64,000 nucleotides of DNA from the NCBI RefSeq assembly GCF_001625195.1, contig NC_054390.1:4302027-4366026 (forward strand), read 5' to 3'. Source of the stretch: Drechmeria coniospora. Taxonomy: Eukaryota; Ascomycota; Sordariomycetes; Hypocreales; Ophiocordycipitaceae. A program made the position numbers and the translations under genes. Positions 1 through 64,000 of the stretch are shown one piece after another (positions within the stretch are counted from its first letter, which is position 1; every line of letters begins with the position of its first letter). The notes beneath the pieces were generated by a model. That model did no database searches. It was not told where the DNA came from and worked only from the letters and a program-made list of their open reading frames with translations.

Positions 1-3000
1 GAAAACCTCACATACTAATCATATGTGTCAAAATATTATACGACGGACACTTTAGGCGCCTTGGCCTTGTCAATGGTCAATAGGAACTTACAGGCTAGAA
101 AAAATTGCTCTCAGCGTTTTACTTGAACGATTGTTTTCAGAAAGATATGAGTCAATACCTACCTTCTAGAGGCAGTCGTATTTTAGCATCTCTCTATTGA
201 ATAGACCTGAATATACGGGTATCAACTAACGGCCTATAAACTTTTCAGCAAGTAAATCATGCTAGGATTAATAGCTATGGACTTACGGCCTTGAATTATA
301 GTTGGTTTAGTATCCCGTCTATAGTTAAGTTCGTTGGTTATGGATAATGCAAACGTACACGCTGTACAGTTTAGTTGCGATCGAACATTGCCAAAGAAAT
401 ATTTGAACAGTACCGAGAATATACTTACAGTCTAGTTGCTAGCTGCGTTAGTATGCTACTTACTGCATTTAGAGTAGGCGAGAACTAATTATAGGAACTT
501 ACCCACTACGACAGCCAGCAATTAGGATATGCCACAATCAGCTCTTTAAAAATACAAAATCTTACAGACTATATAGCTGCCAATCTTATTAGCAAAACCA
601 GTATAATATACAATTGTTACTATAGAGAATACGTAACTCCCTAAGGCATGTAAGCTGTTCAAGAACATTCAGACATTAACAGTCCGAGAAAGGAAATTAC
701 ATCCTATAGTTTCGAGCGGTATAAGTATGTATAGGGTGGGTACTACAAGTAATATTGGAAAATGACTTACTTTCTAAGATTTCGAGTCATTTAACAACAT
801 AAAAATATAGTTACTAATGTTTGATGATGAACTTACATGCCGCTGTTTGCAAACCGCATTAATTCAAAACCTCCTTAACAGTGGATTTGACGACAGAAAC
901 ATACAACCTAAAACTCTTAGCAACATAATACGTTGGTGAAATTTAAGAAAGCACTAGTTCATAAATAACTAACCCACTATATAAAAGCCGCAGCATTAAA
1001 ACGATATAGTTATTACGTTTTTTACTAATGCAAGGCATGACGAACGAACTAAACATGCTCAGTGTATGAGTATTATAATAGCAACAGAGTCTATATTTAG
1101 TGTAGGCTCCAACATACATTCTAAAGATTCAGTCTTATTAGTAAATACGAGTCGTCCATAGCAAGTTTATAAACATACACCCTAGATATCAAATTATCAG
1201 CGTCCAGACAGGGAATACTTTATTGGCCATTTTACACACATGCTAGTATGGCATTATTTTAATATATACTGCTGGTAATGCAATTTATGGTGACCGATAG
1301 AAAACATACTCCCTAGTTGCAAGTCATATTAGCATGCAAACAACAATAATGCGCGTTAATTGAAAGAAAGCAACTTACAACCTAATTGAATTTAGCAAAA
1401 ATATGCGAATAAAGGTGTTTCATATATCAGTGAATGCTAACTAGCTAAAGGTACTACCTGTATTAACAACTCGCTCGCAAACGTATTCGTTCCGAGTCAG
1501 AACACACGTTCTAAAATTAATGTATCCGGTTATTACTGAAAGTACAACTCGACATTTGTTAAAAGACGTAACACACTGACTAAAGTATTGCAATTAGTAA
1601 CTGGTAATACTCTTGGTCGATATAGTGAGAAATTACATCCTAGTTGCCAGGCGCATTAGACAGCCAATACAATACAAGTCTTAGCGACTACGGGTGCAAA
1701 ACCCAATACCTCCTTATCGCAAGTCAGGTTAGCATATAGTACAGTCAGCATCGCTAAAAAGGAAAAAAAGCAAAACTTACCGACTAGGAGCCGACAGCGA
1801 TATTAGAATTATCCCGAAATTCATACAGCAGATAATATAAGCATAAACGTACTGACTAAATTGTGACGATATTAGCATCTAGTTAGCAATAGAATCATGC
1901 AGCGTATATAACGAGCGACTGACCAGCTAGGTACTGTATTGGTATGCATTTCAGTCTTTCTTTTAAACAAGCGATATCATACTCTCTAGTTGCCATCAGT
2001 ACAAGTAAAATCAAGGAAACAAATTGCCCTTTGTGTAAGTCAGAACCTACGGCCTGAGGTTGTATGCTATGTTTAATTTTTGTATTCATAGGATTACTCC
2101 TTAGTGTAGATTGGTTCGTACCCTCTAGAATTGCCGCCACTTTAGCGGTTCAGGAGTAATAGTCGGGTGGGCGGGGGAGGGGGTTGTCGCCATACTCGCT
2201 ACGTTTGTTATCAGGATCAACTCTTGCCAGTAAATATTGTATAAGTCGATCACGAGCCGGAACTCACAGACTGGAAACAGTAATCAGCAGTATAAGCAGC
2301 AATATTTATTAAAATCACGCTTCCAACATACAATGATCTAATGTTTCGCGTCATATTGTCAACGATCAGACTCCTCATATGCCATAATAGGTAAGCGTAC
2401 CACCTGGATTCATGGTTAGCATTAAAATCTCACCGGTAATCAGGCTCATTATAAGTTCGTAGGGGAGGTCATACTTCCTAGAGTTGTCTACCATATTACC
2501 AACTTGTCAATTTTCTTTGTGAACTAGGAAGATCTTACGTCCTAGAATAAAACTGTTGGGTTAGCGTACCGCGTGCAACCTATACATACCATTGGGGTAA
2601 ATTATTTACCACCTCAAGGCACCATCTAGATTAGCAAACTGCAGGAACCAAGCGTTAGGTACAACTAGCAGCTTACCACCTAAGATTTTGCATTAGTAGT
2701 GAACAGTTCTACGCTGTTTTGGGTAAGGACCTACTTGCTAGTATAGCCAAACATAATAAGTTACTGCTAATAGGTAAATGATCAGAAAATACAATATAGG
2801 GCTTACTTTCTGTAAGTAATGACCGAATTAATTCGCCGCCGCAATCTAGACTCATATAGAGACGCGAGTAGGAACTTACGGCCTAGCAGTTATATCAGCA
2901 CTCGGACAGCTACAATATTAGATTCAGAAATGAACGTACGGTCTTGAAATTCTTCCTGCATCAGCATTTCGCAACGTATGAGTTGTACTATTGCTCAATA

Positions 3001-5867
3001 GACTTACGGCCTGCAGGATTAAGTTATACGCGTGCCAAACGAGTTATTCACCTGATGGTTCGTGCTTGCAGCCAACATACAGCCTAGTAAGTCCTAATTA
3101 GTATATTAATACACCTTACAGATAAAAACCAAATGTACATACGCTCTAGGATTAGGTCTATGTCAGAATCATTCTAGATTGTCTAGATACTTTTAGAATC
3201 GTACGTGCTGGATTAGAGTTATAGTCGCATTAACGAGGTGAGTCGATAATGATATTTTAACAGTTCAAACCTACAGTCTAAATATGCAGGATACCTTAGG
3301 ATCAAATCGTGAATAAAGGGGGGTTTTTATGGAGTTCGTACATGCTACTTGCCGTATTAGCACCAGAATCTGGATACTACAAAGGAATATATACTTTCTA
3401 GTAATAGCAGCCGCGTTAGCAATAAACAGAAATAAGAAATATTGACACGACCAAAAACTCACCACCTAACCGTACAAAGCAGTATTAGTATTTTGTTACA
3501 ATGTATATTATAGGTTTGAACTTACAGGCTAGAGTTGCCAGCCATATTAGCCAGCTACTAGCAGTAGCGAGCGGTATTGTTCGTGATAATATCGACATAC
3601 AGCCTAGCGTTAGTAGCCAAATTAGTTTACCTCTCAGTTTATTACGTATTAGATACTTGAACTTACAAGCTAATATACCGGCCTAATTATTATCATGCTA
3701 TACTGAGGCTCTTAGTATTTACAAGCTCAAACATACAGCCTTAAGTTTCTGCCAGCATTAAATTGTTAGTAAATGCCTGTATAAGATATCCTGTCGAAGA
3801 GCATACGTCCTAGCATCAAATTCTATATAAGCATTCTACCAGTATTAATTAGTTTATGTTCCTACTTACGGCCTACTACGAGTTAAATTACTGTCTATAT
3901 CTTAATTATGCGGTGCAGCTTACGTTCTGGAAATGAAAATATTAGCGGTTCGTCTGGACATTTATTGTTACAAGGAGCATACGCTCTATCGTCCGCGACC
4001 GTATTAATATATTGTTAGATCAGTCCATTGTGGACACAGCGTAGGAAAATACCGACTAAAGATCACAGAAGATTTAGCATCTTGCTACATTTATTAAACA
4101 TGCATCAATTTGCTGGCTCGAACTTACGCCCTTTTGAAATGCCAGCTGCGTTAGAAAACTACCTCCGAATGCTCATATCGGATATTGTTACGCAGAACAT
4201 ACTCCTCTCTAGTATCAGCAGTCAAATAGTTAGTTTTTGCGTACAGTATTTGTTACAATTATATACTAACAACCTAGTAGTAAGACAATTTAGCATCTTA
4301 CTACCTGTAGTGAAGTCTTATTATTGAAATTTGCAAAACTACCACCTACCAACTAAAAGTAGTTGCCTGTATTAGTACATCGCTAGAATCAATATTCTAC
4401 AAATAGATGTAGCAACTTACGCCCTTTGCAGTCTTGATTTCCAAAATACATTAGACTACTACTAGCTAGTGAATGTGTGTTTGTATAAGAGAGTATACTC
4501 TCTAGCATTAGTGGCCGTATTAGTATTACAGTAAGTTCAATACTACACAAATACTAGTACCTACTCCCTTAGAGTAGCATACCGTATTGATATTACACTA
4601 AAACAAAGGCAGGACTTACTAGCTATAGATACCAGCCATATTACTATCTTAATATCCAGACTCTTCAATAATCAGTAGCTTAAACATACAGCCTTATATT
4701 GCCAGATACATTAGATTACTGCAATTGAATGACATATGGTGTATAATTGAGGTCACCTACTTTCTAGGATTGGCAGCCGTATTAGAAGACTTTAAGTAGG
4801 ATTATACGATACTAGCACTTACCCCCTAGAGTAGTCTGCCGTATAAGTATACTATAAGAATAATGTATTGCTTGTATAGTGAGGACTTACGGCCTAAAGG
4901 TAGCAGGCTAGTTACTATCTTTATATTTCAGACTTTCCATAGTCTCCAGCTCAAGCTTACAGTCTTAAGTTTCCAAAGGCATTAGATAAGCACTAAATAA
5001 TAATATCGCATATAGTTGTAAGGAGCGTACTCTCTAGTGTAGGGACCGTATTAGAACACATTTGCCACATTATGCGAGTTTAGGAAGAGCTGACCAACTA
5101 CGTTTCTTTAGATTATTATACTGCCATATAGCCAAGTCGTTCAAATCGTGTTAGAAGACACTGACAACCTAGAGTTACTGCGTATTGGTGCACTGGCCAT
5201 AAGAATTGTTCAGTACAGGGAACATACGGTCTAGTATTAGCATTGAGGTTAGTATACTGCCGAAGTAGTTTGTCCTTCAGATAAAATAAATAACTTACCC
5301 CCTAGGTTTACCAGTATTAATAACATCTATACATTCAGCAATCGAGGTAACTTACGAACTAGGATTGGTTGCATTAGCAAGAACCCGAGATCATCGTCTT
5401 TACAAATGTTTGGTATATAGATACCGGCATACCGCCTAGTGAAATACAATGTATCAGAATGCGATATACTATCAATCCATTCGATATAATAATCGAAAAC
5501 TTTACAAACTTACAGACTATAGTAGGGAGCTTTTATTAGTATTATACTAAGAGTTGAAGTCGATCAGGATAAAAAACCAACAGCCTGGATTCTTTCCATT
5601 AGCTACTACTGGTATTTGATAAAGAAAAAAATACAGACACTTACACCCTATGTTTTTAAGGCGCATTAGCAAAACAAGAGATGGTGCTAGTCACTGGCTG
5701 GATCTTACAGCCTAGAGTTGACGAATGCTTAGGAATCAAGTTGAACCCTAGCCTATTATTATTAAACTTACGCGAGGGAACAACTCCGAGATCGTAGGAG
5801 CATGTTCTATACTGAATGCGATTCCTTGACCAGCAAGGAGCCCTACAAATAAGGGGAAGGGCTTCAT
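1..5867 (-). CDS. Gene 1: micro-exon gene for a putative secreted protein, 3' part beyond window edge
   Basis: Starts with ATG at 5867 and runs leftwards out of the window. After a 96-nt first exon the minus strand shows about 83 repeats of acceptor (TAG/CAG/AAG), exon and 5' splice site (GTAAGT, GTATGT, GTACGT and variants); nearly all exons are 3 nt. Examples: GCT (Ala) at 5709-5711 and GGT (Gly) at 5645-5647, with introns of 60, 61 and 60 nt measured between the first exons. Read in phase 0, the early part gives TVLRTAGKALGRG and the end nearest the window edge gives WTRAAKPY, matching the paralogues. Compared with genes 2 and 3 it lacks about seven consecutive single-codon exons between 831 and 965. 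A few exons are 6 nt (near 836, 2338 and 4206). The family is not recognised; a secreted protein is inferred from the N-terminus only. The model has no RNA support, but conserved order and phase across four copies make chance unlikely. Confidence 0.8.
5772..5867 (-). CDS. Gene 1 first exon: signal-peptide exon, 32 codons
   Basis: The 96-nt exon runs from ATG (5867-5865) to CGC just before GTAAGT (5771-5766), so the first intron is in phase 0. It begins MKPFPLFVGLLAGQGIAF, a short basic start followed by a hydrophobic core as in a secretion signal, and ends SELFPR. The same length, start and end are found in the other three copies, which fixes the start codon and the first splice site. Cleavage probably follows the small residues after the hydrophobic core; the closing Pro-Arg could be a processing site, which is speculative. 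Confidence 0.85.
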
Positions 5868-7070
5868 TATGGTAACGAGAATAAACGAGAAATGAATGCG
5901 ATACAAATATCAAAGGGGAAAATGAGGGCAAAACAAAAAAAACTAACGCGAGAGGCAGGAAGTGTGAGAATGCGGTAAGGAACCGGTGTTTTATATGCTC
6001 TTAGAGCTAAGCTCGGTGTTCTCTGGGAAAGCGTATATGTGCGAAGGTGCTCCGTAGTGCCTTGCTGTAAGGTATTGTTAGCGTATCCTTATGCCGAGCT
6101 AATTTTTGTACTAGTATGTAAGTGGCGATAGGCCAGCCGAATTCCACTTAGTACAAACTTTATTATGCGCTCCCTAGTTTATAGTTCAGACACTTGTGCA
6201 CTGTAGTAGTCTTGTGAGTATCATCATGAACTCTGTGTATTGTGATGGGCGAAGTACTTGGATAAAAAAACAGATACCACAACTACAGGCACTTGTTACA
6301 GAAGTTGAACCAGTTCCCAATATTAAAGCACATGGTGCGGCTGCTATCTAACTATATGTCCGTTTATGTCCATACTTTGCTGAAGTTGTATAGTAAAATA
6401 TTGAATAATAAATTTCAAGAAAGCAAATTAAACTCCGACTACGATTGTTCGACATTATACCAAACCACAGCCTACAAATTTCACATAGTAGTACCCGCAT
6501 AGTGCACACATATATATAGGAAGCTATAATCGAACTTCAATAGAGAAGATAAGGGCTTCATCTATATTTTGTTGTTGTTGTCTCCAAGTATTTAACATCA
6601 ATACAACATTATACGGGTTCAAACGATACAAAAGAATGCAAAGTCCTCACTACGAATGTAAGTACCTAGGTACCTAGGGCGTGGCGCTACACTCCGATAA
6701 AGTGGGTACGCACAGTAACGATAACAGCGTTAAGAGGTTGAATATGGTTACGGAACAGGTATAGCGTCAGTGCTGATGAAACAGTCCGTACTATGCTCCG
6801 TACTGTTCTCCTTCTTCCTAGGTCCAAAATAAGGTTTTCCCTACGGAGTACGGAGTACTTGTGTTCGTATCCGCAATTGATGTCCCCTCCCCACCAACTT
6901 GGGATCTCAAGGTAGGGAGGGACTCATGCGAGCAAGCACGCCGTCGCAAAGAGCTGTAACCTTGCAGATGCGAGTACAGTAGTCGAGAACTTGTACTCAT
7001 TTTAATTACGAGCATTTCCCCAATCCATTAGTGGCAGTTGTTTACTAATGACGGAGATTATTATTTGTTT
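5868..7070 (-). promoter_or_regulatory. Conserved upstream block of gene 1
   Basis: No gene is visible here. The block is recognisably shared with 26382-27430, 43482-44240 and 61895-63010: landmarks are GTGGCGCTA near 6684, the phrase GGTCCAAAATAAGG near 6821, and a stretch around 7030-7060 also found near 62960. It holds the 5' untranslated region, the TATA-like box and probably regulatory sites. Short ORFs in it are not conserved in frame. Confidence 0.6.
5989..5995 (-). promoter_or_regulatory. TATA-like box of gene 1
   Basis: TATAAAA on the minus strand, about 122 nt upstream of the gene 1 ATG. TATAAGG, TATAAGA and TATAAGA stand at the matching place in genes 2, 3 and 4, each followed by a conserved CACC/TACC-type context. 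The shared position and distance suggest the core promoter. Confidence 0.6.
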
Positions 7071-7272
7071 CAGAAGGAAGAAATTTAAGTTTGGCTATAC
7101 TGAGTGCCTACGCCGAGGGAGCAAAGCCGTATGTAATATAGATCTATATTTGTAAGTCTTATACTTATATTCTATTCTCCGAACTTGCTCTTGTATATAC
7201 TGCACTGTACTTATTATTTCTCTGTACACCTGCCTGGCCTCGTAGCATATACTTGCAGAATTATTTTTATGA

Positions 7273-7494
7273 TTATGACTTACTTACTATAAGATATTGT
7301 GTATTATATGTATATAGTGGCCAATAGTAGACTAGGATCACGTAATCGTGTGGGGCACGATTACGGAGAGGATAAAAGTGGCCGCTCAGGGGCAGCCTCT
7401 TTTCCCTCCTTTCGTACCAAATTGAATCCATTGAAAGAGATCTCTTGTTACCAGTTTCCCCCAGAACCGAACCAACAGATATAAATAAATACAT
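7273..7494 (-). repeat. Dispersed repeat, inverted copy near 49080-49230
   Basis: The minus strand resembles the plus strand at 49080-49230; both share TTGGTTCGGTTCTGG, AACTGGTAACAA and a following AGATCTCTT stretch. The minus strand is open for 73 codons and the plus strand for 61, but the reading frame is not kept in the other copy, so I treat this as a repeat rather than a gene. It could be an LTR or other transposon fragment. Confidence 0.55.
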
Positions 7495-7559
7495 TTCTCA
7501 GTAGACCAAGCACCCTAAAAGAAGAGATACGGTTCGGCGTACCTACGATATTCGTATAT

Positions 7560-8190
7560 ATATCGGTGGACTATATTTACTAACCGGTATATACTATTAT
7601 CAAGTAACCTGTAGGATTCGCTTTGTTACTCTTGTTGCCGTGCTCTCTAAACCAAAAGCATGCACCCGCCGAGTTACCGAGGCTCAGAGTCAGACTTCAA
7701 AGCTCGCTCTTTCTCTTTTCCAGAGGAGGACAAGGTAAGGGGCAGCTGCTATATCATATTTTGCATTACAGCTTAATTCGCCTAAGCGTAATAGGCCCCA
7801 GAATCTCCTTCTTTAGCACTTCGAATGGCAGTTTCTTTAGTTGCAATAGATTGGGTACAAACTGGCCATTCATCACCAAGTGCACCTTAAAAGGTCGTTA
7901 AATTGCCCGCGCTATCTCTTCGCCTTATTACAGGACAATCCTAGCTCTAGGGTCGACATTGTTATGGTATCGGGCTTAGCCCGATATGGGATACAAGATG
8001 GAGGGAACCAATGGACCCACTGGGGAATGCACATAAACTAGAAGCCCTAACTGGCAAGTAGTTTTCCCTTCTTCAAGTCTTTAATAAATATCATTGAGAT
8101 TCCTAGAGCAGTTGCCTAGCGACTCCGTAACAGACATCTCGAATAGCTCAATTAGCTCAATCAGATGGGAGGTAGACTGCAAGAAGAAAT
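7560..8190. repeat. Spacer segment shared with 47740-48215
   Basis: Non-coding spacer with clear similarity to 47740-48215 (shared CTCTAAACC, CTTTCTCTTTTCCA-like and TGCATTA phrases in the same order). Its right end, containing ATGGGAGGTAGACT near 8164, recurs near 28549. This shows that the spacers between the genes descend from one duplicated segment. No conserved ORF. Confidence 0.5.
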
Positions 8191-8249
8191 GCTGTTAAAA
8201 TTACCGGTATTTATACTAGTAAGACTACCCAAATAGGATACTATCCTAT

Positions 8250-8720
8250 GTGTATTGCTACTTGCAACACCTGGCAGCAGTACTACTGCTCGCCAATATA
8301 CTACCACTATACTGCACGTACAAGTAGTATATCGAGTTGACGAATTGCACTTGCTATGCAAATTCTCCTTGCTCTGACTTGGTACTACTGATGGCAGTAC
8401 TACTGCCCAGCTAATTTACTACTGTTGCGCATCTCGTGCAAGTAGTACTTGGTCGACTAAGCGAGATCACTGATCGGACCGTTAATTGACGCTGGCCCAA
8501 CTACTACTAGTAGTTGCCCGCCAATAGTACTACTGTTGCGCGCTAGGACCCACCCAACTGCAACTAGCAGTTGCTTGCTAGTAGTACTACTACTGGCCCA
8601 CTTGACTAATACTGCAGTACTACTGCTGTACTGTCGCGACCGAACACTAATACCAACTAAGTCTACCAGTTGCATATACCAACTATGCAACTTACAGTAT
8701 AACTCAACCAGAGTATTTGG
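8250..8720. repeat. Degenerate GTA/CTA-rich repeats
   Basis: Imperfect repeats of phrases such as CAGTACTACTGC, GCCAATA and TACTACTGTTGCGC, spaced irregularly by roughly 60-100 bases. A related stretch lies at 45690-46260 in the opposite sense. ORFs in both strands come from the biased composition. Origin unknown. Confidence 0.6.
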
Positions 8721-9132
8721 AGCTGCATTGCGTGCAGACAGATTGTTCGGAGATGCATTGTATGGAATCAGTTAGAATTCCAACACGTGCACATTACACT
8801 GATTGAGGTACTACCTCTTAGGTATAAAATGGTCCTACCTTTCCTACACTCCTAGATAGGAAACAAGCAAGCACAAGAAACACACACAAGTCTTTCTTTT
8901 GAATCGCATCTTGGCACTACCATTTGACTTGTTCAAATCTGTATTCCCTGCCCAGTTACTAACTGGTGTACTTCCTGCTGTTACTAACAGCCTCGATTGA
9001 TATCCATTTTGGATAGTCCGTGCAACTGTACTTCCACTGTGCACCCTTCCTATTTTTTCCCCCTTTATTTTCAAGAAGTAGTCAATTAGTTACAACCACA
9101 ATCTAGGAGTTGCAGGAATACAACAGTTCAAG
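8721..9132. other. Spacer, no gene seen
   Basis: Unremarkable AT-rich spacer between the GTA/CTA repeats and the minisatellite. The minus-strand ORF at 8844-9074 has no recognisable features and is not supported elsewhere. Confidence 0.4.
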
Positions 9133-9507
9133 ATGGATATTCACTCTATTGTTAACTTGAGCTATTATAGCAGCAGCGTGGCTAATTACAATGGCTCTGG
9201 CAGTCACAGTAGCGGCCCGGCTGGTCATAACGGCCCCGGCAGTTACAGCGGTCCCGGCAGTCACAACGGTCCCAGCAGTCACAGCAGCGGCCCGGCTAGT
9301 CACAACGGTCCTAGCAGTCACAGCAGCGGCCCGGCTAGTCACAACGGTCCTAGCAGTCACAGCGGTCCCGGCAGTCACAGCGGCGGCCCGGCTAGTCACA
9401 AAGGTCCCGGCAGTCACAGCAGTCCCAACAGTTACAGTAACAGCCTAGCCAACTATAATAACGAAGACTTTAATAGTTACGGCCCTAAAAATATGTTTAT
9501 TATGTAG
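9133..9507 (+). repeat. GC-rich minisatellite with an open frame
   Basis: About 9190-9430 consists of imperfect units, the clearest 39 bases long and containing GGCCCGGCTAGTCACAACGG; shorter units of 15-24 bases are variants. Because units are multiples of 3, all frames tend to stay open: a plus-strand ORF (124 codons, Ser/Gly/His-rich) and others on both strands. It directly precedes MULE-like coding sequence in the same frame after one stop, so it may once have been a low-complexity part of that element. I do not call a gene. Confidence 0.6.
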
Positions 9508-10860
9508 CAGCATGTAGTATATGCTGAAACTAAGGCTGAATTTGATATTAGATGGGAGAAGCTAAATACAATTTATTCGGAACACCAAGGACGAAATTTG
9601 CGTTATATTTCTTCGGAATATATACTCCTGTGGCACGAATGGGCAGGGTACTGTATTAAGAAGTACCGTAACTTTGGTCAAAGAGTTAATAGTCCAGTTG
9701 AAAGTGCCCATCATAACGTTAAAGGCTTTATTACAACTAGTTCTGCTGACTTATTACATCTCCATCATGCATTTATTAATATGGTAACTATCCGAGAGCG
9801 TTCATACAACTAGCGTTCGGCTGAAATGGCATTTAAATTACGATTTCAATACAGTACCCAAGAGTGGCTAGGGAATCTTAATCTTACAGTATCATATACT
9901 GCAGTTAACTTACTTTCTAACTAATACCGTATTGCTTGTACTGTATTACCTACAGTAAGGGAACCAAATCCAACACCACTACTTCCTTGCAAAACAAGTT
10001 GCTATTTTACACAACAATATGCTCTTCCTTATTGTTATTTTATTTTTAATCGACTTATCAATAATACTACATTGGAAAAGGAAGATTGTTACCCACGTTG
10101 GTGGTTAGATAAGCCGCTTGATATTGAAGAACCACTTCTTCGTATTCGTAACCCAGCTATTGTACAGAACCTTCGAGGCCGGCCCCATATTACTGAAAAG
10201 GGTAATCTTTCTTTAAGATGTAACCTACAACAGCCAAGTCAAAACAAAAGTAATGGGACAACTAAGCTAAATGCAAGTATCCGGAGGAATTTATCGCAAT
10301 TTGAGACTATTGAGTTACAAGTACAGCAAGTACCTAAGCGACAACGTTCCTTACAGGGCAAGGGAAAACAACAATATACTCCAGTAGCTACAGCAGCTAC
10401 AGCAGCTACAGTAGCCCCAGTCCTACAGTTTGATAACCCACTAGCTATCTATTAAAGATATATTACGGATAGTGATACTTGGTACCAAATGCAAGAGTAT
10501 ATAAGCAATAGGACAAACCAGAAATACCGGAAGGCTAAAACCTACCATTACGGTATACTAAAGCTATGTATAATTGGTGCCTTGATTGGAAGCAAATGGG
10601 AAAGCAATATAAAATGCAAACTGGTACTAGAGATTGGACTAGGGAAGAAATGATAGCGTATATTGATTGGGATAAGGCTAAAAACGACCGTCTTAATTAT
10701 AAGTTAGCTGATGTAATTTTTGTATAGCCTCTTCTAATAAGGTAAGGTATTGATGGAGTTTGGAGAGATATTAAGGAAGATATTGAGGAACAACAAGAAT
10801 TATACTTGAGATAATTACTTATATCTTGTTGTACTGCATAGGCACTAAACTTTTATAGCG
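9508..10860 (+). pseudogene. Mutator-like (MULE) transposase remnant, C-terminal part
   Basis: Coding sequence with in-frame stops (for example at 9811 and 9920). The translation has the typical late part of fungal MULE transposases: EYILLWHEWAGYCIKKYRN, then RVNSPVESAHHNVKGF (the NSPVESAH motif), then RIRNPAIVQNLRGRP, a shortened form of the Pro-Ala-x-V ... GRP tail. The N-terminal DDE catalytic part is not present here. The last long open stretch is 10072-10455. It is probably dead, because the stops and missing half exclude a working enzyme. Confidence 0.75.
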
Positions 10861-10920
10861 GGGCGTTGTGGGGCGCTAGGCGAAAAATCGTATTAATAGA
10901 GGAAACGGTTCGTATAATTA

Positions 10921-11780
10921 TTAGTACTGAATTGGAAAAGGAAGATTGTTACCTACGTTAGTGGCTGGATAGACCGCTTGATCTTGAAGAACCACTTCAT
11001 CGTATTCGTAACCCAGCTATTGTACAGAACTTTCGAGGCTGGCCCTGTAATACTGAAAAGGATAATCTCCCTTTAAGATATAACCTACAACAGCTAAGTC
11101 AAAACAAAAGTAATAGGACAACTAAGCTAAATGCAAGTATCCGGAGGAATTTATCGCAATTTGAGACTATTGAGTTATAAGTACAGTAAGTAATAAGGCA
11201 ATAACGTTCCTTATAAGGCAAGGGTAAACAGCAATATACTCCAGTAGTTACAGCAAGTACAGTAGCGTAGCTATAGCAGCTACAGCTACAGTAGCTACAG
11301 TAGCCCTAGTCCTCCAGTTTGATAACCCACTGGCTATCTATCAGAGATATATTACGGATAGAGATACCTGGTACCAAATGCAAGAGTATGCAAGCAATAT
11401 GACAAACCAGAAATACCGGAAGGCTAAAAACCTATTATTATGGTATACTAAAGCTATGTATAATTGGTGCCTTATTTGGAAGCAAATGGGAAAGCAATGT
11501 AAAATGCAAACTGGTACTAAGTAGAGATTGGACTAGGGAAGAAAGGATAGCGTATATTGATTGGGATAAGGTTGAAAACGACCGCCTTGAAGATAAGTTA
11601 GTTGATGTAAATTTTGTAAAGCCTCTTCCAATAAGGCGAGGTATTGATAGAATCTGGAGAGATATTGAGGAAGATATTAAGGAACAACAAGAATTATACT
11701 CCAGATAATTACTTGTATGTATCTTATTGTACTGCATAGGCGCTAAGATTTTATAGCGGGGCGTTGTAGGACGCTAGGCG
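10921..11780 (+). pseudogene. Second, more decayed copy of the MULE tail
   Basis: A direct duplicate of about 10070-10860, offset by about 850 bases. Many CAA or CAG codons of the first copy are TAA or TAG here (for example around 11170-11220), a C-to-T pattern at CA dinucleotides of the kind RIP leaves in ascomycete repeats. No working product is expected. A third related copy is at 49380-49920 on the minus strand. Confidence 0.7.
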
Positions 11781-12061
11781 TAAAGTCGTGTGAATAGAGA
11801 AAACGGTTCGTATAATTAGGAAGACTTATTGAATATCTTGCCTTTCCGTGAGCTGGCTTACATGTTTGGCACTGGAAGGGGACTTGCGTTCATTTACTTC
11901 TCAAGAATAACTAAAACCTGAGACCTTGGATGTTTTAGCCTGTACTCAAGTCATGCCCACCTGGCTTATGAAACCCTTGGGATTATTAGCAATGCCTCCG
12001 ACGTATGATACCTACAAGCCATTTCGCAGCACCAGCACATCCCGAAGCAAGGGTAGTACTA

Positions 12062-12151
12062 ACCGTGCCACACCCCACTTATTAGCGACTCGGATCCCTC
12101 GCACCAAGTTGGTGCTCACCACCACAACGCATACATCAGCACAACGCACAC
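12062..12151. repeat. Left terminal inverted repeat of the pogo-like element
   Basis: About 90 bases including ACCAAGTTGGTGCTCACCA, matched in inverted orientation by 14335-14429 with scattered differences. TA dinucleotides flank the pair. Confidence 0.75.
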
Positions 12152-12199
12152 ATGTTAATTCAAATACCTTCAATTGCGAATATCTTTACAACTATAATA

Positions 12200-14241
12200 G
12201 CTATGGATGCAAAACAATTACCGAGAAGTGTATCCAAGAAGCTATTAATTATATTACCAAGTTTCCCTACGAAAAAGTCGCCCAAGTTGCCCGAGAATTT
12301 AATGTCTCCCGCTTCCACCTACCAAGACGATTATCCGGCATTAGTCCAAGAATCGGTGCACAAGGCTATAATACTAAGCTATCTCGACCAGAAGAGAAGG
12401 CATTGTGTCGGTATATTGATAGGCTTAATGCTATCAATTTTGCAGTACGACCAGAGTTCATTACGGACGCTGCATATCGTATTCTACAGGAGCGGGTTGT
12501 TACGGATGCTCCAAGCGTCCTTAGGGGGTTCTGCTTCTTAGGTAGTAAGTCAGGTTTGACGTAGAACAGTATGTCAAGCAAGAGTCCGTTAAGAAGCTTT
12601 ATACTTCTCAATCACAAGGTAATTGCTTAGATTGATCAATAAAGAACGGAATTAGCTAGTGGTAATGACTGTCCTGTATATATTTGTTCATTCCTTTATT
12701 GATCCTGCCGATAGCTCTTGACATCTGCTATCAAGTGCTATTGCTGATAGCTCCAGATCTCAGCTATCGGTCCCGTGACCTGAGACACGGGCGTATTGTT
12801 CCTTCGTCTTACATACTGCGCCATATGTACGGCCGGCATCCTGTATCTCTGGTTGGGCTGTCATCCCTGTTTGTAACCCCGCGTCTTACGGGCCTGTTAA
12901 GTAGGCCGGCTCCTCCGGCTGTGGTTGGTTCGTAACACGGGTATCGTTATGTTCATTAACCCTAGCCCTAACTGTCGGAAAGAACTGGACCGCATGCTTT
13001 ATTCAACGCTATCAATACATAAAGCAACGAAAGAAGAAGCTTGATTCGAACCTCCAATCAGCGGAGGATGTAGATAGGATCCTATTTCCAACAGCTACAA
13101 GATGTGATTAAAGAGGAAGGTATACCTCCTGCCGATATCTGGAATATGGACGAAACAGGCTTCCGAATTGGGGTCGGCAAAAACCAATTTATTGTAACGA
13201 AGAGAAAGAGAGCACATCTCTTTAGTATGCCAGACAATAGGGAGTCAGCAACAGCTATTGAGGCTGTCTCTGCCGATAGACGGTGTATACCTGCTTTCCT
13301 TATACTAACTAAGCAGCTTCATATGTTACAATTGTACCATCCAAGAGCTTCATTCGGATACAGTTATTGCTTTATCAAGCAACGGATATTCGAATGATCA
13401 ACTTAGCCTCCAATGGATTAAGCACTTCGATCGTCATGTATCTGCAACTAGTAGCAAACGCCTACTAATATTAGTCGGCTACGGATCGCATCATATTATT
13501 GAGTTTATTTCCTTCTGTAAAGAAAGGAACATTATCCCGTTTGCAATGCCACCACATCTTACGCATCTACTGCAACCGCTTGATGTAGCTATTTTCCAGC
13601 CATTAATGCACTATCACGCAATTGGCTTTGCGGTCCGAGAACGCCTAGCTAATGTTACGAAGCTGGATTTCCTCTCAATGATCCAAGAGGTTCGAAAGTA
13701 AGCGTTCAGACGTACTACAATACTATCAGTGTTCAAAAAGACCGGCATATATCCTCTAAATCTTCAATTAGTCATACAGGCAGTGCAACTACGGGCGCTA
13801 AAGACCCCATCCCCTGATCTCCCCAACTTCCCTAATTCTTCCAACTTCTCAACACCAATTACACTACGGCAGGTCCAGAAGGTTGCTGACCGGATTGAGG
13901 ATGCAATGAATGAAAATGAGTTTCTTTACAATAGCTTTAACTATAACCTTGATCGACTTATCCGTGGATCCTTGGGTATAGCGGCAAAGGTTATACAACT
14001 AAAGAGGGACCTCTCACAGACAAAGAAAGCAGAAAGAGCCCAACAATTACGTCGGGCATCAAAGAATAATGTCCTTGGAGCCGGTGGTATACTTTCAGTT
14101 GAACAAGGGCGTCAAATGGCTAATTCAAAAGTATCTGACGATGTTGTGCGAGCGCGGCGTCTGATTGAGGCTGCGGATAGAAATGCCCGTAATGTAGCGA
14201 AAAGGGCATTTATTGAAGCTGCAAAAAGGGCCCGTAAATGA
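12200..14241 (+). pseudogene. Pogo/Fot1-like DDE transposase, broken
   Basis: Fragments in several frames give the family order: an N-terminal helix-turn-helix region (EAINYITKFPYEKVAQVARE, then FNVSR), the first catalytic Asp in WNMDETGFRIG near 13140, a LLILVGYGSHH stretch near 13470, and HLLQPLDVAIFQP near 13570. The second catalytic Asp, normally in a LD-G-x-xSH context, is Val here. Frames change near 12215, 12560, 13380 and 13700. With the frameshifts and the lost Asp the element cannot move on its own. The last open stretch (13729-14241) is the basic C-terminal region. Confidence 0.75.
12690..12960. other. GC-richer patch interrupting the transposase
   Basis: This stretch has no transposase similarity and interrupts the order of transposase fragments between the helix-turn-helix region and the first catalytic Asp. 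It contains repeated CTATC/GATAG phrases (near 12710-12770) able to pair and a telomere-like CCCTAGCCCTAAC at 12961-12973. It may be a small nested insertion; no ends or target duplication were identified. Confidence 0.35.
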
Positions 14242-14334
14242 CGGCAGGAAGGACTATTAGAATATCTCCAAATCTGTGATAGAAAGGGTGGTCTTCGTAG
14301 TGTAAAGCGCGGTTAAATTCGAAGCTACTATCAA

Positions 14335-14429
14335 TGTGTGCGTTGTAGTGATGTGTGCGTTGTGGTGGTGAGCACCAACTTAGTTGGTGTGAGGGATCTT
14401 AGTCGCTAGTAAGAAGGGCGTGGCACGGT
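14335..14429. repeat. Right terminal inverted repeat of the pogo-like element
   Basis: Inverted counterpart of 12062-12151, containing GGTGAGCACCAACTTAGTTG. It ends at the TA duplication at 14430-14431. Confidence 0.75.
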
Positions 14430-14431
14430 TA

Positions 14432-14785
14432 AAGTAAACACGATTAGCCGCTGGCTTACTCAACCGTTGGGCGTATACAGAATCCATACCGAGTTTCTCG
14501 TTCGTTCTAAATTTAAGTTCTGCCAAAGGATCAGTTAGGAAACTCAAAAGCTATGGAGCTTGATGCCAAGAAGTCTTATGGCTCGAATCCTACAGCGAGA
14601 AATTCCCACGATTGTGTATCTTCCGTAAGTTACAGCCGCCGTAGACGTTGCCAAACGAGGAATACCAAGCAGAAGTCGGCACACCACACACGAGCAGAAT
14701 TTTAACATAGGATGCAATTAGTAACCCTTCCAACTAAAACAAGCAGAAAAGACAGGACCCCGCTAACGATCGGCCGAGCTTAAAC
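14432..14785 (-). other. 3' flank of gene 2
   Basis: Non-coding. Similar in order to 29190-29542 downstream of gene 3, for example around 14455-14530 and 29215-29290. The part nearest the gene (14752-14785) belongs to the almost invariant 3' end shared with genes 3 and 4. Polyadenylation probably lies here; no signal could be singled out. Confidence 0.5.
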
Positions 14786-14859
14786 TCAAGTAGAGAACTC
14801 CATACAACGACCGTAGCTACTATCCACCCAAAATATGTTCAACCAGAATGTCCTCCAGA
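14786..14859 (-). other. Gene 2 terminal exon
   Basis: Starts after a TAG acceptor (14862-14860). If entered with one carried nucleotide it reads FWVDSSYGRCMEFST then TGA. Gene 4 in the same phase reads VWVDGSCGRCMEFSTGV then TAA; gene 3 reaches the same ending in phase 0. A G-to-T change makes the stop two codons early here. The last ~65 nt of the exon and UTR are almost identical in three copies. Confidence 0.55.
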
Positions 14860-17800
14860 CTAGCCGGGATTATTCAAAAAGAGGAGTAGTTCACTAATTC
14901 GGATGCGTAAGCTTATATCCTAAATTCGACTAGAAAAGAACATACTTTCTAAATCAGGCATATTAGCTTACTAGAACGAAACGTAGTCGTTCAAGAAAAA
15001 TAATATGCCGCCTGAAATTTCCAAACATATTAATACAATACTAGAATTGTGCGTACTATTTTGATTATGGGTAACACGCACTGCCTAAATATTCCTCTTG
15101 CATTGGTATTCAAACAGTAAATAAATATACGGTCAAAACGTACTAGATATTTCTTCTATTATTTCAAACCTTTGTTAGTGTATTGTTTTAAATTTTCAAG
15201 TAAAAGCAGTCGAACCTACTCTCTATAACAGTAGGTCGTACTGTTAGCATCAAAATAGTTCACGAACTAACTATAATACTAACAAGAGCTTACCTCCATC
15301 TCCTGTAATTGTATTAATAAAGTCCCAAGATCATAGTAAGTAGTATGTCTTACCGTTTAATTCAGTAAGCTGTATTGGCATGTTCATCGCTAGATTAATT
15401 TCGGTCATGAATCGGAAGCAGCTTACGAGTCTTCTCGGGGGAGGTTTGAGTGAAAGTTCCTCGACCATAGCCCTTGGTGTATATAGTATTTTTCGTATAT
15501 ATTATCATCCTTCGTACGCTCATCTGGAAGGCCATTCTCTTGAGCCGCAGGTTGAGCAGCCTATAGTAGCCCGTCATTTCAACATCCAAGTAAAAATAAA
15601 CAGACTGCTTGTAAATAGTAGGTAGTTCTTACCTTCTCCTAAAGCAGGGATATATACATTAGCATCACGTTAAAGACTCTCTCTCTATTAATGTAATAAT
15701 ACGTACTGACTCCTAAAAAGCAAGTCGAAGTAGGTCGTCAATTACAGTAAAATTCCATGTATATGTCGCAACTTACTTCAACTTTAACCAAGTCCTCCTC
15801 AGAATGCTAACACTCAGTTAGACAATAGCTCACACTACAGTAATACTCGTAGGAAGATGTAATTTGGCTTTTTTCAACGAGCATGTTGAAATGTCACCCG
15901 GTTAACCAAGGAAGTAACCCACCTCGATGCTTTGCGTTGTCTAAGAAAGCGCAATTATATTATTTAGGAACTAGAGCTGAAGAGCCAAGGTCTGTATGAA
16001 CTATAGTACTTACTGGATCTATTTCCTGACATTGCGATAAAAGTAAGCCAGAGAACATTAATGTTATATGAAATATCACAATATGAAATCGAAATAGACT
16101 TACGTTCTGAAATAGCCATATATCTTAGCATTCATCCAGTAGCAATGTATACTACCTTTTATCTGCAGTAACGTACTAGCTAAGCCCAGAAATACATTAG
16201 CATAATATGAATAATGTTATTATGCTTTATATTAATGATACGCACCTCGGGCTGCTTTTCCCAATACAAATGCTAATGTTAATGCCACGTCAATACTTGG
16301 ACCTCACCAATATTCGTGGCAGAGATTTTGGGTCGGGACTCACCTCGTGCTGTTGTTGCTATTACAATTGCCCATATTAATACTCTGCAAATAATCTGAC
16401 TCGTGAAATATTGGTAGCAGGGACATGAAACGTACATTCTAAGCCAACCATCGCATTAGTGTAACATAATATAATGCTGCAAAGTTCATGGTTATGACTC
16501 ACATCCTCCTCCAGTTGTAGCTATTATTGTTGACAATGTAAATGCTATGCTGATAATCGCACTCCACAAAAATCGCCAGTAGCGGCTTACTTTCTAAATC
16601 CGTTATGTATATTAATTAGTGAATCCACTCTATTTCATGCATGGTTAAAAATAGACTTACACGAAGCAACTAATTATTAGTTTGGCAGAATGAGCCTCAA
16701 TTACAACAAAATTCATTCCTATCAATGAAATGGACGCACCATTTCCCGCAAATCATCCAACGGAATAATTTCGGTTGTCTATAACGGCCAGTAGGATTAT
16801 AAACAGACAGAATTCAAATTCCGAGTACATGGAAATAGCCACTTACGTCCTATAGTCCCAATCATATTAGCGATTGAATAGCTCTGGTTTACAAGAAACA
16901 CTGCTGCAAATTCCTAGTGAAAGGGAATAGCCACTCACGTCCTATAGTTCAAACCGTATTAGCAAAATAATAAGTCTCGTTCACAAAAAACACATCTGCA
17001 TAAGTAGGAACCTACTTTCTACAGCGAAGTAAACCAGCACGTTAATTTAATAATTATTTTTGAGCTATGGGCGGAAACCGTACATACTAGTACAAGTCAA
17101 TATATCAACACTCACTAGCATTCTAATTGCAACTCACTCCCTAGTATTAACTATCGTATCAGAATGCTGACCAAAACCTATTTCGGAATTAAAAAATAGC
17201 TTAAACTTACTGGCTAGTATAGTTATGCAAGTTAGTATGTAGCGAAGACTTTAGATAGGAATAAAGTAAGAACTTGAAACTTACAAAGGTCTAGCATAGT
17301 ACAATATATTGAATTAGCATGTTCCTAGTATTCAACTAATCAGCCAAATGGCCTCTTAACTTACCAACTAGATAACCAGAAAATTAGCTCAGCGAGTTCA
17401 ATCCCCATATAGAATTGATCACAAATTACCTCCTATTGTACCCCTGTCTATTAGTACACCTCGACTATAACGATTACTTTGCTCTATTTCCTAGCTAGGC
17501 AAAGACTTACAGGCTGTTGTTATTAGTCAAATTAGCGTACTATTGGGTACAGCCAATACGGGTAGGGTAGACTAGGATCGTAGAATATATTAGTAGCAAA
17601 GATGACCTTACCGTCTAATATGCATTTTAGCATGCATTATCACTCTACTTCTTTATCTATTGCTAGTAGTCACTGACAACCTAGAGATTACAACAGTATT
17701 AATAGAATACTAGCAGTTGTATCTCAACAGTACACAGAAGGCTTACTTTCTATATTTTGCATGTACATTAGTATCTCCTCAAGGTTCTCTCGTTCTGTAT

Positions 17801-20800
17801 GCACATTGAATAAACGTACGACCTAATACCACATTAGTATCTCATCTGCTACCGAGACTGATCGACAAAAACTTACACACTTGTTTTCCGAAGTATAAGC
17901 CAATCTGGATATGTAAGTTAATGACAGTTAGATGTTACTTACTTGCTAGAGTAAACCGGCGTTAATCATCCCAAAACCTGACAGCTCTTTACGACTGGGA
18001 AAATTCTACATTCTTGAGAATCTATACGTATTAGATTACTCATAATAATCGGATCAGCCCGGATTTTTCGAAATAGCCTACGTTCTAGGGTGGCCAGGCG
18101 TATTAGAATCAAACTAGAGATCTCCAAAATCTCGGTAATATCTTACTTCCTTTAAAAGTGCGCGTGCATTAGCAATCAACAATGGGCACCAGCTGTAAAT
18201 AACAATCGTACATGCTACAGTTGTAAACCATATTAGTGTACTTGTAAAACAGTTATGGGTAAGGTAGAAACTTGCGTGCTGAATGATAAATGTCAATGTC
18301 TACTGGCAGCTTATCATCCTTTTTACGAAGCTGGAGCTTACGTACTAGAGTTATTATATCAGCATATAGATACTGGTACTAGCTTTTATATAGGGCAAAT
18401 GTAGTGAGCAACTTACGTTCTACCGTTTCCCTATCGTGTAAGATAATTGCAAACAAAAAAGTAAGGTACATGCACTTTCGTGTATGAACATACCCACTAG
18501 GGTTACCGATTAAGTTAGCACACTACAAGAAACTTGCTGCTCCCGATATGTGTGCTTACGCCCTAAAGATTCGGCTTATCAATACATTACTAGCGATCGG
18601 CGCCGTAAAATAACTTCAAGACCGGTAGGAACATACAAGCTAGAAGTTTGTGATCATATTAGCATTTACTCATTATATAGAAGGCAAAACCATTAAGGAA
18701 CTTACCGCCTAGTTTCCCAGCTTTAGCCCAAATCCACGAATTCAACTTTTTTGACAGCAATCAAAAACTTACTTCCTATATATATAGGTATAATATATAT
18801 ATATATTAGAAAATAGCCTATAGCTTAAAATTATTTCTTTAGTCAATACTTACGCACTAGAAACCATATTCGTGTCAGTAGCTTTTGAATACAATATTAT
18901 TTGAGATACAGGCAAGACTTTACCCGCTAGAAATTCCAGAGGATTCAGCAAGATTCACCTCCATACAGTCAGTCATAGATAATACTTACCAACTGGTTGA
19001 AGAGAATATTAACGTCTATGCAGAAACTTCGCTACTTAGTCCTCTTAGGCAAGAACCTACGCACTGTATTTTACAACTACTTTAGTATAATGCAGCGATA
19101 AGAGTAAAAGTAAGACTCACAGCCTATAATTATCAGCATATAAAATAACATTGATTATAATGAGATATTTTTATACTTACAACCTAGAGCAATCACTGAA
19201 TTAGTCTTCTTACATTTATACCAGAGGGTCGCAACCCTAAAGCTTACATACTTTTGTTGTATTAGTCACCTTCTTACACATACTTGACCCAGGACTGGGG
19301 GGTTGACTTACGAACTACGATTTAAATCCTCCTTAGTATCACGCAAGTAGTCCACTAATAGTTAATATTATGAACTAAGAAACATACATATTCCGACTAA
19401 AGAGTTACATTATTAAAAACCTACAAAGTCAATAAAAATACATCTATGGGCGGGAACTTACCGGCTAAATTTATCCGCTACTTTAGCATAAAATATTCCG
19501 CAAATTGGAATGTATCGTACATAATGCTTACGTTCTAATGTTTTATATAATTCAAAAATAATTCCAATATTCCTGCACATTTCGTAACAATATTACTTAC
19601 GTTCTACCGATATTGGATATATCAGTACTTAGAAGCCAGCTTCCCCTTCTTTTATAGGCCTTAACATACACGCTGTCGATCCCTGCCATATTAACACTCT
19701 ATAGGTTGACTTAACTTTCTCCCAACAACCAGACGAAACCTACACACTATTAATATTAAAGTATTAGCATCACCAAGAGTAATAAGATATGATTTCGGAA
19801 CATACTTCCTAGAAACAATAATCGAGTTACAATTGGAGAAGGTTTGATAATAATAATCAGAACTTACCCACTAACAAATGTTAACCACTCATAGTATGTC
19901 CGATCGTACGTGGCAGAGACATACTAGCTATAGTTGCTAGAATTAGTATCCTAATTTCTGATTCATAATTTTTCGTAGCAGATAGGATCTCACAAACTAT
20001 ATTGCATTGCTAATTAGTATCTTGCTAAAAGGATAGCTAATCGTCATTTTTGAAAAAACTCACATACTAAACTAATATATCAACATATCATACGATAGAC
20101 AATTTCGACGCATTATCAAAGGCGAATAGGAACTTACAGGCTAAAAATAATATCTGTCAGTGATTTACTCGAACGATTACAGTCAAAAGGATGTGAGTCA
20201 ACTCCTACCTTCTAGAGGCGCTCCTATTTAGCATCCCTCTAGTAAATGGACCTCGATATCCGGGTATGAACTAACGCCCTATAAATTGTTCCGCAAGTAA
20301 TTCATGCTAGGGTTAATAGCTACGGACTTACGATCTTAAATTATAGTCAATATAGTGTCCTAGATATAGTTACGTTTGTTCGCTATGAAAAATCAAAACG
20401 TACAAGCTATACAATTTAGTTACGATCTAACTATGCGAAATCAGATATTTAAATAGTAATAAGAATATACTTACGATCTAGTTACTAGCTGCATTAATAT
20501 ATGACTATACTTAGGGCATACAAGAACTACTTATATGAACTTACCCACTAGGACAGTCAGCAATTAGGATAAGCCACAATCAGCTCTAGCAACACAAAAA
20601 CGTACAGACTATTCTGCCAACCTTATTAGCAAACCCAGTAAATTATCTAGCTGTTACTATAGCAAATACGTAACTTCCTGGGGCCTGTAAGCTTTACAAG
20701 AATATTCAGACATAAAAAAGTCTGATAAATGGAATTACATTCTATCATTCCAGCCGTACTAAGTATTCAAAAGGGCACTATAATTGGTATTGGGAAATAG

Positions 20801-23800
20801 CTTACCTCCTAAGATTTCGAGAAATGTTAAAAAACATGTAAAAGTAGTAACTTTTATTTTGACGATGAACTTACAAAACGCTGTTGTAAACCGTATGAAT
20901 CAAAAATATTCAGATATATTACAGATTTAGATTTAGAGCATACGCGCTAAATTGTAAATTATATAAGTTGCCCATTACCAAAACCTAGCAAGAAATATAC
21001 TAACCGTCTTGAGCCATTTCAGAATACTGCTAATATTACCAGTTCTTCATCCTAGCTTAGAAAAACCTACTGGCTACAGAAGTGGAGTATATATAAGTAA
21101 AATATAATCGGGCTTTTCAACTGCCAATCGCAACTTACCGGCTATTGAATCCAACTGTATTAGCACATACAAAGTAACAAATATGCTCAAAGATATAGTA
21201 ACAGCTTACACCCTAGTGAGATATATGTATTAATAATGTGACTAGGAATTGGTGCGTTATGAGTTTTTGAATAAAGTGGAATCAACGTACAAGCTAGAAT
21301 TTATATATATTTAGTATTACGCTAGTAAACGATACTTCCAAGCGGGGAAACCTACAGACTGGAGTAACAAGACTTATTAATACCTCCATAACAATAAATT
21401 CGATAGCAGGACCTTACACCCTAGAACTTATCATATCAATAAATTTGCATAGTAAAAAGGTACGATAGCCCTAGTTCATAAAAACTAACCCACTGCATAA
21501 AAGCCGCAGCATTAGCACCAAAGAGTTAAGGCGAGTTTTACTAAGGTAAGGCATGACGTACGAACTAAAGATGCGGAGCGAATCAGTATTATACCAGCAA
21601 CGAGTTCATACTCGTTACGGGTTGCAACGTACTCTCTATGGATCCAGTCTTATAAGTAAATACAAGTCACCCTGAGTGAGTATATAAACATACACCCTTT
21701 ATATCAAATTGTCAGCATCCGGATAGTAAATACCATAATATTAGTCACATATTACTACGCACCTTCTAGAATTGCATTCTTTTAGTATATACTACTAGAA
21801 ACGGAATTTATTGTGACCGATAGAAAACATACCCCCTAGTTGCCAGTTCTATTAGCATGCAAACAAAACCAACTCGCGTTACATTTATAAACTAAACCTA
21901 CAATCTAGTTTCCAGTTGTAATTAGCAAAATAAAATGCAAATAAATCTCCTTCGTATATCAGTGAATACTAACAAGCTAATGGTACTACCTGTATTAGCA
22001 ACTCTCCCGCGAACGTATTCGTTCGAGTTACAACACACATTCTAGAACTTCAATATCAGATTATTGCTGAACATACAACTAGAAATTAGATACAACACGA
22101 AACATACTGACTAAGTTATTTTAATTTAGAAATTGGTAATAATCTCGGTCGATAAGGTGAGAAAATACCTCCTAGTTGCCAGGCGCATTAGACCCTAGCC
22201 AATGCAATACAAATCTTCGCAATTACGGGCACAAAAGCCAATACCTCCTAATTGTAAGTCGTGTTAGCATACACTACAGTCAGTATTGCAGAAAGGAAAA
22301 TAGCAAATCTTACAGGCTAGGAGCCGGCAGCAATATTAGTACTGTAGGTAAATTCAAACAGTAGATAACAGAAGCATAAACGTACTGACTAAATCATAGG
22401 TATATTAGTATCTGGCGAGCAATATGATCATACAGCGCATATCACCAGCAACTGACCAACTAGAGTATTGTATTAGTGTGAATTTCAGTCCTTTTTTGAA
22501 ACATGCAATATCCTACTTTCTAGTTGGGATCAGTATGAGTAAAGTCAAGCACTGAATTACTCTTGTTGCAAGTTGAAACCTACGAACTGCAGCTGTATAC
22601 TATATTAAAACCTTTGTATTTGTGGGATCATTCTTTGGTATAGATATGTCTTACTTGCTATAATTACAGCCATGTTAAAGTACCTAGAATAACAGGGCAG
22701 GGGGGGGGGGGGGGTTGGGGTTCACCATACTGACTACGGTTGTTATCAGGATCGTCTCTTGCTAGTAAATATTGTATAACTCGATCACGAGCAGGAACGT
22801 ACAATCTGGAAGCGTTAATCAGCAAAATAAGCATAAGTAAATATTAAAATCACTCTATCAACGTACAATCTAGTGTTTCCAGTTACATTGTCAACGATCA
22901 GACTCCGTATATATCACAATAGGTAGACGTACCAACTGGATTCATAATTAGCATTAAAATCTTACCAGTAATCAGACTCATTATAAGATATTAGGGGAGG
23001 AAATACATCCTAGAGTTGTCAACCGAATTACCAAGCTGAGATAATGTGCTTTTTGCTAACTAGGAAGGTCTTACCTTCTAGAATGAAACTGTTAGGTTAG
23101 TGTACCGCGTACAACCTATATAACCTTTATTGGGGTATATTACTAACCACCTTAAGGCACCAAATAGATTAGCAAACTGCTAGGAACCAGCTGCTAGATA
23201 CAACTAGAAGCTTACCAACTAGATTTAGCATTAGCAGCGGACCTTTCTACGCATTATTGGGTAAGGACCTACTTGCTAGTATAGCCAACCATAATAGGTT
23301 ACTATTAACAGCTACATGATCAAATATTACAATATACGACTCACTTGCTGTATAAAATAACCAATTCAATTCGCCGACGCTATATAGACTCATATGGAGA
23401 TGTAAGTAGGAACTTACGGCCTAGCAGTTACATCAGCACTTGGACAGTTGCAATATTAGATTCAGAAATAGACATACGGTCTTGGGGATTTTCCTGTATT
23501 AACATTTCGCTATGTATAAGTAGTCCTATGACTTAATTTACATACAGCCTGTAGAATTTAGTTATTCATACGCCAAAAACGGGTTATTCGCCCAATAGTT
23601 CGTGCTTGCAGCCAACATACACCCTAGTAAGTCCTAATTGTTATCATAATGCACCTTACAAAAAACAATCCAAAATAACATACAGTCTAGGGATAAATCT
23701 ATATCAGAATCATTCTAGATTGTCTAGATACTTTTATGATCGTACGTGCTGGATTAGTGTTGTAGTTGCATTAGTATTAACGAGATAGTTCGATATTCAT

Positions 23801-26381
23801 ATTCTAACAGTTCAAACCTACAACCTATATATGCAGGATATCTTAGGATCCAATTGTGAAGAAATGTTTTTCTTGTATAGAATTCGTACATGCTACTTGC
23901 TGTATTAGCACCAGACTCTAGTTAGGCTTGTGCAAAGGTATATATACTCTCTAGTAATAGCAGCCGTGTTAGCGATAAATAATAATATTTGACATAACAA
24001 AACCTTACCACCTAAGCATACACAGTATTAGTATCTTGTTATGATATATTCAAAGGTTTGAACTTACAGGCTAGAGTTGCCAGCTATATTAGCCAGCAAC
24101 ACGCAGTAGCGTTCGATTTAATATGTTAACATACAGTCTAGCGTTAGTAGCCGAATTAGTTTACCGTTCAGATTATTATATATTATACGCCTGAAATTAC
24201 AAGCTAATATACCAGTCGTATTAGTATTATGCTATTCTGAGGCTCTTAGTATTAACCAGCTCGAACATACAACTTTAAGATGCTACCAGTATTAAAACAT
24301 TATTAGTAAATATTTTTTAGATAATCTGTTGTAGAACAAACGTCCTAGAATTGAACGCAATATTAGTATACTACCAATATTAGAAGCCTTTATTACTTAC
24401 GGCCTAGTACGAATTATATTATAATCTATACTTATTTATAAGGTGCAGCTTACGTTCTGTGAATGGATAATATTAGCGGTGCAACTGTACAGTATATTGT
24501 TGTGAAGAGCATACGCTCTATAGTTTGTAACCGGATTAATACATTGCTAGATAACCTTCATTCTGTAGACAGTAAGAACTTACGGCCTAGTAAATACAGA
24601 ATATTTAGTATCTGTCTATATTCATTCAACATACGTCTATTTACTGGCTCGAACTTACGCCCTTTCAATACCAGGTTCATTAGAACATTATCTCTGAATG
24701 CTCGTATCGGATATTGTTTTATGGAGCATACTTTCTAGTATCAGCAGTCATATGGTTAGTTTTTGCCTACAGCATTCGTTACAATTATTTACTTACAGCC
24801 TAGTAGTACGATGATTTAGCATCCTACCACCCGTAGTAAGTTCTTATTATTGAAATTTGCAAAACTAGCACCTACCACCTAAGAGTAGTTTCCTGTATTA
24901 GTATATCGCTAGAATCAGCATTCGATCTGTAGATACAGCAACTTACGCCCTTAACAAAATATATTAGCATACTAATAGCTAGTGAATGTGTGTTTGTATA
25001 GGAGTATACTTTCTAGCATTAGTAGTCGTATTAGTATTACAGTAAGTTCTACATGATACAAATACTAGTACCTACTCCAAAGAGTAGTACAACGTATTAT
25101 TATCTCATTAAAATAAAGGCAAGACTTACAAGCTATAGTTACCGTCCAGATTACTATCTAGTTACTCTGACTGTTCAATATTCCGTGGCTCAAACATACA
25201 GCCTTATATTGCCAGACGAATTAGATTACGGCTAGTAAACAACTGTAGTACATAATTGCTATAGCATACTTTCTACGGTTGGCACCCCTGTTAGAAGAAT
25301 TTTAGTAACAATATACAATACTAGCACTTACTCCCTAGAGAAGTTTGCTGTATTAGTATAATAACAATAATGTATTGCTTGTAGGGTCAGGACATACGGC
25401 CTAAATGTACCAGGCTAGTTACTATCTTTATATTTAATGCACTTTCCATAGTCTCCAGCTCAAGCTTACAGTCTTAAATTGCCTTAGGCATTAGATAACC
25501 AATAAGTAATCGTGTCTTGTGTAATGATAAGGAGCATACTCGCTAATATGGGAACTTATTAGAAATTATTTGCTACACTACACACCATGCGAGTTTAGGA
25601 AGAGCTAACCAGCTAAAGTTACGCCAGTTATTATACTGTTATATAGCAAAGTCGTTAAAATAATTTTAGTAGAAACTGACAATCTATAGTTACTACGTAT
25701 TAGGGCCCTAGCTATAGTAATTGATCGTTACAGGGAACATACGGCCTAGTATTAGCATTACGGTTAGCATAATGCCGGACTAGTTTGTCCATATAAGATA
25801 AATTACTTACCCGCTAGATTTAACAGTATTATTAACGTCAGTATATTCAGCATTAGATGTAACTTACAGCCTAAGATTGATTGCATTAGCAAGAACAAAA
25901 GTTCAATATCTTTACAAACGATATGTATGTGGATAACGGCATACACCCTAGCGCAATACAATATATTAGAATGCGGTATATAATCAATCCATTACATGTA
26001 TTAATGGAAACCAATACGAACTTACAGCCTATAAGTCGGTGCCTGATATTAGTGTATTGCCGAGAGTTAAAGTAGATAACAGTAGAGAGGACTTACAGCC
26101 TGGAGTCTTTCCATTAGCTACTACTAGCTTGTATAAAGAAATGATCGCAGAAACGCACGCCCTATGTTATCCAGGCGCATTAGCAAAATACAATGTTGTA
26201 CTAGTTACCGGCTGAATCTTACAGCCTAGAGTTGCCGCATGCTTAAGAATCAAGTTGAACCCTAGTCTATCTTTATCAAACTTACGCGAGGGAATAACTC
26301 TGAGACCTTGGGAATATCTTTCATTCTGAATGCAATTGCTTGACTGGCAAGGAACCCTACCAAAAATAGTAAGGGCTTCAT
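14786..26381 (-). CDS. Gene 2: complete micro-exon gene, about 165 exons
   Basis: ATG at 26381; the proposed stop is TGA at 14788-14786. The 96-nt first exon is followed by about 139 mostly 3-nt exons down to 16842, then a 39-nt exon, then exons of 3 to about 46 nt, then a terminal exon. Introns are mostly 55-75 nt with ACTAAT/GCTAAT-like branch sites. The decoded protein is about 300 residues; recognisable stretches are ILRTAGKALGKG, WILIGKPYFLWEC, FYVACLRCEALGWNYHHE and NNQCVKV. Spots that may be broken: exon near 25075 lacks an AG acceptor, the one near 15358 also does, and the exon near 24270 would be 2 nt or, from a further acceptor, 12 nt in frame. The reading phase from about 15560 onward is uncertain. 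The family is not recognised; the product is probably secreted and cysteine-containing. Confidence 0.8.
15427..15560 (-). other. Gene 2 longer exons near the 3' end, structure uncertain
   Basis: Two exon-like segments, 15518-15560 (43 nt) and 15427-15472 (46 nt), are separated by 45 nt with GTACGA and AAG borders. The whole 134 nt is also open in the same frame if the intron is kept. Gene 3 has relatives at about 30540-30595 and 30430-30480; gene 4 lacks both. Lengths are not multiples of 3, so the phase beyond this point cannot be settled by eye. Confidence 0.45.
16344..16358 (-). other. Gene 2 15-nt exon
   Basis: Five codons (QQQHE) before GTGAGT; IKQLE in gene 3 and QRKLE in gene 4 at the same place, all 15 nt. 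A shorter relative (QPE, near 16245) follows in gene 2 only and looks like a local duplication. Confidence 0.6.
16503..16520 (-). other. Gene 2 18-nt exon
   Basis: Six codons (LQLEED) ending before GTGAGT. The matching exons in gene 3 (IQFMDD, near 33773-33790) and gene 4 (QAEHTA, near 52665-52682) are also 18 nt in the same frame. Confidence 0.6.
16740..16778 (-). other. Gene 2 39-nt exon
   Basis: Thirteen codons, TTEIIPLDDLREM, between a TAG acceptor (16781-16779) and GTGCGT (16739-16734). Genes 3 and 4 have exons of identical length and frame reading ITEVVPFERLRQL and KTKVIPLTELRGM. Two of the three frames are closed in at least one copy, which supports phase 0 for everything upstream. 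It is the longest exon common to these copies after the first, apart from the terminal exon. Confidence 0.8.
17285..17290 (-). other. Gene 2 6-nt exon
   Basis: Two codons (Thr-Phe). Genes 3 (34407-34412, Ala-Tyr) and 4 (53355-53360, Ser-Met) have 6-nt exons at the same place. Confidence 0.65.
17877..19864 (-). other. Gene 2 cysteine-rich core encoded by single-codon exons
   Basis: Each conserved Cys sits in its own 3-nt exon: TGT at 19744-19746, TGC at 19061-19063 and 18854-18856, TGT at 17877-17879. Leu (18990-18992) and Arg (18924-18926) between the middle two give CLRC. A 9-nt exon (19388-19396, Ser-Glu-Tyr) is the only longer one in this stretch. Gene 3 has the same arrangement and gene 4 nearly so. 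Even cysteine spacing kept across hundreds of bases of diverged intron points to selection on the protein, probably disulphide bonding after secretion. Confidence 0.75.
19388..19396 (-). other. Gene 2 9-nt exon
   Basis: Three codons (Ser-Glu-Tyr) between acceptor TAG and GTATGT. The matching exons of gene 3 (36456-36464, Glu-Glu-Gln) and gene 4 (55404-55412, Glu-Ser-Phe) are also exactly 9 nt, at the same place in the exon order. Confidence 0.7.
22700..22720 (+). repeat. Poly-G tract inside a gene 2 intron
   Basis: Fifteen G, then TT and four G on the plus strand, so poly-C in the transcript, directly after a 5' splice site (exon at about 22729-22731). G-rich tracts stand in the same intron of gene 1 (2160-2183), gene 3 (39777-39788) and gene 4 (58758-58778). 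Confidence 0.75.
26286..26381 (-). CDS. Gene 2 first exon: signal-peptide exon
   Basis: 96 nt, 32 codons, ending in CGC before GTAAGT (26285-26280). It begins MKPLLFLVGFLASQAIAF and ends SELFPR. The hydrophobic run of about 14 residues after a Lys at position 2 suits a secretion signal. Identical in length and phase to the other copies. Confidence 0.85.
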
Positions 26382-27430
26382 TATAACAACGAGAATTACA
26401 GCGTAATGAATGCAATAAACCAATTTGATGGAAGGGGAAAATAACGGGAAATGACTAATATTGGAAGCAGGAAGAGTAACAAAACGGTAGGGAACTGGTG
26501 CCTTATACGTTCTTGGAGCTAAGATCGGCGTTCTCACTGAATGCGTAACTGTACGAACGTGCTCTGTATTGCTTTCCTGCAAGTAATTGTTAGCGTAGCC
26601 TAGTGCCTTCTAACTTTTGTGCAAGTATGTAATAAGTAGCGATGGACCAACTGAGTCTCCACTTAGTACAAACTTTATTCTGTGCTCCCTAACTTAAATG
26701 TCAGGAGGCGCTTACGCGAGTATAATAGTCTATAGTCTAAGAAGTATTATCATGAGCTCTGTATATTGTAATGGGGGGAGTGTGTAGATTGAAAAACAGG
26801 TACTACGACTCCGAGTATTTGTTATAGAAATTGAACCTGTTCATAACATTAAAAACATATAGTACAGCTGCCATGCAATTATATCCGTTATATCCATACA
26901 TTGCTCTAGTAGTATTGTAAAATGTTGAATAATAAATATCAAAAAGTAAAATAAACTATAACTATCATTGTTCGACATGCTACTAAACCACAGCCTACTG
27001 ATTTGACGTTTTAGTGCCCGCATAGCATGTATAATTATGGGGAATCATAATCGATCTTTGATAGTATCGATAAGTGGTTTATCCGAATTTTGTTATTTAT
27101 CTCCAAGTTTTAAACATAATATAAGGGTTCAAAAGATACAAAAAAAGCAAATCTCCTCGCTACGAGAATAGCTTGGCATTTAGGACGTGGCGCTACTCTA
27201 CGTTGAAGTGCGTGCGCTCATTAATGAAAATAGTGTTAGAAGTTGAAGATAGTTACGGAGCAGGTATAGCGGTAGCGCTAGAAGATGAAACGGTCCGTAC
27301 TAAACTATTCTGCTTCTGCCTAGGTCCAAAATAAGATTTCGTATTCGTATCCACAATTGATAAACCCTCATCGCTAACTTCAAATCTTAAAGTAGGGACT
27401 AATACAAGCAGATACACCGTTGGAAGAAGT
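26382..27430 (-). promoter_or_regulatory. Conserved upstream block of gene 2
   Basis: Paralogous to 5868-7070: GTGGCGCTA at about 27186 and GGTCCAAAATAAG near 27322 occur in the same order. No conserved coding frame; the 106-codon minus ORF at 26262-26582 only contains the first exon. Confidence 0.55.
26501..26507 (-). promoter_or_regulatory. TATA-like box of gene 2
   Basis: TATAAGG on the minus strand about 120 nt before the ATG, at the same place as the TATA-like boxes of the other copies. Confidence 0.55.
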
Positions 27431-28560
27431 ATAACCTTGTGTCAGATTGGCTGTTACGCAGTGTATCGAGTACGAATTCGTACCAGGTATACTGTGGTGG
27501 TATTACTAAAAGTAGTGTGGTGGATAATACACTGCCAGCCACATCGGTGAACGTACCAGCTACAGAGGCTAGTACAGCCACAGCAACCAACTGACAACAG
27601 TAAGGACTGTTGCAATGTAAATCAGTGATTTAACAATAGCATCACCAAACATCGCTCTATTAAACCGGTATAACAACCAACATTCAGAAGCTGTTTAGTG
27701 GATAAGCAGCCGATGCCCACGTTAAAGGGAATAAGGGAACAGTTTATATAGGTGTAACTAGAATAAGTAGATAACCCCTTGCCCCAACCTGAAATAGGGA
27801 GAAACAGGCTAGAGGTGATTAATCAAGATTAAATCTACAAGAATACCCCTTTTTATCTCCAATCCGTCCGACAACACCAGAAGTAGTAATGTTTACACTA
27901 ACTACACTATACTATTATTAAACATATGACAATTAAGAGTCTCAATCCAAATAACTATACTGCAACAGAAGGAGATATCGGAACGATGTCTTCTACAACC
28001 GGTTATAACAATAATATACTTACAGGCCCCAATGACTGGTCTATCTGTCAAAAGATTGGCTGTTACACAGTATATTGAGTATGAACTTATGCTAGGTATA
28101 CTGTAGTGATACACTAAAAGTAGTACAGCTACATCGTTCAGTTTACCAGCCATAGAGGCTAATACAAGCTGCAATAGCCAGCCATCAACAGAAGAGACTA
28201 GAGTAAGAACAGAACAATAATTCAACAAGAGTATTACTAATATCGTTTAGCTACACCGGAATAACAACCAACAGTCAAAGGCTATGTGTAAGATAAGCAG
28301 CCGATGCCCACGTTGAAAAGGAACGAGGTATTCGATCTCTACAGGTATAACTAGAATAATTGTATATATCCTACCTTTCCCCGACTTGATACTAGCAGGA
28401 AGAGGCAAAAGGACAATGAACCAGTATTCAATCTCTACATTCGTATCTTCAATCCGTTCGACAGTGCTAGAATTTATAGTATTATTGCTATTACCAAACT
28501 TCTGGCACAACTCTCCGTCTCTTGAATATCCCAATCAGCTCTATCAGATGGGAGGTAGAC
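27430..28560. repeat. Direct duplication, two units about 600 bases apart
   Basis: Two related units, about 27430-27900 and 28040-28500, share ATTGGCTGTTAC, CTAAAAGTAGT, AAGCAGCCGATGCCCACGTT and TCGACA phrases in order, at an offset falling from 609 to about 591. Neither has a conserved ORF. The right end (28530-28560) matches 8150-8180. Possibly remains of a transposon; unidentified. Confidence 0.6.
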
Positions 28561-29542
28561 TACAAAACCAAAGTCGTTATTGACTTTATCTTACTACTGA
28601 GACTAGGAAAGTTGCGTGTAGCACTATATAACCCATAATGTGTAAGAAAAGCATATGTATATTAAATAAATTGGTTTTCCTATAGACTGGCTTACATATT
28701 GAGCATTGGAATGGGGCTTACGTCTTTACACTTCTCAAGAATAACGAAAACAAGAAACCTTGGATATTTTAACCTGTATTCAAATCATGCTTAATCATTC
28801 TACCCATTAGGATTGTTGTCCTTTCTTCCGACTGATGATGACTATACGCTATGTTGCAGTAGGAGTACACCCCCTGAAGCGATCACAGTACTAACGCGAA
28901 AGACCGAATAAACACAATCCTTTCTACAAAGGTATACGGCAATATCTATACTTCGAGTAAACGTAACGAGTTAATATCCAGAGACCACACTTATTCTCTA
29001 CTTCAATCCTCGTATAGAGAGCGTTACTCGTATCAATATTCACCAAAATATTAGAACTAGTATATAACAGATTATTAGCCTGCGTCCTTAAAAATAGCAT
29101 TTTCAAGGATAGGAAACCTAAAATCCTGAAATATATAGGTCATCATTTTTAGCTGTAGTCTAATCTATTTCCTTCGTGTTCTACTAATAGCTTGCTGCCC
29201 GGTTTTTGCACTTGCCTGTTAGCTTACTCAAGCTTCGGCGTATGTAATATCCATGCCGAATTCTCGTTAACTCTACAGTTAAGTTCTCCCAAATGGTACT
29301 CGATAATAAAATGCAAAAGCGTCCGGTGCTTAATGCCTAAAATCGTTATGGCTTAAATTCTGTTGCAATAAGTTGCCAGCACGAAGTATCTTAAATTATA
29401 CTAGCCGTAGATAATGCATTGCTGAGAAATACCAAGCAGCAGCCGGCACACAAGATCATAATTTTGAAAAATGATAGAATTCATACCCCTTCCATCTTAA
29501 TTAAATAGAGAAAGACAGGAACCCGCTACTGATCGGCCGAGC
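28561..29542. other. Spacer between genes 2 and 3 with the unoccupied pogo site
   Basis: No gene seen. About 28690-28890 matches the left flank of the pogo-like element (11840-12060), and AGTACTAACGCG near 28887 corresponds to the insertion point without an element. 29190-29542 matches the 3' flank of gene 2. Confidence 0.55.
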
Positions 29543-29617
29543 TTAAACTCCAGTGGAGAACTCCATACAACGACCGTAGCTATCCACCTGAAACATCTTG
29601 CCTGACAATCCTTCGGA
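29543..29617 (-). other. Gene 3 terminal exon
   Basis: After a TAG acceptor (29620-29618), 75 nt. In phase 0 it reads SEGLSGKMFQVDSYGRC, continues MEFSTGV and ends in TAA. Genes 2 and 4 reach the same end from a different phase. Confidence 0.55.
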
Positions 29618-32600
29618 CTAGCCAGGATCATTTGAGAGTAAGAGCAGCTTATTACTGTATTTTTAAGTCGGATACATACAACTGCGGCATAAATTAGGGT
29701 GGATAAGAAGCATACCAGCTATATTGGCGGGCTAAAAAAAACCTATTAGCAAGTTCATTATAGTAAGACCAGTTGAAACGCACCGCTAAAACGGCTATTT
29801 GAAGCAGCCACATTAGCAAAACAACATCTGATAGGATGAGAAATTTTTATCGACATACGGGCTATTGTAATAGTAAACTAAATTAGTATTCAAACTGCTA
29901 GTAGACGAACTGCGTGATATATTGTTTGACAATAATAACCTACTTCCTAGATTGAGAATAAGACGCATGAGCTTATTATAACGAAACTTAGTCTTTTATG
30001 AAGAACAACTTACCACCTGTAATGCGCAAATATATTAATATAATGCCAGAATCGTGGATACTTCTTTCATTTTTGGGTAAAAAACGCACCGCCTTGATAA
30101 TCCTGCTGCATTAGCATTCAGGCAGGAAATAAACATACGATCAAAACATACTACATATTTCTTCTATTATTTCAATCCATTGGTTAGTTTATTGTCCTGA
30201 ATTAGTATGAAGTGAATACAATTAACTAACTCTCTGTAACAAATGATACTATTAGCATCCAAATAGTGCACGAATAACTATACTACCAGCAAGAGCTTAC
30301 CTCCTTCTCCTACAATTCGTTGCATTATTAATATATTCTCATGATCAATCATACTCAATATGTCTCACCGTCTAATTCAGTAAGCTGTATTGGTATGTCG
30401 CTCGTTGTATTAATTTCGACCATGTATAGGAAGCAGCTTACGAGTCGTCTCCGGGGGGGTGTGATCGACTGTTCCTTCGCCAAAGCCTTAGATTTTAGAA
30501 ACCTTCCATATATTATTAATTTCATATAGACGGTATAGTCTAACCTGGGCTCTGTCAAGCGGAGTGACATTCTCTTCAACCGGAGGTTGAGCATCCTACA
30601 GCAGCCCGTCATATCAATATCCAACTAATAATTATCAATAATTGCAAGTCAACGTACCTTCTAAGAATATTAGGTATAATAGCACATCAATTGCAGTACT
30701 GTCCTGGATCTCTAGCTCAAATCTACTTACTGCAGTAGTATCATCGGCAGGCTAGGAAAACCTTAAGTATACTGCTTATAGTTTGGTACTTTAAATTACG
30801 GGAATGGACGAACAGTAGTATCTTTGGCAGTATTTTGAGAATCCTATATTCCCAACAGTATTAGTATTACATCGATGACACTCTCTTGTTGCGAGAATAC
30901 GTACTGGCTCCTAAAAAGCAAACAGTGTTAAATTATTCATAGTGAACTTGTAGATTTATATCGCAACTTACATAACTTCAATTCAAAGTGGCTTTCAGCA
31001 TGCTAAGGCTAAGTTAGAAACTAAGTCAAACTGCGGCAATACTCCTATGGGGGTGTAGATTGGTCTTCCTCTACATACTATCTAACAGTATATCACAATA
31101 CCACTCGGTAGATTAAGGGGAGTTACCTACCTCGATGACTTGATTTATCTAAAGGAGCGGTGTAATATCCGTAAGCAACCAGACGTATTCTATCCCTAAA
31201 TGTTAACTTACCTTACCGTCTTTCGAAGGCCGACCGTCCTTAATCTACCAAACAAGCAAACTAGATCAGCACGCCTTCCAGTATAATTCTAGGCTTACAT
31301 TACATAGAAACGTACAATATAGTTATTATCTCGAAATTAAACAGTCTGCTTTACTTGAATCAAAGCATAGAATACTTACCTTCTAATTCAGCCATTCATA
31401 TAAGCATATTTTACCAACATAAACTATTCGGTGGAACATATTGCAACTTACTATATTCACTCTCGGGAGAGATTGGATAGAGGGTTCCTCGGCAACAGCC
31501 TCAGAGTTCTAACGAATATATCAATGCCTCGACAACTTTAAATAGTTAGTATGACTAATGTTAACTTACCTTACCGTCTTTCGAAGGCCGACCGTCCTTA
31601 ATCTACCAAACAAGCAAACTAAATCAGCATGCCTTCCAGTATAATTCTAGGCTTACATTGCATGGAAACGTACAATATAGTTATTATCTCGAAATTAACA
31701 GTCTGCTTTGCTTGAATTAAAGCATAGAATACTTACCTTCTAATTCAGCCATTTATATAAGCATATTTTACCAACATAAACTAATCGGTAGAACATATTG
31801 CAACTTACTATATTCACTCTCGGGGGAGATTGGATAGAGGGTTCCTCGGCAACAGCCTCAGAGTTCTAACGAATATATCAATGCCTCGACAACTTTGAAC
31901 AGTTGATATGATAAATGTTAACTTACCTTACCGTCTTTCGAAGGCCGACCGTCCTTAATCTACCAAACAAGCAAACTAGATCAGTACGCCTTCCAGTATA
32001 ATTCTAGGCTTACATTGCATGGAAACGTACAATATAGTTATTATCTCGAAATTAACAGTCTGCTTTACTTGAATCAAAGCATAGAATAATTACCTTCTAA
32101 TTCAGCCATTTATATAAGCATATTTTACCAACATAAACTAATCGGTAGAACATATTGCAACTTACTATATTCACTCTCGGGGGAGATTGGATAGAGGGTT
32201 CCTCGGCAACAGCCTCAGAGTTCTAACGAATATATCAATGCCTCGACAACTTTAAACAGTTGATATGACTAATGTTAACTTACCTTACCGTCTTTCGAAG
32301 GCCGACCATCCTTAATCTACCAAACAAGCAAACTGCATCAGTACGCCTTCTAGTGCAATTCTAGGATTACATTGCGCGGAACATACAATATGATTATTAT
32401 CTCGAAATTAAACAGTCTGCTTTGCTTAAATCAAAGCATAGAATATTTACCTTCTAATTCAGCCATTCATTTAAGCATATTTTACAAACATCAACTAATC
32501 GGTAGACCATATTGCAACTTACTATATTCACTCTCGGGGGAGATTGGATGGAGGGTTCCTCGGCAACAGCCTCAGATTCCTAACGAAGGTATCAATTAAT

Positions 32601-35600
32601 GCCTCGACAACTATGAATAGTTAGTATAACTAACCTATAAGTAGCAGCCATATCAACATCTAAGCAATGATTCTCGATTGCGAGACAACGTACCTTCTAA
32701 ACAGCGCGAAAATATTTAAATCACATTAAAGACTCTATTATTGTGAAAATACGTACTGGTTCCTAGAAAAAAAGCTGTATTAGGTTGAATCGAGGTGTAA
32801 CTTCAGATTTATATCGCAAATTACATTATCTTCAATGTCCCCCCCAGAATGCTTGCATTCAGTTAGAAAAAGGCTCGCACTGCAGTAATACTTGTAGAAC
32901 GGTGGAATTTGGCTTTATTCCACGATCATACTGAACTAACCACTTGGTTAACCAAAGAAATAACCTACCGTTGTGGCAAGCGGGTCCAACTGTTACTGGA
33001 TGGTGTGCAAACTGCATTAGCGCACCTAGTAGTAATAATTCCAAGTCTAGACGGCAAACCAACTTACAATGGAATTATTATCCCCAAAATACTCAGAATG
33101 CTTATTAATAGCATTTAATGACCTACTTGCTACAATAGCCCTATGTATAAGCATATACTCAACAGCATTAATTACTCTGCATAATGAATTATAATAACTC
33201 ACATCATCTTCTCCCTATTGTTGTAATAAGAGTAAGGAATAGTGCATTAATAGTATGTTCAATATAACAATACAAACACTTACTTGAGTATCATAGACGG
33301 CCTTCACAAGTAATAAATATTAATATCTTGAAATACAGACTTCCGAAAAGCAGAGGTATGTGCAGCGTATACTAGCTTACTATATCTTTTTCCTGAAATT
33401 ACGATACAAGTAAGAAACAATTCATTAATGCAACATTCAATATCGCAATACAAATGGTACTTACGGTCTAATATATATAAATGTCTTAGCATATAGCTGG
33501 TAGTAATACGTATACGACTTTCTACGTGCAGTAACGTACTTGCTATACTCACTAATGTATTAGCATATAGGAATGATATTGCTATGAATTTATATAGCAT
33601 ATTAGAAATATTCACCTCAAGTTGTTTGATCTATTCCAGATGCCCATGTTAACAATATGCTAATACTTGGGCTCTAGTATTGCTAGCAACTTCAAACTTA
33701 CTTTCTGAACCGACCACTACATTAGTATAGTGTATGAGAATGATGCTACGCATTATGGTGAGGGCTTACATCGTCCATAAATTGTATCTATTACAGTTGC
33801 CTTTGTAAATGATATCCTGATAATCGTACTACTCCGATGTACCAGTAGGGGCATACTTTCTAAGTTCACTCAGTATATTGGTCAATCGATTCTTTTTTTA
33901 ACGTAGTAAATGGTGGAAACTTACAAGTTCCAACTAATTATAAGTTTAACCGAATAAGTATCCCATTTATAACATATGGCAATTTTATTCAAAGGATGGA
34001 ACGTACTAGTTGCCGCAATCTTTCAAACGGAACAACTTCGGTTATCTGTAAGGGCCAGTACAATTATGATAAGACTCAATTCAAAACACTCCTGCATAAA
34101 AATAGGTACTTACGTCCTATCGTTCCTAGTATATCAGCAGTCGAATCACTTTAATTTAGGAAGGAAATAATGCGTAAGCTATTAACAGAAAGACTCACGC
34201 TCTAGTACAAGTCAGCATATGAGCACCTCTCTAGTAGTCGAGGTACAACTTACAGCCTAGTATTATCTGAAGTATCAGAATGCAGTCTAGAATCTAACTC
34301 TATATAAACTAGTTCGAACTTACTCCCTAGTATAGAGACAAAAGTCAGGAAATAGCCAAGATTTCTTTTTTTTTTTCATGAATGCAAATGAAAAATTCGA
34401 ACTTACATATGCCTAGGATTATACGTGTCAGATTATTATACAATTAAAATCATTTATGCGCTAAATAGATCCAACTTACCATCTAGAGACCAGAAAATTA
34501 GCGCATCAAGTTCAATGCCCATATAGAAAGAATTAGTTTGAAATTACCCGCTGTAATGCCACATTCAATTAGAACATCCCTACTACGACGATTACGTTAC
34601 TCTATTTCCTCAGTAATGACAGACTTACAGGCTATTGTTATTAGCGAGAAATTAGCGTATTTGCAGCTACTAACGATTTCCAATAGAGCAGGAGCGTGAA
34701 TTTACCTTCTAGTATGCATATTAGCATTATTACTATATGCTTATTTATCTATTGATAGTAGATACTGACGATCTAGACATTCCAGTAGTATTAATAGAGT
34801 ACTAACAGTTACAATCTAGTATACGGGCTTACTTTCTATATATTTTGTGTATTTTAGCATCACTCAAAGGATATTTTTCTCTGTGTATGCATTGCACAAT
34901 CATACCAGCTAATACTACATTAGTGTCTTGAATGCTTCCCTGACTAATCAGCTAATACTTACACACTAGCAATTTCCAAGTATAAGCTAATCCGGCAACT
35001 TAAGTTAATGACAGTTGCCTAGTACTTGCCCGCTAGAATATACGGGGTTAGATTATCTGTAGCAATAACATTTCGTTACTACTAGGAATGGCCTACATTC
35101 TTGAGTATCCATCGTGTTGGATTACTACTAGTATCTGCCCAAGACTGCCGAAACAACCTACTGCCTAGTGTAGCCAGGCGTCTTAGAAACTCACTAGAAT
35201 GCCTGCAAATGGCAAATCTCGGCAATGATCTTACTTGCTTTAACATTGCATTAGTGAAATTAAGCAACGAATGATAGTTACGGAATAACAAACACACATG
35301 CTAATAGTTATAAACCATATTAGTGTAACTGTAAAACAGTCATAGTTATAGTAAAAACTTGCGTCCTGAGTCAATAAGTAAATATCTGCTGGCTGGTTAT
35401 CACCATCTATTACGATGCCGGGGCTTACGTACTAGAATTATGAGCCGTATTAGCAATTCTTATTATCTTTTACATGTAGTAGATGTAGTAAATAACTTAC
35501 TTGCTACAAATTTTCCGTTGCATAAGATAAATTGATATCAAACACATAAGGTCTTTACATTATAGTGTAAAAACGTACGTACTAGAAATATAAATTGAAT

Positions 35601-38600
35601 TAATACAATGTAACAGAATTGCTCATAATGCACCTGGCAGTATATTAACATACTCTCTAAGATTCAGCTCATCAATACTTTGCCAGCACCTTGAAGTTTA
35701 CTTTGCGAACAGAATAAACATACAAGCTAGGAGTTCGACAACATGTTAGTATTTACTTATTGCTTGCAAGACAAAAGATGTGAAGGTACTTGCCAACTGG
35801 TTTGCCATTTTTAGCCCAGAGCCAGCAATACACCTTCATGCGTATTGATCAAGAACATACGCTCTAATGTATATAAATATATATATGTATTAGCAAAGTG
35901 CCAAAAGCTGAATTCTATTTTGTGGTAAATACTTACGCACTAGAAATCCTACTTGTATTAACAGCTTAACAAACCCAGTATTTTAAGATACAGGAGACTT
36001 TACGCGCTAGAGATTTTGAATTTTTAGCAAATGTTATTCGATGTAAGTACCTGTACGTACTTACCAACTATTTAACGGCTATTTAACTTCCTTCCGATAA
36101 CTTCGCTGTTTAATCTTCTCAAGGAAGGACCTACGCACTACATTTCCCAGCGAATTTAGCAAGGTACAGATTGGGTGCAAGTGAAACGTACAGCCTAGAC
36201 ATGCCAAATAATACAATAATTAATACCGGTTACAATATTAGTGGTGTTTGTAAACTTACAACCTGCAGCAATCGATGAATTAGTTGCTTATTGCACAATC
36301 AATCTACTGCAAAATTGTAATATTAAGCTTACGTACTTTTGTTGTATTAGCCACCTTAGTACAGATCAATCAAAGAATGGGGTTTACTTACGAACTAGTA
36401 TTAAAATCTTTAGAATGCTCGGTGGTCACCTGTTGTTAAAATGCGAGGCGCGTACCTGTTCCTCCTGAAAGTTTCGGACAAATTAGAATGCTGCAAGATG
36501 TCAAAAACATTGTTATAGGCTGAAACTTACTGGCTATATTTATTATTAGCCCCCATTTACTAATATGAATCAATCGTAAGGAAACTTACGTTCTGGAAGT
36601 TTTTGAGGCGATTTATTCCAATATTTCTGTAATTGATATAGGGTACTTACGTTCTACCAGTATCGGGTATATCAGTACATAAAATTCGACCTCCTATGTC
36701 TTGTAGGCATGAACGTACATGCTATTATTGATCCCTGCTATGTTAGCACTCTACAGGTTGACTTGACTTTCTACTGGTTGATGGAAGAAACGTACACACT
36801 ATTAATATGAAATTAGCATCAATTAGAGGAATAAGATAAATTTCTTGAACCAACATCCTAAAAATAAACGCAGGGTTAAAGTCAGACGAAACTTAATAAT
36901 TGTAGTAAAAACTTGCCCACTAGATATTGTTACTATCCGACTTTATTCCCGATCGTACATTATGAACAGGGACATACCAGCTATAGTACATAGAAATTAG
37001 TCCAGTGTAGTCTGATTGCTAATTGTTCGTAGCAAATTGAAACTCACCCTCTATGTTGCATTAGTCGCTTACTAAATACATAGATAGTTATTGTTCTAGA
37101 AACAACTAATAACATACATACTACACAATGGAGTCAGAATGACAGTATAGACGCCTTGCAAATGATATATTATAACTTACTGGCTAGAATTACTACCTGT
37201 ATTAGCGTGCTACTTGAAAAGGTTCATGTCAAAGTTTTATTCATTAAAACTTGCCTTCTATAGTGTTTCTTATTTTAGCAGCTTTTATGCAAATCAAAAC
37301 TAATTTTCGGGTACCAACTAACGCCCTATAAGTTATTAGGCAATTGATTTATTCTATCATTAATAGCTGCAGACTTACGATCTTAAATTATGGTTGCATT
37401 AGTTTCATATCTTCGTTTGCTTTTATTGATGATGGATAATCAAAGCGTACATTCTAAACAGTTTAGCTATAATTGAGTTTTGCCAAAAATATAACGGCTT
37501 ATTACTAGAGAGAAAATACTTACAAACTAGTTGCTAGCTGCATTAATATTCTACTATGTTTCGAATACCCAAAAGTATGCAAGGTAACTTACCCACTAGT
37601 ATAGGAAGCAGCTATTAGGGTATACCGCAATCAGCTCTTTTAAAATTTAGAAACATACTCCCTAGACAAAAATTAGGGTATACTACGATTAGCTCCTTTA
37701 GAATTTAGAAACATACGGACTATAGCTGCCATCCTTATTAGCCATTTCAGTACATAATATAAGTTTTTACAACAGGGTAGAGTACGTAACTTCCTAAGTT
37801 ATGTAAGCTGTACAAGAACATTCAGACTTGAATAGTCCAATAGAGGAATATACGTTCTAGAGTTTCCCGTCGTTTAAGTATACACAGGGTAACAGTACTA
37901 TTATTAGATCAGAACTTACACGCTAAGATTTTAACTATTGTTAGTAACTTATTAAAGAATCGTAACTATTAGTTTTTGATTTTGATCTTACCCGCTATTT
38001 GCGAACCGTATTATTATACTAATATCTAGAGACATTACACCTTTAAAATAGGAACATACTCGCTATATGCCATTTAAGTTAGTTTAGTGTCTGTAAATAG
38101 AAAGCCCCCAAAATACAAATACACTTACCCACTAGAACCTTTTAGTACACCGCTGATATTACATATTCTCTATACTAGCTAATAGAAACATACCGGCTAA
38201 ATAGATGAGCCATATGAATAAAACACTATAAATCTTTCAATTCTCTATTAAACTTACGGCCTATTAAAGCGTTAGTATATACTTAGTAATATATATACTT
38301 AAGAGACTTAGCTTACACCCTAATTTGATACGTGTATTAAAACTTTTGCTAGGAATCGGTATATTGAGAGTTTCAACCGTGGTAGAATTAACGTACAATC
38401 TAAATTTAATATAATACCATTAATATTACACTAGTAAACGAGGCTCGCATGCAGAAACCTACCGACTGGAGTTATGAAACTCGTTAACGATTTGAAACAA
38501 ATAGATCTAACAGCAGTAGCATACACCCTAGGATTCTTAGTAATACAATACGTCTTTAAACGTTAGGCTAGGACTCATTCATCAACAACTAACCCACTAT

Positions 38601-41600
38601 GTATAACCAGAAGTATTAGTACAGCAAGGTATCAAAATATTACTATTATACGGAGTAACGAACGAACTAAGGATACTAGGCGCATTAATATAATACAAAA
38701 CTAAAGTAGATATCATTACGGGTTGCATCCGTACTCTCTAACATGTAAATCTCATTAGTAACTAAAGTTGCTCTTAGTAACGTTTATAAACATACGCCCT
38801 AGATTCAGAATTTTAGTATCTAGATATAAATCACATTATTTAAATTACGCACTCTCTAGTATTATACTAATTTAGTACATTCTGCCGGAAACGCAGTTTA
38901 GTTTGTTACATTTAAACATACCCCCTAGCATCAGTAGTATTAGCATGTAAGCAATAATATCGTTTTATCGGAAATATCTAAGAGCAACTTACAATCTAGT
39001 ACCCGGTTATATTTAGCAAAAGAGCACACGTACAGTTGTTTATAAAGCATGAAAATACTTACCAACTATAAGTTATTCGCTATATCAGCAACTCGCCACT
39101 AAATTGGAAAGCAGTTGATTACGAGTTATGACATACTTTCTAGAAATAATACATTAGGCTCTTGCGGAAATTTCAACTTGACATTAGTTACCAGTAGTGA
39201 CATACTGACTAAAATGTTTTACTTTAGCAATGGATAATAATTTTAGTCGATATAGTGAGAGAATACTTCCTTTACGCGAAACGTATTAGCCAGCCAATAC
39301 AATACGAATCGTTGCTGTTACGGGAAACATGTACTTCCTAATTGTAAGTCAAGTTAGCTACCATACAAATACAATCTCGATAAAAAAAACCGCATACTTT
39401 CTAGGAGCCGCCAGATATATTAGTATTATCACTCAAATCAAATGGCGGATGACTGAGTAACAACTTACTGACTAAGTTTGCTATCTATATTAGCATTTGA
39501 CTAGAAATATGGCCGTATTGAGTATCCAGCGAGTAACTAACCAGCTAAAGTTTGGTATTAGTATGCCATTTACATTTATTTCCACAATCAATAATATACT
39601 TTCTAATTGCCATTGCCGTAAGCATAGTAATACAATAAGTAAAGCTCTCTTTGTAACTTACGAACTATGGATATTCGTTATGTTAAATCGTCGTATTTAA
39701 AGGATCGCCTATAGATGTTGATAGCTCTTACGTGCTACAATTGCCAGCTATGTTAACATTCCTCGAGGTATAGTATAGGGGGTCGGGCGCCGTACTGGCT
39801 ACGGTTGTTTCAGGAACGACTCTTGCCAGTAAATATTGTATAAGTTGACTACGATTAGGAACTTACAGCCTATAAATATGAATTAGCAAGAAAAGCGTAA
39901 ACAAGCATCGATATGACTATTCTAATCATACAATCTAGTATTTCGGATCAACCGTTCAGCAATTAGATTCCAACTATGACGTAAGAGGTAAGCGTACCAA
40001 CTGGAGTCATATTTAGCATTCAATTGTTGGTAACAATAGGGCTTTTTATAACGTCTTAGGGAAGGACATACGGGTCTAATCTCCTAGAGTTGCCAACCGA
40101 GTTACTAGGCTAACGTAAAGTTCTTATCAACTAGGAAGAACTTACGTCCTAGAAGTAACCCGTAGGTTAGCGTACAAGTAACCTACATAATGTAAAACGG
40201 GGTAATACAACTTACCAACTAATGTCACCAACTATATCAGCAAACCACTAAACAATAAGCCTTAGATATTACTAGAAGCTTACCGTCTAAGTTTGATATT
40301 AGTACTGAACCATTATATGCCATGTGGGGTAAAGACCTACGCTCTAAATTACAGAGACATAATAGATTACTACTGATTATTAAATACTTGGATATTGTAC
40401 TATGAGGCTTACTTTCTGAATATGATAGCCTCATCAATTTGCCGCTTGCATTCAGACTCATAGAGATGCGAGTGGGTACTTACGGCCTGAGCAGTCAGTT
40501 GTATTAGCATTCGGAAGGGTCTTAGCATATATCGCTAGATTCAAAACAACATACGCCCTAAATTTGCTCTAGAATTAGTTATGTCGCTACCTATATGTGG
40601 ATCCATTCCTTAATAGACTTACGGCCTGCCGATTTTAGCTACACGCGCACCTTGCAGGTCCTTCGCCGTATTATCAATACTTGCAACTTACCACCTAGAA
40701 AGTCCCAATTAGTATCTTGATGCACCTTAGAGATAAAATCAAAAAATCTTACAGTCTAGCGATTAATCTGCATCAGAATATTATTACACTATCTAGGTAC
40801 CTTTAGGAACCTACGTGCTAAATTTGTTGTCTTATTAGTATATACGAGATGAGTTCGACAATCGGATGTGAATAGTTCAAACTTACGGTCTGAAGTTGCA
40901 GGATAACTTAGGGTCTTGTCGTTAAAAAAGGTCATTGCAAAGAGTACGTACACGCTAATAGTCATATCAGTACTTGACTCCAGTTAGTATAGAGGCCACA
41001 TACACTCTAGTAATAGCAACTAGATTAGTGGATTGATAGGTCAAAGGAATAAGTATTGCGAGTAAAAACCCACGAACTAATCGTTAGCAGCAATGTTAGT
41101 ATCTTGTAATATATTTATTGGGTTGAACTCACAGTCTGTAGTTGCCAGCTGTATTAGACTCCGACTAATAGACAATTATTATGTATCATTATATCAACAT
41201 ACCGACTAACGTTAGCATTCGAATTAGCGTACTGCTCAGTTTATTAAATATTGGTACTGGAACCTACAAGCTAGCGGTACCAGCCTTATCAGTAGTGCTA
41301 TACTAAGGCTCTAGGTATTTACCGGCTCGAGCATACACCCTTGACATATGACTAGTATCAGAATATTGCTGGCGAACACTCGCATTAAACATCCTAGCAG
41401 GGAACATACGTCCTGGCATTGGATGCTACATCAGCATACTACTGGCATTCTTAGCTTATGTTAGTACTTACGATCTATTACTAGTTATTTTAATGTCTTT
41501 TATCTCATGTATGATACACACTATACTTTCTATTAATATATATTATTATATGTAATTGTCAATGGCTTTCTATTGAGATGTGTATACTCTCTATTATTGC

Positions 41601-43481
41601 CAGCTTTATTAATGTATTGCTGGATTGATCTGTTATATATACGTTGCAGAAACCTACGAGCTAACGATTACAGCAGATTTAGTATCTGTAATGTGTATTT
41701 AATATCCCTGTATTCGCTGGCTGGAACTTACGCCCTTAAAATGGCAGCTATGTGAGTGTTCTATTGCTTCCGAATGCTCGTGTTGGATACTGTCGCATAT
41801 GGCATACTTTCTAGTATCGCCAGCCATGCAGTTATTATCTTGCCTACAGTATTCGCTGCAATTGTTTCACATACACCCTAGTAGTTCGGTGTTTTAGTAA
41901 CCCACCATCCGTAGTATGCTCCAGGAATGATATTATAGGATTCTAGCACTTACGAGCTACCAGTAGTTATCTTAGTGTATTGCTACATTCAATATGCTAC
42001 CTATAGATACAGGAACTTACAGACTTGAGATTTCAGGAATATTAGACTTCTGCTACTAAATACATATATTGCATAGGAGCATACTTTCTATCGTCAATAG
42101 TCGCATTAGCATTACAGTAAGATCTATACTGAATGATACAAGGACTTACTCCCTAGAGCATATAATGTATTATTATCTTACTATAAGCAAAATTCTTATT
42201 GAGGCGGCAGGACTTACGAACTATAGTTACTCGCGGGGTTACTATCCAAGATATTCAAACTCTTCCATAGCTGCCAGCTCGAACTTACACCCTTAAGTTA
42301 CTAAATGCATTAGATACATTCTAGTAAATGACTAATAGTATATAGTATCGAGGGTTATACTTTCTAGGAATAGTAGCCGAATTAGTAGTTTGTTGATAAT
42401 TTCATACATTACAACAACCTACTCCCTAGAGTTGTCTACTGTATTAGTATAGTAGAAAAATAGAGTTATTGCTTGCAAGTATATTACTTACGGCCTAAAG
42501 TTCACATCCTGGTCATTATCGTAGTGCTCTTCTGTAGTTACTAGCTTAAGCTTACTGTCTTAAGTTTTCAGCGGTATTAGAATACTGCTAGTAAATTATT
42601 GTATCGTATATAGTTACGATAAGCATACTTTCTATAGTACAATCCATATTAGAATAAATCAGCTATGTAGTATACCATATGAGAGGAGCAGCTAACAAGC
42701 TAAAGTTTCCCTCGATTATTACGCTGTCGTAGGGCGAATTTTTCAAAATGGTGCTAGTAGAAACCAACCACCTGGAGGTTTTGCATATTAGGGCCCTGAG
42801 CATAATAAATTGTTCGTTTCGTAGATTATACTCTCTGGTATTAGTACATCGGTTAGCACACTACCGCTATAACGTTTCCTGGAGAAAAGTTCAAGAACGT
42901 ACAGCCTGCGTTTAACAGTGTTAATATATATATATATATATCTCGTAGCAGAGGTATCTTACGGCCTAGGGTGACTACAATTAGCAAGTACCGGAAATCA
43001 AGGTCTTTAGAATCCTTTAATTGTTTGTTCAAATAATGGCATACCGTCTAGTGCAATGTGACATATTAGAAGTGTGTTATAATTCCATTCCATGTTTCAA
43101 TCGAAATATGCGGACTTACAGACTATTGTAGTAATATATGTTAGTATTAAATCAATAGTTTTTATACAATGATAGTTAGAGCGAACGTACCAACTGGAAC
43201 CTTCCTATTAGCTTGCTCCCGGCTTTAGATAAGGCTAGTAAATGTATAAACGCACAGCCTACGATTTCCAATCGCATAAGCAAAGCATCATATAGGGGGT
43301 TACTGGCTGGATCTTACACCAAAACCCTTGCCGAATGTGTAAGAACCATGTATGTTGTACCCTAAAGTATCGTTATCGCACTCACGCGTGGGAACAACTC
43401 TGAGGGCTTCATAGCATCTTCCATCCCGAATGCGATTCCTTGGCCAGCAAGGAACCCCAATAATAAAACCGATGGCTTCAT
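29543..43481 (-). CDS. Gene 3: complete micro-exon gene with an internal repeat expansion
   Basis: ATG at 43481; proposed stop TAA at 29545-29543. Same plan as gene 2: 96-nt first exon, about 138 mostly single-codon exons, a 39-nt exon (34007-34045), then longer exons. Recognisable stretches: RVLKTAGKGFGKS, WFNIGKPYRLW, FYVACLRC, and HQANRCLKIKPR. It is longer than gene 2 because of a four-fold tandem block (31201-32630) and a further duplication of the segment around it. One early exon is 9 nt (near 43320) and one 12 nt (near 40075) where other copies have 3 nt. A 31-nt exon near 30975 has one nucleotide more than expected, matching a one-nucleotide phase difference in the terminal exon, but an intermediate exon then reads a stop; the model of the last 1.5 kb is unsettled. 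Confidence 0.78.
29784..29794 (-). other. Gene 3 11-nt exon
   Basis: Between a TAG acceptor and GTGCGT. Gene 4 has an 11-nt exon at the same place (50721-50731). Phase 0 would give a stop in both, so the reading phase must have changed upstream, or the exon is skipped. Confidence 0.45.
31201..32630 (-). repeat. Four tandem ~358-bp units carrying longer exons in gene 3
   Basis: Units begin near 31201, 31559, 31916 and 32273; the first three are nearly identical, the fourth is more diverged. Each contains a 48-nt exon-like segment (first unit 31452-31499: AVAEEPSIQSLPRVNI), a 3-nt AAG exon, and a 27-nt exon (31212-31238: DGRPSKDGK). Together these give 26 residues per unit in frame. A possible 14-nt exon between them has a poor acceptor and would break the frame, so I leave it out. 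Genes 2 and 4 have no such expansion. Confidence 0.7.
34007..34045 (-). other. Gene 3 39-nt exon
   Basis: ITEVVPFERLRQL between a CAG acceptor (34048-34046) and GTACGT (34006-34001). Same length and frame as in genes 2 and 4. Confidence 0.8.
36004..36798 (-). other. Gene 3 cysteine-rich core, first half
   Basis: Single-codon exons: Cys TGT at 36796-36798, Cys TGC at 36135-36137, Leu at 36065-36067, Arg at 36004-36006, and the next Cys at 35937-35939. Between them FYVA precedes CLRC as in gene 2. The 9-nt exon is at 36456-36464. Codons differ in places (CGC versus CGG for Arg) while the residue is kept. Confidence 0.75.
37616..37731 (-). repeat. Tandem duplication of one intron plus exon unit in gene 3
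   Basis: Two neighbouring units of 58 bases (37616-37673 and 37674-37731) share TTAGGGTATAC and TTTAGAAACATAC. Each carries one 3-nt exon (Gly GGA near 37660, Ser TCC near 37717). The other genes have a single unit here, so gene 3 gained one residue. Confidence 0.75.
43386..43481 (-). CDS. Gene 3 first exon: signal-peptide exon
   Basis: 96 nt ending CGC before GTGAGT (43385-43380). Begins MKPSVLLLGFLAGQGIAF and ends SELFPR. Same length, phase and features as the other copies. Confidence 0.85.
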
Positions 43482-44240
43482 CCTAGCAAGAATTAAATAT
43501 AAAACAAAAATGCAGTAAAATATTTGAAGGAAGGGGGAAAATGAGGGCAAAAAAATACGAAAACTTAAATAGCATGAAGAATGAGTGTTTGGTAGGGAGC
43601 TGGTATCTTATAGTCTCTTGGAGCCAAGTAAGTTCGGCGTCTGTCTGAGAATGCGTAGTGGCGCAAAGTTGCTCCCCAATAGTTAGTACATCATAATGCC
43701 GAGCTAACTATTGTATAGGTCAATATGAGTGGCGCTGGACTACGCGAATCTCCGCTAAGCCCAACTTTGTTCCGATTTCACTGTGTGATGGGTCAGGTAC
43801 TTACTTGTACGCGAACTGTAACCATGCACGCATGATTTTTTGCCCCGTACATTTTAGTAGGGGAATTGGTAGATTGAATGACGGATACCACGACTACGAG
43901 TGCTAGCTATCGAATTTGAGCCTTTCCGATATTGAAGCATGCAGCATGGCCGGGATTGGACAGTACATCCGTTTATATCCATACTTTGCAATATAGCGCA
44001 GCAAGTATTAAGCGGTATATTTCGAAGGATACAAAAAATGCGAAGGATACAAATATCCCTCGCGACTAAAAAAGGCTTCGCGCCTAGCCCGTGGCGCTAC
44101 ACTTGGTTTTAGTGTATTTACTATTGAATATAGCGTTGAAAGCAGAAGGTTGTTACGGAATAGGTGTAGCGTGCAGCGCTGAAAGTTGAAACAGGTCATA
44201 CAATATTAATGCATAGCTCACCAGCGTGCTGCCCCCTATG
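43482..44240 (-). promoter_or_regulatory. Conserved upstream block of gene 3
   Basis: Shares GTGGCGCTACAC near 44090 and TGTCCAAAATA near 44240 with the upstream blocks of the other copies. More diverged than those of genes 1 and 4. No gene seen. Confidence 0.5.
43606..43612 (-). promoter_or_regulatory. TATA-like box of gene 3
   Basis: TATAAGA on the minus strand about 125 nt before the ATG, aligned with the boxes of the other copies. Confidence 0.55.
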
Positions 44241-44259
44241 TCCAAAATAGAGTTTATGT

Positions 44260-45400
44260 CGCACCAAATTGGACCACAAACGCGGGCGCCACTGGGCGTG
44301 TGGGTTGAAGGTGTCCTACTCGTGCTACTCCCCACCTTGTTGGTCCTCGGATTCCATAACAGTACGGAGTACACCACCAAAGACACCACCAAAGCTGCTA
44401 CTTATCATTCCAGCACACACACCACCGTTTCGCACTATATTCTACTTCAATAGTACCTCTTTACCACTACAACCCCAATATAACAATGAATGAAAAGTTC
44501 AACAGATATTGAACAACACTTCATTAAGGCTATTCAATTTCTACCAAATAATTCTGGCTCGAAAGTTGTAGCAGTTGCTCGAGAATGTAAGGTTTCGCGA
44601 TATCGATTATTAAGCCGGATGGAGGATATTGCCAGTAAACCGGGGCTACCAGCACACAGTAGAAAAACTAGCCCGGATGATGAAATTGCATTATGTCGGT
44701 ATTTTTTTCGTTTTGAGAGAAATCACTTTGCTGTACGGGCAGAGTTTATTACAGATGCTGAAAATAATGTGATACAGGGGCGATCATAATCATCATGATC
44801 AACAGTTGGAAAAGTTTGTACTATACCAAATATCAAAGGCACGGCTACATTAAGCTGTTTCAAACCAAATTCAGGTAGACAAGCATCAGTAAGTATTACA
44901 AGTATTTCAGCTTATTTCCAGCCGCTGCAAGTAGTTTGCTAAGTAAATTGGATTCATGTAATGATATTGGAATACGGATAAAACAGGCCTCCTTATTCGG
45001 ATTGGAAATGATGCTATACTCTAATAATCACAAGCTGAAAGAGGGCTCACTTATTCAGTGTGACTGAGAATGGAGAGTCAGCTACAGCAGTTGAAGATCT
45101 GTGGTGGGAGTATCTCCAGCTTTCCTTGGCTAAAGTGGCCAAGTACAGATGCTACAGTGGTATCAAGAGCCTGAACTTGGCAATACAATTGTAATATATA
45201 TTGCAGCCTCAGGATATACAAAGTAGTGTACGAGAATGTCACTTTTAGGAGCATAGATCAGATTGGTTGAAATCCTTGTACTGCTAAAGTGGGTGGGAGT
45301 AGTATCCCCAACACATACTTCTGGCGAGCATCCCCTACACATACTTCTAGCGAGCACTAGTAGGTATGCTATACAAATTAACTATATTGGTAAGCCTTGC
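44260..45400 (+). pseudogene. Second pogo/Fot1-like element, decayed
   Basis: An open stretch at 44490-44789 (99 codons) reads like the helix-turn-helix part of the 12.2-kb element: KVVAVARECKVSRYRLLSR, and ALCRYFFRFERNHFAVRAEF beside ALCRYIDRLNAINFAVRPEF. Further on, near 44970, NTDKTGLLIRIGND resembles the NMDETGFRIGVGK motif with Glu lost. Stops and frameshifts follow. The ends were not defined. Dead. Confidence 0.65.
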
Positions 45401-45689
45401 AATTTGCAGAGAAGTAGTGGGAAGTGTATCTAACGGACTGGGGAATCAACCAGGCTGTTTGTAACAGCAGAAGGTGTGTCACTTGGTAACTGGGCAAGAA
45501 GTTTGAATTAAAGAATTCAAATTGCGATATTAAGGTGCGATGTTCTAAGAGAAGTGCCGGAAAGGCAGGATTATTTATAAGTAAGAGGTGATACCTCGAC
45601 CAAGAAAGATAGAGTATGCATAGGTCAGCGTTTTAGCTGTTTATATGGTTCAGTAGCAATATATACGCTTGTGGATAATGTTGATGCAT

Positions 45690-46260
45690 GCCACTAGTTG
45701 GTCTACGCGACTAGTCGGATGGTACGGTCGATTGACGGTACGACTAGTCAACTCCTTGGCCGACTTATTACTACTGGTACTAGTAGTCCCATAATTGTAA
45801 AATGGCTGGCAGTACTCCGTAGTACTGCCGTATGGTGACTGCTGGTAGCAGCATGGGATATTCCCGATCGATTGTACGATCAATTGACTGCTGTGGTCGA
45901 ATTAATGCGACTGGCACTAGTAGTAAGTAGTGTTGTAGTGTATTGCCCAGCAGTAGTCCTGCCGCCAGTCGTTGCAAGTCATAGCGAGGAGAAACCGTAC
46001 TGTCAGTGTCATTGGTCGACCCTGAGTTGTCGACTAGATACTACTTGTACTGGTAGTACTATAGTAGCATCTTGGCTGGTAGTAGTACTGCCGACGTCGC
46101 TGCAAGTTAGCGAAATACTCGACTCTTGGCCGACTTGTACTACTTGCACTGGGAGTGTGCTACAGTAGCAAATTGGCTGACTGTAGTACTGCCGCAAGTC
46201 GCTGCAAGTCGCAGCTGGGTACGGAGTAGACTTCCTAGTAAATACAAGTACTAATAGTGT
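45690..46260. repeat. Degenerate GTA/CTA-rich repeats, second locus
   Basis: Irregular repeats of GGTAGTACT, TACTGCCG, TCGCTGCAAGT and CGACT phrases. Same type as 8250-8720 but in the opposite sense. ORFs on both strands are composition effects. Confidence 0.6.
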
Positions 46261-46451
46261 ACTTAACAGTACTGTACAACCGTATAAGGTGGGTCAAAGC
46301 CTCAGACTGGTTGGACCTTTATTTGTGGCTCTAACATGGCTGCAACCATACCATGGACAGGTACATAGGTATATAGCTCTTGTTAGTTCCTTCTAGCACA
46401 AACGAATTGATAATTATTAAGCCTTGCCTGGATACAGCATTTTCATCTTGA

Positions 46452-47105
46452 GCATTGCTATTTAGCCATACGGAATACACATTTTGCTACTGAACATTAC
46501 TATTCTACTGAGGCGCCGCCACAATACGCCACTATTTTTAGTGTATACATCTTATATTCAAGGCGCAATTAACAAGCAAATTGCAATATTACATATATAC
46601 TCTCGTACAATAATAAAACTTCCTTCTGATGATGATCTTTTCGGGGACGATAATAAGACTGCTGCTCTACCCTGCCTCTCCCTGCCTTGCAATGCCTTTC
46701 GCCACTTATTGCCTTATTCAATGGGCGTATGAGCTTCAAATTGCGATAGATCCCGACGTATACTAGGGTTTAATCTAGTTGTCCCCTGGCCACTATTACG
46801 GCTAGGCTGCTGCTGTAACCCATTGGGTTGTGTATTTAATTTATTGGCTGTAAACCTGGGTTTGATGCAAGTATTATTTTGAGGGACTCGGGGCCGGCCC
46901 CGAAGGTTTTGTGCAATGGCTGGGTCGCTCTTTTGAAGGAGAACGTTTTGTTTATCCAGTGGCTTCCGCTAGGTAGCTTGTATGGAATACCTGCCTTGGT
47001 CATATGTATGCAAAGTGTACGTGCTAAAAGTGATAGCGTAATGTGGCAGCGCCTCAGTAGAATAGTAAGGTTTAATACCAAAAAGTGTTTGGCTAAATAG
47101 CAATG
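46452..47105. mobile_element. Small element with ~110-bp inverted repeats
   Basis: 46452-46560 and 46995-47105 are imperfect inverted copies: GCATTGCTATTTAGCCA starts both arms, and TACTATTCTACTGAGGCGC follows in both. Each arm gives a similar short peptide on its own strand, which explains the paired ORFs. The interior (about 430 bases) has no transposase. It could be a MITE or two nested fragments. Confidence 0.6.
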
Positions 47106-47129
47106 CTCTTCATCCTTATGCATCGACAA

Positions 47130-47265
47130 TTCGTAGTAAACTGCTACTAATCCTTAATGTCCGTAACTCGGACCATACAATCAAATGTATTGAATTCTGC
47201 AACAAACACAACATTATCCCATTCGGAATGCCACCATACCTTACAGAAGAACAATTGAGTGTATC
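47130..47265 (+). pseudogene. Pogo-like transposase fragment
   Basis: The plus strand reads LLLILNVRNSDHTIKCIEF then CNKHNIIPFGMPPYLT, matching the segment of the 12.2-kb element that precedes its HLLQPLD motif. Only about 45 codons remain and no catalytic residue is intact. Confidence 0.6.
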
Positions 47266-47739
47266 CGCGCGTTCCCGAATGTCTTCCATGGAGTATACGG
47301 CTCGGTCTAACTTCTCGGTGTATCTTGCTATTTTCTTTTTTACAAGTTATACAGTAGGGTTACTTCCACCGACCGTACAAATTACACCAATCCTGTGCGC
47401 ATAAACATATATGCGAATGCATGACATCCACTTCGTAGATCGTATTTATAAAGTACCTATACCATCAGGGCAAAGTTGTATGTAGCTTTTGAGCCCCTTT
47501 GTTGCAAATCTTGTACTTGTCCTCCGTACATACTCGCTATGTATTTACTTGTTACTCTGTAAATATAACTGGCCTCGCAAAATGCACGGAGAATTAATAA
47601 TTATTTCTCACCGTGAGGTTAACATACATTGCTCACCAGACCAAGCAACCTGGCAGACAAGATCTGCTCACCCGAACCTGGCCAAATCACGCTATCCATA
47701 CCGAGATCGTACAAACAAAAGTATACAATAAACAGTAAT

Positions 47740-48215
47740 TGGCAAGAAAATCCCACAGGATTTGTTCCCCTGCTCTCGGTGACGTACTTTCTAAACCGGA
47801 CACTTCTACACGCCCAGTCCCCAAGGCCAAGGGTCGGACATTAAAGCTTGCCCTTTTCTATTTTTCCAAGATGGCAAAGTAAGGAACGGGCTACTACTAT
47901 ATACGATTCTGCATTATTGCCAATGGCGCGTAATCATAACAGGCCCTGGAATATTATTCTTTATTTTAGTACTTCGATAAGAGGTTAGTTATTTCTACGA
48001 TAGCTTGACTACTAAGTGGCCTGCACATCATTACTGACACCTGGGAATGCTAATATGTTAACTGCGCTATACTCAGGCCTTGTTCCAGCATCCTAGCCGC
48101 AATATCATCGATAACCAGTCATAAAACAGGATGTAATTATTTCACCCCCTTCCTTAGCATGAATAGCCCAATCAATTGTATCAGATCGGAAGCACAGTAG
48201 AGTAAGTACGGGACC
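47740..48215. repeat. Spacer segment paralogous to 7560-8190
   Basis: Non-coding similarity in the same order as 7560-8190. 47470-47740 has no recognisable content. Confidence 0.5.
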
Positions 48216-48427
48216 AAAGAAACCCTTGATTGCAATACCCAGCCTATGCAGGTTCTCTATACCACTGCATTACTAATGGATTCTGAAAAGGGGATATGCT
48301 TATAATATGTATTGAAATGGGTTTTTTTCTACCGGATTAGCACAGATATTCAACATTTACTTGTATATGTACAGTAAGTAGATGGGATTTGTGTCTATGA
48401 AACACCTCAAAAAAAGGAGTCCGCATA

Positions 48428-48501
48428 TGGTTTCGCCCGGGCTCGAACCGGGGACCTTCTCGGTGTTAGCGAGAAATCATGACCAACTAGACCACGAAAC
48501 C
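48428..48501 (-). tRNA. tRNA-Val (anticodon AAC)
   Basis: 74 nt. Acceptor stem GGTTTCG pairs with CGAAACC, followed by discriminator A. The anticodon stem TTCTCG/CGAGAA encloses loop CTAACAC, anticodon AAC. The T arm has CCCGGTTCGAGCCCGGG. No intron. It is an ordinary nuclear tRNA lying alone in the spacer between genes 3 and 4. Confidence 0.95.
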
Positions 48502-49079
48502 ATTCAAATTGCTAATAACAACTCGGACTCATGATGCCTATTAGCTGCTTCGCAAGCTTAGAATGACCCTGTAGCAAGGGCAGTGCTAATGCATGTACGA
48601 CCAAAATATGTTAACAAACCTAGTAGTTACATTGGTAAGTCTATATATCTATAGAACTGCCGTACAGAATACACTGCGTCTGTATAAGTGTATCCTTTTG
48701 GAACAACTGATTCCCAGTCACCTTACCTAATTCATGTGGAAATACCAGCGCCAAATACTTCATAACACAGTGCGCCCAAGTAGTAGGTTAACTGACGCAG
48801 GGCACGCTTCCACGGGACATTGTATCGTAATATTGTCTGGTCAACCTCAGTCAAGTAGTGGGCTTAGCTAACACTACATACATAACGCACTATATGTCAG
48901 ATGGTAGGTTTACTGCTCCAAGTCAAAGACATCTTACGATACTGGAGACCACTCAGGACATTAGGTAATTACAGATTGAACTTAGCGGGCAACTCGGTTT
49001 TGAAGAGTATTCTGTGTCATCTGAGAAATTCATACTTACTACTGATTGGGAATTTCCTAATCCGGTATAAATAAAACTG

Positions 49080-49230
49080 CTATTGGTTCGGTTCTGGAGG
49101 AAACTGGTAACAAAGAGATCTCTTCCAATGATTCAATTTGGTACAAAGGGAGGAAAAGGAGGTTGCAGTAACGCGACCCTACTTATCCCTCTGTAATCGC
49201 ACTACGTACGTAATGCTAATCTAGGTTACG
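49080..49230 (+). repeat. Dispersed repeat, inverted copy of 7273-7494
   Basis: Shares TTGGTTCGGTTCTGG, GAAACTGGTAACAA and TTCAATTTGGTAC with the minus strand of the other copy. Confidence 0.55.
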
Positions 49231-49379
49231 GGATCCAATAGGCGCACGGGTACCGGTGCATCCAAGTAATAATACAATATTGTTATGTAAGTGCTGTTTA
49301 CTACTAAGCGCGTTGCTCTCACAATAATAGCAGGCATTGCGCGTGCAATATTAGCACTACCATTACAATAACTACCTAC

Positions 49380-49920
49380 ATAATATAAATATAAATACAT
49401 CCATTCGATAGTTATTTAGCTGAGTAAAATGCCGACTGCTCCTTAGTATCTCTCATACAAGCCCTCCAAATCTCGCCCATTCCTCGTCTGCTTGAAAAGG
49501 GTTGTACTATAATCTCCTCGGCTACCTGGGCATTAAGACGATTATTCTCAGAATCATTCCAGTCTAGATATGCCATTATCTCTACTTTCGTCTATTCTCT
49601 CGAGCCTGTTAGAGTCCTACAACGTTTGGTTATATACTTCCAGTCAAGGCACCAATTATGTGCAGGTTTGTTATGCTGTCAAGATAGCCCCATTGCCTTG
49701 TAATACTTCTGGTTAGTTATTAGACTACTATTTGGCTGCGTCTTATACCAAGCTTCTCTTAATGCAACATATCTTTGATAGATAGCCTCTGGGCTATCAT
49801 ACCGTATAGTACTATCAGCAATGGTATTATCTTCGGAAGACGAAGCCTCTTGTAATAAACCCATCGAATATAGATGATGCTGCTGCACTGGTGGCATTAC
49901 CATGCCATTCCTACCTTGAC
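49380..49920 (-). pseudogene. Third MULE-tail copy
   Basis: Minus-strand translation includes SPEAIYQRYVALREAWYKTQ, TNQKYYKA and YLDWNDSENNRLNAQVAEEI, with counterparts NPLAIYQRYI, TNQKYRKA and YIDWDKAKNDRLNYKLADVI in the 10.4-10.8-kb copy. 49679-49903 is open; the rest lies in another frame. Only the non-catalytic tail is present. Confidence 0.65.
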
Positions 49921-50477
49921 ATAAATACCTATGGACACAGTGCTATCATACCGCTACTTCGATTCTGGAGCTATAAGATCTTGCCAAAGAAGACCGCAAT
50001 GAAGTGATATTCTACCCCCTCTCAAGTACCAAAGATAGCATCCAACTAGGAATAAGTTACCTCAGACGGGGCAGCAACGCTATTACTACCAAAGATAACT
50101 AAAACGAGCAGCTCGCCGGATTCAATAACTTCGCCTTGCTAAATTCAAGGAATCCAAAATACAGTGCCCAGGTTCAACATATCTAGTGAACTCCTATCTG
50201 GTCGGTGTATGTTCAACTGTGTTATCGTCCCAAATCATGATCGCCTGAAAAACGCAAAGTATCGGTTCCTCCAAGTTAAACAGCCTCATTTATCTACTTC
50301 AATTCCAGGGAATGACAAGGGTTTGAAATATTCAATGTAACACATCCACCGTTGCACTAACAGGAAATAGAAGGCGAAAGAAGGCACATACGATAAAATG
50401 GCAACATAAATAGAATTGATATCCCTTCCAACTGAATCAAACGAAAAAGACAGGACCCCGCTAACGATCGGCCGAGC
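49921..50477. other. 3' flank of gene 4
   Basis: No gene seen. The last ~30 bases next to gene 4 belong to the invariant 3' end. Confidence 0.5.
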
Positions 50478-50554
50478 TTAAACTCCAGTGGAGAACTCCA
50501 TACAACGACCGCAGCTACCATCTACCCAAACTATCTTACCTGAAAATCTCCGGA
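50478..50554 (-). other. Gene 4 terminal exon
   Basis: After a TAG acceptor (50557-50555), 77 nt. With one carried nucleotide it reads FSGKIVWVDGSCGRCMEF then STGV and TAA. Confidence 0.55.
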
Positions 50555-53500
50555 CTAGCCGGGAATATTTAAGAGTAGGAGCAGCTCACTACTATATTCG
50601 TAAGTCGGATATATACGCCTGTAGCATAAATTCGAGTGGATACGAAGCATACACGCTATAGTAGAGGGCCAAATAATGATCTGTTAGCAAAGTAATATGT
50701 TATGACCAGTTGAAACGCACCGTTAATACGGCTATTAGAAGCATTTTCATCAGCAAAACCAAAGGGAATAATATGAAAGCACGATTGTTCGACGTACGGG
50801 CTACAGTAACACCAAACTGTCTTAGCATTTCAATCGCCACCAGACTATCTGATACGTTGTGGCTAGGAATAGCTTACTTCCTAAAGTATGGGTTATACGG
50901 ATTAGTTTGTTGGAACACAGCCTATATATTTGACAGAAATTTCATACCACCTGTAATTTGCTAATATATTAACATAATGACAGAATTACGGATGCCACTA
51001 TCCTGATGGGTTAAAACGCACCACCTAGATATTCCAGATGCATTAGTGTTCCAATAGCAAACAAACTTCCTTAAGAACATACCCGATGTTTCGTCTATTA
51101 TTTCAATCCTTACTTAAGCATATCGTTGTAAGTTCTTATTGGGCAAGAATATTCGAGCTTACTCTCTGTGACTGTAGATTATGCTATTAGTATCGTTATA
51201 GTACACGAGTTAACCATACTACTAGCAACAATTACCTCCTGGCTCTGTAGTTCGTTACATAATGTCAATTTCCAAGATCTATAGTAGCCAATATGTCTTA
51301 CCAGCTATTACGGTAAGCTGCATTAGCATGCCGCAGTAGTGATTTCTATCTTTCATTGGAAGCAGCCAGAATCTTAACCATTGCAAGTCAACCTACCTTC
51401 TAAACAACGTGAATATATTAGTACATTAAAAGTAGCATTAGGCCAGGTCTTGAACGCATAGCTACTTACTACAGTATTGTTATCGGCAGGCTGGGATCAA
51501 CTTAAGCATGCTGCTCCTCATTTTATACTTTTGAATAGCAGGAATGGACAAACATTCTTCTCAGGCCAGTCCTCTTCGCCCTATAGTCCCAAACTTATTA
51601 ATACCACATCGAAGACTTTACGTTATTGCGAGAATACGTACTTCAGACGTTTCCAACTAAGCAGCAAATCATATTAGCTTGTCTATTAAGGTGTAATCCT
51701 AAGTTGATATTCCAACTTACTTCAACTTCATAAGGTCCATCGTGGCCCTAAGACTAAATTAGACAATAGCTTACACCGCAACAACACTCACAGGGGGTTA
51801 TAGTTCGGGCTTCGTCCAAAAATCCTCCAGCAATATATTGCAACACCACTCCACTGATCAAGGGGAGTTAATATACCTCAATCGTGTAAATCTAAAGAAG
51901 GGTTGTAGTAATAATTAGTAGCCAGGCTTGTTGAGATCCAAAAATGCATACCTTTGTCTTTTTGGGTTTGGGGGGCTGAGTCTTCTTATGCTAACAACAA
52001 CGCAAGCAGTATTAGCAAGCCTCATATTACAGTTCTAATAGGTTTAAATCGTAGCAACTTACGGCAGAATTATTACCCCGATAATAATCAGACTTCTCGT
52101 AAATAACAGGCGAAGACTTACTTTCTACAACAGCCACATATATAAGCATATCCTTTTACAACATAAAATACTCTATACAACTTATAGCAACTTACCTTCT
52201 TCTCCTCTGCCTTAACTTGCTGATATTTCAATAAGGTAAGACAGTGAGTTAACGCTAGTTTCGATATGACACATAACAACGTACTTGAGCCTTAGCATGG
52301 ACGAGTTTAATAGTTAGAAGATACAGTATATCAATAATCGGACTCAACAGTTGCGGGTAAAGACCTACCTTAAAAAATATACACCTTAGCATTTCGCTAG
52401 CCCAACACATGCCACCTACTATCGACAGAAACGTACCAGCTAAACCCAGTACCATATTAACATACCGTGGATTACTATGCTGTTATATTTCACGTTATAA
52501 TAACATACCTCGAGCTTTCTTTGCTATCGCAGTTGCCCATATTAATACCATGCTGATAATGAGACTCCAACAATATCGCTAGCCGGGACTTAGAACTTAC
52601 TTTCTAAACCGACTACTGTATTAGTACAACAAATAGCAGAGCTATTCCATTCCATAAGTAGGACCAACCGCAGTGTGCTCTGCTTGCTATTAAAGTAGAG
52701 CCTTTAAATACCATTCCGATAATCGGGCGGTACTACCGTTGCTAGTTGGGACTTACTTTCTAAAATCATCCGTTATGTTAACGAATCGAATCAATTTCAT
52801 GCGTAGTGGAAGGCGGGTTGTCCGCATACACGAAGCAACTAATCGTAAGTTTAGCAAGGGGTGCCTCAGCATAAAGTATTCATATTCATGTGATTTAACG
52901 CACCATTCCCCGCAGTTCAGTCAACGGAATAACTTTGGTCTTCTATGATCCAGGGCAACTACAATTAGACAAAGATCAAACTCCTAGTGGATGGAAATGG
53001 GCACATACCGTCTATAGTTCCCAGTCTCAATAACGGAATAGATATGATTTACAAAAGACACAAAAAGGAACCTACCCCCTATAGTGTGGTGTATCAGAAT
53101 GCTGATTCAGCAATTCTATATGTACTATCAGCAGAAAATCTTACGGTCTAGCACAAGTCAATATATCATTTCATCAATTCCTTTAGAACTAAAGCAGTGA
53201 CTCACTCCCTAGTATTGCCTAACGTATCAGAATACTGAAACATATCTAATTCGTTGCTAAAACATAGTTGAAACTTACTGCCTAGTATGGAAAAACAAGT
53301 CAGTACATACTTCAGACTTTAACTTCTTAATAGCTACAAGACAGTTGAACCTACCATCGACTGGCGATATTCAATTATTTGATTAGTATATTGCTACTAT
53401 TCAATATATCCACCAAATAGATTCCAGCTTACAACCTAGATAGCATGAATTAGCTCAGCGAGCTCAATGCCCATAGAGAGGCTGTCAGAAGTTACACGCT

Positions 53501-56500
53501 ATTGTGCCCCTTTCCATTAGTATATCCCGACTCCAAGCATCATATTATTCACTGAATAACTCACAAGCTATTGTTATTAGTAAAATTAGCATACTGCCAT
53601 CCACTCACAAAGTCCGATATACTAAGAACATAAGATATTGGGGATAAATAGGACCTTACCTTCTATTATGCATTTAATTATTCTTGCCCTGCTTGCTTAA
53701 CTACTGCCAGAAGGTACTAACATGCTAATCTATCGTTTAATAGAGTACTAGCAGTTACACAAAGTCCATCTAGTATGCAGAAGGCTTACCCACTAAAGTT
53801 TGCATGTATATTAGCATCTCCAAAAGCATCTTTCGTAACGCCAACATCTCGACTAAACGTACTAACTAATACTCCGTTAGAATTCGGAATACTTCCAAGA
53901 CTAATCAAGCAAGAAAACTTTACACACTAGTATTTCACAAGTATAAGCAAATGCAGCGATTTTAGTCAGTAGCGGGCGGATAGGCTTGGCTTGGTACTCA
54001 CTTGCTAGAGTAAACTGGCTTAGAATATTCCTAGAAATACAGCTTCTTCCATACTAGGAAATGCGTACTTTCTTGAATATCCATCGTATTAGATTACAGC
54101 TAGTAACCAGATTGATCCAGAGCTTTCGAAATAATCTACCGTCTAGAGTAGCCAGGCGTATTAGACTCCTGCCGGGATTATGGCAAATCTTGGCAATGAT
54201 CTTACATCCTTAAATTGTGCTTTAGGAAACGTCAATAACACAAGATAATCGCAGAATAACAAACACACATGCTATAGTTTTAAGCAATATCAGTATGCAT
54301 TCACAACATTTATAGGCAAAGAGGAAGCTTGCGTTCTAAGTTTTATAATTTAATATAGGCTTTCAGCTTTTATTACAAAGGGATAGCTTACGAACTATGG
54401 TTATAAGTCCGATTAGTATATATGTATAACCGTTCATCAATAATATATATACAGCGAATGACTTACCGTCTATAGATTTTGCAACGTATAAGAATTTTGC
54501 TACCAAATGCCTGCCGATTTACATTTCAATGTACAAACGTACAAACTAGAGTTCCCGGTTGAATTAGCTAGTACACAAAAAGGAATATGACTGCTCCCGA
54601 TGTATATGAAAACTTACGTTCTAAAGGTCCAGCATATCAATACTTATATTATAAGTGCCGGTAGTTTTACTTCGTAATAACATACAAGCTAGAAGTTCGC
54701 AACTAACTTAGCGTCTACGTATTACACTTATGACAGAATAATAAGGGTAACTTGCCGTCTAGTTTGCCAGCTTTAGCCTGGAGCTACCATACACTTTTTG
54801 AACTATAGCAAAAGGCTTACCTCCTACATATACCTATTAGCAAATGGCTGATAGCTGAAAATTATTTCCGCAATACTTACGCACTACGGAATCATATTAG
54901 CAGCTTTCAAATACCCGATTTTTTAAAGAATAGTCGAGACTCTACCCGCTAGAGTTACCAGAGACTTTAGCAAGAATTACCCTGATACAGTTTTGGACAA
55001 TAATTACCAACTAGTCGAAGACTATATTAACTTCCTAGCAACAAATTTGATACTGAATCTTGCTAGGGAAGCACCTACGCACTATATTTCCAAACAATCT
55101 TAGCAAAATACAGCAGTAAGTATCAGTATGACCAACAGACTTAAATTACTAGTTAGCAAAATAATATGGATTAAAGCAGAAGGTGTGCTTTATCAAACTT
55201 ACAATCTAGAATAATCGCCGAATTAGGTTTATATTATATATCCAAGCTATTGCAGGTTCGTATTGTTGATGCTCACATACTTTTGTTGTATTAGTTCTCG
55301 TGTTGCATGTACTCGACGATTACATAGTGTTTACTTACGTGCTATGTTTAAAATCTTAGTATCAGGCTAGTAATCAACTGGTTATTCAAAATATGGAGCG
55401 TACAAATGACTCCTAAATTATTGGTCATATTAGGGTACCAGAATGTTCATAAAATTACAGCAGCAGGCTGGAACTTACCAACTATATATACCGGCTATAT
55501 TAGCATGAATAATTCTACTTATTTAAATGTTTAATATGGAAAGCTTACGCCCTAGATATTGGAGAGATTTAATACCATACTACTGATAGTCCTGCATTTC
55601 AATTTAAATTACTTACGATCTATCAATGAGATATATTAGTACCTAAAATCCGACATCACTTCTCTCGTAGGGTTGAACATACATTCTATCAATCCCTGCC
55701 AGATTAGCACCATAAACGTTTACTTTGAACTTTCTGCTAGCTGCTAGATGATACCTACGCACTATTGACCCTTGAATATTAGCATCAATAGTAGTGGTGA
55801 AACATATGTCCTATTCATACTTTCTAGAAAATAAAACTGAGTTAAAATCAGACAATAATGAATAATTCTAGTTAGAACTTGCATGCTAAAAGCTGTTAGC
55901 TGTTTATATTACTTCGATCGTACATCGAGAATCGGGACATACGAGCTAAAGTCAATGGAAATTAGTACTCTGCGGTCTGTTTAATTCTTGATTGAAACAA
56001 AGTAGGTCTTACCGGCTATGTTTAGATATGAATGAGTATCTTCCTTCATAAAGTATCGCTTGTGATTGTTATAAAACGAAACGTACAATCTGGACAAAGC
56101 TCAAAATTTATACAATACATATTATGGACCTCATCGAATTTGAATGGGAACTTACAACCTAGAATCATATACATTAGCATAGTAGTAAATCAAAACTTTT
56201 CAAATGGTAATGGTCAAAACTTGCCCTCTGGAGATACTCCCTGCTTTAGTATCTTTCTTGGAAATAGATTGGCTTGAGATGTAAGTATGAACTAACGCCC
56301 TAAAAGGATTTAGCAAATTTATTTTGGTATTAACAGGTACGGACTTACGATCTTAAATTATAGTTGTGTTAGTGTCTTGTCCATAATCGAGTTCCTTGCT
56401 TATGGATGATGAAGACGTACAAACTGTATGATTTAGTTACGATCGGACTTGCTAAAACGATCTATTTTAATAGGGAGAAACCACATACGATCTGGTTGCT

Positions 56501-59500
56501 AGCTGCATTGGTATGCTACTATGTTTCGATTACCCAAGAACTACCTGTGCAAACCTACCCACTAGAAAAGCAAGCAATTAGGGGATATTACAATCACCAC
56601 TTTTATAATATAGGAACTTACAGGCTATAGTTGCAATCCTCATTAGCTACATAAGCAAATATATGGTTTCGACAATAGGAAATTACGTAACAAACTAAGG
56701 CATGTAAGCTGTGCAAGAACATTTAGACTTCAACAGTCCAATAGCGGAAATTACTATCTACAGTTTTCAGTCGTATAAATATTCATGGCCTAACTTGAAT
56801 AGTCCGACGAAGGAAATTACAGTCTATAGGTTCCAGCTGCATAAGTATTTACAGGGTACTGTTAATTGCTTATGTATCAGAACTTACAGTCTATAAATTT
56901 GAGCATTTTTAGCACTTTGCGAAGTATACCAATTACTGCTTGGTTTACGAGCTTACTTCCTGCAGTTATAATTTACATTAATATACTGATATATAAATAC
57001 ATTGATGATGCATATTGTTAACGTACATTCTGAATTTAATATCGCATTAGTCCAGAAACAGCAAATTGTTGGCAAGACATGTACTTGCGCTCTAGAGCCA
57101 TTTCAGTGTTTCAGTACGATGCTAGTATTATCTTTCCTCCCAATGCTGGCTAATAGAAACGCACCAGCTAAAGAAATGGAATATTAGTAAAACTTGATTA
57201 AATATTTTCGATCCCTATTGGAACTCACCAACTATTGATAGCAACTTCATTAGCATATATGAAATATAATGCATAATTTCCAAGAGATAGTGATTGGTGT
57301 ACATCCTAGTTTTCATGTATATATTAATACTCACGCTAGAAATACTCATATTCTGAGTTTTGATTGCGAAAGAATCAACGTACGAACTATAATTCATATC
57401 GCTTTAGTATCACGCCTCAACAAAGCTGGTAAACCTGCATAAACGTACTGACTAGAATATTTAGACGTATTAACACCTCAATAAAATGGTTTCGACGGGA
57501 AGAATATACTGCCTAGACCTCTTCGTTATCAAAAACGTCGCTAAAATTTTGGGTAGCACTCATTCGTTAATAACTAACAAACTAGGAACAAGCAGCACTA
57601 TTAGTTAAAAAGGATTTGTTATCGTTAGAAAGTACGACTCACGACCTAAAAATGCTGGCGCATCAGTATTATACTAGCACTGGAGTTGAATTGCAACGTG
57701 CTTTCTAGTGTTCAATCCCATTAATAATTAAGTTACCCTTAGTAGGGAAAATAAACGTACGCCCTAGATATCAGATTGTCAGCATCTCGAAAGTAATTAC
57801 ATTATCTGTCACACGTTATTGAATACATTCTAGTATTGCATTATTTTAGTATATCCCCATTTGTAATACAACTCATCGAGTTAGATAGAAAACATACTCC
57901 CTAGTTGCCAATCTTAGTAGCATATAAACAATAATAAAGTACGTTCAGAAGAAGTACATAGGAGCAACTTACAATCTGGATACCAGTTATCCGTTTAGAA
58001 ATGATCAATCATAGTTCTTGCTTGTACATGAAAATACTAACAAGCTACAGGTATTACCTGTATCAGCAGCTCGCCAGCAATACGAACGTAGTTAGCTGCG
58101 AGTTACAACATACATCCTACAATGAATATACGAGGTTATTACTAGACATACGACTCGATATTATCTATTAGCAGTAACTCACTTTCTAAATTGTTATATT
58201 TTAGTAATTGGTAACATTCTTGGTGGACATGGTGAGAAGATACGTCCTAGTTGCCAAGCGTTTTAAAATTTCAATACAATACGAATCATTACCATCACGG
58301 GGAAAGCCTATACCTCCTAATTTATTTAAAGTTAGTTTAGCACAGCTATGCAATTTGTATCGCTGAAAACAAATAGAAATATGCATACTGACTGGGAGCC
58401 ATATTAGCATCATCGCTCATTTAGAATAATAGCAATACAACCATAAACTTACGGGCTAAATTTACAAGCCTTATTAGCATCTGGGAGGCAATATTGTAAT
58501 GATCAAACTGACTATCTAAAGTACTGTGTAAGTATGCATTTCAAATATTTTTTATAACAAGTAACACCTTACTCTCTAGTTGCAACATGAGCATAACATA
58601 GCAACGAAGTAATACTTTTTGTAAGGTACGAAAGAACATACGGTCTTAGGCTGCACGCTATGTTAAAAGTTTGTAATTATAGCATTACACTTTTGAAATG
58701 AATATCTCTTACCGTCTAGAATTGTCAGCCATATTAGTATTTCTGGGATGATTGCAAAGGGGTGGGGAGAGGGGGCGCCCTACTTCCTAGAGTTGCTATC
58801 AGGATAGTCTCTTGCCCTTAACTGTCGTGCTAATCGAGCATAAGTAGTGAACTTACGGCCTAGACAACATTCATTAGCAGCATGGCATCAAAAGGTATCA
58901 GAATCACTGTTCTCAACTTACATTCTGATATTTCGGGTGACACTATTAGCAATCAGGTTTTTAGTACAGCTAGTAGTAAACGTACAAACTTGAGTATCAT
59001 TAGCATTACAATCGTACCGGTCGTAAAACACATTATGAGGTATCATGCAGGGCATACTTTCTACAGTTGCCAAGCATGTTTTTTAAGCTGAGTCAAAGTT
59101 CTTTTATCAACTTGGAGGAACGTACGTCCTACAATTGACTGGTAGGTTAGCGTACCAGTCAATTCCGATACATTAAATATCAGGCCATATGACTTACCCA
59201 CTAAAATTACCAACCGGATTAGCAGCCCGCTATGCATAAGAACCATATGCATTTGCCGCTAGCATGAAGAGTCTAATAGGGATAGGAGCAGGAACTTACG
59301 ACCTAGGTAGTCAGTGGTATCAGCATTCGGACGGCCATAACATTTAGTGCTAGATTTAGAAAGGAACTAACCTCCTAGTAAGTTTTCCAGTATTACCATT
59401 TCGTCGCTTTTAAGAGTCGCCAATACTGAATAGACTTACGACCTGCGATTGTCAGCTAGATGCGCCCTTACAGTTCATTCGCCTTAATGTTAATAGTTGT

Positions 59501-61894
59501 AGCCAACTTACACCCTAGAGAGCCCTAATTAATATCTGAATGGACGTGACAAGTGAAAATCGAACAAACATACTTTCTAGCGTTCCATCTATATCAGAAT
59601 GTCACCAAATTTACAATGTACCTATTGGATCTTACTTCCTAGATTTGGAGTTACAATCGCATTAGGAGTAACAAGGTAGCTTCAATGAGCTAGTGTCGCT
59701 TGTGCAAACTTACGGCCTAAATGTACAGGATTACTTAGGGTCTTGTTGTCAATCAAAGTCAAAATTTACAGAGCTCGTACCGCCTAATAGCCATATTAGC
59801 ACTTGACACCAAGAGGGCTCATTCAAAGGAAAACATACTTCCTAGATATGGCAGTGTTAGGAACAATAACTCCAAACAGGAAATCTCTATGATGAGCAAA
59901 AACCTACGATCTAATTGTTAGGAGTATTGTTAGCATCTTGTTACAACGTAATTATACGTTTGAACTTACAATCTAATGTTGCCAACTGTATTAGACTGCT
60001 ACGAGCAACACCAATTTATTGACATACTTTCTAGCGTTCGCAACAGTGTTAGTACATCGTCAGAGTAAACGTATTATGTATCAGATGCAGAAACTGACTT
60101 CCTAAAAATACCAGAATGATGAATATCGCGTTGTACTAGGGCGTACTAGCGTTTGCCGGCGCGAACGTACACCCTTGAGATGCCAACCGCATTAGAATAG
60201 TGTTATTATATACTCGTATTAGATACTCTCGCAGGGGACATACATCCTAGCATAGGACTCCATATTAGCATGCTACTAGCTCTCCAGGATTGTGTTGCTA
60301 CCTACGACCTAGAGCAGGTTCTAGTACTGTTTCATACGTCAATATTTAGTTACAGCTTACTTTCTTTGCATAGAAATGGTTATGTCAGCCGCGTAGCTGA
60401 ATGATACGTTATTGCGAGGATCATACTTTCTATGGTTGATAGCCACGTTAGTATACCGCTAGGAACTTGTTATCGACGTTGTGCGATACTATTACTTACT
60501 CCCTAAAGTAATATGCCGTATTAGTATCTCACTGTCAAAAAAGGGTACGACTTGCGGGGGTGGGGCGTACAACCTGTAGTCACAAGTCGAATTAGTATCT
60601 CGACATTCACACTCTTCTCTAGCAACCAATCCAAACTTACAAACTTGAATATCCGAGCGCATTAGATTACTGCTCGAGAATGCTCACTAGTGTACTATGT
60701 AAAGAGCATACTTTCTAGGGTTAATAGCCATATTAGCAGTTTGTTAGCGGCATTCTACGATATTAGCACCTACCAACTAGAGTGATTTATCGTATTAGGA
60801 TATAATTTAAAATAAACTTGCTGCTTGAATGCATACGGCCTAAAATACCCAGTCAAGTCACCAACCGGATCAGCAAACAGCGAGGAACTCAAAGGCAAAT
60901 ACTTTCTAGAGTTAGTCGCCGTATTAGTATCGTACTGAGTTCTATACTGAATGATAATACCACTTACTCCCTAAAGTGGAATGCCGTGTTAGTATCTAAT
61001 TGTCAATAATCGGTGGTACTTGTGGCGGTAGGATTTACGGCCTATAATTACCAGCCGTGTTAAAATCTCGATATTTCAGACTTGTCTATAGTCAACAGCT
61101 CAAACTGACAGTCTTACGTTGCTAGAGGCATTAGAATACTGCTAGCGAATGATCATTTCATGCATTACAAGGAGCGTACTTTCTAGTATTAGGAACCGTA
61201 TTAGAATAAGCCTACGGTTTTACACACTATGCAAGTTGGGAAGCGCTAACCACCTAGATGTGGCCCAGATTATTATGCTATAGTAGGGTCAAGTCATAAG
61301 AAGGGCGATATTATGAACTGACCAACTAGAGTTTCTGCGTATTAGGACCGCGGCTATAGTTTAATTTTCGTTACAAGGGACGTACAGTCTATAGTATTAG
61401 CAGTCAGGTCAGCATACTGCCTGACTAATTTGTCCTGGAGAAGAGTTCAAGAACTTACCGACTGGGTTTACAACTATTGTTAACGCCGTCTATCCAATAT
61501 TAGAGGCAACTAACGAGCTAGTGTGGGTTGTATTAGGAAGACCCCAAGGCCAATTGTTTTAGGAATGTATTGAATATAGACAATAGCATACGAACTAGTC
61601 CAACACAATATATCAGAATTCCTCATATTACGAACTCATTCGATACGATAATCGAAAGCTGTACGAACTTACAGGCTACGTTTCGAGCTGTATCAGCAAA
61701 ATACAATATGGTACCAGTTACTGGATATATCTTACAGCCTAGAGTTTTCAATTATATAAGCATTTAGTTATATCTTATCCTGTCGTTATCGAACTTACGC
61801 GAGGCAACAACTCCGAGACCTTGTTGTCATCTCCTTTTCCGAATGCGATCCCTTGACCAGCAAGGAATCCCACTGACAGTACTGAGAGCTTCAT
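50478..61894 (-). CDS. Gene 4: complete micro-exon gene
   Basis: ATG at 61894; proposed stop TAA at 50480-50478. Same plan: 96-nt first exon, a long series of 3-nt exons, a 39-nt exon (52904-52942), longer exons, terminal exon. Recognisable stretches: LVKTAGKA early, WIFIGRVIPLHKC, HYI then CLRCETLNFTFNHDTKQC. It is the most diverged of the copies but keeps the cysteines. One exon near 55140 appears to have lost its 5' splice site, one place (52368/52369) has acceptor and donor directly joined, and the two longer exons seen at 15.5 kb in gene 2 are missing. Local duplications have added exons near 60.5-61.1 kb and 56.7-56.9 kb. The family is unknown. Confidence 0.78.
52363..52371 (-). other. 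Gene 4 zero-length exon
   Basis: AAG acceptor (52371-52369) is followed at once by GTAGGT (52368-52363). Genes 2 and 3 have a 3-nt exon here (near 16105 and 33467). The site looks like a recursive splice site: the residue would be lost without disturbing the frame. Confidence 0.5.
52904..52942 (-). other. Gene 4 39-nt exon
   Basis: KTKVIPLTELRGM between a TAG acceptor (52945-52943) and GTGCGT (52903-52898). Matches genes 2 and 3 in length, frame and the IP-x3-LR core. Confidence 0.8.
56720..56862 (-). repeat. Tandem duplication of one exon unit in gene 4
   Basis: Two units about 65-75 bases apart share AGTCCRA, GGAAATTACWRTCTA (R and W mark differences) and ATAARTATT. Each carries one 3-nt exon. 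Confidence 0.6.
60480..61140 (-). repeat. Internal duplication of several exon units in gene 4
   Basis: Around 60497 and 60965 the same order recurs: ACTTACTCCCTAAAGT, TATGCCGTATTAGTATCT or a close variant, then a G/T-rich stretch and the next unit. The offset is about 465 bases, six or seven exons. Genes 1 to 3 lack it, so gene 4 should carry several extra residues here. Confidence 0.55.
61799..61894 (-). CDS. Gene 4 first exon: signal-peptide exon
   Basis: 96 nt ending CGC before GTAAGT (61798-61793). Begins MKLSVLSVGFLAGQGIAF and ends SELLPR. Confidence 0.85.
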
Positions 61895-63010
61895 CCTGCT
61901 GAGGAGAATTATAAGAAAATGAAAGCGATAAAACAATTGAAGGAGGGGGCAAAACGAGGGTAAAAAAATACTACGCGAGAGGTAGGAAGCATAAGAGTGC
62001 AGTGGGGAACCGGTGTCTTATAATGTCCTGGAGCTGTTAAGCTTAGGGTTCTCTTGGAATGCGCAGGGGTTATAGCGTATCCTAATACCGAGCTAGCTAT
62101 TGTGCAAGCATGTGAGTGGCGATAGACAAGTCGAATATCCACTTAGCGCGAACTTTATGCTGCGTTCCCAGTTATATTGTTCTGGCACTTGTACGAGTAT
62201 GGTGGCCTCCCTACAACTATGAGCACTGGTTTCAGAAATTGAGCATTGTTCTCTGCATTAAAGCACATTATAATTATATGACTGCAATACTACAGTACCC
62301 GTTCAAATGCATCCTTTACATCTCCATACAGTCCAGTAGTATAGTACAGATTGAAATAGTAAATATAACGAGAGCGAAACATAGCGAAATAAAGTCTGAC
62401 TATTGTTGTTTGATGTTCTACTGAACCACAGCCTATGGATTCCACATAAGTTGTGCCCGTATATATCTCTGTACATACATAGAGGTCGTGAACGAGTTTA
62501 GATATAGACGGTGAGAGTTTTATCTATGTCATTGTCGCTACCTTCTCTGCGTGTTCAACGTACATACTCCGTACAAGACCAAAGGGATACTAAAGATACA
62601 ACAGGTACGAACAAAGTCCGCCTCTAAAATACATTCAATTCAAACACGTGGCGCTAGGCTCCATCAAGTGCGTATACTAACGAATATGCGCTGGAGGTAG
62701 GATGGTTCCGGAACAAGTGCACCGTTAGCGTTGCAAGATGAAATCGTCCGTACAATAATTTGTGCTGCTTCTTCTTAGGTCCAAAATAAGGTTTCTCTTA
62801 CTTCATGTTCGTGACCGCAATTCATGTCTCCTGCTCGCTAACGTAGGATCTGAAGGTAGGATTTTATGCAAGCATGCAAGCCGTTGCAAGAACTGTAATA
62901 TGTACATAGTTATTATACGGTATAATTACAAGCATATCCCTAATAGTTCCCTGCTTATTGGCGACAGTTATTTACTAATGACCGAAGGTATTATTCGTAC
63001 TAAAATTAAG
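61895..63010 (-). promoter_or_regulatory. Conserved upstream block of gene 4
   Basis: Paralogous to 5868-7070: CGTGGCGCTA near 62647, GGTCCAAAATAAGG near 62779 and TTTACTAATGACCGA near 62971 in the same order. No gene seen. Confidence 0.55.
62016..62022 (-). promoter_or_regulatory. TATA-like box of gene 4
   Basis: TATAAGA on the minus strand about 122 nt before the ATG, aligned with the other copies. Confidence 0.55.
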
Positions 63011-64000
63011 AAGTTTCGCTGCACAGTAGTTATCTGATACAACAGATGGTAGGGGGTCCGCCCTACCTGCGGCTACAACGAATCAAGTATCGTGAGATGG
63101 GTCAGAATCAATCTATTGGTGTTCTTGATTCTGCTGTTTTCTACCACTATATGTCCTCAGTGCCCGCTTAAATAGGCGTAGAAGTAGCTACCGTTACGTA
63201 ACTAACTACCCGGACTTAACCCCGTTACAGACCCGTTGGCGTGACATTATCATTATTCTTATTCTTGAGACGGCAATTCCGGTCAAAATCATAAAGAGTC
63301 CTTGCCAAATACGAACACCCAGCTGCCTATCTAGTCAGGCGAGCGGCTCCTTATGATTTTTCCTAGAGCCATGCCCTAATCCCTTTTCGTACCATCCGAA
63401 TATCCTCGTTAGCTATTCGATATGACTGTCTCAGTCAAAAATAAGCCAGTATCCATCCTTCTATTATAGATATAGCGCCATTGTACGAAGAGAAAGCAAC
63501 GTTCCCTCCGCATAGCTCCAAGACTGACCTAGTAGCGGTGGAGAGAACAAAGCAATTGCCTTCGTACCGGACGACATTAATAACTGCATTTGCAAGCTGT
63601 ACCGATTAGGATTGATCGCCACAAAATAAACCCATAACTTTAAAGCATCCATTGTTCTGTGAGTTATCGTCTTTGACACAGAGAACAATGGAATGCATCT
63701 ACGCTTTACCGAACGCTTACGATACAGCATACCGCCCGGGCTACAACGAATCACCCCCGACAATGGAATAGCATTAAAATGATAAGTTTACTCCTCATTT
63801 AGCATGCTTAGCACTATACTTTTCGACCAGCTAGTTAGTGCTTCTGCAAGCAGCAGTAGGCAGAATGGCCAGCTGTAACGTTTGCCGACAGGACCGATAG
63901 AGTCGGATGGATGAACACGATTTATGACGGACCATTTGTCGGACAATCGGGCGGCGGATCGGAACGACGCTATAGCCTGCATACGGATACTGTTTTTGCA
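63011..64000. other. Right edge, no supported gene
   Basis: Composition becomes less AT-rich and the micro-exon pattern is absent. Minus ORFs at 63464-63763 and 63788-63982 resemble nothing I recognise. The stretch holds an inverted repeat (63645-63696). Confidence 0.4.
63645..63696. repeat. Inverted repeat able to form a hairpin
   Basis: GCATCCATTGTTCTGTG and CACAGAGAACAATGGAATGC pair with two bulges around a 15-base loop. Function unknown; it may be a small transposon relic. Confidence 0.55.

Follow-up and report, generated by a model that had tools for sequence, protein, structure and literature searches.

The window analysed here, 64 000 nt from the genome of the nematode endoparasite Drechmeria coniospora, carries on its minus strand four genes (A–D) of a family with six members in the genome. 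Gene A is cut by the left window edge; the two members outside the window are E (from C2:4379394) and F (from C2:2964420). All six share a layout in which a putative signal-peptide exon of 30–32 codons is followed by 118–131 single-codon exons, a conserved 39-nt exon and then longer exons, the gene unit being about 10.6–13.6 kb long. The signal peptide was judged by eye from MKP..GFLAGQGIAF. The features of genes A–D are as follows.

5772..5867, minus: gene A, putative signal-peptide exon, 32 codons (MKPF...ELFPR), phase-0 end
1..5771, minus: gene A, array of 3-nt exons, running past the left edge to about C2:4297176 (window coordinate -4850)
-2734..-2772 (window coordinate, outside the window), minus: gene A, 39-nt exon
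26286..26381, minus: gene B, putative signal-peptide exon, 32 codons
16779..26285, minus: gene B, array, 129/138 exons of 3 nt
16740..16778, minus: gene B, conserved 39-nt exon, TTEIIPLDDLREM
14891..16739, minus: gene B, 3′ part, longer exons, decoded end K-TGA
43386..43481, minus: gene C, putative signal-peptide exon, 32 codons
34046..43385, minus: gene C, array, 131/136 exons of 3 nt
34007..34045, minus: gene C, conserved 39-nt exon, ITEVVPFERLRQL
29786..34006, minus: gene C, 3′ part, longer exons, with exons of 33, 57 and 3 nt forming a tandem block
61799..61894, minus: gene D, putative signal-peptide exon, 32 codons
52943..61798, minus: gene D, array, 125/127 exons of 3 nt, longest unbroken run 92
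52904..52942, minus: gene D, conserved 39-nt exon, KTKVIPLTELRGM
50723..52903, minus: gene D, 3′ part, longer exons, end CCG TAT TAA (50731-50723)

The first-pass annotation had described four genes, each with some 165 exons, about 140 of them consecutive 3-nt exons, and a product of about 300 residues. The four runs do each start at a putative signal-peptide exon ending in phase 0 (at 5867, 26381, 43481 and 61894, minus), as it had said; four is the right number for the window, except that A runs off the left edge and the family counts six. The earlier exon number had to be corrected, the strict decode giving 150 for A, 161 for B, 184 for C and 154 for D. Upstream of the 39-nt exon 118–131 of 124–138 exons are 3 nt long in the six genes, yet they are not all consecutive, the longest unbroken run per gene being 25–92. 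The product size had to be corrected, to 277–463 residues for the six decoded proteins (coding part of the predicted mRNA 0.8–1.4 kb). Over the six genes, 822 of the 946 internal exons are 3 nt.

A homologous stop exon could be read by eye in five of the six genes, with TAG in C, TAA in D, E and F, and TGA in A. The stop of gene C was set by this homology (CCG TTT TAG, 29794-29786), the acceptor chosen by the program lying 9 nt further on. In the 3′ part of gene B the P-aromatic-stop exon of the other genes was not found, and this end is the least certain of the family. Gene D has an uncertain stretch at about 57335-56690, where the decode under a weaker frame prior has an in-frame stop behind exons of 1 nt and 8 nt.

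The GC content of the window is 38%, versus 53–59% in four other samples of the genome. A DDE transposase fragment sits between genes A and B, and a search for RNA families in the window gave none at gathering threshold.

Single-codon units and their controls

Exactly 3 nt separate acceptor and donor in 237 units of the form [TCA]AG-NNN-GTA[ACT]GT on the minus strand (pattern count, whole window), versus 3 on the plus strand, which bears out the earlier statement that there are hundreds of them. Other gaps between 0 and 15 nt occur 0–22 times each on the minus strand (12 nt: 22; 15 nt: 17; 6 nt: 14); two first-order Markov simulations produced 1 and 6 units with the 3-nt gap. Adjacent units, counting neighbours <100 nt apart, are spaced 52–81 nt. 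The branch sites reported before the acceptors were found as well: a branch-like site scores >0 in 236 of the 237 units.

We also used a free decoder, which picks introns by donor, branch, acceptor and length alone, with no rule on exon length or frame. It placed 555 introns on the minus strand, where 448 exons were ≤60 nt long; 360 of these short exons were exactly 3 nt long and 415 a multiple of three. The controls had 3-nt exons in 2 of 34 cases (plus strand) and 2 of 32 (simulated sequence). As the first signal models were trained on the 3-nt units themselves, there was a risk of circularity, and the decoding was controlled with models derived from the distant gene F alone (396/528 exons of 3 nt; plus strand 2/90) and with a hand-written generic consensus not trained on the arrays (382/632; plus strand 5/243). 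These two models counter circular training as the source of the 3-nt peak; chance or base composition as the source of the units is ruled out by strand, spacing and simulation. The 3-nt unit is a real observation, far beyond chance.

Among the 360 unconstrained single-codon exons there is no stop codon, while 11.2 would be expected by positional composition (P 1e-5) and 17.0 by overall composition (P 3e-8). Stops were likewise absent with the two other signal models (0/396, gene F only; 0/382, generic consensus). When the letters of the codons are re-ordered, the swap of positions 2 and 3 gives 0 stops, trivially, since it maps the stop set onto itself; the other four orders give 3, 3, 12 and 12.

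Decoded introns, proteins and coding constraint

The strict decode gave 149–183 introns per gene with a median of 65–66 nt in all six genes; 937 of 946 counted positions are in phase 0 and 9 in phase 1. Donors are GT in 927 of 952 introns, the remaining 25 being decoded as GC, and acceptors are YAG in 868 and AAG in 81 of the 952. In the branch model the core T and A reach 0.98 and 0.96. Signals of the U2 type (GT, branch-like CTAA, AG) are thus present, with the caveat that the decoder itself looks for them; only 429 of the 952 introns start with GTAHGT and 423 contain a strict CTAAY within the part searched. Some of the decoded introns are probably errors. Doubtful long exons are those of 63 nt in A, 45 and 96 nt in E and 54 nt in F, to which a 130-nt intron in D and the odd end of B should be added. 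The sole exon whose length is not a multiple of three has 55 nt (in F); under the weaker frame prior there are 17 of 952 such internal exons. Intron lengths fall across all three remainders, whereas exons are 3n.

The intron map is shared to a large extent: of 100 codon boundaries found in all six genes, 82 carry an intron in every gene and 13 in no gene, and 5 are variable. Identity between paralogs is 84–91% at donor positions and 91–97% at acceptor positions versus 60–75% in intron interiors; the conservation of donors and acceptors is in part a product of the decoder, which chooses consensus-like sites in each gene.

Identity of the decoded proteins to B is 32–54%, and 27 columns are invariant, C145, C157, C160 and C173 among them. 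Each protein starts with a putative signal peptide, whose last residues are LFPR, LLPR or VLPR; a variable stretch of basic character comes next, followed by a domain whose four cysteines are invariant (order C, YxxCxxC, H, C) and by a charged tail. Pfam gave no family for B and C, and for the six members the sole match was DUF3615 in one member (E 0.043); NCBIfam gave no match, and the best hit among PDB sequences had E 1.2. Among 5.8 billion proteins none matched B at E<=0.1 and none matched the family alignment at E<=1, and neither of these searches gave a homolog with ordinary gene structure in relatives. As positive control for the protein search we took a HOS4-like ORF of this genome: among the matches listed, Tolypocladium, Purpureocillium and Hirsutella appeared at 61–65% identity over most of the query, with a further Tolypocladium match of 82% over 10% of it, and the best 120 of 605 matches held no D. 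coniospora entry. Because of these matches we judge that relatives are represented in the collection, whereas D. coniospora itself apparently is not.

Protein alignment favours the true reading of the codons, which is circular; hence 12 codon readings were compared on whole-gene DNA alignments. By mean BLOSUM62 over changed codons the true reading was at the top of the 12 in all five DNA-aligned paralog pairs. By plain amino-acid identity it was not the top in AB (61, best 65) and DE (61, best 65), and it tied for best in BF (53). In DNA-aligned paralogs exon identity is 59–73% versus 60–75% for introns, that is, codons diverge as fast as introns. The dN/dS ratio was below 1 in all 15 protein-aligned pairs (0.28–0.94); among the five DNA-aligned pairs only CF had a 95% interval clear of 1 (0.15–0.53), the upper limits in the other four being 1.05–1.52. 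As judged from these alignments, dN/dS is too weak to decide and amino-acid constraint on the decoded codons is weak. The earlier proposal of genes made mostly of single-codon exons nevertheless finds in-silico support in the 3-nt peak, the 0/360 stops, homology between members, the codon readings, the intron map and the homologous stops.

Growth of the arrays and competing explanations

Duplications of intron-plus-codon units, of 1, 4 and 7 units, can be seen. Introns 6–8 of gene E are nearly identical, its introns 37–40 resemble 41–44, and in gene A intron 12 resembles 16. Similar intron pairs number 9/784 at offset 1, 6/766 at offset 4 and 6/748 at offset 7, versus 41/44135 at offsets >10; several of the pairs at offsets 1, 4 and 7 stem from the same duplications in E. 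Introner-type elements leave introns nearly identical to one another across a gene or genome. Here the mean within-gene intron score is 6.4–6.6 versus 6.0–6.3 with shuffled interiors, a small excess that may in part reflect the branch motif, which shuffling breaks; pairs above the shuffled 99.9th percentile number 34–73 per gene versus 10–15 expected, and the strong ones are mostly close neighbours. An introner-like origin is unsupported, the introns not being near-identical across a gene and the strong pairs being mostly local.

The explanation that we consider very probable is that all six are functional members of one protein-coding gene family, that the ordinary spliceosome, acting by intron definition, splices them one codon at a time, and that they grew in part by unit duplication. 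Its basis is the architecture, the avoidance of stops, the homology, the shared intron map and the unit duplications. We infer that the genes are transcribed and completely spliced: most codons between the putative signal-peptide exon and the 39-nt exon would be exons of their own, and, because AG-NNN-GT is too tight for two complexes on one 3-nt exon, introns would be recognised by intron definition and taken out one after another, each removal joining its codon to the upstream exon. The mRNA would then specify a secreted protein with a four-cysteine domain, presumably acting at the interface with the nematode. On this view the arrays are older than the gene duplications and went on growing through tandem intron-plus-codon duplication.

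Two further readings concern purpose and stand on top of this explanation. The first, to which we give somewhat less than an even chance, is that the structure has no function: in an AT-rich island with weak selection against introns, intron-plus-codon units were duplicated and hardly ever lost. The visible and frame-neutral unit duplications, the low GC content of the window and the DDE transposase fragment between A and B are in its favour. However, splice sites are better conserved than intron interiors (with the decoder caveat given above), therefore pointing to a lasting cost of upkeep, and the boundaries that differ among the six genes are few (5/100).

The second reading, which does not exclude the others and seems to us possible if rather doubtful, is that whole-codon exons permit in-frame skips yielding a cloud of secreted isoforms, kept since variation pays at the host interface. 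A role in isoform variation has reportedly been proposed for schistosome micro-exon genes (MEGs). Skipping any 3-nt exon stays in frame, while retention of 940 of the 952 introns leads to a frameshift or stop; quality control would thus miss errors of skipping but catch those of retention. Arithmetically, 99% fidelity per intron would leave just 22% of transcripts with 150 introns complete, and codons of paralogs diverge fast. Against this, the invariant cysteines and the nearly fixed intron map (82/100 boundaries) look like selection for the full product.

We regard it as improbable that the arrays are a shelter from repeat-induced point mutation (RIP), with few coding bases among many introns that take most of the C-to-T damage. 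All six genes have RIP-like indices, TpA/ApT of 1.20–1.27 and (CpA+TpG)/(ApC+GpT) of 0.87–0.95; the GC content of 3-nt exons is 0.43–0.51 versus 0.33–0.36 in introns; and acceptors of the 237 units are 78% TAG and 12% CAG, CAG to TAG being a harmless change that RIP would make. The signal is partly regional, though, since four intergenic stretches of the window lean likewise (1.07–1.24; 0.92–1.06), and an exon size of exactly one codon is left unexplained.

Similarly improbable is that the arrays are not read codon by codon. They would then be a satellite of splice motifs, or decoys within a single huge intron, and the signal-peptide exon would be joined to the 39-nt or later exons. Codons do diverge as introns do, and for four of the five DNA-aligned pairs dN/dS does not lie clearly under 1. 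Against this reading speak the absence of stops in 360 single-codon exons, exon lengths of 3n, the homology of the decoded proteins with their invariant cysteines, the homologous stop that occurs in three forms and the true reading being best by replacement similarity in five of five pairs. A satellite also predicts high unit-to-unit identity, which here is shown mainly by local duplications.

Known systems and significance

Literature searches aimed at such genes, with subscription journals mostly outside their reach, found no gene of consecutive 3-nt exons. Schistosome MEGs, in the part of PMC10526429 available to us, have exons of 6–81 bp, mostly 15 bp (3–81 bp in the abstract), and introns of 0.1–5 kb. 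The present family resembles them in being secreted (here a prediction), in a coding region of many short exons, in high variability and in forming a gene family; as the MEG criterion has it, the coding region that follows a putative signal peptide is divided for the most part into very short, symmetric exons. It differs in that 822/946 internal exons are 3 nt, the median intron is 65–66 nt and genes A–D have 150–184 exons. No Pfam family common to the two was seen.

Bicycle genes of aphids, as far as the accessed text of PMC9168663 goes, are putative effectors that evolve rapidly and in many cases carry an N-terminal signal sequence; they average ~17 exons, with internal exons almost all in phase 2. 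Rapid evolution, a (here putative) signal sequence, many small internal exons of the same phase and a slowly changing gene structure are common to both; unlike bicycle genes, the present family uses phase 0 (937/946) and has 150–184 exons in A–D. With regard to the CYC motifs of bicycle genes, the observation in the present family is an invariant YxxCxxC.

As in stwintrons and at recursive splice sites, a few nucleotides at most separate one splicing event from the next; unlike in these, a full codon is retained between complete introns. At recursive splice sites the remaining exon is 0 nt long. A stwintron contains an internal intron that breaks up a splice signal of another intron (PMC5639578, in part). 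Single tiny exons have been described, in the sections seen of PMC4674806, PMC7392893, PMC5639578 and PMC11121469 jointly, in Arabidopsis APC11 (1 nt) and Drosophila homothorax (3 bp) and, among fungi, in Dactylellina haptotyla lipS (two of 3 nt) and Trichoderma xlr2 (20 nt). These cases have one or two tiny exons per gene there, versus runs of up to 25–92 here. For APC11, intron definition with recursive, one-after-another removal was considered plausible by its authors (PMC4674806, same sections).

Returning to the explanation by codon-by-codon splicing of working genes, one could speculate, with a clear lean to the doubtful side, that with codon equal to exon a secreted family arose, and continues to lengthen, one residue at a time through tandem unit duplication. 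Its cysteine-bearing domain would then have come from units of a single amino acid each, and in-frame skips would allow each gene a combinatorial cloud of secreted variants at the nematode interface.

If the genes are expressed as decoded, a fungal spliceosome joins more than 100 single-codon exons per transcript. Exon-based models would then be strained, and intron definition with sequential removal would become directly testable; with ~150 events per mRNA the family would be a natural system for the study of splicing fidelity. It would also be a visible case of protein growth by intron-plus-codon duplication and would point to a blind spot of gene finders, such that relatives may hide in other fungal genomes. 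A nematode-killing fungus would thus harbour an extreme gene structure that challenges ideas on minimum exon size.

Predicted single-codon exons on the minus strand

The first-pass annotation claimed minus-strand units of exactly 3 nt between splice acceptor and donor, and the pattern count bore it out: [TCA]AG, exactly 3 nt, GTA[ACT]GT had 237 matches on the window's minus strand vs three on its plus strand, and 1 and 6 in two Markov simulations. One of the 237 triplets was a stop codon.

We then considered an unconstrained decode, in which only donor, branch, acceptor and intron length decided how introns were chained and exons followed no rules. The minus strand yielded 555 introns; among its 448 exons no longer than 60 nt, 360 were exactly 3 nt and 415 a multiple of 3. 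The controls gave 13 multiples of 3 among 34 short exons (plus strand) and 15 among 32 (simulated sequence). With signal models trained on the distant sixth gene only, 396 of 528 exons were of 3 nt, and with a hand-written generic consensus 382 of 632, none of these being a stop codon; on the plus strand the same two models produced 2 of 90 and 5 of 243. The unconstrained decode is the independent evidence; the strict decode used for gene models is weighted strongly in advance towards exons of 3 nt and lengths divisible by 3.

No stop codon occurred in the 360 unconstrained 3-nt exons, with 11.2 expected by positional composition (P 1e-5) and 17.0 by overall composition (P 3e-8). Re-ordering the codon letters of these exons gave 3, 3, 12 and 12 stops, plus one trivial 0.

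A gene family and its setting

A genome search placed the window at 4302027-4366026 (coordinates on its contig are prefixed C2) of the 32.8-Mb assembly. A pattern of two consecutive units (acceptor, 3 nt, donor) had 36 genome matches, its reversal none; a second pattern had 13, nine of them in the same cluster and lone locus (reversal, 1). A signal-peptide query (E up to 10) hit six places.

Pattern matches and signal-peptide exons
C2:4299419-4377968, minus: main cluster, 29 of 36 two-unit matches
C2:2966521-2971514, plus: lone locus, 3 of 36
Simple repeats: 4 of 36
Window 5867, 26381, 43481, 61894, all minus: signal-peptide exon starts of genes A-D

Thus at least six genes make up the family: four (A-D) sit in the window, E is upstream, and F lies at a distance of 1.3 Mb. 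The earlier count of four genes held for signal-peptide exons in the window; the genome search gives six, and gene A extends past the left edge.

Frame-aware decoding gave 149, 160, 183, 153, 157 and 150 introns in A-F. In the strict decode 822 of 946 internal exons were of 3 nt, with longest unbroken runs of 30, 25, 52, 92, 56 and 90, and coding lengths of 831-1389 nt were spread across 10.6-13.6 kb per gene. Under its strong prior, 945 of 946 internal exons had a length that is a multiple of 3; the lone other exon (55 nt, near the 3′ end of F) shifts the frame behind it. When the prior was weakened, 17 out of 952 internal exons were not multiples of 3, and an in-frame stop appeared in D behind exons of 1 and 8 nt, a stretch crossed in the strict decode by a putative 130-nt intron. 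GC content was 43-51% in single-codon exons vs 33-36% in introns. A tandem block of period 357 nt (window about 31200-32600, minus; strict decode) lies in the 3′ part of gene C; with four copies of a 57-nt exon, three of a 33-nt exon and 3-nt exons in between, it lengthens the tail of this paralog.

A homologous end site could be read in five genes, where C would stop with TAG, A with TGA, and D, E and F with TAA. The ends of A and C were read by homology; the program picked another acceptor there. The end of B is unlike the others. By eye, a donor-like site lies directly 3′ of these five stops: CG and a new donor follow in A, C, D and E, and AAG and a new donor in F. This suggests one or more 3′-UTR introns, which are unusual, since an intron downstream of the stop normally marks a transcript for decay.

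A HOS4-like protein of the same genome has its best named relatives, among the matches listed, in Tolypocladium, Purpureocillium and Hirsutella, the family of Drechmeria. The host is very likely Drechmeria coniospora. Window GC is 38%; the finished D. coniospora genome has three chromosomes (12.5, 10.2 and 9.8 Mb) and 55% GC (PMC4792172). The cluster (C2:4297176-4379394) and locus F form an AT-rich island with RIP-like dinucleotide indices.

Flanking features
Window 13309-13701, plus: match to DDE_1 (PF03184, E 1.7e-16), a transposase fragment lying between A and B
Window 11403-14241 and 44490-44789, plus: ORFs resembling pieces of similar elements (by eye)
Window 5868-6000 (A), 43482-43600 (C), C2:4379395 upward (E): leader regions

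Among these neighbouring ORFs, those searched against Pfam matched no transposase family. By eye, the 5′ leaders of A and C have a common CCCTCATTTTCCCC stretch, with a looser version in E, and TATAAAA lies upstream of A; together these may represent a shared promoter.

Conservation, divergence and probable origin of the arrays

The decoded proteins could be aligned, with identities to B of 54, 50, 34, 32 and 47% and 27 invariant columns, four cysteines among them. This alignment omits a short piece and two long exons that were doubtful; the raw decode also aligns. Whole-gene DNA alignments (AB, DE, BC, BF, CF) put 111-127 single-codon exons in register with single-codon exons. Among 12 readings, the true one ranked first in all five pairs for the average similarity between codons that had changed; by plain identity it was best in BC and CF, tied in BF and was not best in AB and DE. 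Identity between paralogs was 84-91% at donor and 91-97% at acceptor positions (partly because the decoder chooses consensus-like sites) and 60-75% in intron interiors. At 100 codon boundaries common to all six genes, an intron was present in all at 82, in none at 13 and variably at 5.

The missing stops, alignable proteins, codon reading, conserved splice positions, common intron boundaries and homologous ends all speak for coding. Two observations count against it: divergence in exon codons is as fast as that in introns (identity 59-73% vs 60-75%), and CF alone of the five DNA-aligned pairs has dN/dS clearly below 1. Across 15 protein-aligned pairs dN/dS was 0.28-0.94. These values are consistent with genes that evolve fast and whose constraint is weak or mixed.

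Paralogs have related introns at matching positions, where 36-92% of intron pairs exceed the 99th percentile of mismatched pairs; thus the arrays are older than the split into six genes. Within genes, the average intron pair is just slightly more alike than shuffled introns, with similar neighbours enriched at offsets 1, 4 and 7. Introns 6-8 of E are near-identical 58-nt copies, one codon after each, and its units 37-40 are repeated as 41-44. Almost all introns are in phase 0, which agrees with growth by intron-plus-codon units, since random insertion would mix phases. The whole domain may have arisen by such unit duplication.

Proposed splicing and precedent

Median intron length is 65-66 nt, and such short introns would be recognized by intron definition. 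The 237 clear units have strong branch signals; their GTAHGT donor was imposed by the search pattern, and 429 of 952 decoded introns start so. Two splicing complexes would not fit on AG-NNN-GT at once, so introns would be removed sequentially. The authors describing an Arabidopsis 1-nt exon likewise considered this plausible (PMC4674806). The exon side of the donor has no AG preference in the 237 units, and the codon would therefore be free to vary. Retention of 940 of the 952 introns would cause a frameshift or stop, while skipping of any 3-nt exon keeps the frame; thus, mis-spliced mRNAs of the skipping type would survive. This is most likely how the genes work.

Genes with consecutive 3-nt exons were not found in the literature searched for them, nor any mention of such genes in the consulted parts of the D. 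coniospora genome literature. The nearest known systems are the micro-exon genes of schistosomes, the bicycle genes of aphids and single 1-3-nt exons in other genes; the present family has runs of 3-nt exons. We regard the six genes as an extreme form of micro-exon gene, new in degree; sequence kinship to micro-exon genes was not found. The reading in which genes grow and vary with the codon itself as their unit would, if true, open a new category.
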